This document shows positions 1 to 64,000 of a DNA stretch of 64,000 nt, one piece after another (the stretch's first letter is position 1; each line of letters begins with the position of its first letter). Position numbers and translations under genes: made by a program. Where the stretch lies: assembly GCA_030272585.1 (NCBI GenBank), contig BSYQ01000018.1, positions 1 through 64,000 on the forward strand, given 5' to 3'. The stretch is from Bryopsis sp. KO-2023. Lineage: Eukaryota; Chlorophyta; Ulvophyceae; Bryopsidales; Bryopsidaceae. Below the pieces are notes generated by a model. It made no database searches. It was not told the DNA's origin and saw nothing but the letters and a program-made list of their open reading frames with translations.

Positions 1-3000
1 CCCTGGAGCTCTGAAGGAAGGAAAAAAGGTAAGTGGGGTTGGGTGGGCTGTTGTTTGTTGACTTGTTTTTGTGTGTTTGTGTTTCAGGTTCGAGGAAGGG
101 ACCCCTGGAGCTCTGAAGAAAGAAAAACAAGTAAGTGGGGTTGGGTGGGCTGTTGTTTGTTGACTTGTTTTTGTGTGCTGTGTTTCAGGTTCGAGGAAGG
201 GACCCCTGGAGCTCTGAAGGAAGGAAAAAAGGTAAGTGGGGTTGGGTGGGCTGTTGTTTGTTGACTTGTTTTTGTGTGTTTGTGTTTCAGGTTCGAGGAA
301 GGGACCCCTGGAGCTCTGAAGAAAGAAAAACAAGTAAGTGGGGTTGGGTGGGCTGTTGTTTGTTGACTTGTTTTTGTGTGTTTGTGTTTCAGGTTCGAGG
401 AAGGGACCCCTGGAGCTCTGAAGAAAGAAAAACAAGTAAGTGGGGTTGGGTGGGCTGTTGTTTGTTGACTTGTTTTTGTGTGTTGTGTTTCAGGCTCGAG
501 GAAGGGACCCCTGGAGCTCTGAAGAAAGAAAAACAAGTAAGTGGGGTTGGGTGGGCTGTTGTTTGTTGACTTGTTTTTGTGTGCTGTGTTTCAGGTTCGA
601 GGAAGGGACCCCTGGAGCTCTGAAGGAAGAAAAACAAGTAAGTGGGGTTGGGTGGGCTGTTGTTTGGTGACTTGTTTTTGTGTTTATGTGTTTCAGGCTC
701 GAGGAAGGGACCCCTGGAGCTCTGAAGGAAGAAAAACAAGTAAGTGGGGTTGGGTGGGCTGTTGTTTGTTGACTTGTTTTTGTGTGCTGTGTTTCAGGTT
801 CGAGGAAGGGACCCCTGGAGCTCTGAAGGAAGAAAAACAAGTAAGTGGGGTTGGGTGGGCTGTTGTTTGTTGACTTGTTTTTGTGTGTTGTGTTTCAGGC
901 TCGAGGAAGGGACCCCTGGAGCTCTGAAGGAAGGAAAAAAGGTAAGTGGGGTTGGGTGGGCTGTTGTTTGTTGACTTGTTTTTGTGTGTTTGTGTTTCAG
1001 GTTCGAGGAAGGGACCCCTGGAGCTCTGAAGAAAGAAAAACAAGTAAGTGGGGTTGGGTGGGCTGTTGTTTGTTGACTTGTTTTTGTGTGTTTGTGTTTC
1101 AGGTTCGAGGAAGGGACCCCTGGAGCTCTGAAGAAAGAAAAACAAGTAAGTGGGGTTGGGTGGGCTGTTGTTTGTTGACTTGTTTTTGTGTGTTGTGTTT
1201 CAGGCTCGAGGAAGGGACCCCTGGAGCTCTGAAGGAAGAAAAACAAGTAAGTGGGGTTGGGTGGGCTGTTGTTTGTTGACTTGTTTTTGTGTGCTGTTTT
1301 TCAGGTTCGAGGAAGGGACCCCTGGAGCTCTGAAGGAAGGAAAACAAGTAAGTGGGGTTGGGTGGGCTGTTGTTTGTTGACTTGTTTTTGTGTGTTTGTG
1401 TTTCAGGTTCGAGGAAGGGACCCCTGGAGCTCTGAAGGAAGAAAAACAAGTAAGTGGGGTTGGGTGGGCTGTTGTTTGTTGACTTGTTTTTGTGTGTTGT
1501 GTTTCAGGCTCGAGGAAGGGACCCCTGGAGCTCTGAAGGAAGGAAAAAAGGTAAGTGGGGTTGGGTGGGCTGTTGTTTGTTGACTTGTTTTTGTGTGTTT
1601 GTGTTTCAGGTTCGAGGAAGGGACCCCTGGAGCTCTGAAGAAAGAAAAACAAGTAAGTGGGGTTGGGTGGGCTGTTGTTTGTTGACTTGTTTTTGTGTGT
1701 TTGTGTTTCAGGTTCGAGGAAGGGACCCCTGGAGCTCTGAAGAAAGAAAAACAAGTAAGTGGGGTTGGGTGGGCTGTTGTTTGTTGACTTGTTTTTGTGT
1801 GTTGTGTTTCAGGTTCGAGGAAGGGACCCCTGGAGCTCTGAAGGAAGGAAAACAAGTAAGTGGGGTTGGGTGGGCTGTTGTTTGTTGACTTGTTTTTGTG
1901 TGCTGTTTTTCAGGTTCGAGGAAGGGACCCCTGGAGCTCTGAAGGAAGAAAAACAAGTAAGTGGGGTTGGGTGGGCTGTTGTTTGTTGACGTGTTTTTGT
2001 GTGCTGTTTTTCAGGTTCGAGGAAGGGACCCCTGGAGCTCTGAAGGAAGAAAAACAAGTAAGTGGGGTTGGGTGGGCTGTTGTTTGGTGACTTGTTTTTG
2101 TGTGTTTGTGTTTCAGGTTCGAGGAAGGGACCCCTGGAGCTCTGAAGGAAGGAAAACAAGTAAGTGGGGTTGGGTGGGCTGTTGTTTGTTGACTTGTTTT
2201 TGTGTGTTGTGTTTCAGGTTCGAGGAAGGGACCCCTGGAGCTCTGAAGGAAGGAAAACAAGTAAGTGGGGTTGGGTGGGCTGTTGTTTGTTGACTTGTTT
2301 TTGTGTGTTGTGTTTCAGGTTCGAGGAAGGGACCCCTGGAGCTCTGAAGGAAGGAAAACAAGTAAGTGGGGTTGGGTGGGCTGTTGTTTGTTGACTTGTT
2401 TTTGTGTGTTTGTGTTTCAGGTTCGAGGAAGGGACCCCTGGAGCTCTGAAGGAAGGAAAACAAGTAAGTGGGGTTGGGTGGGCTGTTGTTTGTTGACTTG
2501 TTTTTGTGTGTTTGTGTTTCAGGTTCGAGGAAGGGACCCCTGGAGCTCTGAAGGAAGAAAAACAAGTAAGTGGGGTTGGGTGGGCTGTTGTTTGTTGACT
2601 TGTTTTTGTGTGTTTGTGTTTCAGGTTCGAGGAAGGGACCCCTGGAGCTCTGAAGGAAGAAAAACAAGTAAGTGGGGTTGGGTGGGCTGTTGTTTGTTGA
2701 CTTGTTTTTGTGTGTTTGTGTTTCAGGTTCGAGGAAGGGACCCCTGGAGCTCTGAAGGAAGAAAAACAAGTAAGTGGGGTTGGGTGGGCTGTTGTTTGTT
2801 GACTTGTTTTTGTGTGTTTGTGTTTCAGGTTCGAGGAAGGGACCCCTGGAGCTCTGAAGAAAGAAAAACAAGTAAGTGGGGTTGGGTGGGCTGTTGTTTG
2901 TTGACTTGTTTTTGTGTGTTTGTGTTTCAGGTTCGAGGAAGGGACCCCTGGAGCTCTGAAGGAAGAAAAACAAGTAAGTGGGGTTGGGTGGGCTGTTGTT

Positions 3001-6000
3001 TGTTGACTTGTTTTTGTGTGTTTGTGTTTCAGGTTCGAGGAAGGGACCCCTGGAGCTCTGAAGGAAGGAAAACAAGTAAGTGGGGTTGGGTGGGCTGTTG
3101 TTTGTTGACTTGTTTTTGTGTGTTTGTGTTTCAGGTTCGAGGAAGGGACCCCTGGAGCTCTGAAGGAAGAAAAACAAGTAAGTGGGGTTGGGTGGGCTGT
3201 TGTTTGTTGACTTGTTTTTGTGTGTTTGTGTTTCAGGTTCGAGGAAGGGACCCCTGGAGCTCTGAAGGAAGGAAAAAAGGTAAGTGGGGTTGGGTGGGCT
3301 GTTGTTTGTTGACTTGTTTTTGTGTGCTGTTTTTCAGGTTCGAGGAAGGGACCCCTGGAGCTCTGAAGGAAGAAAAACAAGTAAGTGGGGTTGGGTGGGC
3401 TGTTGTTTGTTGACTTGTTTTTGTGTGCTGTTTTTCAGGTTCGAGGAAGGGACCCCTGGAGCTCTGAAGGAAGAAAAACAAGTAAGTGGGGTTGGGTGGG
3501 CTGTTGTTTGTTGACTTGTTTTTGTGTGTTTGTGTTTCAGGTTCGAGGAAGGGACCCCTGGAGCTCTGAAGAAAGAAAAACAAGTAAGTGGGGTTGGGTG
3601 GGCTGTTGTTTGTTGACTTGTTTTTGTGTGCTGTTTTTCAGGTTCGAGGAAGGGACCCCTGGAGCTCTGAAGGAAGAAAAACAAGTAAGTGGGGTTGGGT
3701 GGGCTGTTGTTTGTTGACTTGTTTTTGTGTGTTGTGTTTCAGGTTCGAGGAAGGGACCCCTGGAGCTCTGAAGGAAGAAAAACAAGTAAGTGGGGTTGGG
3801 TGGGCTGTTGTTTGGTGACTTGTTTTTGTGTGTTGTTTTTCAGGTTCGAGGAAGGGACCCCTGGAGCTCTGAAGGAAGAAAAACAAGTAAGTGGGGTTGG
3901 GTGGGCTGTTGTTTGTTGACTTGTTTTTGTGTGCTGTTTTTCAGGTTCGAGGAAGGGACCCCTGGAGCTCTGAAGGAAGGAAAACAAGTAAGTGGGGTTG
4001 GGTGGGCTGTTGTTTGTTGACTTGTTTTTGTGTGTTGTGTTTCAGGCTCGAGGAAGGGACCCCTGGAGCTCTGAAGGAAGAAAAACAAGTAAGTGGGGTT
4101 GGGTGGGCTGTTGTTTGTTGACTTGTTTTTGTGTGTTGTGTTTCAGGCTCGAGGAAGGGCCCCCTGGAGCTCTGAAGGAAGAAAAACAAGTAAGTGGGGT
4201 TGGGTGGGCTGTTGTTTGTTGACTTGTTTTTGTGTGTTTGTGTTTCAGGTTCGAGGAAGGGACCCCTGAGGCTCTGAAGGAAGAAAAACAAGTAAGTGGG
4301 GTTGGGTGGGCTGTTGTTTGTTGACTTGTTTTTGTGTGTTTGTGTTTCAGGTTCGAGGAAGGGACCCCTGGAGCTCTGAAGGAAGAAAAACAAGTAAGTG
4401 GGGTTGGGTGGGCTGTTGTTTGTTGACTTGTTTTTGTGTGCTGTTTTTCAGGTTCGAGGAAGGGACCCCTGGAGCTCTGAAGGAAGGAAAACAAGTAAGT
4501 GGGGTTGGGTGGGCTGTTGTTTGGTGACTTGTTTTTGTGTGTTGTTTTTCAGGTTCGAGGAAGGGACCCCTGGAGCTCTGAAGGAAGAAAAACAAGTAAG
4601 TGGGGTTGGGTGGGCTGTTGTTTGTTGACTTGTTTTTGTGTGTTTGTGTTTCAGGTTCGAGGAAGGGACCCCTGGAGCTCTGAAGGAAGAAAAACAAGTA
4701 AGTGGGGTTGGGTGGGCTGTTGTTTGTTGACTTGTTTTTGTGTGTTTGTGTTTCAGGTTCGAGGAAGGGACCCCTGGAGCTCTGAAGGAAGGAAAACAAG
4801 TAAGTGGGGTTGGGTGGGCTGTTGTTTGTTGACTTGTTTTTGTGTGTTTGTGTTTCAGGTTCGAAGAAGGGACCCCTGAGGCTCTGAAGGAAGGAAAACA
4901 AGTAAGTGGGGTTGGGTGGGCTGTTGTTTGTTGACTTGTTTTTGTGTGTTTGTGTTTCAGGTTCGAGGAAGGGACCCCTGGAGCTCTGAAGGAAGGAAAA
5001 CAAGTAAGTGGGGTTGGGTGGGCTGTTGTTTGTTGACTTGTTTTTGTGTGTTTGTGTTTCAGGTTCGAGGAAGGGACCCCTGGAGCTCTGAAGGAAGAAA
5101 AACAAGTAAGTGGGGTTGGGTGGGCTGTTGTTTGTTGACTTGTTTTTGTGTGTTTGTGTTTCAGGTTCGAGGAAGGGACCCCTGGAGCTCTGAAGGAAGG
5201 AAAACAAGTAAGTGGGGTTGGGTGGGCTGTTGTTTGTTGACTTGTTTTTGTGTGTTTGTGTTTCAGGTTCGAAGAAGGGACCCCTGAGGCTCTGAAGGAA
5301 GGAAAACAAGTAAGTGGGGTTGGGTGGGCTGTTGTTTGTTGACTTGTTTTTGTGTGTTTGTGTTTCAGGTTCGAGGAAGGGACCCCTGAGGCTCTGAAGG
5401 AAGAAAAACAAGTAAGTGGGGTTGGGTGGGCTGTTGTTTGGTGACTTGTTTTTGTGTGCTGTTTTTCAGGTTCGAGGAAGGGACCCCTGGAGCTCTGAAG
5501 GAAGAAAAACAAGTAAGTGGGGTTGGGTGGGCTGTTGTTTGGTGACTTGTTTTTGTGTGCTGTTTTTCAGGTTCGAGGAAGGGACCCCTGGAGCTCTGAA
5601 GGAAGAAAAACAAGTAAGTGGGGTTGGGTGGGCTGTTGTTTGTTGACTTGTTTTTGTGTGTTTGTGTTTCAGGTTCGAGGAAGGGACCCCTGAGGCTCTG
5701 AAGGAAGAAAAACAAGTAAGTGGGGTTGGGTGGGCTGTTGTTTGGTGACTTGTTTTTGTGTGCTGTTTTTCAGGTTCGAGGAAGGGACCCCTGGAGCTCT
5801 GAAGAAAGAAAAACAAGTAAGTGGGGTTGGGTGGGCTGTTGTTTGTTGACTTGTTTTTGTGTGCTGTTTTTCAGGTTCGAGGAAGGGACCCCTGGAGCTC
5901 TGAAGGAAGGAAAAAAGGTAAGTGGGGTTGGGTGGGCTCCTGTTTGTTGACTTGTTTTTGTGTGCTGTTTTTCAGGTTCGAGGAAGGGACCCCTGGAGCT

Positions 6001-9000
6001 CTGAAGGAAGAAAAACAAGTAAGTGGGGTTGGGTGGGCTGTTGTTTGTTGACTTGTTTTTGTGTGTTGTGTTTCAGGTTCGAGGAAGGGACCCCTGGAGC
6101 TCTGAAGGAAGGAAAACAAGTAAGTGGGGTTGGGTGGGCTGTTGTTTGTTGACTTGTTTTTGTGTGTTTGTGTTTCAGGTTCGAGGAAGGGACCCCTGGA
6201 GCTCTGAAGGAAGGAAAACAAGTAAGTGGGGTTGGGTGGGCTGTTGTTTGTTGACTTGTTTTTGTGTGTTTGTGTTTCAGGTTCGAGGAAGGGACCCCTG
6301 GAGCTCTGAAGGAAGGAAAACAAGTAAGTGGGGTTGGGTGGGCTGTTGTTTGTTGACTTGTTTTTGTGTGTTTGTGTTTCAGGTTCGAGGAAGGGACCCC
6401 TGGAGCTCTGAAGGAAGAAAAACAAGTAAGTGGGGTTGGGTGGGCTGTTGTTTGTTGACTTGTTTTTGTGTGTTTGTGTTTCAGGTTCGAGGAAGGGACC
6501 CCTGGAGCTCTGAAGGAAGAAAAACAAGTAAGTGGGGTTGGGTGGGCTGTTGTTTGTTGACTTGTTTTTGTGTGTTTGTGTTTCAGGTTCGAGGAAGGGA
6601 CCCCTGGAGCTCTGAAGGAAGAAAAACAAGTAAGTGGGGTTGGGTGGGCTGTTGTTTGTTGACTTGTTTTTGTGTGTTTGTGTTTCAGGTTCGAGGAAGG
6701 GACCCCTGGAGCTCTGAAGAAAGAAAAACAAGTAAGTGGGGTTGGGTGGGCTGTTGTTTGTTGACTTGTTTTTGTGTGTTTGTGTTTCAGGTTCGAGGAA
6801 GGGACCCCTGGAGCTCTGAAGGAAGAAAAACAAGTAAGTGGGGTTGGGTGGGCTGTTGTTTGTTGACTTGTTTTTGTGTGTTTGTGTTTCAGGTTCGAGG
6901 AAGGGACCCCTGGAGCTCTGAAGGAAGGAAAACAAGTAAGTGGGGTTGGGTGGGCTGTTGTTTGTTGACTTGTTTTTGTGTGTTTGTGTTTCAGGTTCGA
7001 GGAAGGGACCCCTGGAGCTCTGAAGGAAGAAAAACAAGTAAGTGGGGTTGGGTGGGCTGTTGTTTGTTGACTTGTTTTTGTGTGTTTGTGTTTCAGGTTC
7101 GAGGAAGGGACCCCTGGAGCTCTGAAGGAAGGAAAAAAGGTAAGTGGGGTTGGGTGGGCTGTTGTTTGTTGACTTGTTTTTGTGTGCTGTTTTTCAGGTT
7201 CGAGGAAGGGACCCCTGGAGCTCTGAAGGAAGAAAAACAAGTAAGTGGGGTTGGGTGGGCTGTTGTTTGTTGACTTGTTTTTGTGTGCTGTTTTTCAGGT
7301 TCGAGGAAGGGACCCCTGGAGCTCTGAAGGAAGAAAAACAAGTAAGTGGGGTTGGGTGGGCTGTTGTTTGTTGACTTGTTTTTGTGTGTTTGTGTTTCAG
7401 GTTCGAGGAAGGGACCCCTGGAGCTCTGAAGAAAGAAAAACAAGTAAGTGGGGTTGGGTGGGCTGTTGTTTGTTGACTTGTTTTTGTGTGCTGTTTTTCA
7501 GGTTCGAGGAAGGGACCCCTGGAGCTCTGAAGGAAGAAAAACAAGTAAGTGGGGTTGGGTGGGCTGTTGTTTGTTGACTTGTTTTTGTGTGTTGTGTTTC
7601 AGGTTCGAGGAAGGGACCCCTGGAGCTCTGAAGGAAGAAAAACAAGTAAGTGGGGTTGGGTGGGCTGTTGTTTGGTGACTTGTTTTTGTGTGTTGTTTTT
7701 CAGGTTCGAGGAAGGGACCCCTGGAGCTCTGAAGGAAGAAAAACAAGTAAGTGGGGTTGGGTGGGCTGTTGTTTGTTGACTTGTTTTTGTGTGCTGTTTT
7801 TCAGGTTCGAGGAAGGGACCCCTGGAGCTCTGAAGGAAGGAAAACAAGTAAGTGGGGTTGGGTGGGCTGTTGTTTGTTGACTTGTTTTTGTGTGTTGTGT
7901 TTCAGGCTCGAGGAAGGGACCCCTGGAGCTCTGAAGGAAGAAAAACAAGTAAGTGGGGTTGGGTGGGCTGTTGTTTGTTGACTTGTTTTTGTGTGTTGTG
8001 TTTCAGGCTCGAGGAAGGGCCCCCTGGAGCTCTGAAGGAAGAAAAACAAGTAAGTGGGGTTGGGTGGGCTGTTGTTTGTTGACTTGTTTTTGTGTGTTTG
8101 TGTTTCAGGTTCGAGGAAGGGACCCCTGAGGCTCTGAAGGAAGAAAAACAAGTAAGTGGGGTTGGGTGGGCTGTTGTTTGTTGACTTGTTTTTGTGTGTT
8201 TGTGTTTCAGGTTCGAGGAAGGGACCCCTGGAGCTCTGAAGGAAGAAAAACAAGTAAGTGGGGTTGGGTGGGCTGTTGTTTGGTGACTTGTTTTTGTGTG
8301 TTGTTTTTCAGGTTCGAGGAAGGGACCCCTGGAGCTCTGAAGGAAGAAAAACAAGTAAGTGGGGTTGGGTGGGCTGTTGTTTGTTGACTTGTTTTTGTGT
8401 GCTGTTTTTCAGGTTCGAGGAAGGGACCCCTGGAGCTCTGAAGGAAGGAAAACAAGTAAGTGGGGTTGGGTGGGCTGTTGTTTGGTGACTTGTTTTTGTG
8501 TGTTGTTTTTCAGGTTCGAGGAAGGGACCCCTGGAGCTCTGAAGGAAGAAAAACAAGTAAGTGGGGTTGGGTGGGCTGTTGTTTGTTGACTTGTTTTTGT
8601 GTGTTTGTGTTTCAGGTTCGAGGAAGGGACCCCTGGAGCTCTGAAGGAAGGAAAACAAGTAAGTGGGGTTGGGTGGGCTGTTGTTTGTTGACTTGTTTTT
8701 GTGTGTTTGTGTTTCAGGTTCGAGGAAGGGACCCCTGGAGCTCTGAAGGAAGAAAAACAAGTAAGTGGGGTTGGGTGGGCTGTTGTTTGTTGACTTGTTT
8801 TTGTGTGTTTGTGTTTCAGGTTCGAGGAAGGGACCCCTGGAGCTCTGAAGGAAGGAAAACAAGTAAGTGGGGTTGGGTGGGCTGTTGTTTGTTGACTTGT
8901 TTTTGTGTGTTTGTGTTTCAGGTTCGAAGAAGGGACCCCTGAGGCTCTGAAGGAAGGAAAACAAGTAAGTGGGGTTGGGTGGGCTGTTGTTTGTTGACTT

Positions 9001-12000
9001 GTTTTTGTGTGTTTGTGTTTCAGGTTCGAGGAAGGGACCCCTGAGGCTCTGAAGGAAGAAAAACAAGTAAGTGGGGTTGGGTGGGCTGTTGTTTGGTGAC
9101 TTGTTTTTGTGTGCTGTTTTTCAGGTTCGAGGAAGGGACCCCTGGAGCTCTGAAGGAAGAAAAACAAGTAAGTGGGGTTGGGTGGGCTGTTGTTTGGTGA
9201 CTTGTTTTTGTGTGCTGTTTTTCAGGTTCGAGGAAGGGACCCCTGGAGCTCTGAAGGAAGAAAAACAAGTAAGTGGGGTTGGGTGGGCTGTTGTTTGTTG
9301 ACTTGTTTTTGTGTGTTTGTGTTTCAGGTTCGAGGAAGGGACCCCTGAGGCTCTGAAGGAAGAAAAACAAGTAAGTGGGGTTGGGTGGGCTGTTGTTTGG
9401 TGACTTGTTTTTGTGTGCTGTTTTTCAGGTTCGAGGAAGGGACCCCTGGAGCTCTGAAGAAAGAAAAACAAGTAAGTGGGGTTGGGTGGGCTGTTGTTTG
9501 TTGACTTGTTTTTGTGTGCTGTTTTTCAGGTTCGAGGAAGGGACCCCTGGAGCTCTGAAGGAAGGAAAAAAGGTAAGTGGGGTTGGGTGGGCTCCTGTTT
9601 GTTGACTTGTTTTTGTGTGCTGTTTTTCAGGTTCGAGGAAGGGACCCCTGGAGCTCTGAAGGAAGAAAAACAAGTAAGTGGGGTTGGGTGGGCTGTTGTT
9701 TGTTGACTTGTTTTTGTGTGTTTGTGTTTCAGGTTCGAAGAAGGGACCCCTGAGGCTCTGAAGGAAGGAAAACAAGTAAGTGGGGTTGGGTGGGCTGTTG
9801 TTTGTTGACTTGTTTTTGTGTGTTTGTGTTTCAGGTTCGAGGAAGGGACCCCTGAGGCTCTGAAGGAAGAAAAACAAGTAAGTGGGGTTGGGTGGGCTGT
9901 TGTTTGGTGACTTGTTTTTGTGTGCTGTTTTTCAGGTTCGAGGAAGGGACCCCTGGAGCTCTGAAGGAAGAAAAACAAGTAAGTGGGGTTGGGTGGGCTG
10001 TTGTTTGTTGACTTGTTTTTGTGTGTTTGTGTTTCAGGTTCGAGGAAGGGACCCCTGAGGCTCTGAAGGAAGAAAAACAAGTAAGTGGGGTTGGGTGGGC
10101 TGTTGTTTGGTGACTTGTTTTTGTGTGCTGTTTTTCAGGTTCGAGGAAGGGACCCCTGGAGCTCTGAAGAAAGAAAAACAAGTAAGTGGGGTTGGGTGGG
10201 CTGTTGTTTGTTGACTTGTTTTTGTGTGCTGTTTTTCAGGTTCGAGGAAGGGACCCCTGGAGCTCTGAAGGAAGAAAAACAAGTAAGTGGGGTTGGGTGG
10301 GCTGTTGTTTGTTGACTTGTTTTTGTGTGCTGTTTTTCAGGTTCGAGGAAGGGACCCCTGGAGCTCTGAAGGAAGGAAAACAAGTAAGTGGGGTTGGGTG
10401 GGCTGTTGTTTGTTGACTTGTTTTTGTGTGTTTGTGTTTCAGGTTCGAGGAAGGGACCCCTGGAGCTCTGAAGGAAGAAAAACAAGTAAGTGGGGTTGGG
10501 TGGGCTGTTGTTTGTTGACTTGTTTTTGTGTGCTGTTTTTCAGGTTCGAGGAAGGGACCCCTGGAGCTCTGAAGGAAGGAAAACAAGTAAGTGGGGTTGG
10601 GTGGGCTGTTGTTTGGTGACTTGTTTTTGTGTGTTGTTTTTCAGGTTCGAGGAAGGGACCCCTGGAGCTCTGAAGGAAGAAAAACAAGTAAGTGGGGTTG
10701 GGTGGGCTGTTGTTTGTTGACTTGTTTTTGTGTGTTTGTGTTTCAGGTTCGAGGAAGGGACCCCTGGAGCTCTGAAGGAAGGAAAACAAGTAAGTGGGGT
10801 TGGGTGGGCTGTTGTTTGTTGACTTGTTTTTGTGTGTTTGTGTTTCAGGTTCGAGGAAGGGACCCCTGGAGCTCTGAAGGAAGAAAAACAAGTAAGTGGG
10901 GTTGGGTGGGCTGTTGTTTGTTGACTTGTTTTTGTGTGTTTGTGTTTCAGGTTCGAGGAAGGGACCCCTGGAGCTCTGAAGGAAGGAAAACAAGTAAGTG
11001 GGGTTGGGTGGGCTGTTGTTTGTTGACTTGTTTTTGTGTGTTTGTGTTTCAGGTTCGAAGAAGGGACCCCTGAGGCTCTGAAGGAAGGAAAACAAGTAAG
11101 TGGGGTTGGGTGGGCTGTTGTTTGTTGACTTGTTTTTGTGTGTTTGTGTTTCAGGTTCGAGGAAGGGACCCCTGAGGCTCTGAAGGAAGAAAAACAAGTA
11201 AGTGGGGTTGGGTGGGCTGTTGTTTGGTGACTTGTTTTTGTGTGCTGTTTTTCAGGTTCGAGGAAGGGACCCCTGGAGCTCTGAAGGAAGAAAAACAAGT
11301 AAGTGGGGTTGGGTGGGCTGTTGTTTGGTGACTTGTTTTTGTGTGCTGTTTTTCAGGTTCGAGGAAGGGACCCCTGGAGCTCTGAAGGAAGAAAAACAAG
11401 TAAGTGGGGTTGGGTGGGCTGTTGTTTGTTGACTTGTTTTTGTGTGTTTGTGTTTCAGGTTCGAGGAAGGGACCCCTGAGGCTCTGAAGGAAGAAAAACA
11501 AGTAAGTGGGGTTGGGTGGGCTGTTGTTTGGTGACTTGTTTTTGTGTGCTGTTTTTCAGGTTCGAGGAAGGGACCCCTGGAGCTCTGAAGAAAGAAAAAC
11601 AAGTAAGTGGGGTTGGGTGGGCTGTTGTTTGTTGACTTGTTTTTGTGTGCTGTTTTTCAGGTTCGAGGAAGGGACCCCTGGAGCTCTGAAGGAAGGAAAA
11701 AAGGTAAGTGGGGTTGGGTGGGCTCCTGTTTGTTGACTTGTTTTTGTGTGCTGTTTTTCAGGTTCGAGGAAGGGACCCCTGGAGCTCTGAAGGAAGAAAA
11801 ACAAGTAAGTGGGGTTGGGTGGGCTGTTGTTTGTTGACTTGTTTTTGTGTGTTTGTGTTTCAGGTTCGAAGAAGGGACCCCTGAGGCTCTGAAGGAAGGA
11901 AAACAAGTAAGTGGGGTTGGGTGGGCTGTTGTTTGTTGACTTGTTTTTGTGTGTTTGTGTTTCAGGTTCGAGGAAGGGACCCCTGAGGCTCTGAAGGAAG

Positions 12001-15000
12001 AAAAACAAGTAAGTGGGGTTGGGTGGGCTGTTGTTTGGTGACTTGTTTTTGTGTGCTGTTTTTCAGGTTCGAGGAAGGGACCCCTGGAGCTCTGAAGGAA
12101 GAAAAACAAGTAAGTGGGGTTGGGTGGGCTGTTGTTTGTTGACTTGTTTTTGTGTGTTTGTGTTTCAGGTTCGAGGAAGGGACCCCTGAGGCTCTGAAGG
12201 AAGAAAAACAAGTAAGTGGGGTTGGGTGGGCTGTTGTTTGGTGACTTGTTTTTGTGTGCTGTTTTTCAGGTTCGAGGAAGGGACCCCTGGAGCTCTGAAG
12301 AAAGAAAAACAAGTAAGTGGGGTTGGGTGGGCTGTTGTTTGTTGACTTGTTTTTGTGTGCTGTTTTTCAGGTTCGAGGAAGGGACCCCTGGAGCTCTGAA
12401 GGAAGGAAAACAAGTAAGTGGGGTTGGGTGGGCTGTTGTTTGTTGACTTGTTTTTGTGTGTTTGTGTTTCAGGTTCGAGGAAGGGACCCCTGGAGCTCTG
12501 AAGAAAGAAAAACAAGTAAGTGGGGTTGGGTGGGCTGTTGTTTGGTGACTTGTTTTTGTGTGCTGTTTTTCAGGTTCGAGGAAGGGACCCCTGGAGCTCT
12601 GAAGGAAGAAAAACAAGTAAGTGGGGTTGGGTGGGCTGTTGTTTGTTGACTTGTTTTTGTGTGTTTGTGTTTCAGGTTCGAGGAAGGGACCCCTGAAGCT
12701 CTGAAGGAAGAAAAACAAGTAAGTGGGGTTGAGTGGGCTGTTGTTTGTTGACTTGTTTTTGTGTGTTTGTGTTTCAGGTTCGAGGAAGGGACCCCTGGAG
12801 CTCTGAAGAAAGAAAAACAAGTAAGTGGGGTTGGGTGGGCTGTTGTTTGTTGACTTGTTTTTGTGTGCTGTTTTTCAGGTTCGAGGAAGGGACCCCTGGA
12901 GCTCTGAAGGAAGGAAAAAAGGTAAGTGGGGTTGGGTGGGCTCCTGTTTGTTGACTTGTTTTTGTGTGCTGTTTTTCAGGTTCGAGGAAGGGACCCCTGG
13001 AGCTCTGAAGGAAGAAAAACAAGTAAGTGGGGTTGGGTGGGCTGTTGTTTGTTGACTTGTTTTTGTGTGTTTGTGTTTCAGGTTCGAAGAAGGGACCCCT
13101 GAGGCTCTGAAGGAAGGAAAACAAGTAAGTGGGGTTGGGTGGGCTGTTGTTTGGTGACTTGTTTTTGTGTGCTGTTTTTCAGGTTCGAGGAAGGGACCCC
13201 TGGAGCTCTGAAGGAAGAAAAACAAGTAAGTGGGGTTGGGTGGGCTGTTGTTTGTTGACTTGTTTTTGTGTGTTTGTGTTTCAGGTTCGAGGAAGGGACC
13301 CCTGAGGCTCTGAAGGAAGAAAAACAAGTAAGTGGGGTTGGGTGGGCTGTTGTTTGGTGACTTGTTTTTGTGTGTTTGTGTTTCAGGTTCGAGGAAGGGA
13401 CCCCTGAGGCTCTGAAGGAAGAAAAACAAGTAAGTGGGGTTGGGTGGGCTGTTGTTTGTTGACTTGTTTTTGTGTGCTGTTTTTCAGGTTCGAGGAAGGG
13501 ACCCCTGGAGCTCTGAAGGAAGAAAAACAAGTAAGTGGGGTTGGGTGGGCTGTTGTTTGTTGACTTGTTTTTGTGTGCTGTTTTTCAGGTTCGAGGAAGG
13601 GACCCCTGGAGCTCTGAAGGAAGAAAAACAAGTAAGTGGGGTTGGGTGGGCTGTTGTTTGTTGACTTGTTTTTGTGTGTTTGTGTTTCAGGTTCGAGGAA
13701 GGGACCCCTGAGGCTCTGAAGGAAGAAAAACAAGTAAGTGGGGTTGGGTGGGCTGTTGTTTGGTGACTTGTTTTTGTGTGTTTGTGTTTCAGGTTCGAGG
13801 AAGGGACCCCTGAGGCTCTGAAGGAAGAAAAACAAGTAAGTGGGGTTGGGTGGGCTGTTGTTTGGTGACTTGTTTTTGTGTGCTGTTTTTCAGGTTCGAG
13901 GAAGGGACCCCTGGAGCTCTGAAGGAAGAAAAACAAGTAAGTGGGGTTGGGTGGGCTGTTGTTTGTTGACTTGTTTTTGTGTGTTTGTGTTTCAGGTTCG
14001 AGGAAGGGACCCCTGAGGCTCTGAAGGAAGAAAAACAAGTAAGTGGGGTTGGGTGGGCTGTTGTTTGGTGACTTGTTTTTGTGTGCTGTTTTTCAGGTTC
14101 GAGGAAGGGACCCCTGGAGCTCTGAAGAAAGAAAAACAAGTAAGTGGGGTTGGGTGGGCTGTTGTTTGTTGACTTGTTTTTGTGTGTTGTGTTTCAGGTT
14201 CGAGGAAGGGACCCCTGGAGCTCTGAAGGAAGAAAAACAAGTAAGTGGGGTTGGGTGGGCTGTTGTTTGTTGACTTGTTTTTGTGTGTTTGTGTTTCAGG
14301 TTCGAGGAAGGGACCCCTGGAGCTCTGAAGAAAGAAAAACAAGTAAGTGGGGTTGGGTGGGCTGTTGTTTGGTGACTTGTTTTTGTGTGCTGTTTTTCAG
14401 GTTCGAGGAAGGGACCCCTGGAGCTCTGAAGCAAGAAAAACAAGTAAGTGGGGTTGGGTGGGCTGTTGTTTGTTGACTTGTTTTTGTGTGTTTGTGTTTC
14501 AGGTTCGAGGAAGGGACCCCTGGAGCTCTGAAGGAAGAAAAACAAGTAAGTGGGGTTGGGTGGGCTGTTGTTTGTTGACTTGTTTTTGTGTGCTGTTTTT
14601 CAGGTTCGAGGAAGGGACCCCTGGAGCTCTGAAGGAAGGAAAAAAGGTAAGTGGGGTTGGGTGGGCTCCTGTTTGTTGACTTGTTTTTGTGTGCTGTTTT
14701 TCAGGTTCGAGGAAGGGACCCCTGGAGCTCTGAAGGAAGAAAAACAAGTAAGTGGGGTTGGGTGGGCTGTTGTTTGTTGACTTGTTTTTGTGTGTTTGTG
14801 TTTCAGGTTCGAAGAAGGGACCCCTGAGGCTCTGAAGGAAGGAAAACAAGTAAGTGGGGTTGGGTGGGCTGTTGTTTGTTGACTTGTTTTTGTGTGTTTG
14901 TGTTTCAGGTTCGAGGAAGGGACCCCTGAGGCTCTGAAGGAAGAAAAACAAGTAAGTGGGGTTGGGTGGGCTGTTGTTTGGTGACTTGTTTTTGTGTGCT

Positions 15001-18000
15001 GTTTTTCAGGTTCGAGGAAGGGACCCCTGGAGCTCTGAAGGAAGAAAAACAAGTAAGTGGGGTTGGGTGGGCTGTTGTTTGTTGACTTGTTTTTGTGTGT
15101 TTGTGTTTCAGGTTCGAGGAAGGGACCCCTGAGGCTCTGAAGGAAGAAAAACAAGTAAGTGGGGTTGGGTGGGCTGTTGTTTGGTGACTTGTTTTTGTGT
15201 GCTGTTTTTCAGGTTCGAGGAAGGGACCCCTGGAGCTCTGAAGAAAGAAAAACAAGTAAGTGGGGTTGGGTGGGCTGTTGTTTGTTGACTTGTTTTTGTG
15301 TGCTGTTTTTCAGGTTCGAGGAAGGGACCCCTGGAGCTCTGAAGGAAGAAAAACAAGTAAGTGGGGTTGGGTGGGCTGTTGTTTGTTGACTTGTTTTTGT
15401 GTGCTGTTTTTCAGGTTCGAGGAAGGGACCCCTGGAGCTCTGAAGGAAGGAAAACAAGTAAGTGGGGTTGGGTGGGCTGTTGTTTGTTGACTTGTTTTTG
15501 TGTGTTTGTGTTTCAGGTTCGAGGAAGGGACCCCTGGAGCTCTGAAGAAAGAAAAACAAGTAAGTGGGGTTGGGTGGGCTGTTGTTTGGTGACTTGTTTT
15601 TGTGTGCTGTTTTTCAGGTTCGAGGAAGGGACCCCTGGAGCTCTGAAGGAAGAAAAACAAGTAAGTGGGGTTGGGTGGGCTGTTGTTTGTTGACTTGTTT
15701 TTGTGTGTTTGTGTTTCAGGTTCGAGGAAGGGACCCCTGAAGCTCTGAAGGAAGAAAAACAAGTAAGTGGGGTTGAGTGGGCTGTTGTTTGTTGACTTGT
15801 TTTTGTGTGTTTGTGTTTCAGGTTCGAGGAAGGGACCCCTGGAGCTCTGAAGAAAGAAAAACAAGTAAGTGGGGTTGGGTGGGCTGTTGTTTGTTGACTT
15901 GTTTTTGTGTGCTGTTTTTCAGGTTCGAGGAAGGGACCCCTGGAGCTCTGAAGGAAGGAAAAAAGGTAAGTGGGGTTGGGTGGGCTCCTGTTTGTTGACT
16001 TGTTTTTGTGTGCTGTTTTTCAGGTTCGAGGAAGGGACCCCTGGAGCTCTGAAGGAAGAAAAACAAGTAAGTGGGGTTGGGTGGGCTGTTGTTTGTTGAC
16101 TTGTTTTTGTGTGTTTGTGTTTCAGGTTCGAAGAAGGGACCCCTGAGGCTCTGAAGGAAGGAAAACAAGTAAGTGGGGTTGGGTGGGCTGTTGTTTGGTG
16201 ACTTGTTTTTGTGTGCTGTTTTTCAGGTTCGAGGAAGGGACCCCTGGAGCTCTGAAGGAAGAAAAACAAGTAAGTGGGGTTGGGTGGGCTGTTGTTTGTT
16301 GACTTGTTTTTGTGTGTTTGTGTTTCAGGTTCGAGGAAGGGACCCCTGAGGCTCTGAAGGAAGAAAAACAAGTAAGTGGGGTTGGGTGGGCTGTTGTTTG
16401 GTGACTTGTTTTTGTGTGCTGTTTTTCAGGTTCGAGGAAGGGACCCCTGGAGCTCTGAAGGAAGAAAAACAAGTAAGTGGGGTTGGGTGGGCTGTTGTTT
16501 GTTGACTTGTTTTTGTGTGTTTGTGTTTCAGGTTCGAGGAAGGGACCCCTGAGGCTCTGAAGGAAGAAAAACAAGTAAGTGGGGTTGGGTGGGCTGTTGT
16601 TTGTTGACTTGTTTTTGTGTGCTGTTTTTCAGGTTCGAGGAAGGGACCCCTGGAGCTCTGAAGGAAGAAAAACAAGTAAGTGGGGTTGGGTGGGCTGTTG
16701 TTTGTTGACTTGTTTTTGTGTGTTTGTGTTTCAGGTTCGAGGAAGGGACCCCTGAGGCTCTGAAGGAAGAAAAACAAGTAAGTGGGGTTGGGTGGGCTGT
16801 TGTTTGGTGACTTGTTTTTGTGTGTTTGTGTTTCAGGTTCGAGGAAGGGACCCCTGAGGCTCTGAAGGAAGAAAAACAAGTAAGTGGGGTTGGGTGGGCT
16901 GTTGTTTGGTGACTTGTTTTTGTGTGCTGTTTTTCAGGTTCGAGGAAGGGACCCCTGGAGCTCTGAAGGAAGAAAAACAAGTAAGTGGGGTTGGGTGGGC
17001 TGTTGTTTGTTGACTTGTTTTTGTGTGTTTGTGTTTCAGGTTCGAGGAAGGGACCCCTGAGGCTCTGAAGGAAGAAAAACAAGTAAGTGGGGTTGGGTGG
17101 GCTGTTGTTTGGTGACTTGTTTTTGTGTGCTGTTTTTCAGGTTCGAGGAAGGGACCCCTGGAGCTCTGAAGAAAGAAAAACAAGTAAGTGGGGTTGGGTG
17201 GGCTGTTGTTTGTTGACTTGTTTTTGTGTGTTGTGTTTCAGGTTCGAGGAAGGGACCCCTGGAGCTCTGAAGGAAGAAAAACAAGTAAGTGGGGTTGGGT
17301 GGGCTGTTGTTTGTTGACTTGTTTTTGTGTGTTTGTGTTTCAGGTTCGAGGAAGGGACCCCTGGAGCTCTGAAGAAAGAAAAACAAGTAAGTGGGGTTGG
17401 GTGGGCTGTTGTTTGGTGACTTGTTTTTGTGTGCTGTTTTTCAGGTTCGAGGAAGGGACCCCTGGAGCTCTGAAGGAAGAAAAACAAGTAAGTGGGGTTG
17501 GGTGGGCTGTTGTTTGTTGACTTGTTTTTGTGTGTTTGTGTTTCAGGTTCGAGGAAGGGACCCCTGGAGCTCTGAAGGAAGGAAAAAAGGTAAGTGGGGT
17601 TGGGTGGGCTCCTGTTTGTTGACTTGTTTTTGTGTGCTGTTTTTCAGGTTCGAGGAAGGGACCCCTGGAGCTCTGAAGGAAGAAAAACAAGTAAGTGGGG
17701 TTGGGTGGGCTGTTGTTTGTTGACTTGTTTTTGTGTGTTTGTGTTTCAGGTTCGAAGAAGGGACCCCTGAGGCTCTGAAGGAAGGAAAACAAGTAAGTGG
17801 GGTTGGGTGGGCTGTTGTTTGGTGACTTGTTTTTGTGTGTTTGTGTTTCAGGTTCGAGGAAGGGACCCCTGGAGCTCTGAAGGAAGAAAAACAAGTAAGT
17901 GGGGTTGGGTGGGCTGTTGTTTGGTGACTTGTTTTTGTGTGCTGTTTTTCAGGTTCGAGGAAGGGACCCCTGGAGCTCTGAAGAAAGAAAAACAAGTAAG

Positions 18001-19480
18001 TGGGGTTGGGTGGGCTGTTGTTTGTTGACTTGTTTTTGTGTGTTTGTGTTTCAGGTTCGAGGAAGGGACCCCTGAGGCTCTGAAGGAAGAAAAACAAGTA
18101 AGTGGGGTTGGGTGGGCTGTTGTTTGTTGACTTGTTTTTGTGTGCTGTTTTTCAGGTTCGAGGAAGGGACCCCTGGAGCTCTGAAGGAAGAAAAACAAGT
18201 AAGTGGGGTTGGGTGGGCTGTTGTTTGTTGACTTGTTTTTGTGTGTTTGTGTTTCAGGTTCGAGGAAGGGACCCCTGAGGCTCTGAAGGAAGAAAAACAA
18301 GTAAGTGGGGTTGGGTGGGCTGTTGTTTGGTGACTTGTTTTTGTGTGTTTGTGTTTCAGGTTCGAGGAAGGGACCCCTGAGGCTCTGAAGGAAGAAAAAC
18401 AAGTAAGTGGGGTTGGGTGGGCTGTTGTTTGGTGACTTGTTTTTGTGTGCTGTTTTTCAGGTTCGAGGAAGGGACCCCTGGAGCTCTGAAGGAAGAAAAA
18501 CAAGTAAGTGGGGTTGGGTGGGCTGTTGTTTGTTGACTTGTTTTTGTGTGTTTGTGTTTCAGGTTCGAGGAAGGGACCCCTGAGGCTCTGAAGGAAGAAA
18601 AACAAGTAAGTGGGGTTGGGTGGGCTGTTGTTTGGTGACTTGTTTTGTGTGTTTGTGTTTCAGGTTCGAGGAAGGGACCCCTGAGGCTCTGAAGGAAGAA
18701 AAACAAGTAAGTGGGGTTGGGTGGGCTGTTGTTTGGTGACTTGTTTTTGTGTGCTGTTTTTCAGGTTCGAGGAAGGGACCCCTGGAGCTCTGAAGGAAGA
18801 AAAACAAGTAAGTGGGGTTGGGTGGGCTGTTGTTTGTTGACTTGTTTTTGTGTGTTTGTGTTTCAGGTTCGAGGAAGGGACCCCTGAGGCTCTGAAGGAA
18901 GAAAAACAAGTAAGTGGGGTTGGGTGGGCTGTTGTTTGGTGACTTGTTTTTGTGTGCTGTTTTTCAGGTTCGAGGAAGGGACCCCTGGAGCTCTGAAGAA
19001 AGAAAAACAAGTAAGTGGGGTTGGGTGGGCTGTTGTTTGTTGACTTGTTTTTGTGTGTTTGTGTTTCAGGTTCGAAGAAGGGACCCCTGAGGCTCTGAAG
19101 GAAGGAAAACAAGTAAGTGGGGTTGGGTGGGCTGTTGTTTGTTGACTTGTTTTTGTGTGTTTGTGTTTCAGGTTCGAGGAAGGGACCCCTGAGGCTCTGA
19201 AGGAAGAAAAACAAGTAAGTGGGGTTGGGTGGGCTGTTGTTTGGTGACTTGTTTTTGTGTGCTGTTTTTCAGGTTCGAGGAAGGGACCCCTGGAGCTCTG
19301 AAGAAAGAAAAACAAGTAAGTGGGGTTGGGTGGGCTGTTGTTTGTTGACTTGTTTTTGTGTGTTGTGTTTCAGGTTCGAGGAAGGGACCCCTGGAGCTCT
19401 GAAGGAAGGAAAACAAGTAAGTGGGGTTGGGTGGGCTCCTGTTTGTTGACTTGTTTTTTGTGTGTTGTGTTTCAGGAGGA
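1..19480 (+). repeat. Satellite array 1: about 190 tandem 101/102-bp units, each with exon-intron signals
   Basis: The array is already running at base 1 and ends in a diverged unit near 19,480. On the plus strand each unit has a 43-nt block starting GTTCGAGGAAGGGACCCC and ending AAAACAA or AAAAAAG. This is followed by GTAAGTGGGGTTGGGTGGG, a TTGAC branch-like box, a T/G-rich tract and TTTCAG. The GT-to-AG part is 58 or 59 nt. Unit length varies mainly in the T/G tract (GTGTTTGTGTTTCAG, GTGCTGTTTTTCAG or GTGTTGTGTTTCAG). Other variants are TGAGGCTCTG in place of TGGAGCTCTG, and GGTGAC in place of GTTGAC. Long open frames on both strands are a by-product of the 102-bp (34-codon) period and are not taken as genes. 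Confidence 0.97.
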
Positions 19481-19545
19481 AGGGACTTCAGGAGCTGAGT
19501 GGTTGGCGGCGGTGGTGGCGGCGGTGGTGGCGGCGGCATGGGGGG
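19481..19545 (+). repeat. Diverged terminal unit and GGC/GGT trinucleotide tract
   Basis: The last 3' splice-like TTTCAG is followed by a degraded copy of the exon block (GGAGGAAGGGACTTCAGGAG). An imperfect run of GGC and GGT triplets follows and ends the array. Confidence 0.8.
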
Positions 19546-20693
19546 GTGGATATGGGTTCTAAAGTGTATGTACTTGATAAGCTTGGTTTGTAGGCTTTGG
19601 TGATTTGGTATGAATTGGATTAGATGGGCCTGTGATTACTGGGAGATTCTGAATGAAGTTGACTGTTCTGCAGTACTTGATTGCGGAGGAGGAGGCGACG
19701 GTTGCTGGTGGTGGTGTGGCTCAACAGGATCGTGTGGACTATTATTGAGTACAAAGAAAGTGGGTTAATCTGAGAGAGAAGACTATTCGTTTGACCAGGC
19801 ATCAGGCTATATATTTTCAGATTTGTGTGGAAGTTTTCCATTGTTGCGTGTATATATTGCTCCAGGGTAAGTTGCCTGGTTCCTGGATTTTGAGTTGAAC
19901 CTGTGATGATCAAAAATAAATTTGAAACGGAGGGTTTAGCCAAGTCTTTTGTCCCATGAGGATCTGTCGTTTGGATCATCCTTAAATTGTTGGAGGAGTC
20001 TTAGTTGAGCAGCTCCCCAGTGACAAATGTAATACTTTTGCTGTTTGAAATTGTTTTCTGTGAGTATGTGGAGTCTCATAACCTGGTTGGACAGCCGAGT
20101 CCCCAGAAACCCGGCTTGTAGGAGTCAGCCATTCAACCCACCATGCATGATGCGATGTTCAATTTATTTTGGAAAAAAAAGGAAAGTAAGTGTTTTTCAC
20201 TTTGTTGTCCTTTTGATATTCTTGCATGCTCATTCTGGATGATTCGGACCGGCCAGCTTCAGATCCTGTAATAATCAGATAATGTTCAGAAAAGCGTTCC
20301 TTGATTCGACAACCCTTCTATCTCGGCTCTAACAACCTCTATGTCACACTCAGACAACAACTTCTGAAAAAACAGTTTCTTGCAAGGAACGCAGCATTTC
20401 CGTTTGATGTGTGTGTGCCGTTAATTTTGATTTTAATTTCAGACTTAGATATTACAAATCACAATCCAAAACTGCATGCAGTTGTGGATACCACAAGTAT
20501 TCTGGATACCAGTGTTTTTTTAGAGAAAAGGAACAACACTTTTTTCCATTTTAACAGCGCGTGCTGGTGGACAAAAATTATGTGGCCAGCTCAGGAGAAT
20601 TCGTTCTCGGGATGAATGGATTGAGCAGGCCTGTGAGAGTTCAGGTTCATACAGTTTTGTCTTGTCTGAATAGATTTCCATCTGTTTTGTTCA
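19546..20693. other. Non-repetitive spacer with no gene recognised
   Basis: Between array 1 and the Ty3 insertion I see only short open frames without recognisable domains. A minus-strand frame at 19,620-19,979 has no family resemblance. This stretch, together with 30,260-31,077, was one continuous spacer between the two arrays before the Ty3 element inserted. Confidence 0.6.
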
Positions 20694-20698
20694 AATTG
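20694..20698. repeat. Target-site duplication of the Ty3 element, left copy (AATTG)
   Basis: AATTG lies immediately before the left LTR and is repeated immediately after the right LTR at 30,255-30,259. A 5-bp duplication is usual for Ty3/Gypsy integrases. Confidence 0.93.
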
Positions 20699-21160
20699 TG
20701 TAAAGACTGCACTGCGACTGCGACTCTGAAGCAGTCTGCCAGCCTGAAACAACAGCCTAGAAGGCTGCAACAAGTTCTGACACGAGAGAGCGGGAGAGAG
20801 AGAGTGTTCAACCCCAAAATCGAGTTACAAGAATACCCTGAGGTGCTGCCCAAATACCCTAGGCTGCACCTCTGATCCAAACTGATCGTTCAAGGTCCTA
20901 TCCATCAACATGACCTGACAGTCTGCCTCAGTGTCAGGTCCCCTGTCTGAAACCTTCTGAGCTGCCAGCCCTGCAGAAAAGCGTCTGCTGAGCTGTCAGC
21001 CCCCATTCACAGATCTAAGGGTTCCGCCCTGCTGCAGCAAACCGGCTGCAGCATTGCTGGTTCCCTAGAACTGCAGGCCTGTCAGTTCCCCTGAACTGCA
21101 GGTCTGCCAGTTCTCTGAACTGAGGATCTGACAGTTCCCCTGAACTGTAGAATCCTTACA
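20699..21160 (-). repeat. Ty3 LTR, 3' copy in element orientation (462 bp)
   Basis: On the plus strand it runs from TGTAAAGACTGCACTG to AGAATCCTTACA, so the termini are short inverted repeats (TGTAA and TTACA). It appears identical to 29,793-30,254. A GAGAGAGCGGGAGAGAGAGAG purine run lies in the middle. Confidence 0.96.
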
Positions 21161-21171
21161 TTCCTCCCCAT
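21161..21171 (-). other. Polypurine tract of the Ty3 element
   Basis: On the minus strand the bases just before the 3' LTR read ATGGGGAGGAA. This is the expected position and composition of the plus-strand primer for reverse transcription. Confidence 0.8.
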
Positions 21172-22114
21172 CTAGTTGGCAGTAGTCCCTTACTGCCCCA
21201 AAAGATTATAATAACAACCTTTGCCCCTTTTTGGATGTCAACTTTTTTTTTTTTTTTTTTAACTTCTCTGCCACAGAAACTGGGTTTCGAAAGGGGTTAT
21301 GTTATATAAGGAAGTCAAAGCAGTTCTGCAAAAACACTGTATTCAGGAAATTGTCCTAATGCAACAGAAACCCAAAATACCCTGAAAAATCAATTGGTAA
21401 CACCCTTGCTGGAAAATTACAACCTGAAGTGTTTGTTTCTGCCACCATCTTGCACTACCCAGGAAATCCAGAAAAACTACCTTATAAAAAGTTCAAAGCA
21501 ACAAGAAAATCATAGTCAGTTTAATTCTGCCTTCCCTAGAAGATTTTCCTACAGCCCACAAGGTCAGCTGAGACACCAAAACTTCTTGGCAAACAAAAAC
21601 CCCCTTTTCCTGCAGAATACCTGAGTCACCTGATTACCCAATCCATTGCAACTCTGTATAATAAAAACCCATTTGACTGGACTTCCCTCAAAGGTCACCA
21701 TGCAATTCTTTACTCTCCCTTTGGCTAATTCAGTAACTCTTATTTCAGATTGCAAATATGGAATTCTCTAGCAATAACATCTTACCCCTGCTGGACTTGC
21801 AATGTATCAACAGGTGAACCATTTTCATAACCAAAACAGGTTGCAAACTTCAGAGTTTTCATCTCAACCTGATCAGAAACTGCAAAAAGGATCCTTGTCC
21901 ACCTCCAACACACTGATCACCAGAAACTGAACAGCCCTAAGGGTTTAACCCTGCCTGAAAAATTCCACTTCCAACACACTGATCACCAGAAACTGGACAG
22001 CCCTTGAAAAATTCCACTTCCAACACACTGATCACCAACTCTTTCACTGCACCCCCTGAGCAAACCAGATTCAATCATCCACTCCCATGGTCACACCTCC
22101 TGTCGATTCCTGCC
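21172..22114 (-). other. 3' untranslated region of the Ty3 element, with short repeats
   Basis: About 940 bases lie between the third ORF and the polypurine tract with no coding signal. The stretch includes a run of about 21 T at 21,242-21,262. At about 21,900-22,040 there are three copies of a 30-40-bp phrase beginning TTCCACTTCCAACACACTG. Confidence 0.7.
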
Positions 22115-22981
22115 TCAGGTCGCCGGACGTTTCAAGCCCCTCTTTGGCGCAAGCGCGGGCACACTCCAGCGGATCTCTCGAAGTGGCACGCAGTCACGAT
22201 TGGTTCGTCCCGGGGAGGCTGGCTGCGTTGGCAGGGGTGGACTGATGACCGCAATCCGCAAGGACGTCAGCACCCTCGGCGCCATGACCGTGTGCTCCCG
22301 CAGCTGGCACAGCCCGCACTCTTTCGTCGCATCCACCGAGACCCCCTTTCGCGTTTCGCTGAGTTGTCCAACCACCTCCAAGCTCCCGTCTGGGTTCGTT
22401 CTCTCCACCGTTACGTCTGGCGCGTACCAGAGTCTCTGGACACAGAGGTCCCTGCAGCATACCCTGTGCTTCCCACATGGAAGCTCCCGAACTGGTGCCC
22501 CAAGAGACCTCGCCGTCTTGAAGCAAAGCGAACAGCCACGTCCCGTTTCTTTCAGCGCCGTCTCCATCTCACTCTTTTGGTCTGCTGCAGGTTTTTCTGG
22601 TTCAGGGAGCCCTGTGTCCAGGAAGCCGAAGGACAACTCCTCTTCGGAATCCAACCGCGTTACCGGCATTTTCTTCGCCCACTCTCGCCACGCCTTCAGC
22701 TCACTCTCGGCAGCACTCAGAGACCCTTGCAGCTTCCACTTTTCCTGCTCCACCTTTTGACACTTGCTCCTCAGCCTTTCCAACTCCGCAACGTCGACTG
22801 CCCTCTTCCGCAGGACCTGCACAGCCTCCTCAAACGCCACAACCTCATCTGCCCCTTTGATCACGTCGGCTTTCTCCACCGCTGCCGCAGGGATAACCAC
22901 AGGGGCAGCCTCTGCTGGCTCACTGCTGCTGGCGGGGGTTGAGACGATAAGGGCGGCCTGGTTTGCTGGTTGCTGATCCAT
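22115..22981 (-). CDS. Retrotransposon third ORF: coiled-coil protein with RING-like zinc finger
   Basis: The ORF has 288 codons in the same sense as gag-pol, between pol and the 3' LTR. Residues 1-45 are rich in Ala, Pro and Ser. Residues about 48-105 are charged and heptad-like, probably a coiled coil. Cys and His residues then fall in a RING-type order: C150-x2-C153, C169-x2-H172, C175/C176 with C180, and C222-x2-C225. The spacing C-x2-C-x15-C-x2-H fits a C3HC4 RING; the third and fourth pairs are looser. RING fingers usually recruit ubiquitin-conjugating enzymes, so an E3 ligase role is possible but is inference. No signal peptide or membrane helix is visible, which argues against an envelope protein despite the env-like position. 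The start is the first ATG after an AT-rich leader. Confidence 0.72.
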   Translation of the reverse strand: MDQQPANQAALIVSTPASSSEPAEAAPVVIPAAAVEKADVIKGADEVVAFEEAVQVLRKRAVDVAELERLRSKCQKVEQEKWKLQGSLSAAESELKAWREWAKKMPVTRLDSEEELSFGFLDTGLPEPEKPAADQKSEMETALKETGRGCSLCFKTARSLGAPVRELPCGKHRVCCRDLCVQRLWYAPDVTVERTNPDGSLEVVGQLSETRKGVSVDATKECGLCQLREHTVMAPRVLTSLRIAVISPPLPTQPASPGRTNRDCVPLREIRWSVPALAPKRGLKRPAT

Positions 22982-23171
22982 GTTGATTCCTTTTTTCTTT
23001 TTTTTTTCCTTTCCGAACGATAGGCTCCTCTTTCTCTCTTCTTGCTCTGCGCACGTAACTTGCTAGACAGTTTCCAACTCCAGTATACTGCACACCTATT
23101 TCCGTTTCTGTCAGAGGTTGCTTCAGTCTGTCACAGACATCAACCTGTCACCTCTGCTTGATCTAGTCCTT

Positions 23172-26100
23172 TCAGCTTCTTATCTCAAACTCACGTAACT
23201 TGTCCGGTGCGTTTCGCAAGTTTCTGGCAGGTTCCCAGGTGTCCTCCGATTGATCATAACCCTGCCACCTGACAAGGTACTGCTTCTTGCCCCTGACAGT
23301 CCTATCTGCCAGAATCCTGTCAACCAGATACTCCTCTTGGCCTGCCACCATTTCAGGCTCAGGTTGCCACCTGGGTGCCTCCCTGTCAGGAAAGCTGCCC
23401 TCCTGATCTTCGAAAGCAGGTTTCAGCTTGGACACATGGAAGGTGTTATGAATTTTCCAATGACCTGGCAGCCTCAGCCTGACTGCAACTTCAGATAACC
23501 TCTTCAGAACTACAAAAGGTCCACAGTATTTTGCAGTCAATTTCCTGCTCAACACCTGTGGTAGGGGTAAGTCCTTTGTGGCGAGAAAAACTTTGTCGCC
23601 CGGCTGAAAGCCCCCTCCCCTTCTGTTTTCGTCCGCCCCCTGGCGTTGACGTGCCTGAGCAGAAGCAATGTTCCTTCTGCAGGTTTGCAATGCAGTCTGC
23701 CAAGTAGACCACCAATCATCCACTGCAGGGCAAGCTGTAGCAGCTACAGCACTTGCAGGAGTTCTGGGTTGTTGTCCATTCATCAAATAGAAGGGAGAAA
23801 ACCCAGTTGTAGCATTTATGCTGGAATTGTATGCAAATTCTGCAGCATCCAAATGCATATCCCAGTCTGTGCCTGCAGGTTCCACATAACTGCGCAGAAT
23901 CTCCTGCACTGTTCTGTTAGCTCGCTCAGTCTGACCATCTGTCTCAGGATGATAACTGCTAGACATTGCTAACCGAGTGCCTGCCTTCTTCCAAAGAGCC
24001 CTCCAAAAATTGCTAGTGAAACGACTATCCCGATCAGAAACAATTTCTTGAGGCAATCCAAAGAAACGAACCACATGTTGGAAAAACAAATCTGCTACCC
24101 CTGCAGCAGTAACTGTCTGCTTTGTTGGAATGAGTCTGATCATTTTTGTGAATCGATCCACAACCACCAGCAAATAATCTGACCCTTTCTGAGTCCTTGG
24201 CAAAGGTCCAACAAAGTCCAATGAAACACTAGTCCACCTGCCATCTGGAATTGGCAAGGGCTGCAGCTTACCCAAAGGCTTCTGAGTAGAGGCCTTGTTT
24301 CGTTGGCAGGGAATGCAATTTCTCACATACTTCTGCACAGATCCTGAAATGAGTGGCCAGAAGTAATACTGCTGAACCCTGTGCAGGGTCTTCCTCCTGC
24401 CCAGATGTCCTGCCAATGCAGACTCATGGCAAGCATGCAGTATCTTTTCCCTGAGCCCATCTGCTTCAGGTATCCACCATTTCCAGGAATGACCAACATG
24501 TCTCCAAAGTTTCAGACCATCCCATTTCACATGTGGAGGTCTGGAAGGTGCTCCAATCAGCTGCCAACACAATGGGTCCTTCTTGTAAGCTGCCAGCACT
24601 GCCTGCTGAAATTCCCGATCTGCTGTCAACCTTATCCTTGCATTCAGCTGAGGACCATGTTCCTCTGCCTGATGTGTGGCCCTGCTCAACGCATCTGCCA
24701 CCACATTGTCTCTGCCTGGCCGGTACTTGATCTCGAACTTGAAGGATTGCAGAGTCTCCATCCATCGTGCCTGCCTCTGTGACAGGTGAGGCTGGGTGTG
24801 CAAAAATTTTAGAGGTGCATGATCGGTGTGCACGGTGAACTCCTGAGCATCCAAGTAGTGCCTCCACACTTTCAGAGCATGCACCACAGCCAACAGCTCC
24901 TTTTCATGAGTCGCATAGTTGAGCTCTGCCGGTTGCAGTTTCCTGCTTTCATATGCCACTGGTTGCTGACCCTGCCCCTGGTCCTGTGTTAGGACTGCTC
25001 CAATAGCATAGTCTGAGGCATCTGTGATCACCTCGAATCTCAGACTTGGGTCAGGCACCAAAAGCACTGGTGCAGACATTAACGCCTCCTTGACATCCTG
25101 CATTGCTGCAGCTTCTGCCTCAGTCCATTTCCACACTGCCTCCTTTTTCAATAGAGCAGTGAGTGGTTTGGCTCTTGCAGAAAAATCCTTGATGAATCTT
25201 CTGTAATAGTTTGCCAATCCCAGAAATGACCTGAGATCCTTCACTGAAGTCAAAGGTGGCCAGTCCCTGATGACCTGCACCTTACTCTGCAACACCTGTA
25301 CTCCTGCAGCACTCAACTCATGCCCCAGAAACTCAACTTGCTCCTTGCAGATTTCACATTTGGAAGCTGAAGCATATAATTTTTGCTCCCTCAATCTCTG
25401 CATCACCTTTTTCAAGTGAACCTTGTGTTCTGCCCAACTCTTGCTAAAAATCAAGATGTCATCTAAGTAAACGATGCAGAAGGCATCCAGAAAATCATGT
25501 AACACATGATTCATTGTGTTCATGAAGGTGGCAGGAGCATTTGTCAGCCCAAAAGGAAGAACAATGTACTCGTAGAGGCCATACCTGGTGCGGAAGGCCG
25601 TTTTCTCACAGTCTGCAGGGTCCAACCGCACCTGATGGTAGCCTGCGCAGAGATCAATTTTGCTGAAGCAGCGAGCTCCCTGAATCTGATCCAGCAATTC
25701 CTCTATCCTTGGGATAGGGTACCTGTTCTTCACCGTTAGTTTGTTAAGTGCCCGAAAGTCTACGCACATCCTAAGCTTTCCGTTCTTCTTAGGAACAAAC
25801 AAAATTGGTGAACCCCAGGGTGACTTGCTAGGTCTGATAAAACCCTGCTTCAGTAACTCTGCCAACTGCTTCTTCAATTCTTCTCTTTCTGCAAAACTGG
25901 CTCTATAAAGCCCCTTTTTCACTGGTTCTGCCCCTTCTACCAATTCAATCTTGTGGTTCACACCCCTGTCAGGAGGCAATTCCTGCGGCAGTTCCTCTTT
26001 AAACAAATCCTGAAACTCCTTTCTGATCTGTTTTTCTAGCTCAACTGCCTCTTTCTGTTCCTCTGACAAGGTTTCTGGTTCACTGCCTCTCACTGCATCA

Positions 26101-26461
26101 GTACTTTCCAAACCATTTATTGAACATCCATTATTTACTTCCCGTAAATTCAATAGGTACATCGGCAGGCCCTTGCGAGCTGCCCGAGCTACCTCATGTG
26201 CAGACATGAGGTCCAAATCTGCTGTACTGCAATCTTCCAATCTGCCTGTTTGCATTCTAAGTTTAACGACTCTACCCTGAGGCCCCTGCAAAGCCACTAT
26301 CTTTTCCTGCCAATCTATGGTGGGGTTATGTTTGATCAACCAAGACATACCCAGCACCAGGTCATATCTGCCCAGTGTTACTGCATACATCTTTTCTTCA
26401 GACACAAACCTCCCCATCTTGACACTGGCCTGCAGTTCTTTTTCTACCTTTTCCGAAGTCC
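23172..26461 (-). CDS. Ty3 pol, downstream part: RT, RNase H, integrase, chromodomain
   Basis: Numbered from the open-frame start at 26,474, the end of the retropepsin domain lies at residues 5-60. Reverse transcriptase is at about 170-400, with the catalytic YLDD at 336-339. RNase H is at about 470-600 (TDAS, then later DHAPLKFL). The integrase zinc finger HACHESALAGH...CIPC lies before the catalytic core, where the DFVGP and SDRDSRF aspartates and the ETDGQTERANR glutamate are intact. The C-terminal 60 residues (EEYLVDRILADR, YLVRWQGY, DTWEP) form a chromodomain. No stop or frameshift is visible after the insertion point. The frame is cut off from its upstream half by the nested element at 26,467-27,005, so it can be translated only if that element is absent or bypassed. 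Confidence 0.95.
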
Positions 26462-26466
26462 TGCCA
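26462..26466. repeat. Target-site duplication of the nested element, left copy (TGCCA)
   Basis: TGCCA occurs on both sides of the 539-bp insertion (26,462-26,466 and 27,006-27,010). Taking out the insertion and one copy makes the two halves of pol contiguous and in frame, which fixes the breakpoints. Confidence 0.9.
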
Positions 26467-26537
26467 TGATACACGATACGGGACGTTGGTGGACCGGCCC
26501 GCCCCCTTTGCGGGCTGTGCCGCTTTATCCCGTATCA
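26467..26537 (-). repeat. 71-bp LTR of the TRIM-like element, 3' copy
   Basis: It appears identical to 26,935-27,005. The ends form an inverted repeat (plus strand GATACGGGA and TCCCGTATC), so each LTR could fold on itself. Confidence 0.88.
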
Positions 26538-26552
26538 TCTCGTCCCCCCCCC
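26538..26552 (-). other. Polypurine tract of the TRIM-like element
   Basis: The minus strand reads GGGGGGGGGACGAGA, ending exactly at the LTR. Confidence 0.75.
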
Positions 26553-26920
26553 GGGCCAGTGGTCGCCCTCGACCACCTTCTCCTCGTGCCCGTTACTCCA
26601 TTCTCCTTGACCCTCTCTGCGATTACCGGGTTACCGTTCTCTCGCGGGTCTATTCGGGGGTTCTCCAGGATCTTTCTTGTGATCCTCTGATCCTTTGTTC
26701 TTATCCCTTTGATCCGTCTAGTCTCTTGAGCTTATGGTCTTTTGCCTTGCTCTGCGGCGGCGATCACTGTGATGATCTCAGCCCCCTCCCCTCCTTCGCA
26801 GTGATCCTCATGCTCTTTCACCTCTCGTTACTACCACTCTCGGGTCAGAGGTGCCAACTCACTCTCAACTTCCATGGCCTCGCTAGGACTCGAACTCGTG
26901 ACCTTCGGATCGCAAGTTCG

Positions 26921-26932
26921 GCTCCGAAACCA
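26921..26932 (-). other. Primer-binding site of the TRIM-like element
   Basis: TGGTTTCGGAGC on the minus strand starts two bases inside the 5' LTR. It would pair with a tRNA 3' end GCTCCGAAACCA. The same 12-mer is at 29,780-29,791. Confidence 0.75.
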
Positions 26933-26934
26933 AA

Positions 26935-27005
26935 TGATACACGATACGGGACGTTGGTGGACCGGCCCGCCCCCTTTGCGGGCTGTGCCGCTTTATCCCG
27001 TATCA
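26935..27005 (-). repeat. 71-bp LTR of the TRIM-like element, 5' copy
   Basis: This is the right-hand copy; the TGCCA duplication follows at 27,006-27,010. Confidence 0.88.
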
Positions 27006-27010
27006 TGCCA

Positions 27011-27879
27011 TCTGCCAACTGAACTTCAGAAACTGCCTCAGAGTGTTGTGTCTGTATGCTGTTTTCCTGCAACCAATCTTTCGAAACAAAATTGTCGGTT
27101 GCACCACTATCTATCAAAATTCTAGCAAAACAATCTGCCACAAACCCTGTGGTCTTCAACATTCCCTGAGTCCCCCCATGGACTCCTCTCAACTTCAAAA
27201 GTGGGGGTTCATCCAAGCTATATCCTTTAAAGCAAACTTCATTAGGTCTGCCCAGCCCAAATTCCTCTCTCACTGAAAACAGGTCTGCGGTGTCTGCCCT
27301 CAGATCACCAGCAGCACCAACATGCACTGAAAAATCATGCAGGTCAGGTGTGGCCCCGCCTGGCCCTGCACCTACTGCCTCTGAGAATTGAGTAGTTGTG
27401 GCTACCGTAGGCACATCAACCCCCTCAATCTCACTCCATGACCCTGCAGGTGTCAGTGCCTCCTGCACTACACCTTCAGAATCCTTCTCTGAAACATCTG
27501 CAGATGCTGCGACTCCGCGCCCAGCATCTACCATTGCACTCTTCAAACAAACTGCAAGCCTCCCCAACTTTGGCAGACCACTTGCAGTACTGCTCACCTT
27601 CTCCCTAAGGCCTCCAGAATTCCCTGCACCGGTGTCCCTGCCTGGACCACCACCTGCAGAAATTCCATCCATGAATCTTACACACTTCTCCTCGGTTACG
27701 GCTACACACGGCTCATCAACCTTAGAATGGACTCCACGCCCATAGGCTACCCTCCCCTGAGGTAACACCTTGTGTGGGTGGCTACGCCGACCTTCCCACA
27801 CTCCACTTCTGTCCTCCTGCTTCTCTTCTCCACGGCTGGCAGTCTCTCCAGACTCCAGCCTGCTCAGTTTTCCTGACAA
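27011..27879 (-). CDS. Ty3 pol, upstream part: linker and retropepsin active site
   Basis: The open frame begins at the gag-pol overlap and runs to the nested element. The first 200 codons are a low-complexity Gly/Ser/Ala-rich linker. The C-terminal part holds the aspartic protease core FARILIDSGATDNFV (catalytic DSGAT). The frame reaches a VQLADG motif exactly at the insertion, and the same domain resumes at 26,461 on the other side. The frame is -1 relative to gag, with a slippery GGAAAAC at 27,867-27,873. A homologous but decayed stretch (FSVHV...LRADT) is found at 51,130-51,230. Confidence 0.88.
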
Positions 27880-29033
27880 TCAACAGCAAAATGGCCCAAC
27901 TTGTCGCAGTTGTAGCACCGCACATTTGCTGCAGCGCGACCTGCGTCCATTCTGCTTCTGCCTGCTGACGAACTTTCTCCAGACTTTCGCCTCTGTCTGC
28001 GAGGACTGCCACTGCGTCCCCTGCTCTTGCTGCGACTTGCGTCACGGCGTTTGCCGTCGTCAAAACCCACACGGTTTCGCTGGAGGCCATCAACCTCCAT
28101 GCGGTCACCTGATTGGGGAATATAACGCGGTGTCTGCCGATCGTCAAATCTGCCACGGTTGAAACTCTGAGACCTGCCTCTGCTCTGCGAGCGTCCTCTG
28201 CTCTGTGAGCGTCCTCTGCTCTGGGATCGTCCCCTGCTTTGGGACCTGTCCCTGCGTGAACTTTCACGCCTGCCTCTGGGACTGCGGCCTCTGCGTCCTT
28301 CTCTGCGGTATATCTCTAGAGGTCCTTCCCATGTAGCGGCAAGTGCTATTGCACGCTCCAAATCTGCAGGATCTTCCATTTCAACCTTAGTGCGCAAACG
28401 ATCATTCAGACCTTCTATGAAACGAAACAGCTGCTCCCCAGCATTGCTGTCGTTGATCTGCAACATGAGCCTGCGAAAATCGTGCACATATTCTGCGACA
28501 GACATTCGACCCTGCTTCAGGCGTGACCATTCACGTCTGAAGTCCTTGTTCTCGTTGGTCTTGCCGAACTGCCGTCTGAGATCTGCGACTAGTGCGGTCA
28601 GATCTGTAGGCAAAGCCCTCTGGCCTGCCATTGCCTCTTCGTAACGACTTCTCCACCATGTTCCTGCAGCACCTCTTAAACAGCCTGCAGCCACCAAAAC
28701 CTGCTGTTCCCTGTCTCTGGTTGCAGTCAGATCATAATATGTCTGCAACTGAACCTGCCACTCGTTCAGAGGAACATCCTGTGGATCACCATACCAGGAG
28801 TCAGGGCCTTTTGCCCTTGCTTTACCCAGAGCTGCCGGCGGATGCTGCTCGGCCAACCTAGTCCGTACTGCGTGCCGGACTGCATCGTCCATCTGCGCGT
28901 TGACATTAGCGGCGACCTGCCTCAGGTGCAGGATCTCTTCCTGCATCTCTGCCATGCCCCGCCTCAGACCCTGAAGATCGAACGGATCTGGGGCTGGCGT
29001 TCCCATCTGCGGGTGCTCGTCTGTGCCTGACAT
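27864..29033 (-). CDS. Ty3 gag: capsid-like protein with SR-type repeats and CCHC zinc knuckle
   Basis: A 389-residue product results if translation starts at the ATG at 29,033 (MSGTDEHP). The open frame extends further up to 29,132. The middle part (WYGDPQDVPLNEWQ, TWWRSRYEE, RRQFG, MSVAEYVHDFRRL) is a typical retrotransposon Gag capsid domain. Then comes an Arg/Ser-rich region with five RSQSRG-type repeats. Near the C-terminus is the zinc knuckle CYNCDKLGHFAVDC, of C-x2-C-x4-H-x4-C spacing, which binds RNA. The stop TGA lies right after the frameshift heptamer, so Gag is the main product and Gag-Pol the minor one. Confidence 0.9.
   Translation of the reverse strand: MSGTDEHPQMGTPAPDPFDLQGLRRGMAEMQEEILHLRQVAANVNAQMDDAVRHAVRTRLAEQHPPAALGKARAKGPDSWYGDPQDVPLNEWQVQLQTYYDLTATRDREQQVLVAAGCLRGAAGTWWRSRYEEAMAGQRALPTDLTALVADLRRQFGKTNENKDFRREWSRLKQGRMSVAEYVHDFRRLMLQINDSNAGEQLFRFIEGLNDRLRTKVEMEDPADLERAIALAATWEGPLEIYRREGRRGRSPRGRRESSRRDRSQSRGRSQSRGRSQSRGRSQSRGRSQSFNRGRFDDRQTPRYIPQSGDRMEVDGLQRNRVGFDDGKRRDASRSKSRGRSGSPRRQRRKSGESSSAGRSRMDAGRAAANVRCYNCDKLGHFAVDCQEN
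27867..27873 (-). promoter_or_regulatory. Probable -1 ribosomal frameshift heptamer GGAAAAC
   Basis: In gag frame the minus strand reads CAG GAA AAC TGA. Slipping back one base on G GAA AAC enters the pol frame as GGA AAA CTG. The heptamer sits directly before the gag stop. A downstream pseudoknot was not tested. Confidence 0.65.
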
Positions 29034-29379
29034 TCCTCCTGTTCCGCTCACGCCTTTCCTGCGTTGCCCTCTGCGATCTGTAGATCGGACACTGAGGGTC
29101 AGAACAGTCGTAGTATCTGATAATATTACCACTGCGTTCTGCCTTCCTGTGGCCGTGAGGAGGCGCTCTGAGAGGAGGTGGAGGTACCACTGCCAATGGG
29201 TGTCTCACCGGACCCAAAACCTGCACTGGTCTGGGTAACCTGAAAGGGGCTGAAACCCAGTCCCCTGAGAAAGTAAACAGATCAGGTGGCAGCCCTGCCT
29301 CACACTGGATAACAGTCTCTACGTCTGATTCTGCTTCACTTCCACTACTCTCCACTGTCACAGGTTTCCCAAAACTCAT
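28906..29379 (-). CDS. Upstream ORF overlapping gag, function unknown
   Basis: About 157 codons start at an ATG (MSFGKPVTVESS) in a different frame from gag and overlap its start. The part before the overlap has protein-like composition: an acidic start, a Pro-rich middle, then a Cys pair (YYDCSDPQCPIY) and a basic stretch. No domain is recognised. It could be a leader of Gag joined by a +1 shift, a separate small protein, or chance. Confidence 0.35.
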   Translation of the reverse strand: MSFGKPVTVESSGSEAESDVETVIQCEAGLPPDLFTFSGDWVSAPFRLPRPVQVLGPVRHPLAVVPPPPLRAPPHGHRKAERSGNIIRYYDCSDPQCPIYRSQRATQERRERNRRNVRHRRAPADGNASPRSVRSSGSEAGHGRDAGRDPAPEAGRR

Positions 29380-29778
29380 GCAGCACACTTCTGCAGAAAG
29401 CCACTACAACACCGGCTAATTCCGACTAACCAAGAAGCCTTGCGCAAAACCTGCGTCTTCTAGATCTGCGCCGCCGCGCCTACTCTGATTAACCTAGAAA
29501 ACTTGCGCAAACCTGCGTCTTCTAGACCCTGCGCCGCTGCGCCTACTCAAACCTGCACTCAGGCAGTACTGCGATTTCGACCTTTTAGAAAGCTGCGCCT
29601 GCCTGCGCCAAACCTTTCTGGGATCTCTCTGAAAGCTGCGCCTATCTGCGCTGAACCTTTCTGCGACCTCTCCTTTGAAAGCTGCGCCTGCCTGCGCTAC
29701 CTTTCACCAGAACTTCGTTCTCCCCTTTGCTTCCTCCTGAAGCCTTTCAGGAACGCTGCGATCTTGTCGCCAGCCCTG
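29380..29778 (-). other. Ty3 5' leader
   Basis: About 400 bases lie between the primer-binding site and the first ORF. The leader is built of short degenerate CTGCGCC-type repeats. No ORF or domain is seen in it. Confidence 0.6.
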
Positions 29779-29791
29779 AGCTCCGAAACCA
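29779..29791 (-). other. Primer-binding site of the Ty3 element
   Basis: The minus strand reads TGGTTTCGGAGCT starting one base inside the 5' LTR. The first 12 bases equal the site of the nested TRIM-like element. Confidence 0.8.
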
Positions 29792-29792
29792 A

Positions 29793-30254
29793 TGTAAAGA
29801 CTGCACTGCGACTGCGACTCTGAAGCAGTCTGCCAGCCTGAAACAACAGCCTAGAAGGCTGCAACAAGTTCTGACACGAGAGAGCGGGAGAGAGAGAGTG
29901 TTCAACCCCAAAATCGAGTTACAAGAATACCCTGAGGTGCTGCCCAAATACCCTAGGCTGCACCTCTGATCCAAACTGATCGTTCAAGGTCCTATCCATC
30001 AACATGACCTGACAGTCTGCCTCAGTGTCAGGTCCCCTGTCTGAAACCTTCTGAGCTGCCAGCCCTGCAGAAAAGCGTCTGCTGAGCTGTCAGCCCCCAT
30101 TCACAGATCTAAGGGTTCCGCCCTGCTGCAGCAAACCGGCTGCAGCATTGCTGGTTCCCTAGAACTGCAGGCCTGTCAGTTCCCCTGAACTGCAGGTCTG
30201 CCAGTTCTCTGAACTGAGGATCTGACAGTTCCCCTGAACTGTAGAATCCTTACA
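29793..30254 (-). repeat. Ty3 LTR, 5' copy in element orientation (462 bp)
   Basis: It matches 20,699-21,160 without a difference that I could find. It is followed by the AATTG duplication at 30,255-30,259. The promoter and start of transcription of the element are expected here. Confidence 0.96.
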
Positions 30255-30259
30255 AATTG

Positions 30260-31077
30260 CCAAAACCGAGGAGCTGCAGTCGTTCCTTCGGCTATGTTGA
30301 TTGGGATGACACTGTGGGAAGCTGGACATCTTTTTAGGGAAATTGGGAACACCCCATGCAGCCTGGTCATTGTGCAAAAGAGTGATATGGGTGTGTCTTG
30401 TTGTGCCAGAATGATCTGTGGGATTTTAAACCCTTGCACGTCAAATTTCCCTCCAAAAGTTTTCGTGAACACCACAACGAAGGTTTCTGCAAAGAAAAAA
30501 AATGGGAGGTGTTTTTTTTCTCCCTAATCTTCGCAATAATATTTTCATGTAATTGTAAAGATTTATTATTATTTCGATCCTGTTGTTTTGTTTGGGTCAA
30601 TTCTGGATCAAAAAGAAGAAAAAGAAAGGCTGTTTACAGTAACTTTGTCTGACACATCACAACGACTGAAACAGTAATCTCACTCTTTCTCACACTCTTT
30701 TGTTCCTCTCTGTCTGACTCTCTGATTTCCGAGAAAATTTGGGGAAAGGGGGGTTTCGACTAATAACCTTGTCCCCGACTTTTTAGCACCGTTAATCTTT
30801 CCGCCTCCGTTTAAAATTCACGCTGGTATCTTGCTGCCACATCCCACATGGTCACTCTTTTTTCCGTCATCCCTTTTCTGGCACTGACTCATCCAGAAAC
30901 ACAACCGTCTGTCCCACCGTTTCACGGCAAGGGAATTCGTTTACGTCAACGACCGCGTCAGCCGTCGACCGGTTACCACAAGGCTCGAGTTTGAGGAGCA
31001 CACAAAAAGAAAGGTCCTCGTGAAAACTCCGATCGTCGCTCCGCATTTCGTTTCTGCATGTACGAAGGATGGACCTC
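30260..31077. other. Spacer before array 2 with no gene recognised
   Basis: This is AT-rich non-repetitive sequence with only short frames. The last 20-30 bases are a diverged exon block of the satellite (ATGGACCTCTGGAGGAAAG), the edge of array 2. Confidence 0.6.
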
Positions 31078-34000
31078 TGGAGGAAAGAAAACAAGTGGGT
31101 GGGCTGTTGTTTGTTGACTTGTTTTTGTGTGTTTGTGTTTCAGGTTCGAGGAAGGGACCCCTGGAGCTCTGAAGGAAGAAAAACAAGTAAGTGGGGTTGG
31201 GTGGGCTGTTGTTTGTTGACTTGTTTTTGTGTTTTTGTGTTTCAGGTTCGAGGAAGGGACCCCTGGAGCTTTGAAGGAAGGAGAACAAGTAAGTGGGGTT
31301 GGGTGGGCTGTTGTTTGTTGACTTGTTTTTGTGTGTTGTGTTTCAGGTTCGAGGAAGGGACCCCTGGAGCTTTGAAGGAAGGAGAACAAGTAAGTGGGGT
31401 TGGGTGGGCTGTTGTTTGTTGACTTGTTTTTGTGTGCTGTTTTTCAGGTTCGAGGAAGGGACCCCTGGAGCTCTGAAGGAAGAAAAACAAGTAAGTGGGG
31501 TTGGGTGGGCTGTTGTTTGTTGACTTGTTTTTGTGTTTTTGTGTTTCAGGTTCGAGGAAGGGACCCCTGGAGCTCTGAAGGAAGAAAAACAAGTAAGTGG
31601 GGTTGGGTGGGCTGTTGTTTGTTGACTTGTTTTTGTGTTTTTGTGTTTCAGGTTCGAGGAAGGGACCCCTGGAGCTCTGAAGGAAGAAAAACAAGTAAGT
31701 GGGGTTGGGTGGGCTGTTGTTTGTTGACTTGTTTTTGTGTTTTTGTGTTTCAGGTTCGAGGAAGGGACCCCTGGAGCTTTGAAGGAAGGAGAACAAGTAA
31801 GTGGGGTTGGGTGGGCTGTTGTTTGTTGACTTGTTTTTGTGTGCTGTTTTTCAGGTTCGAGGAAGGGACCCCTGGAGCTCTGAAGGAAGAAAAACAAGTA
31901 AGTGGGGTTGGGTGGGCTGTTGTTTGTTGACTTGTTTTTGTGTTTTTGTGTTTCAGGTTCGAGGAAGGGACCCCTGGAGCTCTGAAGGAAGAAAAACAAG
32001 TAAGTGGGGTTGGGTGGGCTGTTGTTTGTTGACTTGTTTTTGTGTTTTTGTGTTTCAGGTTCGAGGAAGGGACCCCTGGAGCTCTGAAGGAAGAAAAACA
32101 AGTAAGTGGGGTTGGGTGGGCTGTTGTTTGTTGACTTGTTTTTGTGTGCTGTTTTTCAGGTTCGAGGAAGGGACCCCTGGAGCTCTGAAGGAAGAAAAAC
32201 AAGTAAGTGGGGTTGGGTGGGCTGTTGTTTGTTGACTTGTTTTTGTGTTTTTGTGTTTCAGGTTCGAGGAAGGGACCCCTGGAGCTCTGAAGGAAGAAAA
32301 ACAAGTAAGTGGGGTTGGGTGGGCTGTTGTTTGTTGACTTGTTTTTGTGTGCTGTTTTTCAGGTTCGAGGAAGGGACCCCTGGAGCTCTGAAGGAAGAAA
32401 AACAAGTAAGTGGGGTTGGGTGGGCTGTTGTTTGTTGACTTGTTTTTGTGTGCTGTTTTTCAGGTTCGAGGAAGGGACCCCTGGAGCTCTGAAGGAAGAA
32501 AAACAAGTAAGTGGGGTTGGGTGGGCTGTTGTTTGTTGACTTGTTTTTGTGTTTTTGTGTTTCAGGTTCGAGGAAGGGACCCCTGGAGCTCTGAAGGAAG
32601 AAAAACAAGTAAGTGGGGTTGGGTGGGCTGTTGTTTGTTGACTTGTTTTTGTGTTTTTGTGTTTCAGGTTCGAGGAAGGGACCCCTGGAGCTCTGAAGGA
32701 AGAAAAACAAGTAAGTGGGGTTGGGTGGGCTGTTGTTTGTTGACTTGTTTTTGTGTTTTTGTGTTTCAGGTTCGAGGAAGGGACCCCTGGAGCTCTGAAG
32801 GAAGAAAAACAAGTAAGTGGGGTTGGGTGGGCTGTTGTTTGTTGACTTGTTTTTGTGTGCTGTTTTTCAGGTTCGAGGAAGGGACCCCTGGAGCTCTGAA
32901 GGAAGAAAAACAAGTAAGTGGGGTTGGGTGGGCTGTTGTTTGTTGACTTGTTTTTGTGTTTTTGTGTTTCAGGTTCGAGGAAGGGACCCCTGGAGCTTTG
33001 AAGGAAGGAGAACAAGTAAGTGGGGTTGGGTGGGCTGTTGTTTGTTGACTTGTTTTTGTGTGTTGTGTTTCAGGTTCGAGGAAGGGACCCCTGGAGCTCT
33101 GAAGGAAGAAAAACAAGTAAGTGGGGTTGGGTGGGCTGTTGTTTGTTGACTTGTTTTTGTGTTTTTGTGTTTCAGGTTCGAGGAAGGGACCCCTGGAGCT
33201 TTGAAGGAAGGAGAACAAGTAAGTGGGGTTGGGTGGGCTGTTGTTTGTTGACTTGTTTTTGTGTGTTGTGTTTCAGGTTCGAGGAAGGGACCCCTGGAGC
33301 TCTGAAGGAAGAAAAACAAGTAAGTGGGGTTGGGTGGGCTGTTGTTTGTTGACTTGTTTTTGTGTTTTTGTGTTTCAGGTTCGAGGAAGGGACCCCTGGA
33401 GCTTTGAAGGAAGGAGAACAAGTAAGTGGGGTTGGGTGGGCTGTTGTTTGTTGACTTGTTTTTGTGTGTTGTGTTTCAGGTTCGAGGAAGGGACCCCTGG
33501 AGCTTTGAAGGAAGGAGAACAAGTAAGTGGGGTTGGGTGGGCTGTTGTTTGTTGACTTGTTTTTGTGTGTTGTGTTTCAGGTTCGAGGAAGGGACCCCTG
33601 GAGCTCTGAAGGAAGAAAAACAAGTAAGTGGGGTTGGGTGGGCTGTTGTTTGTTGACTTGTTTTTGTGTTTTTGTGTTTCAGGTTCGAGGAAGGGACCCC
33701 TGGAGCTTTGAAGGAAGGAGAACAAGTAAGTGGGGTTGGGTGGGCTGTTGTTTGTTGACTTGTTTTTGTGTGTTGTGTTTCAGGTTCGAGGAAGGGACCC
33801 CTGGAGCTCTGAAGGAAGAAAAACAAGTAAGTGGGGTTGGGTGGGCTGTTGTTTGTTGACTTGTTTTTGTGTTTTTGTGTTTCAGGTTCGAGGAAGGGAC
33901 CCCTGGAGCTCTGAAGGAAGGAGAACAAGTAAGTGGGGTTGGGTGGGCTGTTGTTTGTTGACTTGTTTTTGTGTTTTTGTGTTTCAGGTTCGAGGAAGGG

Positions 34001-35252
34001 ACCCCTGGAGCTCTGAAGGAAGGAGAACAAGTAAGTGGGGTTGGGTGGGCTGTTGTTTGTTGACTTGTTTTTGTGTGTTTGTGTTTCAGGTTCGAGGAAG
34101 GGACCCCTGGAGCTCTGAAGGAAGGAGAACAAGTAAGTGGGGTTGGGTGGGCTGTTATTTGTTGACTTGTTTTTGTGTGCTGTTTTTCAGGTTCGAGGAA
34201 GGGACCCCTGGAGCTCTGAAGGAAGGAAAACAAGTAAGTGGGGTTGGGTGGGCTGTTGTTTGTTGACTTGTTTTTGTGTGCTGTTTTTCAGGTTCGAGGA
34301 AGGGACCCCTGGAGCTCTGAAGGAAGGAGAACAAGTAAGTGGGGTTGGGTGGGCTGTTGTTTGTTGACTTGTTTTTGTGTGTTTGTGTTTCAGGTTCGAG
34401 GAAGGGACCCCTGGAGCTCTGAAGGAAGGAGAACAAGTAAGTGGGGTTGGGTGGGCTGTTGTTTGTTGACTTGTTTTTGTGTGTTTGTGTTTCAGGTTCG
34501 AGGAAGGGACCCCTGGAGCTCTGAAGGAAGGAGAACAAGTAAGTGGGGTTGGGTGGGCTGTTGTTTGTTGACTTGTTTTTGTGTGTTGTGTTTCAGGTTC
34601 GAGGAAGGGACCCCTGGAGCTCTGAAGGAAGAAAAACAAGTAAGTGGGGTTGGGTGGGCTGTTGTTTGTTGACTTGTTTTTGTGTGTTTGTGTTTCAGGT
34701 TCGAGGAAGGGACCCCTGGAGCTCTGAAGGAAGGAGAACAAGTAAGTGGGGTTGGGTGGGCTGTTGTTTGTTGACTTGTTTTTGTGTGTTTGTGTTTCAG
34801 GTTCGAGGAAGGGACCCCTGGAGCTCTGAAGGAAGGAGAACAAGTAAGTGGGGTTGGGTGGGCTGTTATTTGTTGACTTGTTTTTGTGTTTTTGTGTTTC
34901 AGGTTCGAGGAAGGGACCCCTGGAGCTCTGAAGGAAGGAAAACAAGTAAGTGGGGTTGGGTGGGCTGTTGTTTGTTGACTTGTTTTTGTGTGCTGTTTTT
35001 CAGGTTCGAGGAAGGGACCCCTGGAGCTCTGAAGGAAGAAAAACAAGTAAGTGGGGTTGGGTGGGCTGTTGTTTGTTGACTTGTTTTTGTGTGCTGTTTT
35101 TCAGGTTCGAGGAAGGGACCCCTGGAGCTCTGAAGGAAGAAAAACAAGTAAGTGGGGTTGGGTGGGCTGTTGTTTGTTGACTTGTTTTTGTGTGCTGTTT
35201 TTCAGGTTCGAGGAAGGGACCCCTGGAGCTCTGAAGGAAGGAAAACAAGTTA
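31078..35252 (+). repeat. Satellite array 2: about 41 units of the same exon-intron repeat
   Basis: Orientation and unit are the same as in array 1, with splice-like GTAAGT and TTTCAG in nearly every unit. Variants differ. The T/G tract GTGTTTTTGTGTTTCAG and the exon forms GAGCTTTGAAGG and GAAGGAGAACAAG are common here and not seen in array 1. The array 1 forms TGAGGCTCTG and GGTGACTTG are absent here. The last unit has lost its donor (AAGTTAGTGG). Array 2 has therefore been homogenised separately. Confidence 0.96.
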
Positions 35253-36555
35253 GTGGTTCGCTGTTCAGTTTTGGAGAACTTCATGGCTGGTGGTTTCGGG
35301 TAGTGAACTCCATCATCGAACCCACATCTCTTTTTTAGTTCACCCAAAAGATTATTGTCTTATGTTTGACTCGACTACCGTTTATTAGGTTCGATTTTTG
35401 GAAAGAAACAAAGTGAAATAAACTTCCCAAAACGTTTGCCATCAGAGCACATGCCGGTTCAAAGAATTCGATGGTTCGATACAAAGTTATGACTTGAGCT
35501 TATAACTCAAATTAAAAAAAAATTAAAACTAGGAACAACTTATGAAAGAAGCTTCACAAAGAGTGAAACGGCACAAGGTTTAGGAAAAAAAAAAAAAAAA
35601 AAGAACATGTGTTTGATTTCTTTTTGTCCTTTTTTTTTGGAAAATCGCCTCCTTCAGTTCGATTATTGCCTCCAAAAAGCTCAAGTCATAACTTTGTATC
35701 GGAGGCGATTTTCCAAAAAAAAAAGGACAAAAAGAAATCAAACACATATTCTTTTTTTTTATTTATTTTTCCAAAACCTTGTGCCGTTTCACTCTTTGTG
35801 AAGCTTTTTTCATAAGTTTTTTTTCATCTTTCAAATTTGAGATCATTTTCCACTTCAGGGTCTAGGGCTTGGCAGATGATGAAGGAAAGAAAAAAAAAAG
35901 AATTTTTTTTGTGGTGAGAACTGTCGTTCCTGTTTCAATTCAGACAGCTCGATGGTGGTTGGAGGATGGACAGTATTGATGAATGGGGTGGTTACCCATC
36001 AAAAGCAAGCTGTGGGTTTCATCAGAACAAAATGAGGGTCTGTGAAGGCTGATGCTCCTGATCAATATCATTAATTGCAACAAAGTATTTTCAAAATTTG
36101 TAAAAGACACACATCATGCCCTCCTCCAAAGCACCAATTTTAAATTTCATAAACAATGTCCGTAAAAATAGTTTGTCTCTTGACGTTGCATTTTCCATCC
36201 AAACCCCCCACAAAATTTCCATCACAAAATACCATATAGTTTACTAAAAAGAAAAACAAGTTCACAAGTTCTGAGTTTATATCCATTAACTAATCTGTGA
36301 TAAAAAAACAAAATCACACAAAAATACACTCCACAAGCTCTGTGTTTGTTTTTATCAAAAATAATCTACGAGGAAAAAAAAATCAACATTCGCAAATATA
36401 TAAGTAATATATTTTAGATAAATGCTCCTACCAAAAAATATGAGAAATCAATTTCTTGAGAGAAAAAAAAAGACCCAGCTCTTCTACCAGACGAAACTTT
36501 TTTTCCAGTTCCACAAAAAAACAAAAACAGTATCAAAACAACAAAATCAAATCAA
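35253..36555. other. Intergenic stretch with fold-back sequence, no gene seen
   Basis: This separates array 2 from the 3' end of the alpha-2-macroglobulin gene. Apart from the inverted repeats at 35,478-35,818 it is AT-rich with several A-runs, and no coding frame of note was found. Confidence 0.7.
35478..35818. repeat. Composite inverted repeat (fold-back)
   Basis: The block 35,536-35,652 is repeated as its reverse complement at 35,701-35,818 with small changes, mainly in the A/T runs. A 24-bp block 35,478-35,501 is repeated inverted at 35,677-35,700. The order is X-Y-spacer-X'-Y', so only the Y pair forms a simple hairpin, with an arm of about 117 bp. It could be a MITE-like fold-back element. 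Confidence 0.85.
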
Positions 36556-36930
36556 TCAAACAGCCGCCAATTCTGCACAATCATCCCCAGTGAACCCAGT
36601 CAGACACACACACTTCCCAGAGTCCAGATTGCAAGCTCCATTGTCGCTGCAATTGTTGGGGCAGCTCTTGGGGGTTTTTGGCAAGGCACCCTCCTCAGCT
36701 TCACATCCTGAACAGACGATCAATTCCCCAGCAGAGCTGAGACCCATCACCTCTGGCTGATCGTCCACAAAAGCCCTCACAGGAGGCAAGGCGAAAGTTC
36801 CCACCGTGGCGGCCACCGCCCGGAAAGTGATTGTGACGGTCCCAGCGTTGATTCTCGAAAATGTGAAGGTCACTACCGACGGTCTGGTCTCCTGTGGGGC
36901 AATCCACAACCAGACAGGGTCACAGCGTCG
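36556..36930 (-). other. Last exon of the alpha-2-macroglobulin: final MG domain plus EGF-like domain
   Basis: The exon encodes the typical end of bacterial-type members (GTFALPPVRAFVDDQPEV). An EGF-like module is appended (CPNNCSDNGACN, then GKCVCLTGFTGDDC), followed by AELAAV and the stop TAA or equivalent at 36,556. An EGF-like tail is not part of the bacterial family and is common in extracellular eukaryotic proteins. Confidence 0.8.
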
Positions 36931-39900
36931 CTAATTGCAAAAAGATGTTTTTCGCTTTTTGAACTAAATAAGTTGTTTCACGTTACATGATGATCTTTTT
37001 TTTTGCCAGGGGAAGTGTTGTAAAATCAAAAAAAGAGACCTTTTGAGAAGTTTGTCGAATTGGTAAATTTGATAGATTTTGCCAAAAAAATGGCTCCTCA
37101 AATTTCGATAAGAAAACGGGGGGGGGGGGGAGGTAATGCGAACCAGTCAAGTACAACTCACTTGTTCAGGGCACATAAAGAAATAGATGGGTGACCGTCT
37201 ACGAGACCACCGCCGCCTCCCGGAGTCCAGTTCGATATTTGCTATCGGGCAGAAACTGTCAGACTGAGAGATGGTGGGGTCCACAGGCTCCAATCCAGCC
37301 GGCATCATTGCCCTGACGGTAGTCAGCCCCAATCGATCTGGAGTGGTGAGTTGCACCGCGATATCCACCACAGACCCCACAGGCACTTTCGTCAGGGTGG
37401 GCCCATTGGATTCTGGCACTCTGATGGCTCGCTCCAGGAAAATGCCCCGGTAAGTTGGGAAAGCGAGCAGCTTCTGGGGGATGAACGTGAGGGAAGCTGC
37501 GAGGGTGACCTCGCCCTTTCCCTCTGCCGTAAACTCCAGCGGCTGGGGTGGAGAATCGAGGTCTTTCCATGGAGTGGTGGTGGATTCCACAGGGTTGGAA
37601 TTCTGCTTGAAGGTAGCCTGTTGAGCAAGATAACACAGATGTTTGGCCCATTCCCCAGAATCGTCTTTTAACTATCTTTTTTTCTGAAACTTTTTGAGAT
37701 TAATAAGCCACTCTCAATCGTCAGCAATGGTAGAGGCTTGGATATTACCTCCAGAAGCACCACTTCCCCACTTCTGACGTTAAGAGAAACGTCAGGCATG
37801 GTGCTCCCCCTGGATCGATCGTAGTCGCGCATGGCAATCATGGCCGTAGTTTTGTCGAAATCACTGAAAAGCCGGAAACCATATTCCCCTACAGGAGGGC
37901 TCGCCACGTAGTTCGCGAGTTTCTCGATCAAGGGGTTCGATACGCCCGCCCGAGTCATAGCCATCAACACCAGCGAGTTTGCAACATTACTCGCGGGGGT
38001 CGACGATCCGATCGAATTCGCCACGTAGGCGGTCCTGCCCGTCACTCTGAAATTGCTGGTCCATGCATCGACCGCGATTTTGACGTCGGGGTGGCGATCG
38101 ATTGGATTTCGCCTCAGCAGCTCCAAAACGTAGTAAGCCTGGCTCTCCACGCCCATTTCCTGCAGTTCGTTCGAAAGACGCTCCATCGAGAGGTCATCGA
38201 CCACGGTCGTGGGGGTAGACTGGGGTGGCGACCAGCTCCCAAGCACTGCCCTGAAAAAACCAAAGGAAAAATATAACTTGACGTTTCTTCTTTCTTTCTG
38301 TTTTGAATGCAAACCCTAGGAGGACTCGGCTCGCTCACTCACCTTGCGAAAGCAACCATCCATACGGATATTGGGGCATCGAACTCGCTGCGCAATTCGA
38401 TTGCTTCTTGGACCAAGGCAGTCTCGAGTGCGGCCAACCAATCCTCCTCGAACGCCGCCAACGAAATCACCCCTTCCTGTGCACCCTGTCAGAAAAAACG
38501 CCACCGCCGCGCGAAATGTCAAAATATTCCCAACTGGCACAGGGGGTATTTTTGATGGTGTATCGATGATATTCTTAGCGTTTTTTGCGGCGAAAAAAAG
38601 GAATTCTCACGTTTAGGAGAGAATCGCGGACGTCTTCCCCAAGCTCCTGCATAATCCAAGCACCACGGGCGTTCTGCGAGATGGAGGGCTCTCTGGGGGG
38701 AGTATTTTGCTTGACGAAAGACGAAGGGCACCTCAACGCGTAAATCAATCCAAGCTCTCTGCTGGTGATGTCCCCGAGCGTTCCAATGGCGGCGGTGAAG
38801 TTCGAAATCATTCCATCCAGCATCTCGGCCGTCCCTTTCTCCAACTCGTTCCTATCCAGCCCCAAGACGTCGTAGGTTTCAGTGATGAAGGGAATCGCAG
38901 CCAGAGCCAGCGCATAGTCGGCGGATATTGGGCACTCGTGCTTCGGGTTCCGTTCGTATATTTGCTGGGCCAGCGACAAAATCGATGGCAATCTGCCCAC
39001 GCCAGCCTGGATGCTCACTCCACCACTTCCAGGGACGGCGTCTGGCAACTGAAGCCCTTCTTGCCACGAACCAGCGTTACCTCCATCGATCGCGAACGAA
39101 GATGCAAGCGTTACGGCTTCCTGCAGCCCCTCGACGGGGAAATCGATCACCAAGGCGTCGCTGCCTCCAGAACCGTCGTCTGACACCATCATTCCCAACA
39201 GATCAGACAGTCTTCATGATGGTTTGAAACACCCAGGGGGCAAAGCAATTTTGAATCACTCTTTTGTCGTCCTTCTGACGATGAGGGGGGTCAGGAAACC
39301 CATTACATTTCGTTCTGTCGACGAACAAACAAACAAAATTGCGTGCGAAGATGCCGCCTACATCTTGTTTTCTCGACACTTGATGAACATTTCAACCAAT
39401 TTCAAGAATCCAGTGGGGTTTTCAGACATTCACATTTTCATTTCCCACCTGCCGTGATTTTGAAGGTGGCATCCCCCATGCTCTTCGCCTTAAACAGGAA
39501 CCTGACCTCACTCGTGCCGTCGTCCCCAATTTCAACCGACGCTTCGCTTTCCTCCACAATCTCGAGCAGTTCTCCACTATCCCCCTCCAAAACGACCTTC
39601 ACATCCACCGTGGGGGATGTTTTGGCACCAGAAACCGTCACCACAGCCCCAGCTTCGAACTCGTCCCCCACTCTGACGAACCGAGGAGCGGAGGGGGTGA
39701 GAGACACGTCACGACGCACGATCAACTCATTCTCAGCGCTGCCGAACTTTCCGCCACCTGAAGTCCAAGAATTCTCGTCCACTTATTTGAGAGTGTGTGT
39801 AAACGAGAAAAATCTTGTGGGCAATCCCCCCCCCCCCCATGTTTCCATCAGAAATAGATGATCATAACTTTCTTCTTTTTCCAGCCCCGATCAAGCTCAA

Positions 39901-42900
39901 ACATAAACCAGAGGACTCCATGCTCCAAGCTCCACTCGGAATATTTTATTTTCTAACAGATTATCGGAAATATTCTCTCCTCTTATCAAGAGAGTATCAG
40001 AAGTATTTTCTTTGTGATCGAACAGCAATTCCTCATAATGGGTGTAGACCTCCAAAAAAAAGACGTGTTTAATTAGTTTATTTTTATTGAACTAAGAGAT
40101 AAAAAATCGAATTTTTAGTAAATTTTTAATTATCCATATCCTAAGTTATGGATTTTTGTTTTTGGATTTTTATTTTTACGCTTAAGTCAATATTTAGCTC
40201 AAATTTTAGTCCAATCCTATTGTATTTTCTTTTCTTTAAGAAGATTCTCACCTGATACTGCGTAGGCACGAACAACAAAGGTTCCCAGGTTGCCAGGCGC
40301 AGTGAAATTAACTTCTGCGACGCCGTTTTTGGAAACCACCGTTTCAAAAAGAGGCGTGGAAACGAACTCATCTTGGATCCGAGCAGTAAGGGTGGAACCG
40401 GACTCTCCATCATTCGGCGGTGGGGGTGGAGGTGCGGAACGGGAAGCCACCCCACCAATAATTCTCCCCGATTTGAATAATTCTGGACATCATTCACGAC
40501 TATCTCAGTTTTAATCCAGGCAAGGAACCCCTCTGTTCAAAAGAGAAAAACAAAAGAGAAAGAACGAAGAAAACCAAACTCTTCGTTTGTGGATGTTGCA
40601 TGGGATGGCTGGTCGACATCAGTGTCAGGCATGTCTGCCTTCGGGGACATCAATTGACGACGAATGTTTTGCAAAAGAGAATCACGCTGATCGGATAATT
40701 TTAGGAGGCCACTTACGCGGACTACCAGCGGCCGCCTGCAGCGGCTCTATGGTAAACGCGGATGCGGCCGGCGCCTCGAAGGCTAGGCCAGATGCGGACG
40801 ATCTGGCAAAAGATGGACGCTCATCGAAGAATATGCTTGCGAATTGTCTGGTGATCTCCTCGCTTTCACGGTCCAGATATTCTTCGTCCGTGAGGTCGAT
40901 CGTGTGATCTCTCCCCAGCTGCGGGCAAAACACAATGCAATTAAACTCCAGCTAAGTTCGATACGATGGTTAGGTCGAAGCCCAAGGCTGCGTACGCTTC
41001 TCTCCAACAGCAGCTGAAGGGAGAGGTATTTTTGGCCACGTCTTTGCCAGCCGTCTTGAACACGTGGGGTAGTTGTTGCAACAATGGAATGATGCACAGT
41101 TGAAACAGAAAAAGAAACCTGTTATTAATTTGGACAAAAGTGGTATATATAAAAAATAATTTTATATATATATAACGATTTGAAAACATTCTGTTCTTTT
41201 CTGAAATGAAAACCAAATGAAATGAGCTTGTACATTGTTAAGATCAGGTTTTAGAGGGACACAGAAAGAAACTGTGTGTTTTGGGTGCCGTGCGTGACTC
41301 ACGTTCAGCGATGGAACGAACCACGGGTCCAACTTCGCTTTGGCCAGGAAATTGTCGATGACAGCTTGAATCGCTTTTGGGGCCACGAGGCTCGTGGAGG
41401 AATCTCGCAGACCGAACTCTCCCTGATAGGCGAGCACAAATTCCATGGCGAGATCCCTCAAAGCCAGGGGAACCAGCTCCAACACCGCCTTGTCTACGGC
41501 GATCACCGTGACCTCCACATCTCCCCCCTCATCCCCATCGACTTCGACCTTGAGGGTGGTGGATTCACCGGGAGGCACCACAAGCTCGGGTGGGTCGCCT
41601 TCATCAGGAGACGCCGTTGGAAACGGGATGCGTACATCCATAGAGAAATCCTGCAAAACCAACATACCGTCGAAAATTTCGTGGCTGAAAGAGAAAATGC
41701 AAGAAGGAAAAATACTAAAGGCGGCAGGTCATAGCAGGCGTGGCGGTAGGGAGAGTACCTGTTCGACTAAGATGGTCTCGGTGAGACGGACGAAATGCGG
41801 CGCCGCCAAGTCGAAGAGCTTCGAGATAGGGACGTCACTTTGAGTGAACGCCACCCCCTCCGTTTGTCGTGGAATCGAAACCCCAATGGAGACCCCGCAG
41901 TTGAACTCGCATATCGCCCCAAGCTCGATGGAAAACTCGCTGAAGGCGAAGTCGTCGAGCGAAACCAACTGGACACACAAAAGGACAAGACATTTAAACC
42001 CAGTATACACTGATCGAAAACAATTTGGCATGGAGAAATCTCCCACAGCTTACTTTGTGGTCCGAGCCCAGACTGCTCCCCCAAACGACGATAGCTCTCG
42101 CGTTCGCGTAGGGATTTTCAATTCCGAATTTCACGGCGTCCCCCACTTTGAACGGCCCTTCGCTCAACATCCTCAAGCCCATGTTCAAATGGTCGTCGAG
42201 TGGCCTGCAATCCATCAGCAACATCAGAAGCTCTGAAGCTCTGGTCATTCAGAGGGAGGGAGAACTAATCTTGCGCAGGATACTCACCTCCACTCGTCGG
42301 GCGTTTTGCCGATGAACTCTCTGGTGCAGACGTTGACGCTTTTCTTTCCCTCGCCCTCCTTGACGCAAACCTCCAGGGCGAAGTTGCCCAGCCCTGGCAG
42401 CTTGAAGCGACACCATTCGCCGGAGTCTGCGTAAGAGGAGATAGAAACAAACAAAAACAAAACACCCCGTTCTCAAAGTTTAAAAAGAAGCTGGCGTTAC
42501 AAATTTGTAACGATTTAAATCGAACCCATCCAGATGCAGACCTGATTCGACGTCACATGACTCTTCCACATCTCCCTCGATCGGCTCTGAGCTCTTCTTC
42601 AACCTAGACGGCGATTCTTCCTCCTCCTCCTCCACCTCCGGAAGTTTTTTCAAATGGACAGTAACCGGCATGGGTTCCAGCGCAACATCCGCAAGATTCG
42701 TCAGAGAAACGCCCACCCCAAATTTTTGGCCAGGTATGTCGGTGGAGGCAGTCAGCATCAGGGATGCAACGATGTCAGCCAGCTCCAACCTTATATTTCC
42801 CCCCAAAACAAACACCACCCATATCAGCCACTGCCAAAGAGCATCAGGTAAATCCGACTCAACCACCAGAAAGAATCAAAAACCTCTCTTTTATTCTTCC

Positions 42901-45900
42901 GTAAGACTAAACCTCCCCCTAAAAAAAAAAAGAAGAATCAACTGAACCTCACTTGATGGATGTCGTTTCTTCGATTAGCTCTCGCGTGGGGCCCACGAAG
43001 GATGCATCGATCTGCAAGGTCGACCCTGGACTGGGAGGTTTCTCCAACGCCCCCAGATCGATGTCCGCCACAGCCTTGCCGGAATCGTCCGTCGACAGGT
43101 TCAGCTCTCCACTCAGGTCCTCCTCGTTGGAAAAGGGATCTGCGTGCAGGGGAGGCCATACCAAAAAGTCATATCGAGTGCGTGAATGTAAAATACGAAG
43201 GGGGGGGGGAGAGACTGTGGGTTCTTACCGCTAACGGACCACTCGAACGAGATGTCTGCATCTCCCACGGCGGCACCAATGAAGCTCTCCACGGTCATTT
43301 CCACTTCGATTTTGGAGTCTGGCTTGGCCTGTCGAACGTGCAATTCGTTATGGACAAAGACGGAGTCTACACCGGAAAAAATGAAACAAACCATCTCCCC
43401 CCCACCCAAACAAAAAAAAGTACAAATATATAGCGTGGATCATCGCAGCCCTGGACTCCCGACAGACTACTCACCCAAACAGGAGCATCGATGCTCAGCC
43501 CCACGGTTGGAGGCCTGGGATCGCCGACGACGAACGTTTCTCTGCCCAGGAACGAGCCATCATTATCCACACGGACATCGTACGTCGAAAGGGTGGCGTT
43601 TTCGGGCACGGGGATTCGAAGTTCGAACGTTCCGAATTTCTCGTCCAGCTCGATGATGACAGAGTCGATCCGTAGGTCGGGCGAGGAGACGAACGCAGAG
43701 TAAGTGTAGCCATCTTTCGACGAGGGCTTCCATGATTCTCCATCATGGTCGAGGATGTAGCCTGGGGACGAAAAACAAAACACGAATAGCAATACCCACA
43801 AGAATAGCGAAAGGAGGCGATCCCCCTCCCCCCCCCCCTGATGCCAGAAAAACACAAAGATGAAAGCCAACACTAATCCAGCGACATTCATGTTGAGAAA
43901 ATGAAAAATGCTAAAATATCTTCTGCATTTTCAGAATCTCATTTAATTCAATATCTGGGTGAACATTTACTACTAATAATTATATGATCAAGATGTTATA
44001 TTGATATGATTATTGTGATTTTCAAAATATGATCAGGAGCTTATATAAATGCATATGTACACCTGGGAAAGGCTTGAAAACAAACCAAAAAGAAAAACTG
44101 AAACCATAACAGGGATCTCTTCCAAATGATGGAAACCTTGTACGCACACAACATGAACTCTCCTTGAGCCTCCACTTACCTTTCACGTGGAGGGTTTCTC
44201 CTGGTCTGACCAATTTTCTATCCAGCACAATCACCACTCGGGTGGAGTCCACCTCCTCGAAATAACCGGAACTGATGGGGCTCACGAACAGGGATCTCTT
44301 TTTATATTCGATGTGGACGAGCATGTCATTGTTGAGGGGCTCCTCAACAATAGCTTTTCCATCCTTGTCAGTCATGACGGGTTTGGAAATTTCCTCGAAC
44401 TGGTCAGCGGTGAAGGGTTCCCCCTGCAAAAAGTATTAAATCAAAAAGAAATAAAAATTGCACACACACATATACATATATATATATATACATTTCCATG
44501 AACGAGCTGCACTCGGTCTTTTCACCTTGCTTGAAATATTCTCTCAAAGATAAGAAAGATGTAATATATGTAATGTATTAATGTCATTGGATTTGTAACA
44601 GTATATTTTTTTTTTGGGGGGGGGGGGGTAAACTGATTGATCTGATTCAGCAAACAACAGTAATATCAACCAAAATCAATGGAGGAGGTTACTCACCCAT
44701 GTGAATTTGCCCTCGTATATGGTTACTCTGGCACCTTCTATGGGCTTCCCAGTTTTCATGCAAGTCACCCACACGATGCTGGATCCGAAACTCGACCCGA
44801 CCACTATCGCTTGAATGGAAGACTCCATCAAAACAGAAGCAGTCCTTCCATATCTGAAAATACCCATGAACCATTTTTATTTTATTTTTTGGGGGGGGGG
44901 TCAAAATAAATTTTTGTCCAAAACAAAAAAAAACCGAAGAAAAAAGAAAGGAATTCAAATATTGAACAGAAGCTTACTTGCAATATTCATAGGCGACGAT
45001 TCCAGTTGGCTTCAGAAACTTTGAAATGTCTGCTTCCACGATCTCTCCGATTTTATCGTTTGTTTGAGCAACCACCTCCATCACTTCCAATACGAAAATC
45101 AAGTAAAAAAAATACAAGTTAGTCGAACGGATGGCAACCAGACAGCTCTATGGTAAAATCAGTCCCATTCAGATTATAATTTAAGTTTCTTTTTTAATCT
45201 GAGAAAATGAAAATAAAAAAAAGTCATTATTTATTTTATTCTCTTCTTTGAAAAACGATTTCATTGAAAACAATTAAAAAAAAAAAAAAAAAGAATAATA
45301 ATAATAAAATAGCGAGATAAAAGAGAGGGAAAGAAAGGGGAGGGTGGGGGAAACCGTCCTGGATTTCTGGATTCTCAATCATATTTTAGCTTGAAAAAAA
45401 AGAAAATTAAAGAAAATACAATTCAAAAACACAGTGTTTTTAAGGGTTTCTCACTTGGATCTTTGATTGTTGAAACCAGTGGATCCGATTGCCCGTATCT
45501 GGACAGCTTTGGCAACAGAGCCTTCAGGGATTTGTTCGACAAAATTTGGAAAATGTTGACTTTCGATCGAAATTCTTTGATTTTGCATCGCGAACCGCTG
45601 TCCTTCCCTTTCCAAACAGACACAATTTTTTTTCCCCAATCCTGGTCAGCCTCGAAAACCAACGATCTGCAAGAAAAATTTTGCCAAGAAAGCGAAAGTT
45701 TTGGGAATCATTAAAGAAAAAACAGAAATAATAATAAAAACGAAAATATCACACTTTTCCATGCACAGTATAAGTATTTTTTTGTAGTTTTTTTTTGGTG
45801 CGTTCGGAGCAACAAAACAATTAACCTGAATAAATAAACCAAGAAGCAAACCAAAACAGGACCCGTATCACTGGTTTGCATAGTGAGACTCATGGGGCTC

Positions 45901-48900
45901 ACTAATAATTTTAATTTTTAATAATTTTTTAAATATGATAAGTGAATCCATCATTCAATCAATATGTGTGTATATGTGGTTTTTTTCCTCAACCTCCTTC
46001 CAATTTTTATTTTTTTCTGTACGTTTCGTCACGCTGCATTGGTTTGTGATCGGTTGTCAGACCTCGGGTGTTTATCACCAGGGAAGAAGCTTTCAAAGGC
46101 AATCCATATCCATCCAGTACAGAATCAGAAGCACTCACACTCAAGCTTTTGAAAAAAACCAAAAAAACCAAGTTTAGTAACCTCTTTTTTAAAATAAAAG
46201 AAAACCCCAAAAATTTCCAGGTGTCAACAGTTCTGCTTGTTTTTCCTTTTTCCAATCACAGAAGCCCAAAAAATCGTATAACGGACAAAAAATAAACCAC
46301 GTTTCGAACAAAACGTTTTGAGCTGTTTCTCCGACCACCCCACCTGTTTCCTGATTTGAAAAGTTCTAACTGTTTCCATGCAGAAAGAAAGGATTCATTT
46401 TTTATTTTTATTTTTCAAAAGGAAATAACAAGGAGCAATTGTGTATTTCTGAGTGGAAAAAAAAAATCAATCGTTGGAGGGACCCATCTTTTGGAAAAAA
46501 GGGAAATGGAAAAAAAAGCACTCACTTGTATGTCTGACTTGGAAGAATGCTAGCATACATTTGTACTTTTCCTTTGTTTTTCATCGTCAATTTAAATTCA
46601 ATCTGAAACACAGCAACCAATTTATTAAAAAAAACAGAAGCAAAATAACACCCAGAAGATCGACACTTAGGGAAGTTTATGTTAAAAAAAGAAAACAACT
46701 TTCCGGGGGAAAAAAAACAATGACCACAATAACCATATGTATAGTTGTTGATGTTGAAAAGCTCATATAATAAATGACACTAGTGTAGAATGAACTTATT
46801 ATTATTTACATATATTTATAGCTCATATAATAAATGACACTAGTGTAGAATGAACTTATTATTATTTACATATATTTATTTATTTATTATTATTTCTTTT
46901 TCTTTGGGGGGGGGGCCGGGTGCACCTCATCATCTTCCACAGCGAGGCGAATTTGTTTTTTGAATTTGTTGAGATCTTTCTCTCCATTTTCCAGTCCATG
47001 GGGCAACCAAATATTGAGAGCCCGGCTGCTGACAAAATTAATCTCCGACGACCTCCTGATTACCAAAAAAAAAAAAAAGAGATATTAAGTCAAAAAGAAA
47101 ATGATATGTACATGCTGATAGCCTTCAAAAATAGGGAAAAGTTTTCTACCTGATACGCTGGAATAAAATTTTAAAACCCCACCCCCCCCCCCCCCCCCAA
47201 AAAAAAAGGGGAAAACAAAAGAACAAAACACGATTGATGATGGGAAACAGAATTTAAAAAAAATTCCATTTTGGACATTTTATCTCAAAAAAAAAAAGAG
47301 AGAAAGCGTACCATGGAAGGTTAAACTCCCTGAGCCCTCCAAACGAGGATCTGATTTCCCTTCTCAAGGGACCACTCTTGGAGCCATATTTGACCCCCTC
47401 AGCAAGGGAAAGATAAAATCTGATTCGAAACAGCCCAACATTAAGTCTTCTTTATTGAATCCAAGCGAACAATCTGAAAGAGAAAAAAAAAGAAAGAAAA
47501 ACCCATCTGAACATCGAGAAATCCACCCTCCTCTGGAGGACTGATTCATGTGGCCTTCTTTCTTCCTAAAACTTTCTTTAAGACATGAAGAAGTAAAATA
47601 TCAGTTTTACTTTCCACAGGAAAGTGAAAATACTCAACAGTAAGTAAAAAAAAAAACATCTGGACATCAAGAAAGTCACCCTGCTCCGGAGATCTACGTG
47701 GCCTTCGTTCTTCCTGAAAATTTTCTTTAAAAAAAAATGGAGCAGGGGGCAGTGAAAGATTAATCTTTCTTATTTTCAGGGGAAGGTGAAAATACTCACA
47801 GTTTTCCAACGCCCAGGTCTCCTGTTATCGTAACTTCCACACACTCATTCTCTTCTTTGGATCCACCATTGCTTTCACCATCCTCACACTTCACAAATTC
47901 AAAAACGAGACACTTTAATCAAACCTTGAAAGAATTAAATAAATTGAACAAATCTTGTGAACCAGGCACAAGATTTTGTGTTCAGTGCATCATTTCATTC
48001 CTCCCCTCCAAAAAAAAAAGAAAAAGGATTGGATGTTTTCAGCTTCTTATTGAGAAACTTGAGAAGAAATGCTGAAAACTTTCCCAGTGCTCCAAAGATA
48101 TCATTGGTCCCCCACCCCCCTTTGTTTTTTTCCTCTCCCTCTCTCTCTCTACTTCAAACAGAAGGATGAACATGCATTTTCGTTCGCTCATGGCAAAAAA
48201 GGTCCGGATATCGAATTCTGGGGCTTTTTTTCATTTTTTTTGTGCCGGTTTTAACTTGATATTCTCCTTTTCACCATGATGGGCCAGCTGTTCGTAAAAA
48301 TAAATGTGTTTTGATTTGTCAATAGGACAATCCATGGTAATAAAAAGAAATGGACGCACGTACCTCCGGGCAAAGGGCCACCGGTATAATAACTTTTGGA
48401 GCTTTCTTGCAGGGTTTTGAACTCGGTTCGAGGTCTTTGACAACTTCGAATTTGTCATCCAAAACCTAAGAAAAATTAATAAAAAAACCCTTCAATAATC
48501 AAACTTTAATCAAGCCCAAGTCATTCATTTGCATGGTGGCAACAGGGTCGACTTTTTCTTTCTTTCTTTGTTTTTCTTTTCTTTTCTTGATGCAATACAT
48601 TCTCCCACTTTTTCCTTTTTCTTTCTTTTTTTCTTTTCCTTTTTGTTTTGTTCTTTTATTTGAATCAACATACCTTGAGGTCACTGTTCAGAACTTTAAT
48701 CGACACAGGGCTGTCGAACCTCAATTCGATCACACCTGCCGACGACAAAATAAGTAAAACAATAACAAAAAAAAAGCCGAAAAACTCCATCTGTTCTCAA
48801 AAAGAAATATTTTTTTAAGAAACCTGACATTCCTTTCCTCTGTCTTTTTAATGGGTTTTTTCCACACCGATTTTGGGCTTGTGTGGTGTCTCACATACCA

Positions 48901-50532
48901 TCCGGAGGAACTTCTGGTAAATGATCGGTGTTCAGGCCGAGGTTGGAGTCCCACTCATCGTCCGTGAGGTTTTCGGCTTTTTCTGAAGTCACCCTCCCAA
49001 GAGTCATGCTCAATGTGGGGGTCGTCAGATTCAAGCGCTCAGGAACGACACCCAATCGCAAGGGAAGCCCTACCCCAACACCACCATCAAATTAAATCTA
49101 ACCATGGATCCCACTGTGGTGTTTCATTTTCCAGAATGAATGCATCGAGATATGGTCTATTACAGTGTTGGGAGAAAAGAGCTCGAAACCAGGACATCGC
49201 CGCATGAAATGTTAGGAAAAAAAACAGTTTATATATATATGTATATGTGAGTTATTAATTGAGCGAATCTGTTATACTATTGTGGGGAACGAGACAATGA
49301 AACACACAAAACAATGGATCCAAAATGTCGACCCTCCCCCCCCCCTCTCCCAAAAAAAAAAGAGTATCACAGGGAAAACTCCAGAGGCGAAAATTATTTC
49401 TGTGCGAATAATCTTTCAGTGGAACTTTATTATGATAACCGAGCCGAAAATTCCCTCCCACCATCGTGAGTGGTGAGTTTCTTATTCCACTCGAATTGTA
49501 TGTCCATGTCGAGCGGCCATCCATCCTCGGGATCCCATCGAGCGATGTAAGTGGTCACCCATCGAAATCGACCAGCGATTCCAGGATTCAAAGTGAATGG
49601 CACCTTTGGGGGGCAAAAAAACAGCAATTGTTGAACACATCAACAATACAAAATGAATGAGGCCAGCCAGATGGCCGGCCAGATTGAATTTTTCGAGGTT
49701 TTTTCCTGGATGCTGGTGGCCCCCACATCATTGGAGGCTGACAGTCATATGAGAAAACGATCATAAGCAAAGTGAAAGAGGGGGGGGGGATAGTGGTGGT
49801 GGTACCTTGTCTTCCGGGAGTTCCTCGGTACCGAAATCTTGACCCAATGCTATCACAGGCCTCGAAAAGACTACCTGCAATCATCGACAACGAAATTCAC
49901 ATGGGGGCATTACACGTGCTCGTCACGCCGTGCGTTTCATCTCGTTATGCCCATCACGTAATGGTGCAGCCCCCAGCAGCCCCTTTGATTCTGCTTGGAA
50001 TTCGCACAATGTCAACCCCCCTCCCGCCTCGGGGTATCGATTCCAATCGGAAAACGCATGCCGTGCGGCTCCGCCGCCACGGGGAAAAATTCACCCTCTC
50101 ACCGTCAGAGCTTGATCTCCCTCGACCTCCACTTCATCGATCGCCGTGGAAATGCTCACGGGGGTGGTGGTGACGATCTCCAATGGAAGTTCCTCCGCCA
50201 AGAAGCCGCCGCCACTGCCCCCTCCCTTGCGGCCTCCATTATTCTCGTTTTGGAACAACCCCCGCGATTCCGCATCGAAAAACAGTGCCCCGATCGCCAA
50301 AAACCATACTGCAACCCCACCACCACCACCGAAAAATCAACCTCAGTATATCCTAACGACCCGAGATCGAGCTATCGTATTGCTAGGAAGGTGTTTTGTT
50401 CGCTGAGAATAAATTTCCAAAACTTCATCGCAAAACTTGTATCGAAAACGGCAAATGAACATGGCGCAAGAACTCCATCGTTTCACCTAGACGGGTTCCT
50501 ATTGCTGGCTTCTGCCGCCAACGTCTCGCCAT
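36556..50532 (-). CDS. Bacterial-type alpha-2-macroglobulin, 33 exons, about 2,220 residues
   Basis: Exons on the minus strand: 50532-50487, 50308-50103, 49874-49806, 49603-49462, 49069-48899, 48735-48674, 48465-48364, 47888-47800, 47449-47312, 47055-46926, 46602-46526, 46145-46023, 45666-45455, 45083-44978, 44853-44697, 44423-44180, 43761-43471, 43366-43229, 43139-42953, 42789-42542, 42426-42288, 42204-42054, 41968-41759, 41650-41303, 41054-40965, 40918-40717, 40482-40252, 39757-39449, 39179-38611, 38485-38343, 38250-37749, 37617-37162, 36930-36556. All join in frame at GT-AG sites (6,663 nt). Residues 14-28 are hydrophobic (secretion or anchor). MG domains follow, with family phrases VVFSRPVIALG, LDRKLVRPGETLHVKG and VTVIAVDKAVLELV. 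After them come the TED and a C-terminal EGF-like domain. Such proteins trap proteases. Exons 9, 12 and 17 have the weakest sites; the start is inferred from phase. Confidence 0.85.
37749..39179 (-). other. TED domain of the alpha-2-macroglobulin (exons 29-31), thioester motif lost
   Basis: The alpha-helical thioester domain spans about residues 1,600-1,900. Where thioester members have C-x-E-Q, this protein has HECPIS: the Cys codon is at 38,934-38,932, and Glu-Gln is replaced by Ile-Ser. No internal thioester can form, as in the known non-thioester bacterial members. Later helices (SLVLMAMTRAG, YGFRLFSDFDKTTAMIAM) are well kept. Confidence 0.75.
46761..46880. repeat. 60-bp tandem duplication inside an alpha-2-macroglobulin intron
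   Basis: Two adjacent copies, 46,761-46,820 and 46,821-46,880, each start GCTCATATAATAAATGACAC and look the same except at the last base. They lie in the intron between exons 10 and 11. Confidence 0.93.
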
Positions 50533-50991
50533 GTTGCTCGCTTGGATCTTTCTATCCAGGAGGGTTTGCAGGTGAGCGTCAGCGTGTGCCACCATATATT
50601 GTCTCTTTGACGGCCTCCGAAGAGGGTGCCAGCACTCCGCCCTGTCAGTTCACGAGGTTTAAAACGAATTAACATTCTTGAGTGGGATGGAGTGTCGACA
50701 GCACGGCGTTTTTTGCGATGTCGAGAAATTCTGGGGTGTAAGGACCATTCTGTTGCTTCTGAGAAAGCGAGTACTGTACATGCATGAAACGGTGGCATCT
50801 CTTTCACAATGTAATTCGAGGTATGTTTGTTTGTTTGAAAACCGTGGGGTTGATTTTTCTTCGGCATGGATGTTAATTCATATATGAATGCTGTCAGCTT
50901 CTGTCGACAGAATGCACAAAGACCACACAAACTTCCATTCAGCTCAGAACAGCAACAGGCAGATGGGTGAAGAACTGAATCACAGAGCAGG
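50533..50991. other. Upstream region of the alpha-2-macroglobulin gene
   Basis: About 460 bases lie between the inferred start codon and the tRNA-like gene. A minus-strand open frame runs through it into 51,263. Its N-terminal part is decayed Ty3 sequence and the rest has no recognised family, so I do not call it a gene. No clear TATA element was found. Confidence 0.5.
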
Positions 50992-51065
50992 CACACCCGG
51001 CGGGACTCGAACCCGCAACCCTCAGAGTAGAAGTCTGATACGCTGTCCAATTGCGCCACGAGTGC
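50992..51065 (-). tRNA. tRNA-Arg(UCU), or a tRNA-derived copy
   Basis: Read on the minus strand, 74 nt fold as a cloverleaf. The acceptor GCACTCG pairs with CGGGTGT, including G-U pairs. The D region TGGCGCAATTGG is a good A box. The anticodon stem TCAGA/TCTGA has loop CTTCTAC with anticodon TCT. The T arm GCGGG-TTCGAGT-CCCGC is a perfect B box. There is no intron and CCA is not encoded. The weak G1-U72 pair and the absence of a nearby downstream T-run leave room for a SINE head or pseudogene. Confidence 0.72.
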
Positions 51066-51129
51066 AAAAACATTGCAAATGAAACGTTTTAGTACCCATG
51101 GTTTCCGACTGACCAGAAACGGTTTCTTT

Positions 51130-51230
51130 TTCCCAGATTCCTTTCTCACTGAAAACGAGTCTGGAGTGTCTGCCCTCAGATCACTGTCAGCACTCACATG
51201 CACAGAAAACCCATGCACATTTACTTCCTT
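51130..51230 (-). pseudogene. Decayed fragment of Ty3 pol linker
   Basis: Plus-strand bases here match about 27,255-27,345 of the intact element (shared GTGTCTGCCCTCAGATCAC) at roughly three quarters identity by eye. On the minus strand both read FSVHV...LRADT. No other part of the element is seen next to it. Confidence 0.7.
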
Positions 51231-52374
51231 CAGTTTGGAGCTCTCTTTTCTCGATTCGTTCACTTATCACCAACACTGTCGTCTCATCATGACTGAATCA
51301 TGCGGTTGGTTTTGGCTCAACCACAGGGACTGTCCACAGGCATGACACATCCATATCAACAGTTTCCTATTGTTGACATTGGAAATCCCCTGTGGTTAGA
51401 TTCCAGAAAAGCATCAAAGCAGGTGCCTCCAGCCCCACAAAGACTCTAATCGAACACTCGAAATTGTTCTGCAAAACTGCTCTGGAACAAAAGATGCAAC
51501 AGGTTTCTTGTGGGACCATGATATGCTCGCATTTTTGCAGTCAGTCATGTTCACATTGTGAAAGAATGGTTGATAGTTCGCCCCCAGGCCTGACTACTCT
51601 CAGCTTTGTGTGGGTTTTATAATGTGGTTGGAAGGGGATCTTGGCTGCAACAAGGCTTGGAAACTGGGTAAAAGCCATGACACACAATGGACCACAAACT
51701 TGTGAAACACGAGTCCATAAATCTCCTGAATACATGCCAAACAAAATTTTTCCTCAAATTTGAAGAGTGTTTTTAGAAATGGAAAAGTGAAAAAGGCTGG
51801 CTAAGCTACAAAAATAGAAAACAGGAAAGAACGGAGAAGAAGATGTGGTGGGAATGTGAGTGCATGTCTGGCTTTTTTAAGCTAAAAAATTCATACGCTT
51901 GGAAGGATCCACACAGAATGACCACGTTCAGGGTCGACCCAGCACACCTTTCCCACAAAAATGCAGTATCACCAATCGTTATTATTTTTGGTGTTCTTTT
52001 TTTCTTACAAAATAAACGTAGTACTTACTCACACAATGTATTACATAATCACAGTCCTCCTTATCTTTTATTTTTCCCAAAATAAATGCTAGGTCTAAAT
52101 GAAGAAATAGTTGCTTCCCCACCATATGGTGGGGAAGCATATAATGCATATAATGCATATAATGCTTTAACTAACATAACGTTTCCACAACCAATTATGG
52201 AAAAAAGATTCAAAAACGAAATAAAAAAAAAGAAAACCAACACGAACAGTACTGCAGCCATCCATTTTATGCAAGCAAAAACATTCTTATTATTTTCACG
52301 ACTCTTAACTGTGGGGGGTTAGCCCCATTATTGAACCACAGATTCCCTTATCGCAATTGAAGATAAAGCCGGGT
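51231..52374. other. Intergenic stretch with a perfect palindrome and short 9-bp repeats
   Basis: No gene is recognised. At 52,113-52,138 there is a perfect 26-bp palindrome centred on CCATATGG. It is followed by three copies of ATATAATGC. Confidence 0.65.
52113..52138. repeat. Perfect 26-bp palindrome
   Basis: GCTTCCCCACCAT is followed without spacer by its reverse complement. In RNA it would form a hairpin with almost no loop; in DNA it could be a cruciform or a binding site. It lies about 240 bases downstream of the stop of the neighbouring minus-strand gene. Confidence 0.9.
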
Positions 52375-53035
52375 TCACTTATCAAAGAAATCAAAGAAAT
52401 CGTCCAAATCGTCATCGAAGTCGAAAAAATCGTCAAAGTCGTTGTAGCGGTTGTTAAAAAAACGACGGCCGACACCTCGGGGCACGAAATTCCACCACCA
52501 CTGCAGCAGCGAGCGTCGATCTGTGAAACGATGTGGAAAAATGTTGATATTCCATGGTTTTTTTGACGATCAATTTAGAAAAAAGAGTTTGAGCTTTACC
52601 ACACCAGAAACCAGCTTAACGCGAAAATTGCGGTGAAACCGTCGATGGAAGACAGCCTTTCGGGAACTTACGGTTTACAGCTATGCCCGGCTCATCGACC
52701 AGAAGAGGGCGGCCATAAACACCGGCTGGAGCAAACCCTGCAACGACGGGGGGGCGAAGAACCAGCAAACGATAAATATACTTCTCAGTTACTACTGAAT
52801 CCCAACCAAGAAGGCTACTCCAAAGCAAAAGGTGCAACACTTTTCTCTCTTCTAACCAAAACACCACAACGTGCGCATTTCTTTCTTTCTCGGGTGAACG
52901 CTGTTTCAAAACAAAAAGGAGCGATCTGAACCGCGCTAAGATTTTGAAATCACCTGCTTCGTCAGGAACGTCGCCAAGCGCGGCGGCGATTAGCGCCGCC
53001 AAAAGCAGTGCGACTGCGATCTCGCGTTTCACCAT
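52375..53035 (-). CDS. Small secreted acidic protein, 97 residues, three exons
   Basis: Exons are 53,035-52,954, 52,737-52,672 and 52,520-52,375. Donors GTGATT and GTAAGT and acceptors TTGCAG and TCACAG join in frame (294 nt with stop TGA). The protein starts with a clear signal peptide (MVKREIAVALLLAALIAAAL-G). It then has a short Gly/Pro segment, HRRSLLQWWWNF, and ends in a striking run of Asp and Phe (FDDFFDFDDDLDD-type). I do not recognise the family. The acidic-aromatic tail might bind cations or a surface, but that is a guess. It is on the same strand as the alpha-2-macroglobulin gene, about 1.8 kb upstream of it. Confidence 0.75.
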
Positions 53036-53358
53036 CCGACTCCTCGCTTCTCAGACTGGGTGAGTTTCTTTGCGCTGGAGCAACCAATGGCGACTGTTTG
53101 ACGAGAAAAGGCAATATGTAATGATTTGAGTGGGTTTGGTGACGGTGGGAAGGGTCTTGAACCTCGAGAATGATGCGACGGCTACTGTGGGAAGTTTTTG
53201 AGCTATAGATGATGATACCTCAAGGGAAAAAAAATTTCCGCAATTCCTCCTTGTCAACTTCTTGCTGCCAGCTCCCTTCAGCAATCGTTAATTTATTGCA
53301 TGCGGTTCTCACACAATTAAGTTTCATTGACACAAGCAAGATCTCAAATATTTTCGGT
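53036..53358. other. Spacer between the small secreted gene and the tyrosine-recombinase element
   Basis: About 320 bases; presumed promoter region of the minus-strand 97-residue gene. Nothing specific is recognised. Confidence 0.5.
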
Positions 53359-53442
53359 ATTAACCCACTGCATGAGGATCCCACCCAGAAAAGCTGGAGG
53401 AGTTCTCTTCACAAAAGGCTAAACATATTAATACTAAATGCC
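53359..53442 (-). repeat. 84-bp split repeat, outer copy
   Basis: It begins ATTAACCCACTGC on the plus strand and ends ACTAAATGCC. It equals 53,862-53,945. Confidence 0.9.
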
Positions 53443-53682
53443 ATATTGGTTTACACTTCGAACTGTTTGTTTGTTTGTCCCCAAACCTAACCATTCCAAA
53501 CCCTCATTAACAAGCATTAATTTGACAGATCATTTTCCACCCACCAAAAAATGGACTGGAAAAAACAAAAAACACAAACTACAGGGGAGAAAGCCCCTCA
53601 GGCTGACTACCCAATATAAACCGAACAAAAAAGGGGGGGAAATTTTCCCACTGAGTCCCGCGAAAAGGAAAAATTGGGCGGG

Positions 53683-53863
53683 AGAAAAACCTCGATTGTA
53701 ATATGAAAACCGCCCTCTTTTAAGCGAACTACTCCCTCAATCATTCTAAGATCCAGTCCGACTGGATCCCCAACTGGCGTCACCTGTCCCTTCCAGGGAT
53801 AGCTTTTCGTCCCACCCTGAGTCATTGCGTTCTTTAACCTATCGTACTAACCGTACTAGCCAT
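53683..53863 (-). repeat. 181-bp split repeat, inner copy
   Basis: It begins AGAAAAACCTCG and ends CGTACTAGCCAT on the plus strand. It equals 58,002-58,182 and overlaps the 84-bp repeat by AT. Confidence 0.9.
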
Positions 53864-53945
53864 TAACCCACTGCATGAGGATCCCACCCAGAAAAGCTGG
53901 AGGAGTTCTCTTCACAAAAGGCTAAACATATTAATACTAAATGCC
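53862..53945 (-). repeat. 84-bp split repeat, inner copy
   Basis: Directly abuts the 181-bp repeat, forming the internal B1-A2 junction. Confidence 0.9.
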
Positions 53946-54032
53946 CCTTAACTCACAAGTAAGCAGTAAGGAATCAAATACCATGAAAAAAACGGTCCCC
54001 AGCTGTCCCTAATAACTACTTAATAAAAGAAT

Positions 54033-55490
54033 TCAGCTCCGCTTTTTCCATGCAAAAAATAACAAGTCGGACTCCGTCGCGACCTGCGCTTTGTCGATAT
54101 ACGACCAAACGGCCGTCGACGATGCAGACCACCCCCCCCAAAATTTAATGTCCCCTTCACTAATCCCTATCGCATACATTGCGGATGCGCCGCCCCGACG
54201 AAGAGAGTGATGGCCATACACACACCCTTTAGGCAGTCCACTTGCTTCTCCAAAACTCAAAATGACTCTGGAGAAGCACTTCGCCACAAATTTCGCATCC
54301 AATGTAACTGGATCTCCAGGCAACCGCCATAATGAAGCGAGAGGAGACGTCGCCATTTCTTGATCCTGTCCCCAGTTTTCTTTCCGCGCTTTCAAAAATT
54401 TTTCAAACGCCCCGAAAACCTCTGGGCACCCCGAACAAGGAAAAAGCCTCGACCGTCGCAACTCAAAAGCATTATGCGATTTGTAGCGCCTCTCAATAAA
54501 ATGTATCGTGCACTCACCCGCATCCAGTTCCAGATCCTGCAGGCGAATCGCGAACGCCGTATCCGCCCGAGCAAAGAAAAGGAAATCGAATACCATCAAT
54601 AAAAGATCTCTGACTTGAGGAAGGGTCAAGTCCTGCTCTCGCACCAGGGATAACCAAAAAAGAACCGCCTTGGAAGGTACTGGCGAATGCTGCACTGGAA
54701 TCCTTTCCGGTGATCGTTCCGCCAAATCCTTGCCCCATCCCGCGATAAACCTTTTGGTAACCTCGTCCGAAAGCTTCAAGGTCCCCAGCATAGTCCACGA
54801 ATGCATGGATTGGATCGCCGTGAGATACTGTCTCGCGGACCCAGGACTCACCCTCCCTTCCTCTTTCAAAAAGGTCAAGTACTCATAAATCTCCGGGGTT
54901 AATACAGGAAACGGGGGTTTCTCTTTGGTAGACTGCATAAAATGCCAAAATTTTCTAAACTTTGCAAAAATAGTGTCCCGTCCAGACGGCGCATTCGATG
55001 CGATAACCTTGCGAATCAAATCGGGCACCACATGAAGCCGTAAAGCCACAATCTCAGACGGCCATTGTATATCCACTTCTAGCAAACGCTCCCAATCATA
55101 CTGTTGCTGTCCAAACTCCTCGTCTAACACTGCGAGGACAATTTGACGAAGGGAATTACCTTGTCCTTCCAGAACCAAACCTTCTTTGGTTTGTTGATAA
55201 TCCACACCACCGAACGCCAAGGGGGGTACGGGGTCTGGTTGCACGTCCCCGGATGAGGTAAAAATGTCCCTGCTTGGTCCGGGAGCCAAATCCCTCCTTG
55301 GGCTAAGCTCATCACTTGGCGACACCACACTGCTCCTGGCCACCACGGCAGTACCAACAGGGCACGAACTCGCGGCAGATTGCTGAGGAAGTCGATAGTT
55401 TTCTCCAACAAGCCCCAGGGTGGGTGAACGAACGAAACGCCTCTGTCCCAATCCCTCTGGGAGAGAGCATCTATGCCTGAGCTCTCGCAT
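54033..55490 (-). CDS. Tyrosine recombinase of the Ngaro/PAT-like element
   Basis: 485 residues if started at the ATG at 55,490. The frame is open much further upstream, but that part overlaps the RT gene and is probably chance. The C-terminal 330 residues form a phage-integrase-type fold. The first catalytic Arg probably lies in FFARADTAFAIRL (about residue 308). Then come H428-x-x-R431 in YGHHSLRRGG and the nucleophile Tyr464 in AVWSYID. A core-binding helical part precedes it (FWHFMQSTKEKPP, SARQYLTAIQSMHSW). The enzyme would integrate the circular cDNA. The start of this frame overlaps the end of the RT ORF by about 370 bases, as is usual in this group. Confidence 0.88.
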   Translation of the reverse strand: MRELRHRCSLPEGLGQRRFVRSPTLGLVGENYRLPQQSAASSCPVGTAVVARSSVVSPSDELSPRRDLAPGPSRDIFTSSGDVQPDPVPPLAFGGVDYQQTKEGLVLEGQGNSLRQIVLAVLDEEFGQQQYDWERLLEVDIQWPSEIVALRLHVVPDLIRKVIASNAPSGRDTIFAKFRKFWHFMQSTKEKPPFPVLTPEIYEYLTFLKEEGRVSPGSARQYLTAIQSMHSWTMLGTLKLSDEVTKRFIAGWGKDLAERSPERIPVQHSPVPSKAVLFWLSLVREQDLTLPQVRDLLLMVFDFLFFARADTAFAIRLQDLELDAGECTIHFIERRYKSHNAFELRRSRLFPCSGCPEVFGAFEKFLKARKENWGQDQEMATSPLASLWRLPGDPVTLDAKFVAKCFSRVILSFGEASGLPKGCVYGHHSLRRGGASAMYAIGISEGDIKFWGGWSASSTAVWSYIDKAQVATESDLLFFAWKKRS

Positions 55491-57196
55491 TCCCAAGTTC
55501 GTGAATTGTATTCCTCCACTTGCCGGTCTCTGAGCGTGGCGAACCGGTCTATCCGAACCGGGCCAAAGTGAACCTCCAACTGACGAAAAAGAGCCGGGTT
55601 GAGTCTCCAGCCATGAGACTGGAGGCGGCTCAATGCATCTGCCTGAAAATTGTCCTGGGAGGCCACCCAACGCGGGCACATGCGCGCCCCCGTCCGCGTC
55701 AAAAACTCGACGATCTGCTGTAATACTGGAACCAGAGTTGGCTCGTACACACGTAGTTTCTTGAGCGCCCAATAGGTTACCCTGGAATCCGTAACCACGG
55801 ATACCAGACATTTGCCGAGGGAGGGTTCCCAATGCTCCAAGGCGCGCGATACTGCCGTCAGCTCCTTCCAATTGATCGAGTGTTGCTGGTGTTCGGCCTG
55901 AAAAAAGCCGTGACACACTGCCCCCTGTGCTCGTCGCTCCCGCTCGTCGGTCTCTACCAAGCCCTTCAACAATGAGGCCCCCCAGCCGGTGAGGGAGGCG
56001 TCGGTTTCCAGCGTCCAATGGACCTTCCCGGGTTTCCACCGAGTTCCATTCCAGGCCGCGGGAACGTTTCGCCACCATTTCAACTCCCTCCTCGCGGCTG
56101 CAGATATGGGGACCCATGATTTCCAGGTTTTCTTCTGGCCAATCTGAGCGTATAAGTGACTCAGATAGAACCTGGCGGCGCTTAAAGCAGGGCTGGTGCT
56201 CTGACAAAGGCCACAGAACGATGCCACCAGTCGGACTGGGAGCTTCCAACGATGTCGGCGCCCCCGATCGAGCAACAACCGTGCCAACCCCTGGATCCGA
56301 CACAACCTTGTAACCGGTACTCGTAGCAAACATTGATTGGTATCTATTTCTAATCCCAAATGAATCCTCCTCCTGGAGGGCGAAAAATCGCTCTTGACAG
56401 GGTGGACTAGTAGGCCTAAAGCCTGGAAAAATTTCTGAATCCACCTGCCCCATCGAGCCAAAACCTTTTTCCCCCTGTATAATGCTAGAAAATCGTCTAA
56501 ATACACTAAAAGTGTAACGGGAATATCGGCTTTCCAAATTTTCTTCAAAATACCCCCTGGCGGGCAAGCCACTTGCCGCGGAAAACGCAAAAAGGACGAC
56601 ACATCCTTCATTACCTTTGTCCAGACAAAAGGCGAAATACACAATCCAAAAGGTAATGCACAGCATTCGAATAGACGACCATTTACCATAATCGTCAGAT
56701 ATTTCCTCAGCTTGGGGTGGATGGGCACATGGAAGTACGCATGCTTCAAGTCCCATTGGATCATGTGGGCGGCCTCTGGAAAATGCCCAACCGCCGACTG
56801 CAGAGTCTCGAACCGGACCTTTGGAACCTGAATCCACTGGTTGATCGGTCGTAAATCCATGATGAGCCTGTAGTCGGGAGAATCGCGTTTCTTGATCAAG
56901 AAAGCCTTGGATACCCAGCGATTCGAACGGGCCGGACGCAACACCCCGAGATCCAAATACTCTTGCAGAATCTTGTCCCATGCTTGACCAGTTGCCCCCT
57001 CCATCACTGAATTCCCCTCGTGGAAGGGGGGTGGTGGTCCTGAGATCCAATTCCAATCCACCCCCTGATGCAACCATTTCATTGTGCGCCGGGAAGCTCC
57101 CATACGTCTCCAAATCGTCAACCGCTTCCTCGGCTGATTGAAGAGAAAAGTCGTCTGATCGCGAACTGGCCATCCCGATGGCGGCCTATACCCCAT
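55124..57196 (-). CDS. Reverse transcriptase / RNase H of the Ngaro/PAT-like element
   Basis: 690 residues. RT spans about 75-300 (SNRWVSKAFLIKKRD, YRLIMDLRPIN, LPFGLCISPF) with catalytic YLDD at 232-235. RNase H follows at about 365-500 (LETDASLTGWG, WKELTAV, SQDNFQADALSR). Behind it lies the DRFAT...YNSR segment seen in DIRS/Ngaro-type elements. The ATG follows the gag stop directly (TGA ATG), which suggests re-initiation or coupled translation. Confidence 0.92.
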   Translation of the reverse strand: MGYRPPSGWPVRDQTTFLFNQPRKRLTIWRRMGASRRTMKWLHQGVDWNWISGPPPPFHEGNSVMEGATGQAWDKILQEYLDLGVLRPARSNRWVSKAFLIKKRDSPDYRLIMDLRPINQWIQVPKVRFETLQSAVGHFPEAAHMIQWDLKHAYFHVPIHPKLRKYLTIMVNGRLFECCALPFGLCISPFVWTKVMKDVSSFLRFPRQVACPPGGILKKIWKADIPVTLLVYLDDFLALYRGKKVLARWGRWIQKFFQALGLLVHPVKSDFSPSRRRIHLGLEIDTNQCLLRVPVTRLCRIQGLARLLLDRGRRHRWKLPVRLVASFCGLCQSTSPALSAARFYLSHLYAQIGQKKTWKSWVPISAAARRELKWWRNVPAAWNGTRWKPGKVHWTLETDASLTGWGASLLKGLVETDERERRAQGAVCHGFFQAEHQQHSINWKELTAVSRALEHWEPSLGKCLVSVVTDSRVTYWALKKLRVYEPTLVPVLQQIVEFLTRTGARMCPRWVASQDNFQADALSRLQSHGWRLNPALFRQLEVHFGPVRIDRFATLRDRQVEEYNSRTWECESSGIDALSQRDWDRGVSFVHPPWGLLEKTIDFLSNLPRVRALLVLPWWPGAVWCRQVMSLAQGGIWLPDQAGTFLPHPGTCNQTPYPPWRSVVWIINKPKKVWFWKDKVIPFVKLSSQC

Positions 57197-57892
57197 TCAC
57201 TTCTTTTGGTGATTCTGATTCTGCGGCGGCTGCTGCTGCTGAGCCCCAGAATTCTCGCCCTGTCCTTGCTGCGCTCCTTTACGAGAACGACCTTTTTTCT
57301 GATCCCCCCGAGAGGGCGTAGTAGCGTGCTTAACCTGCGCCCGCTGCAACTGCTCTCGAAACGAGCCAAAATATTCGTGGGCCACTGGGGCAGAATATCC
57401 ACGGAACTGAGCTCCCTGTAATCGAATCTGGTTCTGCAGACCTGCTGCTGCACCCGGAACGTCTGGATCTTGAGAACCCCGAGTCTGTAACACCTGCCAC
57501 TGGGCAACAGCTAAATCCAAAGTGCGCACTTGCGCTGACACAATCGGATGGATATGTTCACGCAAAGCCTCTGGTACTCCAGGATGCGCCAAGAACCCAA
57601 CCAAATTAGCTGTGGTCACAAACAGCGAATACAATACCGGAGCTGTATTCGCAATCTCCTGCCAGAAGCCTGAACGCTTGCCCAAAGTCGATTGTAGTTC
57701 CAGACCGTCCGATGTTCGTCCAAAATCAAACCAAAGCCCCAAAGTCACTCCTGTCGAAGGAGCCTCGACCGGGTTATTCGCCGCGGGCAAAAGGGTAGTA
57801 TCCGACAATTGTCGATACAGGGCCAAATCTTGTGGGATAGAAACTCCGTAATTTCGAGCTGCTGTGGTATACAACGGTAAAAGACGATCCAT
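57197..57892 (-). CDS. Gag-like ORF1 of the Ngaro/PAT-like element
   Basis: 231 residues, first ORF of the element. The N-terminal 170 residues are globular-looking and the last 50 are very rich in Lys, Arg, Gln and Asn (GDQKKGRSRKG, then Gln runs), suiting nucleic-acid binding. There is no zinc knuckle. It is named Gag-like by position only. Confidence 0.75.
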   Translation of the reverse strand: MDRLLPLYTTAARNYGVSIPQDLALYRQLSDTTLLPAANNPVEAPSTGVTLGLWFDFGRTSDGLELQSTLGKRSGFWQEIANTAPVLYSLFVTTANLVGFLAHPGVPEALREHIHPIVSAQVRTLDLAVAQWQVLQTRGSQDPDVPGAAAGLQNQIRLQGAQFRGYSAPVAHEYFGSFREQLQRAQVKHATTPSRGDQKKGRSRKGAQQGQGENSGAQQQQPPQNQNHQKK

Positions 57893-58001
57893 CCAGATGG
57901 ATCAAAATGAAAACAACACAACCCTCTGGGTTGGGACGCCGCGAGCGGCAGAAAAAACTATCAGTTCGAAGAACCAACACTTTCTTTGGAGATCCAAAGA
58001 A

Positions 58002-58182
58002 AGAAAAACCTCGATTGTAATATGAAAACCGCCCTCTTTTAAGCGAACTACTCCCTCAATCATTCTAAGATCCAGTCCGACTGGATCCCCAACTGGCGTC
58101 ACCTGTCCCTTCCAGGGATAGCTTTTCGTCCCACCCTGAGTCATTGCGTTCTTTAACCTATCGTACTAACCGTACTAGCCAT
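58002..58182 (-). repeat. 181-bp split repeat, outer copy (5' end of the element)
   Basis: Same sequence as 53,683-53,863. It is followed by host sequence AAAATTTTG. Confidence 0.9.
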
Positions 58183-58203
58183 AAAATTTTGAAACATGAA
58201 AAA

Positions 58204-58257
58204 CAAGGCACTGGGGATTTGAACCCCACATGTGACTGTCCCATTGACAAATGCCTT
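58204..58257 (-). other. Truncated tRNA-like sequence with terminator
   Basis: On the minus strand the acceptor AAGGCAT pairs with GTGCCTT. A short D-like stem GTC/GAC and a full T arm TGGGG-TTCAAAT-CCCCA are present, but there is no anticodon arm. TTTTT follows at once, as at polymerase III genes. It is 54 nt long, so not a standard tRNA; it may be a SINE end or tRNA relic. Confidence 0.4.
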
Positions 58258-58730
58258 TTTCTTTTTTTGAGAAAGAAAACTCACAAGACAAATCTTGTGA
58301 GCAAAGAAAACTCATCACCCCCCCCTGATAATAACAAAAAAAAGGAAAGAAAAAACCCTCCCACAACCCTCTCACTCCCCAAGCTAAATATATTTAGTAA
58401 CTTTTTTTGGTCGGCTGCGTTTCTTTTTTTTTTTTTTGTCTTTTCTTTTTTTTTTGCAGCGTTTTTTTTTCAGACACAAAGTGCATCTTTTTGTCTTTTT
58501 TTTTGTCTTTTTTTTTCTGTCCCTGTACAGACCAAACATGTTTGGTTGAGGAACTTTTTGCTGACTCAAAATCCTAATACTGAGTTTTATAAACTCCACA
58601 AAACACAAGGTGATAATATCATTCCCCCTCCCTCCCTCCCTCCCTCCCTCCCTCCCTCCCTCCCTCCCTCCCTTTTTTTTCTTTTTTTTCCTTTTTTTTA
58701 ACCCCCTTCCCATCCTCGTTATCGACGTTT
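58258..58730. other. Low-complexity intergenic DNA with T-runs and a CCCT microsatellite
   Basis: C-runs near 58,317 are followed by many T8-T13 runs. About twelve CCCT units lie at 58,626-58,673, and no gene is seen. It is the 3' flank of the minus-strand gene that ends at 58,731. Confidence 0.75.
58626..58673. repeat. (CCCT)n microsatellite
   Basis: An uninterrupted run of CCCT/CCTC units. The opposite strand is (GGGA)n and G-quadruplex prone. Confidence 0.95.
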
Positions 58731-59764
58731 TTACTCCTCGCATTCCCATCCATATTCCTCCTCCAGTAAGTCAGTCCCTGTAGAAAATATCCAGCTCCCC
58801 ACCCGCTCCTGCACCTTCTCTGTCAACTGGGCGCTTGAAAGGTCAATGCTGTTTTCTCTCCCTGTTCATCAGACAAAAGAATGTGCGTCACAAGAATATT
58901 CATATATCAATATGGTTCTGCCCACTGATTGTTGTTATCGGGGCAACTGAGGATAAACGTCCTGGCGCTGTTTGATGAACAAAATCAGACGCAAATCACC
59001 TCCACAATAATCCTCAGAATCCCTCTCCAACATTCGTTTTCAAAGTTTGATTCAAACAAACAAAATAGCAACAAAAAACCTTGATTCCATTGGCAAGGGA
59101 AATGTAGACATGTTGCAAGGATACTATCAAGCAAGAAAGCAAGGTTATCAAAGCAACTCACCGTATATCCCCATCAGAGCATCGTTCATCATTATGAAGA
59201 TTTTGAAGGTCATCGCTTTTTGATGGTCCGTGTTCGCCTCCACTGCCAAAATCCTGTGTGCTGGGATAGGTCCATCGCCAAAACTCATCCGATACAGATC
59301 CAAAGCAGAGAGTGAAGCAAAAGTGAAACCCTCCATCCACTTGGCAATCCATCGGTAGAGTGCGTAGTTCCCAAATGGCTCCACATCTGCATGTCCGCCC
59401 TGAATTGCCAGGTGGTGGGATTACACAGTGTTAAAGAGGGCACACAACAACTGTTTCAACAGGACAAGGCTTATCACCCAAAAAGGATCCTTTGCCATTT
59501 TCTGGCGTGATGATTCATCTCAGATGAGGAAGTAAAATCAAGGCCTTTCAAGACAGCACCCATCTTGCATCTTGTGTCGTCACTGGCAATCATTACCTCT
59601 TCTGTGGTTTCCTGGTTGTTTTTTTCTTCCGCCGCGATGATTGCAGCCGAATCACCTCCGACGTCTATGACGTCCGACGACGGCCGCCTCGACCGTCTTC
59701 GATGGAACGCCTGGCCCAATGTGCAAAGTGCTGCCACACAGCTCAGAAGGAGTCGAATTCCCAT
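58731..59764 (-). CDS. Secreted protein of 178 residues, three exons, family unknown
   Basis: Exons are 59,764-59,597, 59,399-59,162 and 58,861-58,731. Donors GTAATG and GTGAGT and acceptors TTCAG and ACAG keep the frame through 537 nt to stop TAA. The N-terminus MGIRLLLSCVAALCTLGQAF is a good signal peptide. A basic patch (HRRRSRRPSS) and an acidic linker follow. Then comes a well-composed domain encoded by exon 2 (GNYALYRWIAKWMEGF, FASLSALDLYRMSFGDGP, AMTFKIFIMMNDALMG), and a tail ends EEEYGWECEE. I do not recognise the domain. The donor of exon 1 is the least certain point, since the frame stays open past it to 59,474. Confidence 0.65.
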
Positions 59765-60640
59765 TGTTTGCAGGTAAGAATCTCTCGTCAAGATCGAAAA
59801 GTGTTTGACTGGCGCGCGCAAGTTTGCCTGAACGAGAGGAAGAAGACGTCGTCAGAATCGTTTTTGTTTGGGGGCATGATCACGTGGGTGCGAAATGTGG
59901 AGAGACAGAAACACTTTTCCAGACCGAAAAAAAACCGGCTGGGTTTAAACCCAACAGGCAACAGAGTTTTTCTTCTACACAGGTACAAAAACGAAGCGTG
60001 TAAAAGGGTGAAGCTGGTGCCTCTCCCCTGACTCGAAATTCTGCTGTTCTTATCTGTATTGTGTCTGTTGGATTCGACCACTTCCCCGCAAGCACACCAT
60101 CCACCCCCTCCCTGAAACGATTGTATGGAAGGCCAAGAAATATACATAGATATCTTTGTGTGCCAGTTTCATCAATGGTGTACCGAAATAAGGCAGAAAG
60201 TCACTGGCCATCCAACTTGTAGCCGCACTGGCTATAGTTTTCGAATGCGTGAGAAAGCTGTGTTGGACTCAGATTTTATAGAATTTCAGTGCTAGTGTGA
60301 ACGTGTTTTCCGCACGACTGCATTGCTTTTTTGCGCCACGGGGTGTCCCCCCAAACAAGTTGTTTCGACAAAAGAAAGAAAGTGAATCCGCTTAATTATG
60401 ACTCTCCACGCACGCCTTTTGTTGGGGTTGCCACGAATGCAGGGCTTCTTAATCCTTCAACTGTGATTTTCGCCCATTTTCAAATTTCCTCTCACTTGAA
60501 AGGGTTTACTGAATGTGGCTGTATCAAGAAAGTAGAAAGGAAACGAAAATTAAAAAGTAGGGTGCAAAACTTGCTGAATAACTCAGTAATATGTGCACGC
60601 GTGAAAAAAAAATTCACTATAGGAAGACCCGCTCTGTGCG
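59765..60640. other. Intergenic stretch without recognised features
   Basis: About 880 bases upstream of the 178-residue gene, presumed to hold its promoter. Short frames only. Confidence 0.5.
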
Positions 60641-60708
60641 GCGTTATCCGAATCCCGGTGGAGGGTCGTCCAGTGTGAAAGTCGCGAAAAAGAACTTGAA
60701 ACTCCACA

Positions 60709-60749
60709 GGAACGGTTGGTTATACCTGGGTTCGACTCCCAGGCGTTCC
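60709..60749 (+). other. tRNA-like minihelix (acceptor stem plus T arm)
   Basis: GGAACG pairs with CGTTCC, enclosing a perfect T arm CTGGG-TTCGACT-CCCAG. Only ten bases separate acceptor and T arm, so D and anticodon arms are missing. It could be a tRNA relic or a B-box fragment of a SINE. Confidence 0.35.
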
Positions 60750-60822
60750 CTTTCCCATCTGGGGCCGAGAAAGTATGGTCGCCGACAAAGTCGTCGTCGA
60801 CCCTTGCCTGGTTGGAAAAGCA

Positions 60823-60912
60823 GAGCCGCACAGGGAGCTGCGCGGGGGCGTCATGCCGCACAGGGAGCTGCGCGGGGGCGTCATGTCGCACAGCGCCCTG
60901 TGCGATGTCACC
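60823..60912 (+). repeat. 30-bp repeat of GCACAGGGAGCTGCGCGG type
   Basis: Two complete copies (GCACAGGGAGCTGCGCGG plus GGCGTCATG) and one partial copy lie in tandem. They carry the GCACAG motif that recurs to the end of the window. Confidence 0.8.
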
Positions 60913-61039
60913 ATAGGGGAAATTCATTTAAAACAACGCACACACACAAGTGCCCCAGTCCCCGAATCCCAAATAGCCCAATTGTTTATCAAAACCAGGT
61001 CCCAGTGAACCCATAAAATCGACAGAAAACACCCATAAT

Positions 61040-61690
61040 CCCGCGTACCCCGCACAGAAATGCAACCACCCCGCACAGTCTCCCACCACCTCGCGTACCC
61101 CGCACAGAAAAACAGACCCACGCACAGGCATTCACCACCTCGCGCACCACAGAAAACGAACTACACGCGCAGGCACCCACCACCTCGCGCCCCCCGCACA
61201 GAAACCAAAAAAAAACCGCGCACAGGCATTCACCACCTCGCGCACCCCGCACAAAAAACGAACTACACGCGCAGGCACCCACCACCTCGCGCACCCCGCA
61301 CAGAAAACAAAAAAAAAACCGCGCACAGGCATTCACCACCTCGCGCACCCCGCACAAAAAACGAACTACACGCGCAGGCACCCACCACCTCGCGCACCCC
61401 GCACAGAAAACAAAAAAAAAACCGCGCACAGGCATTCACCACCTCGCGCACCCCGCACAAAAAACGAACTACACGCGCAGGCACCCACCACCTCGCGCAC
61501 CCCGCACAGAAAACAAAAAAAAAACCGCGCACAGGCATTCACCACCTCGCGCACCCCGCACAAAAAACGAACTACACGCGCAGGCACCCACCACCTCGCG
61601 CACCCCGCACAGAAACAAAACAAAACCCACACACAGGCATTCACCACCTTGCGTACCCCGCACAGAAAAACAAAACACGCGCACAGAAAC
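61040..61690 (+). repeat. Minisatellite of about 103 bp with CACCTCGCGCACCCCGCACA core
   Basis: Four to five long units each contain two half-units. Each half-unit has a CACCACCTCGCGCACC phrase followed by CCGCACA and an A-rich spacer, starting with GCATTCAC or CGCAGGCAC alternately. Edges are degenerate. Long frames through it on both strands reflect the repeat, not a gene. Confidence 0.9.
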
Positions 61691-61730
61691 TCGTGAACAG
61701 CGCACCGACACTGAAACCCTCCGCACACAG

Positions 61731-62006
61731 CTATTTCTTGTTACGAGAGGAACGACGTTTTGGGGACGGCGAGCGTTCGCCCTCGGCCGACTTCTTCTTT
61801 TTCGTCCGCGTTTGTTTCCCTCCTTTGTAGATCTCCGACCTCCCCCTCTTCGTCTTTGTGGTGTCTTCATCCACTGTCTCGGTGAGGTTTGGGTCGTAGT
61901 CAGGCTGTGCGGCGTCGGTGGGTGGAGGTGCGGTGTCGTGAGAGCCCTGTGCGGGGTCCGGCTGTCCCTCCAGGGCGGCGGTCGACAGAACCCGCCCGAC
62001 CCCCAA
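61731..62006 (-). CDS. Lys/Arg-rich open segment, possible last exon
   Basis: About 90 codons with no ATG at the start, ending in stop at 61,731. The C-terminal half is basic and nuclear-signal-like (KTKRGRSEIYKGGKQ, TRTKKKKSAEG, SPSPKRRSSRNKK). The upstream half is Pro/Ala/Asp-rich. It could be the final exon of a minus-strand gene or chance in GC-rich DNA. No family was recognised. Confidence 0.3.
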   Translation of the reverse strand: MGVGRVLSTAALEGQPDPAQGSHDTAPPPTDAAQPDYDPNLTETVDEDTTKTKRGRSEIYKGGKQTRTKKKKSAEGERSPSPKRRSSRNKK

Positions 62007-62009
62007 CAG

Positions 62010-62737
62010 CAGTCATCGCAACTACTCGCAATTACGGGAGCGCAACAGACAGAAATTTAGTGGTTTTTCGAGCAAGAGCCGCCGTCTAAGGACCTGGTCG
62101 CAAACCTTGCCCCGTCACGTCGCCAATATAGCTGGAGGAAACCCAAACAATCCAAAGCCAGTGCTGTCAGCATTAGGGCCCTCGCGATCACTTTCGCGAC
62201 CGCTCGAGAAAGGTCCAGCCGTCGAGAGACCCGGGCCGTTGACAGGGTGGCATGGAAAAGCGGAGATCCAGAAACAATGTTGTATTTTCGAGACCTCGAA
62301 ACCCGTTTCTGCAGGGAAGCAACGAAGCACGAAGCTGTCCGAACAAACGGGGGGCGTACGCGATGGGGGTTTGGTGAAGAAACCGACGGGCTGGGGGCAA
62401 GACCGAGGAAGGTGCACCTCGTGGTGCAGTTCATTGAGATGTACGAGGCTGAAAACAGTGTTAAGGAGCGTGAAAGCAGGTTGAGAATAGTTAAAGTATT
62501 GAGTTGTGTCCAGGAAACCCCCAGAAAATGAAAAGAAATTGTGGAAATGGATGGTGGGTTGTAACTTGATTTTTGTGGAGGTGTTTTGTGGCTGATACAG
62601 GTGGTTTACTCTTTTTTGAAAGCCAGGCAAGCTCATGGGTCCAGTTGTGTTTTGTGAAGTTAGGGTCAGGATGTTTTGTTGGGGATATGTGTGTGTCATT
62701 TTTGCTCCTGATTGCATGGAGATCCTTGTCTGTGCAG
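62010..62737 (+). other. Region upstream of the plus-strand exons, possible further exons
   Basis: Open plus-strand pieces with plausible splice sites are present, for example TTTCTGCAG near 62,315 and AGCAG-GTTGAG near 62,478. The frames and phases do not resolve to one model by eye, so no exon is called here. Confidence 0.35.
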
Positions 62738-63129
62738 GTGCTGAAACGGTCCAAGAGGCACTGAAGGAAATGAAGACATGCAGAACTGAGGTCGACTCTT
62801 TGGGATCTCAGCTTGCTGCCATGGAGTCAGGAAATGCCAATGAGGTATGCATGGGATCATAATTTGCTGCAAGGTTTTTATTCAGATATGCTGCAAGATC
62901 ATTCCCAACCCACCCCTCAGATGAACCACAACAATAGGACATCGAACATTCAATTTGATGCATATGTGTTCACGCTATTGAATGTATTGTGTTTCCACAG
63001 GCAATACCACCAGAAGACATACGTATGGTTATGGAAGGTTTGCCTGGTTCTCCTGAGTACGTTGGGGAGTTGAGAGACAAAAAGAGAGAGAGAGAAGGAG
63101 GTTCCATGAAGGATGCCATCAAGACATGA
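62738..63129 (+). CDS. C-terminal two exons of a plus-strand gene, coiled-coil tail
   Basis: Exon 62,738-62,844 lies between TGTGCAG and GTATGC. Exon 63,001-63,129 lies between TTTCCACAG and stop TGA. Together they encode about 77 residues in frame. The first exon is amphipathic and heptad-like (AETVQEALKEMKTCRTEV, LGSQLAAMESGN). The second reads IPPEDIRMVMEGLPG, then a charged end (DKKREREGG). The incoming phase is 1, so more exons must lie upstream. The family is not recognised. Confidence 0.6.
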
Positions 63130-63375
63130 TTCCAAACACAAAGGACCATGTTACCATCCCACAGAAACTATTCTAGACTTTGGGAGATTCTACAACAGTT
63201 TGTGTATGTTTTTAGAAGCTCCAAGGACAATGGAAATTAGAGGGGCTCATTGGGTTTTTATTCAACAAACTTGACACAACCTAGTGGACATAAATTGTAG
63301 TTATGAATGCTGATGTAAAACAAATGATTTCACACAAAAACCATCCCTGTACACGGTAGCATCACCCCCTTATGT
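63130..63375. other. 3' flank of the plus-strand gene
   Basis: AT-rich sequence without coding signal, ending where the 52-bp repeats begin. Confidence 0.5.
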
Positions 63376-63700
63376 GCAGCCTTCATTCACCCCCGCACGG
63401 GCCTGTACCCGTTTTGGCCCATTCTGTGCGGCCTTCATCCACCCCCGCACGGGCCTGTACCCGTTTTGGCCCATTCTGTGCGGCCTTCATCCACCCCCGC
63501 ACGGGCCTGTACCCGTTTTGGCCCATTCTGTGCGGCCTTCATTCACCCCCGCACGGGCCTGTACCCGTTTTGGCCCATTCTGTGCGGCCTTCATCCACCC
63601 CCGCACGGGCCTGTACCCGTTTTGGCCCATTCTGTGCGGCCTTCATTCACCCCCGCACGGGCCTGCACCCGTTTTGGCCCATTCTGTGCGGCGTTATCCA
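63376..63700 (+). repeat. 52-bp minisatellite, about six units
   Basis: Each unit reads GCGGCCTTCATCCACCCCCG, then CACGGGCCTGTACCCG, TTTTGGCCCATTCTGT. Units differ mainly by T or C after CTTCAT. 52 is not a multiple of three, so the frames seen through it are incidental. Confidence 0.93.
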
Positions 63701-63819
63701 ACATCCCCGCGCAGACCCCTGTTCACCACGCACAAACTGAAAAAAGACACGTACCTGTTTTGGCCCGTTTTGTGCGGCACTTTTTCATCCCCGCACAGCC
63801 GCTGACGACTTTGCCACAT

Positions 63820-64000
63820 TCGAACCCCGCACAGGAAAACAAAAACCCCGCACAGTGTGCGGCTCTTTAGTTCCTGAAACCCCCCGCAGAGGAGAACCCC
63901 GCACACACAAATGTAACCCCGCACAGTGTGCGGGGTTTAGGATCCTGAAGACCCCGCACAGGAGAACCCCGCACAGACAAATATAACCCCGCACACTGTG
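63820..64000 (+). repeat. CCCCGCACAG-rich repeats running off the window
   Basis: Units of about 70 bp contain CCCCGCACAGTGTGCGG, a short inverted repeat, and GAGGAGAACCCCGCACA. At least two units are present and continue past the end. Confidence 0.8.

Follow-up and report, generated by a model that had tools for sequence, protein, structure and literature searches.

The window analysed here comprises bases 1-64000 of contig C18 (142,728 bases) of Bryopsis sp. KO-2023, a green alga of the Bryopsidales whose assembly spans 91 Mb in 28 contigs. Its left part holds two plus-strand arrays of a short tandem repeat, listed with their surroundings in the table below. A single satellite had originally been described over 1..35252; the repeat does occupy both ends of that stretch (1-19475 and 31070-35256), but positions 19476-31069 are not array and consist of a spacer with an LTR retrotransposon inside. 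Because the two LTRs of this Ty3-type element are identical, its insertion was recent, and the element is a later guest in the spacer and not a component of the arrays. Array 1 starts at the end of the contig, and its own 5′ flank therefore lies outside C18. Unit matches number 192 in array 1 and 42 in array 2, with mean identities of 97.4% and 97.2%, respectively; the first unit of array 2 lacks about 12 nt behind the donor and the last is cut within its intron.

Table. Features of the array region of the window (positions in the window).
Feature	Position	Strand	Remarks
Array 1	1..19475	+	190 complete units, 43-nt exon + 58/59-nt intron
Array 1, gene-like 3′ flank	19476..19768	+	boundaries by eye, from likeness to C13 genes
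Gly-rich exon in array 1 3′ flank	to 19565	+	by eye
Putative intron in array 1 3′ flank	19566-19673	+	by eye
Last exon in array 1 3′ flank	stop at 19766-19768	+	GCWWWC; by eye
2.0-kb spacer remainder, first part	19769..20698	+	ends in 5-bp duplication AATTG
Ty3-type LTR retrotransposon	20699..30254	-	9.6 kb; identical 462-bp LTRs; 5-bp AATTG target duplication
Spacer remainder and variable part of array 2 5′ flank	30255..30874	+	
Conserved 5′ block	30875..31074	+	putative promoter and/or first exon
Putative exon 1 end	31075..31094	+	first donor CAA/GTGGGT at 31095
Array 2	31070..35256	+	40 complete units

The units of both arrays share one layout. The original prediction had counted about 230 units, each with CAA or AAG ahead of GTAAGT, and this is borne out: among the 230 complete units (190 + 40), GTAAGT is present in every one, preceded by CAA in 218 and by AAG in 12, the exon is 43 nt long in 230/230, and the predicted acceptor signal, read as TCAG, closes the intron in 230/230. 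The branch-like TTGAC, which had been ascribed to the repeat throughout, is found in 185 units and is GTGAC in the remaining 45, the shorter TGAC being common to all 230; its predicted distance from the acceptor agrees with the consensus, in which 26 nt separate the branch A from the end of the intron. Variation in length is confined to the intron, as had been proposed (58 or 59 nt, 230/230), with its place in the T/G tract assigned by eye. The G-triplets described just inside the donor are also present, with four GGG starts in the unit intron, whereas the 29 native introns average 0.28.

This native set (n = 29) was obtained by threading deposited proteins on the genome. It contains 28 introns of BSKO_14120, some of which at the 5′ end may be mispredicted and none of which was removed, and one of BSKO_12339, the match (99%) of an mTERF ORF on C12. 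Using matrices made from the 29 annotated introns, which score donor and acceptor only and require no branch site, we found that the best pair in the unit is the intron originally proposed (donor behind position 43, length 59), with a score of 20.0. This score is higher than that of 25 of the 29 native pairs; it was reached in 18 dinucleotide and 4 mononucleotide shuffles, out of 3000 each, and the best pair on the minus strand scored 11.7. At the level of sequence, the reading of every unit as a complete exon-intron module is well supported. The likeness of one unit to another is not independent evidence, because the units are homogenised copies, and the unit parser is biased towards finding donors, because it takes the best GTAAGT match near the exon end. 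The native introns are all at least 83 nt long (n = 29) and rarely have G-runs near the donor; the array introns are shorter (54-60 nt).

A search of the genome recovered 17 arrays, a lower bound, with three on C18, one on C17 and 13 on C12. We parsed 728 full units from 16 of the 17, excluding C12:1747k, which has two introns and gave no full unit. Across these 728 units the exon measures 42-44 nt and the intron 54-60 nt, mostly 58-60 nt. The arrays combine the long head-to-tail runs of near-identical units of satellite DNA, in many arrays on three contigs, with the property that defines an intron-containing repeat, a full intron with donor and acceptor per unit (GT in 725/728, the three others being GC, and AG in 723/728). 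Their sizes form a series, from 2 introns at C12:1747k and 6 introns at 1667k through 7 units at 793k, 14 at 748k and 73 at 795-803k to 190 in the window. Older arrays mostly carry GTGAGT and GTGAC instead of GTAAGT and TTGAC. Six inter-array spacers are 2.0 kb each and nearly identical. C12, C17 and C18 each begin within an array, and the strands fit the order reversed C12 - C18 - C17, which suggests that the three contigs belong to one chromosome of about 4.1 Mb.

The same 5′ flank precedes 16 of the 17 arrays, the exception being array 1 of the window, at the contig end. Across nine divergent loci, the 200-nt block at 30875-31074 is 91-98% identical, compared with 66-89% for the sequence above it and 81-92% for the first units. 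Frame-shifting indels in this block argue against coding, and its fold showed no excess structure (z 1.58). Gene conversion could be an alternative keeper of its likeness between loci. At C6:289-305k, the spacer and a copy of the 5′ flank occur without an array. A match to the 5′ flank on C5 was rejected as an array locus, since it forms part of an inverted pair on either side of a different gene.

Loci on C13, C12:847k, C9 and C6 show block-by-block matches to the 3′ flank of the young arrays. At C13:1252k the matching blocks correspond, by eye, to two exons of a small gene, the Gly-rich one and the last; the first exon of this gene reads like a signal peptide and the last ends in GCWWCRK, where the window copy has GCWWWC. 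Between the 5′ part of the array family and the 5′ part of the C13 genes there was no match at the threshold used, so the seeding gene would have been a diverged relative or a fusion and not the C13 gene itself. The 3′ flanks of 1667k and C12:1747k are 91% identical. The original prediction had called for a genic relative of the unit, and the search turned up a family of relatives in the homologues of the 3′ flank, together with the shared flanks and the size series. Small genes whose products read as secreted peptides rich in Gly, in some cases with GCWWCRK at the end, were seen at C13:1252k, C13:1233k, C13:2555k and C6:6040k, and are multi-copy on C13.

A second array lies at C12:840k and consists of seven parsed 76/77-nt units, each with a 36/37-nt exon and a 40-nt intron, with GTGAGT or GTAAGT and with TGTAG. 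Upstream of it is an exon with the same intron, and downstream an eighth copy of the repeat exon with a different intron. The locus belongs to a paralogous gene pair, C12:839501-842300 (840k) and C12:846801-848900 (847k), the members of which are 79% alike over the first 937 aligned positions. At the position of the 840k array, 847k has three diverged modules, each with GTGAGT and with donors and acceptors kept; by eye, the 40-nt intron of 840k corresponds to a 68-nt intron of 847k that has lost internal sequence but retained both ends. The presence of a homogeneous 840k array beside the 847k modules indicates that related exons were amplified at least twice. Single copies outside arrays, for which a search had been proposed, were also found, and their number is a lower bound: one on C6 (C6:6039k), a single unit in length with both of its splice sites, at a distance of about 1.1 kb from an ORF that resembles a Gly-rich secreted peptide, and two on C2, which reproduce the related 847k exon with parts of the adjoining introns and are alike in their surroundings over most of the stretch compared.

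The genome thus holds units with the anatomy of a module, flanks common to the arrays, a graded series of array sizes and a second, independent amplification. Our preferred reading, held with moderate confidence, is that the arrays are an intragenic tandem repeat enlarged to satellite scale, one that would be transcribed, spliced and tolerated. The source would be a small Bryopsis gene family with 3′ exons related to those of the Gly-rich, GCWWC-ended peptide genes. One short exon together with its short intron may have been duplicated head to tail inside such a gene, and unequal exchange or slippage would then have expanded and homogenised the copies, raising their number from a few to at least 190. 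Since the duplicated segment is the whole module, each new unit would bring its own donor, branch site and acceptor. With plus-strand transcription from the conserved 5′ block, which we infer, growth would add only spliceable modules and would be tolerable, and this tolerance may be the reason why the arrays grew. The idea that the repeat traces back to the duplication of one exon-intron of a gene, raised in the original prediction, is probably correct in view of the conserved flanks, the series from 2 introns to 190 units, the genic relatives and the independent C12:840k array, and a gene's exon-intron was most likely amplified at least twice. We propose only tentatively that the arrays are transcribed and efficiently spliced, which would make them genes with nearly 200 or more near-identical introns, in which a satellite is nearly invisible to its own gene, and that this arose more than once in Bryopsis.

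The strongest alternative is a satellite that is silent: it would derive from a gene fragment, with inherited splice signals that homogenisation alone has kept, and would be untranscribed, its signals being idle now. The 97% likeness of the window units is in line with this, as are the array introns being shorter than native ones and the many further columns of the unit that are invariant besides the splice-critical ones. It is also compatible with the tests for selection at the eight splice-critical columns, in which the P values range from 0.032 to 0.90 and those for events and rare variants are all at least 0.09. For substitutions fewer than expected, P was 0.057 in 629 young units, 0.19 in 99 old units and 0.032 in all 728; for events the corresponding values were 0.11, 0.36 and 0.09, and for rare variants 0.89, 0.61 and 0.90. 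Unchanged splice sites between diverged lineages are unsurprising (P 0.075-0.72 per pair), because the intron interior is too alike. However, the 5′ block is better kept than the arrays and than the sequence above the block, the module has been retained in two independent arrays, and GTGAGT is kept in each of the three diverged modules of 847k. We consider a silent satellite rather unlikely.

It is improbable that the arrays act as a functional spliced non-coding RNA or decoy, binding splicing factors or yielding a concatemer RNA with a role of its own. The G-runs behind the donor, the strong splice sites and the large copy number would fit such a role, but the window arrays gave no Rfam match at the gathering threshold, the 5′ block is without excess structure, and the number of units differs between loci, from 2 introns to 190 units. 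The G-runs alone do not demonstrate a sink for splicing factors. Nor was a snoRNA found in each intron, as in a snoRNA host gene; the only Rfam match in the window is a tRNA outside the arrays.

We consider it very improbable that the repeats are introner-type mobile introns or tandem spliced-leader RNA genes. A link to introners had been suggested, and the isolated copies on C6 and C2 with both splice sites could be read in this way; however, the exon is part of the copied segment, the copies stand in tandem within one group of contigs, and the searches gave no more than three isolated copies, rather than copies of an intron in many genes genome-wide, these searches giving lower bounds. Spliced-leader genes have a short exon before GT and form tandem arrays, a layout that the unit resembles, and spliced-leader RNA has an Sm site (A-T5-G type) and needs no acceptor. 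The array units, in contrast, have an AG acceptor in 723/728 and, judged by eye against the consensus, no A-T5-G Sm-type site, and the window arrays are without an Rfam match.

Spliced in silico, the window arrays have no open frame longer than 42 aa, and coding on the plus strand was rejected on the basis of exon lengths of 42-44 nt, which shift the frame, and of stops in the window arrays. The spliced array at C12:795-803k, in contrast, is open for 1044 aa in one frame. Since 475 of 2000 permutations of its exon order were as open, this shows no selection on the frame, and a reading frame kept through the repeated exons was not found. The usual exon of this array has no stop in any frame, which is also true of 8.8% of 43-nt shuffles of the old exon. 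Open frames on the minus strand (1484 aa on C12) were rejected as coding, since they follow from a unit of 102 nt, or 34 codons, together with one stop-free frame, and a spliced ORF at C12:1747k that runs into the 3′ flank was set aside, the same frame being absent from 1667k. A composite of spliced and unspliced translations matched no protein at E ≤ 1, the candidates being proteins of about 128-406 aa, and no exon-exon junction of a retrocopy was found in the genome within 3 mismatches. The mature exons are most likely non-coding, as leader or lncRNA exons, at least in the young arrays. A long, charged repeat protein encoded by the spliced exons, which the frame at 795-803k might suggest, is scarcely credible given the short frames of the window arrays, the shifting exon lengths, the permutations and the protein search.

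It is known that a gene can gain a few introns from an intron-containing repeat; in Bryopsis, the same process has apparently run at satellite scale, and at least twice. Four published cases allow a comparison. In Cryptococcus, one gene acquired two introns when a repeat that contains an intron expanded, and the repeat was likewise multiplied within the gene, by slippage, unequal crossing over or conversion, to yield near-identical introns; that case concerns two introns of one gene, whereas Bryopsis has up to 190 parsed units per array, 17 arrays and a second independent array (PMC2395259). The spider MaSp2 silk genes also have near-identical small introns that alternate with similar exons, are homogenised within the gene and originated independently more than once, but their exons are expressed and encode silk, whereas the Bryopsis exon of 42-44 nt shifts the frame and is apparently non-coding in the window arrays (PMC9779670). 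SNHG14, with its SNORD115/116 clusters, resembles the arrangement proposed here as one transcript of tandem subunits of non-coding exon and intron; its introns carry snoRNAs, whereas the Bryopsis intron is too short for one and no Rfam family matched the window arrays (PMC7917289). In a potato RdRp gene, duplication over an intron-exon boundary produced a new intron with inherited signals, as a single event with a donor recruited from exonic sequence, in contrast to the copying of whole modules with both sites in Bryopsis (PMC4974935). The Bryopsis case is set apart by its scale, its apparently non-coding exons and its second array, and we found no earlier report of such an exon-intron satellite in the open-licence literature.

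The splice signals are intact in nearly every Bryopsis unit, and intermediate stages are still present in the genome. If the arrays are transcribed and spliced, exon-intron modules can become satellites within active genes. Bryopsis would then provide a natural system for massive local intron gain, in which the pairing of sites by the spliceosome could be tested among hundreds of identical choices, and a way to ask whether splicing permits the growth of satellites inside genes.

Several other features were recorded along the way. BSKO_14120 is an alpha-2-macroglobulin-like gene on the minus strand of the window (36559-50532); its deposited model contains 28 introns, and its end is EGF-like. 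Among the matches listed, its relatives include eight further BSKO entries on C12 and other contigs, plus BSKO_09657. A tRNA-Arg (TCT) at 50990-51065, minus strand, is the sole Rfam or ARAGORN match in the window and lies outside the arrays. Retroelement ORFs at 54036-57901, also on the minus strand, have a weak match to a phage-integrase-type domain (E 0.0005, below the Pfam cut-off) and are probably DIRS-type; similar ORFs occur at C6:305k, directly behind the copy of the 5′ flank that has no array. A further tandem repeat, A/C-rich and with a period of 49/103 nt, is located at 61042-61683. Finally, a 41-nt match to the 3′ flank of 1667k led us to a tandem repeat with a spacing of about 194 nt at C16:1092099-1161037.
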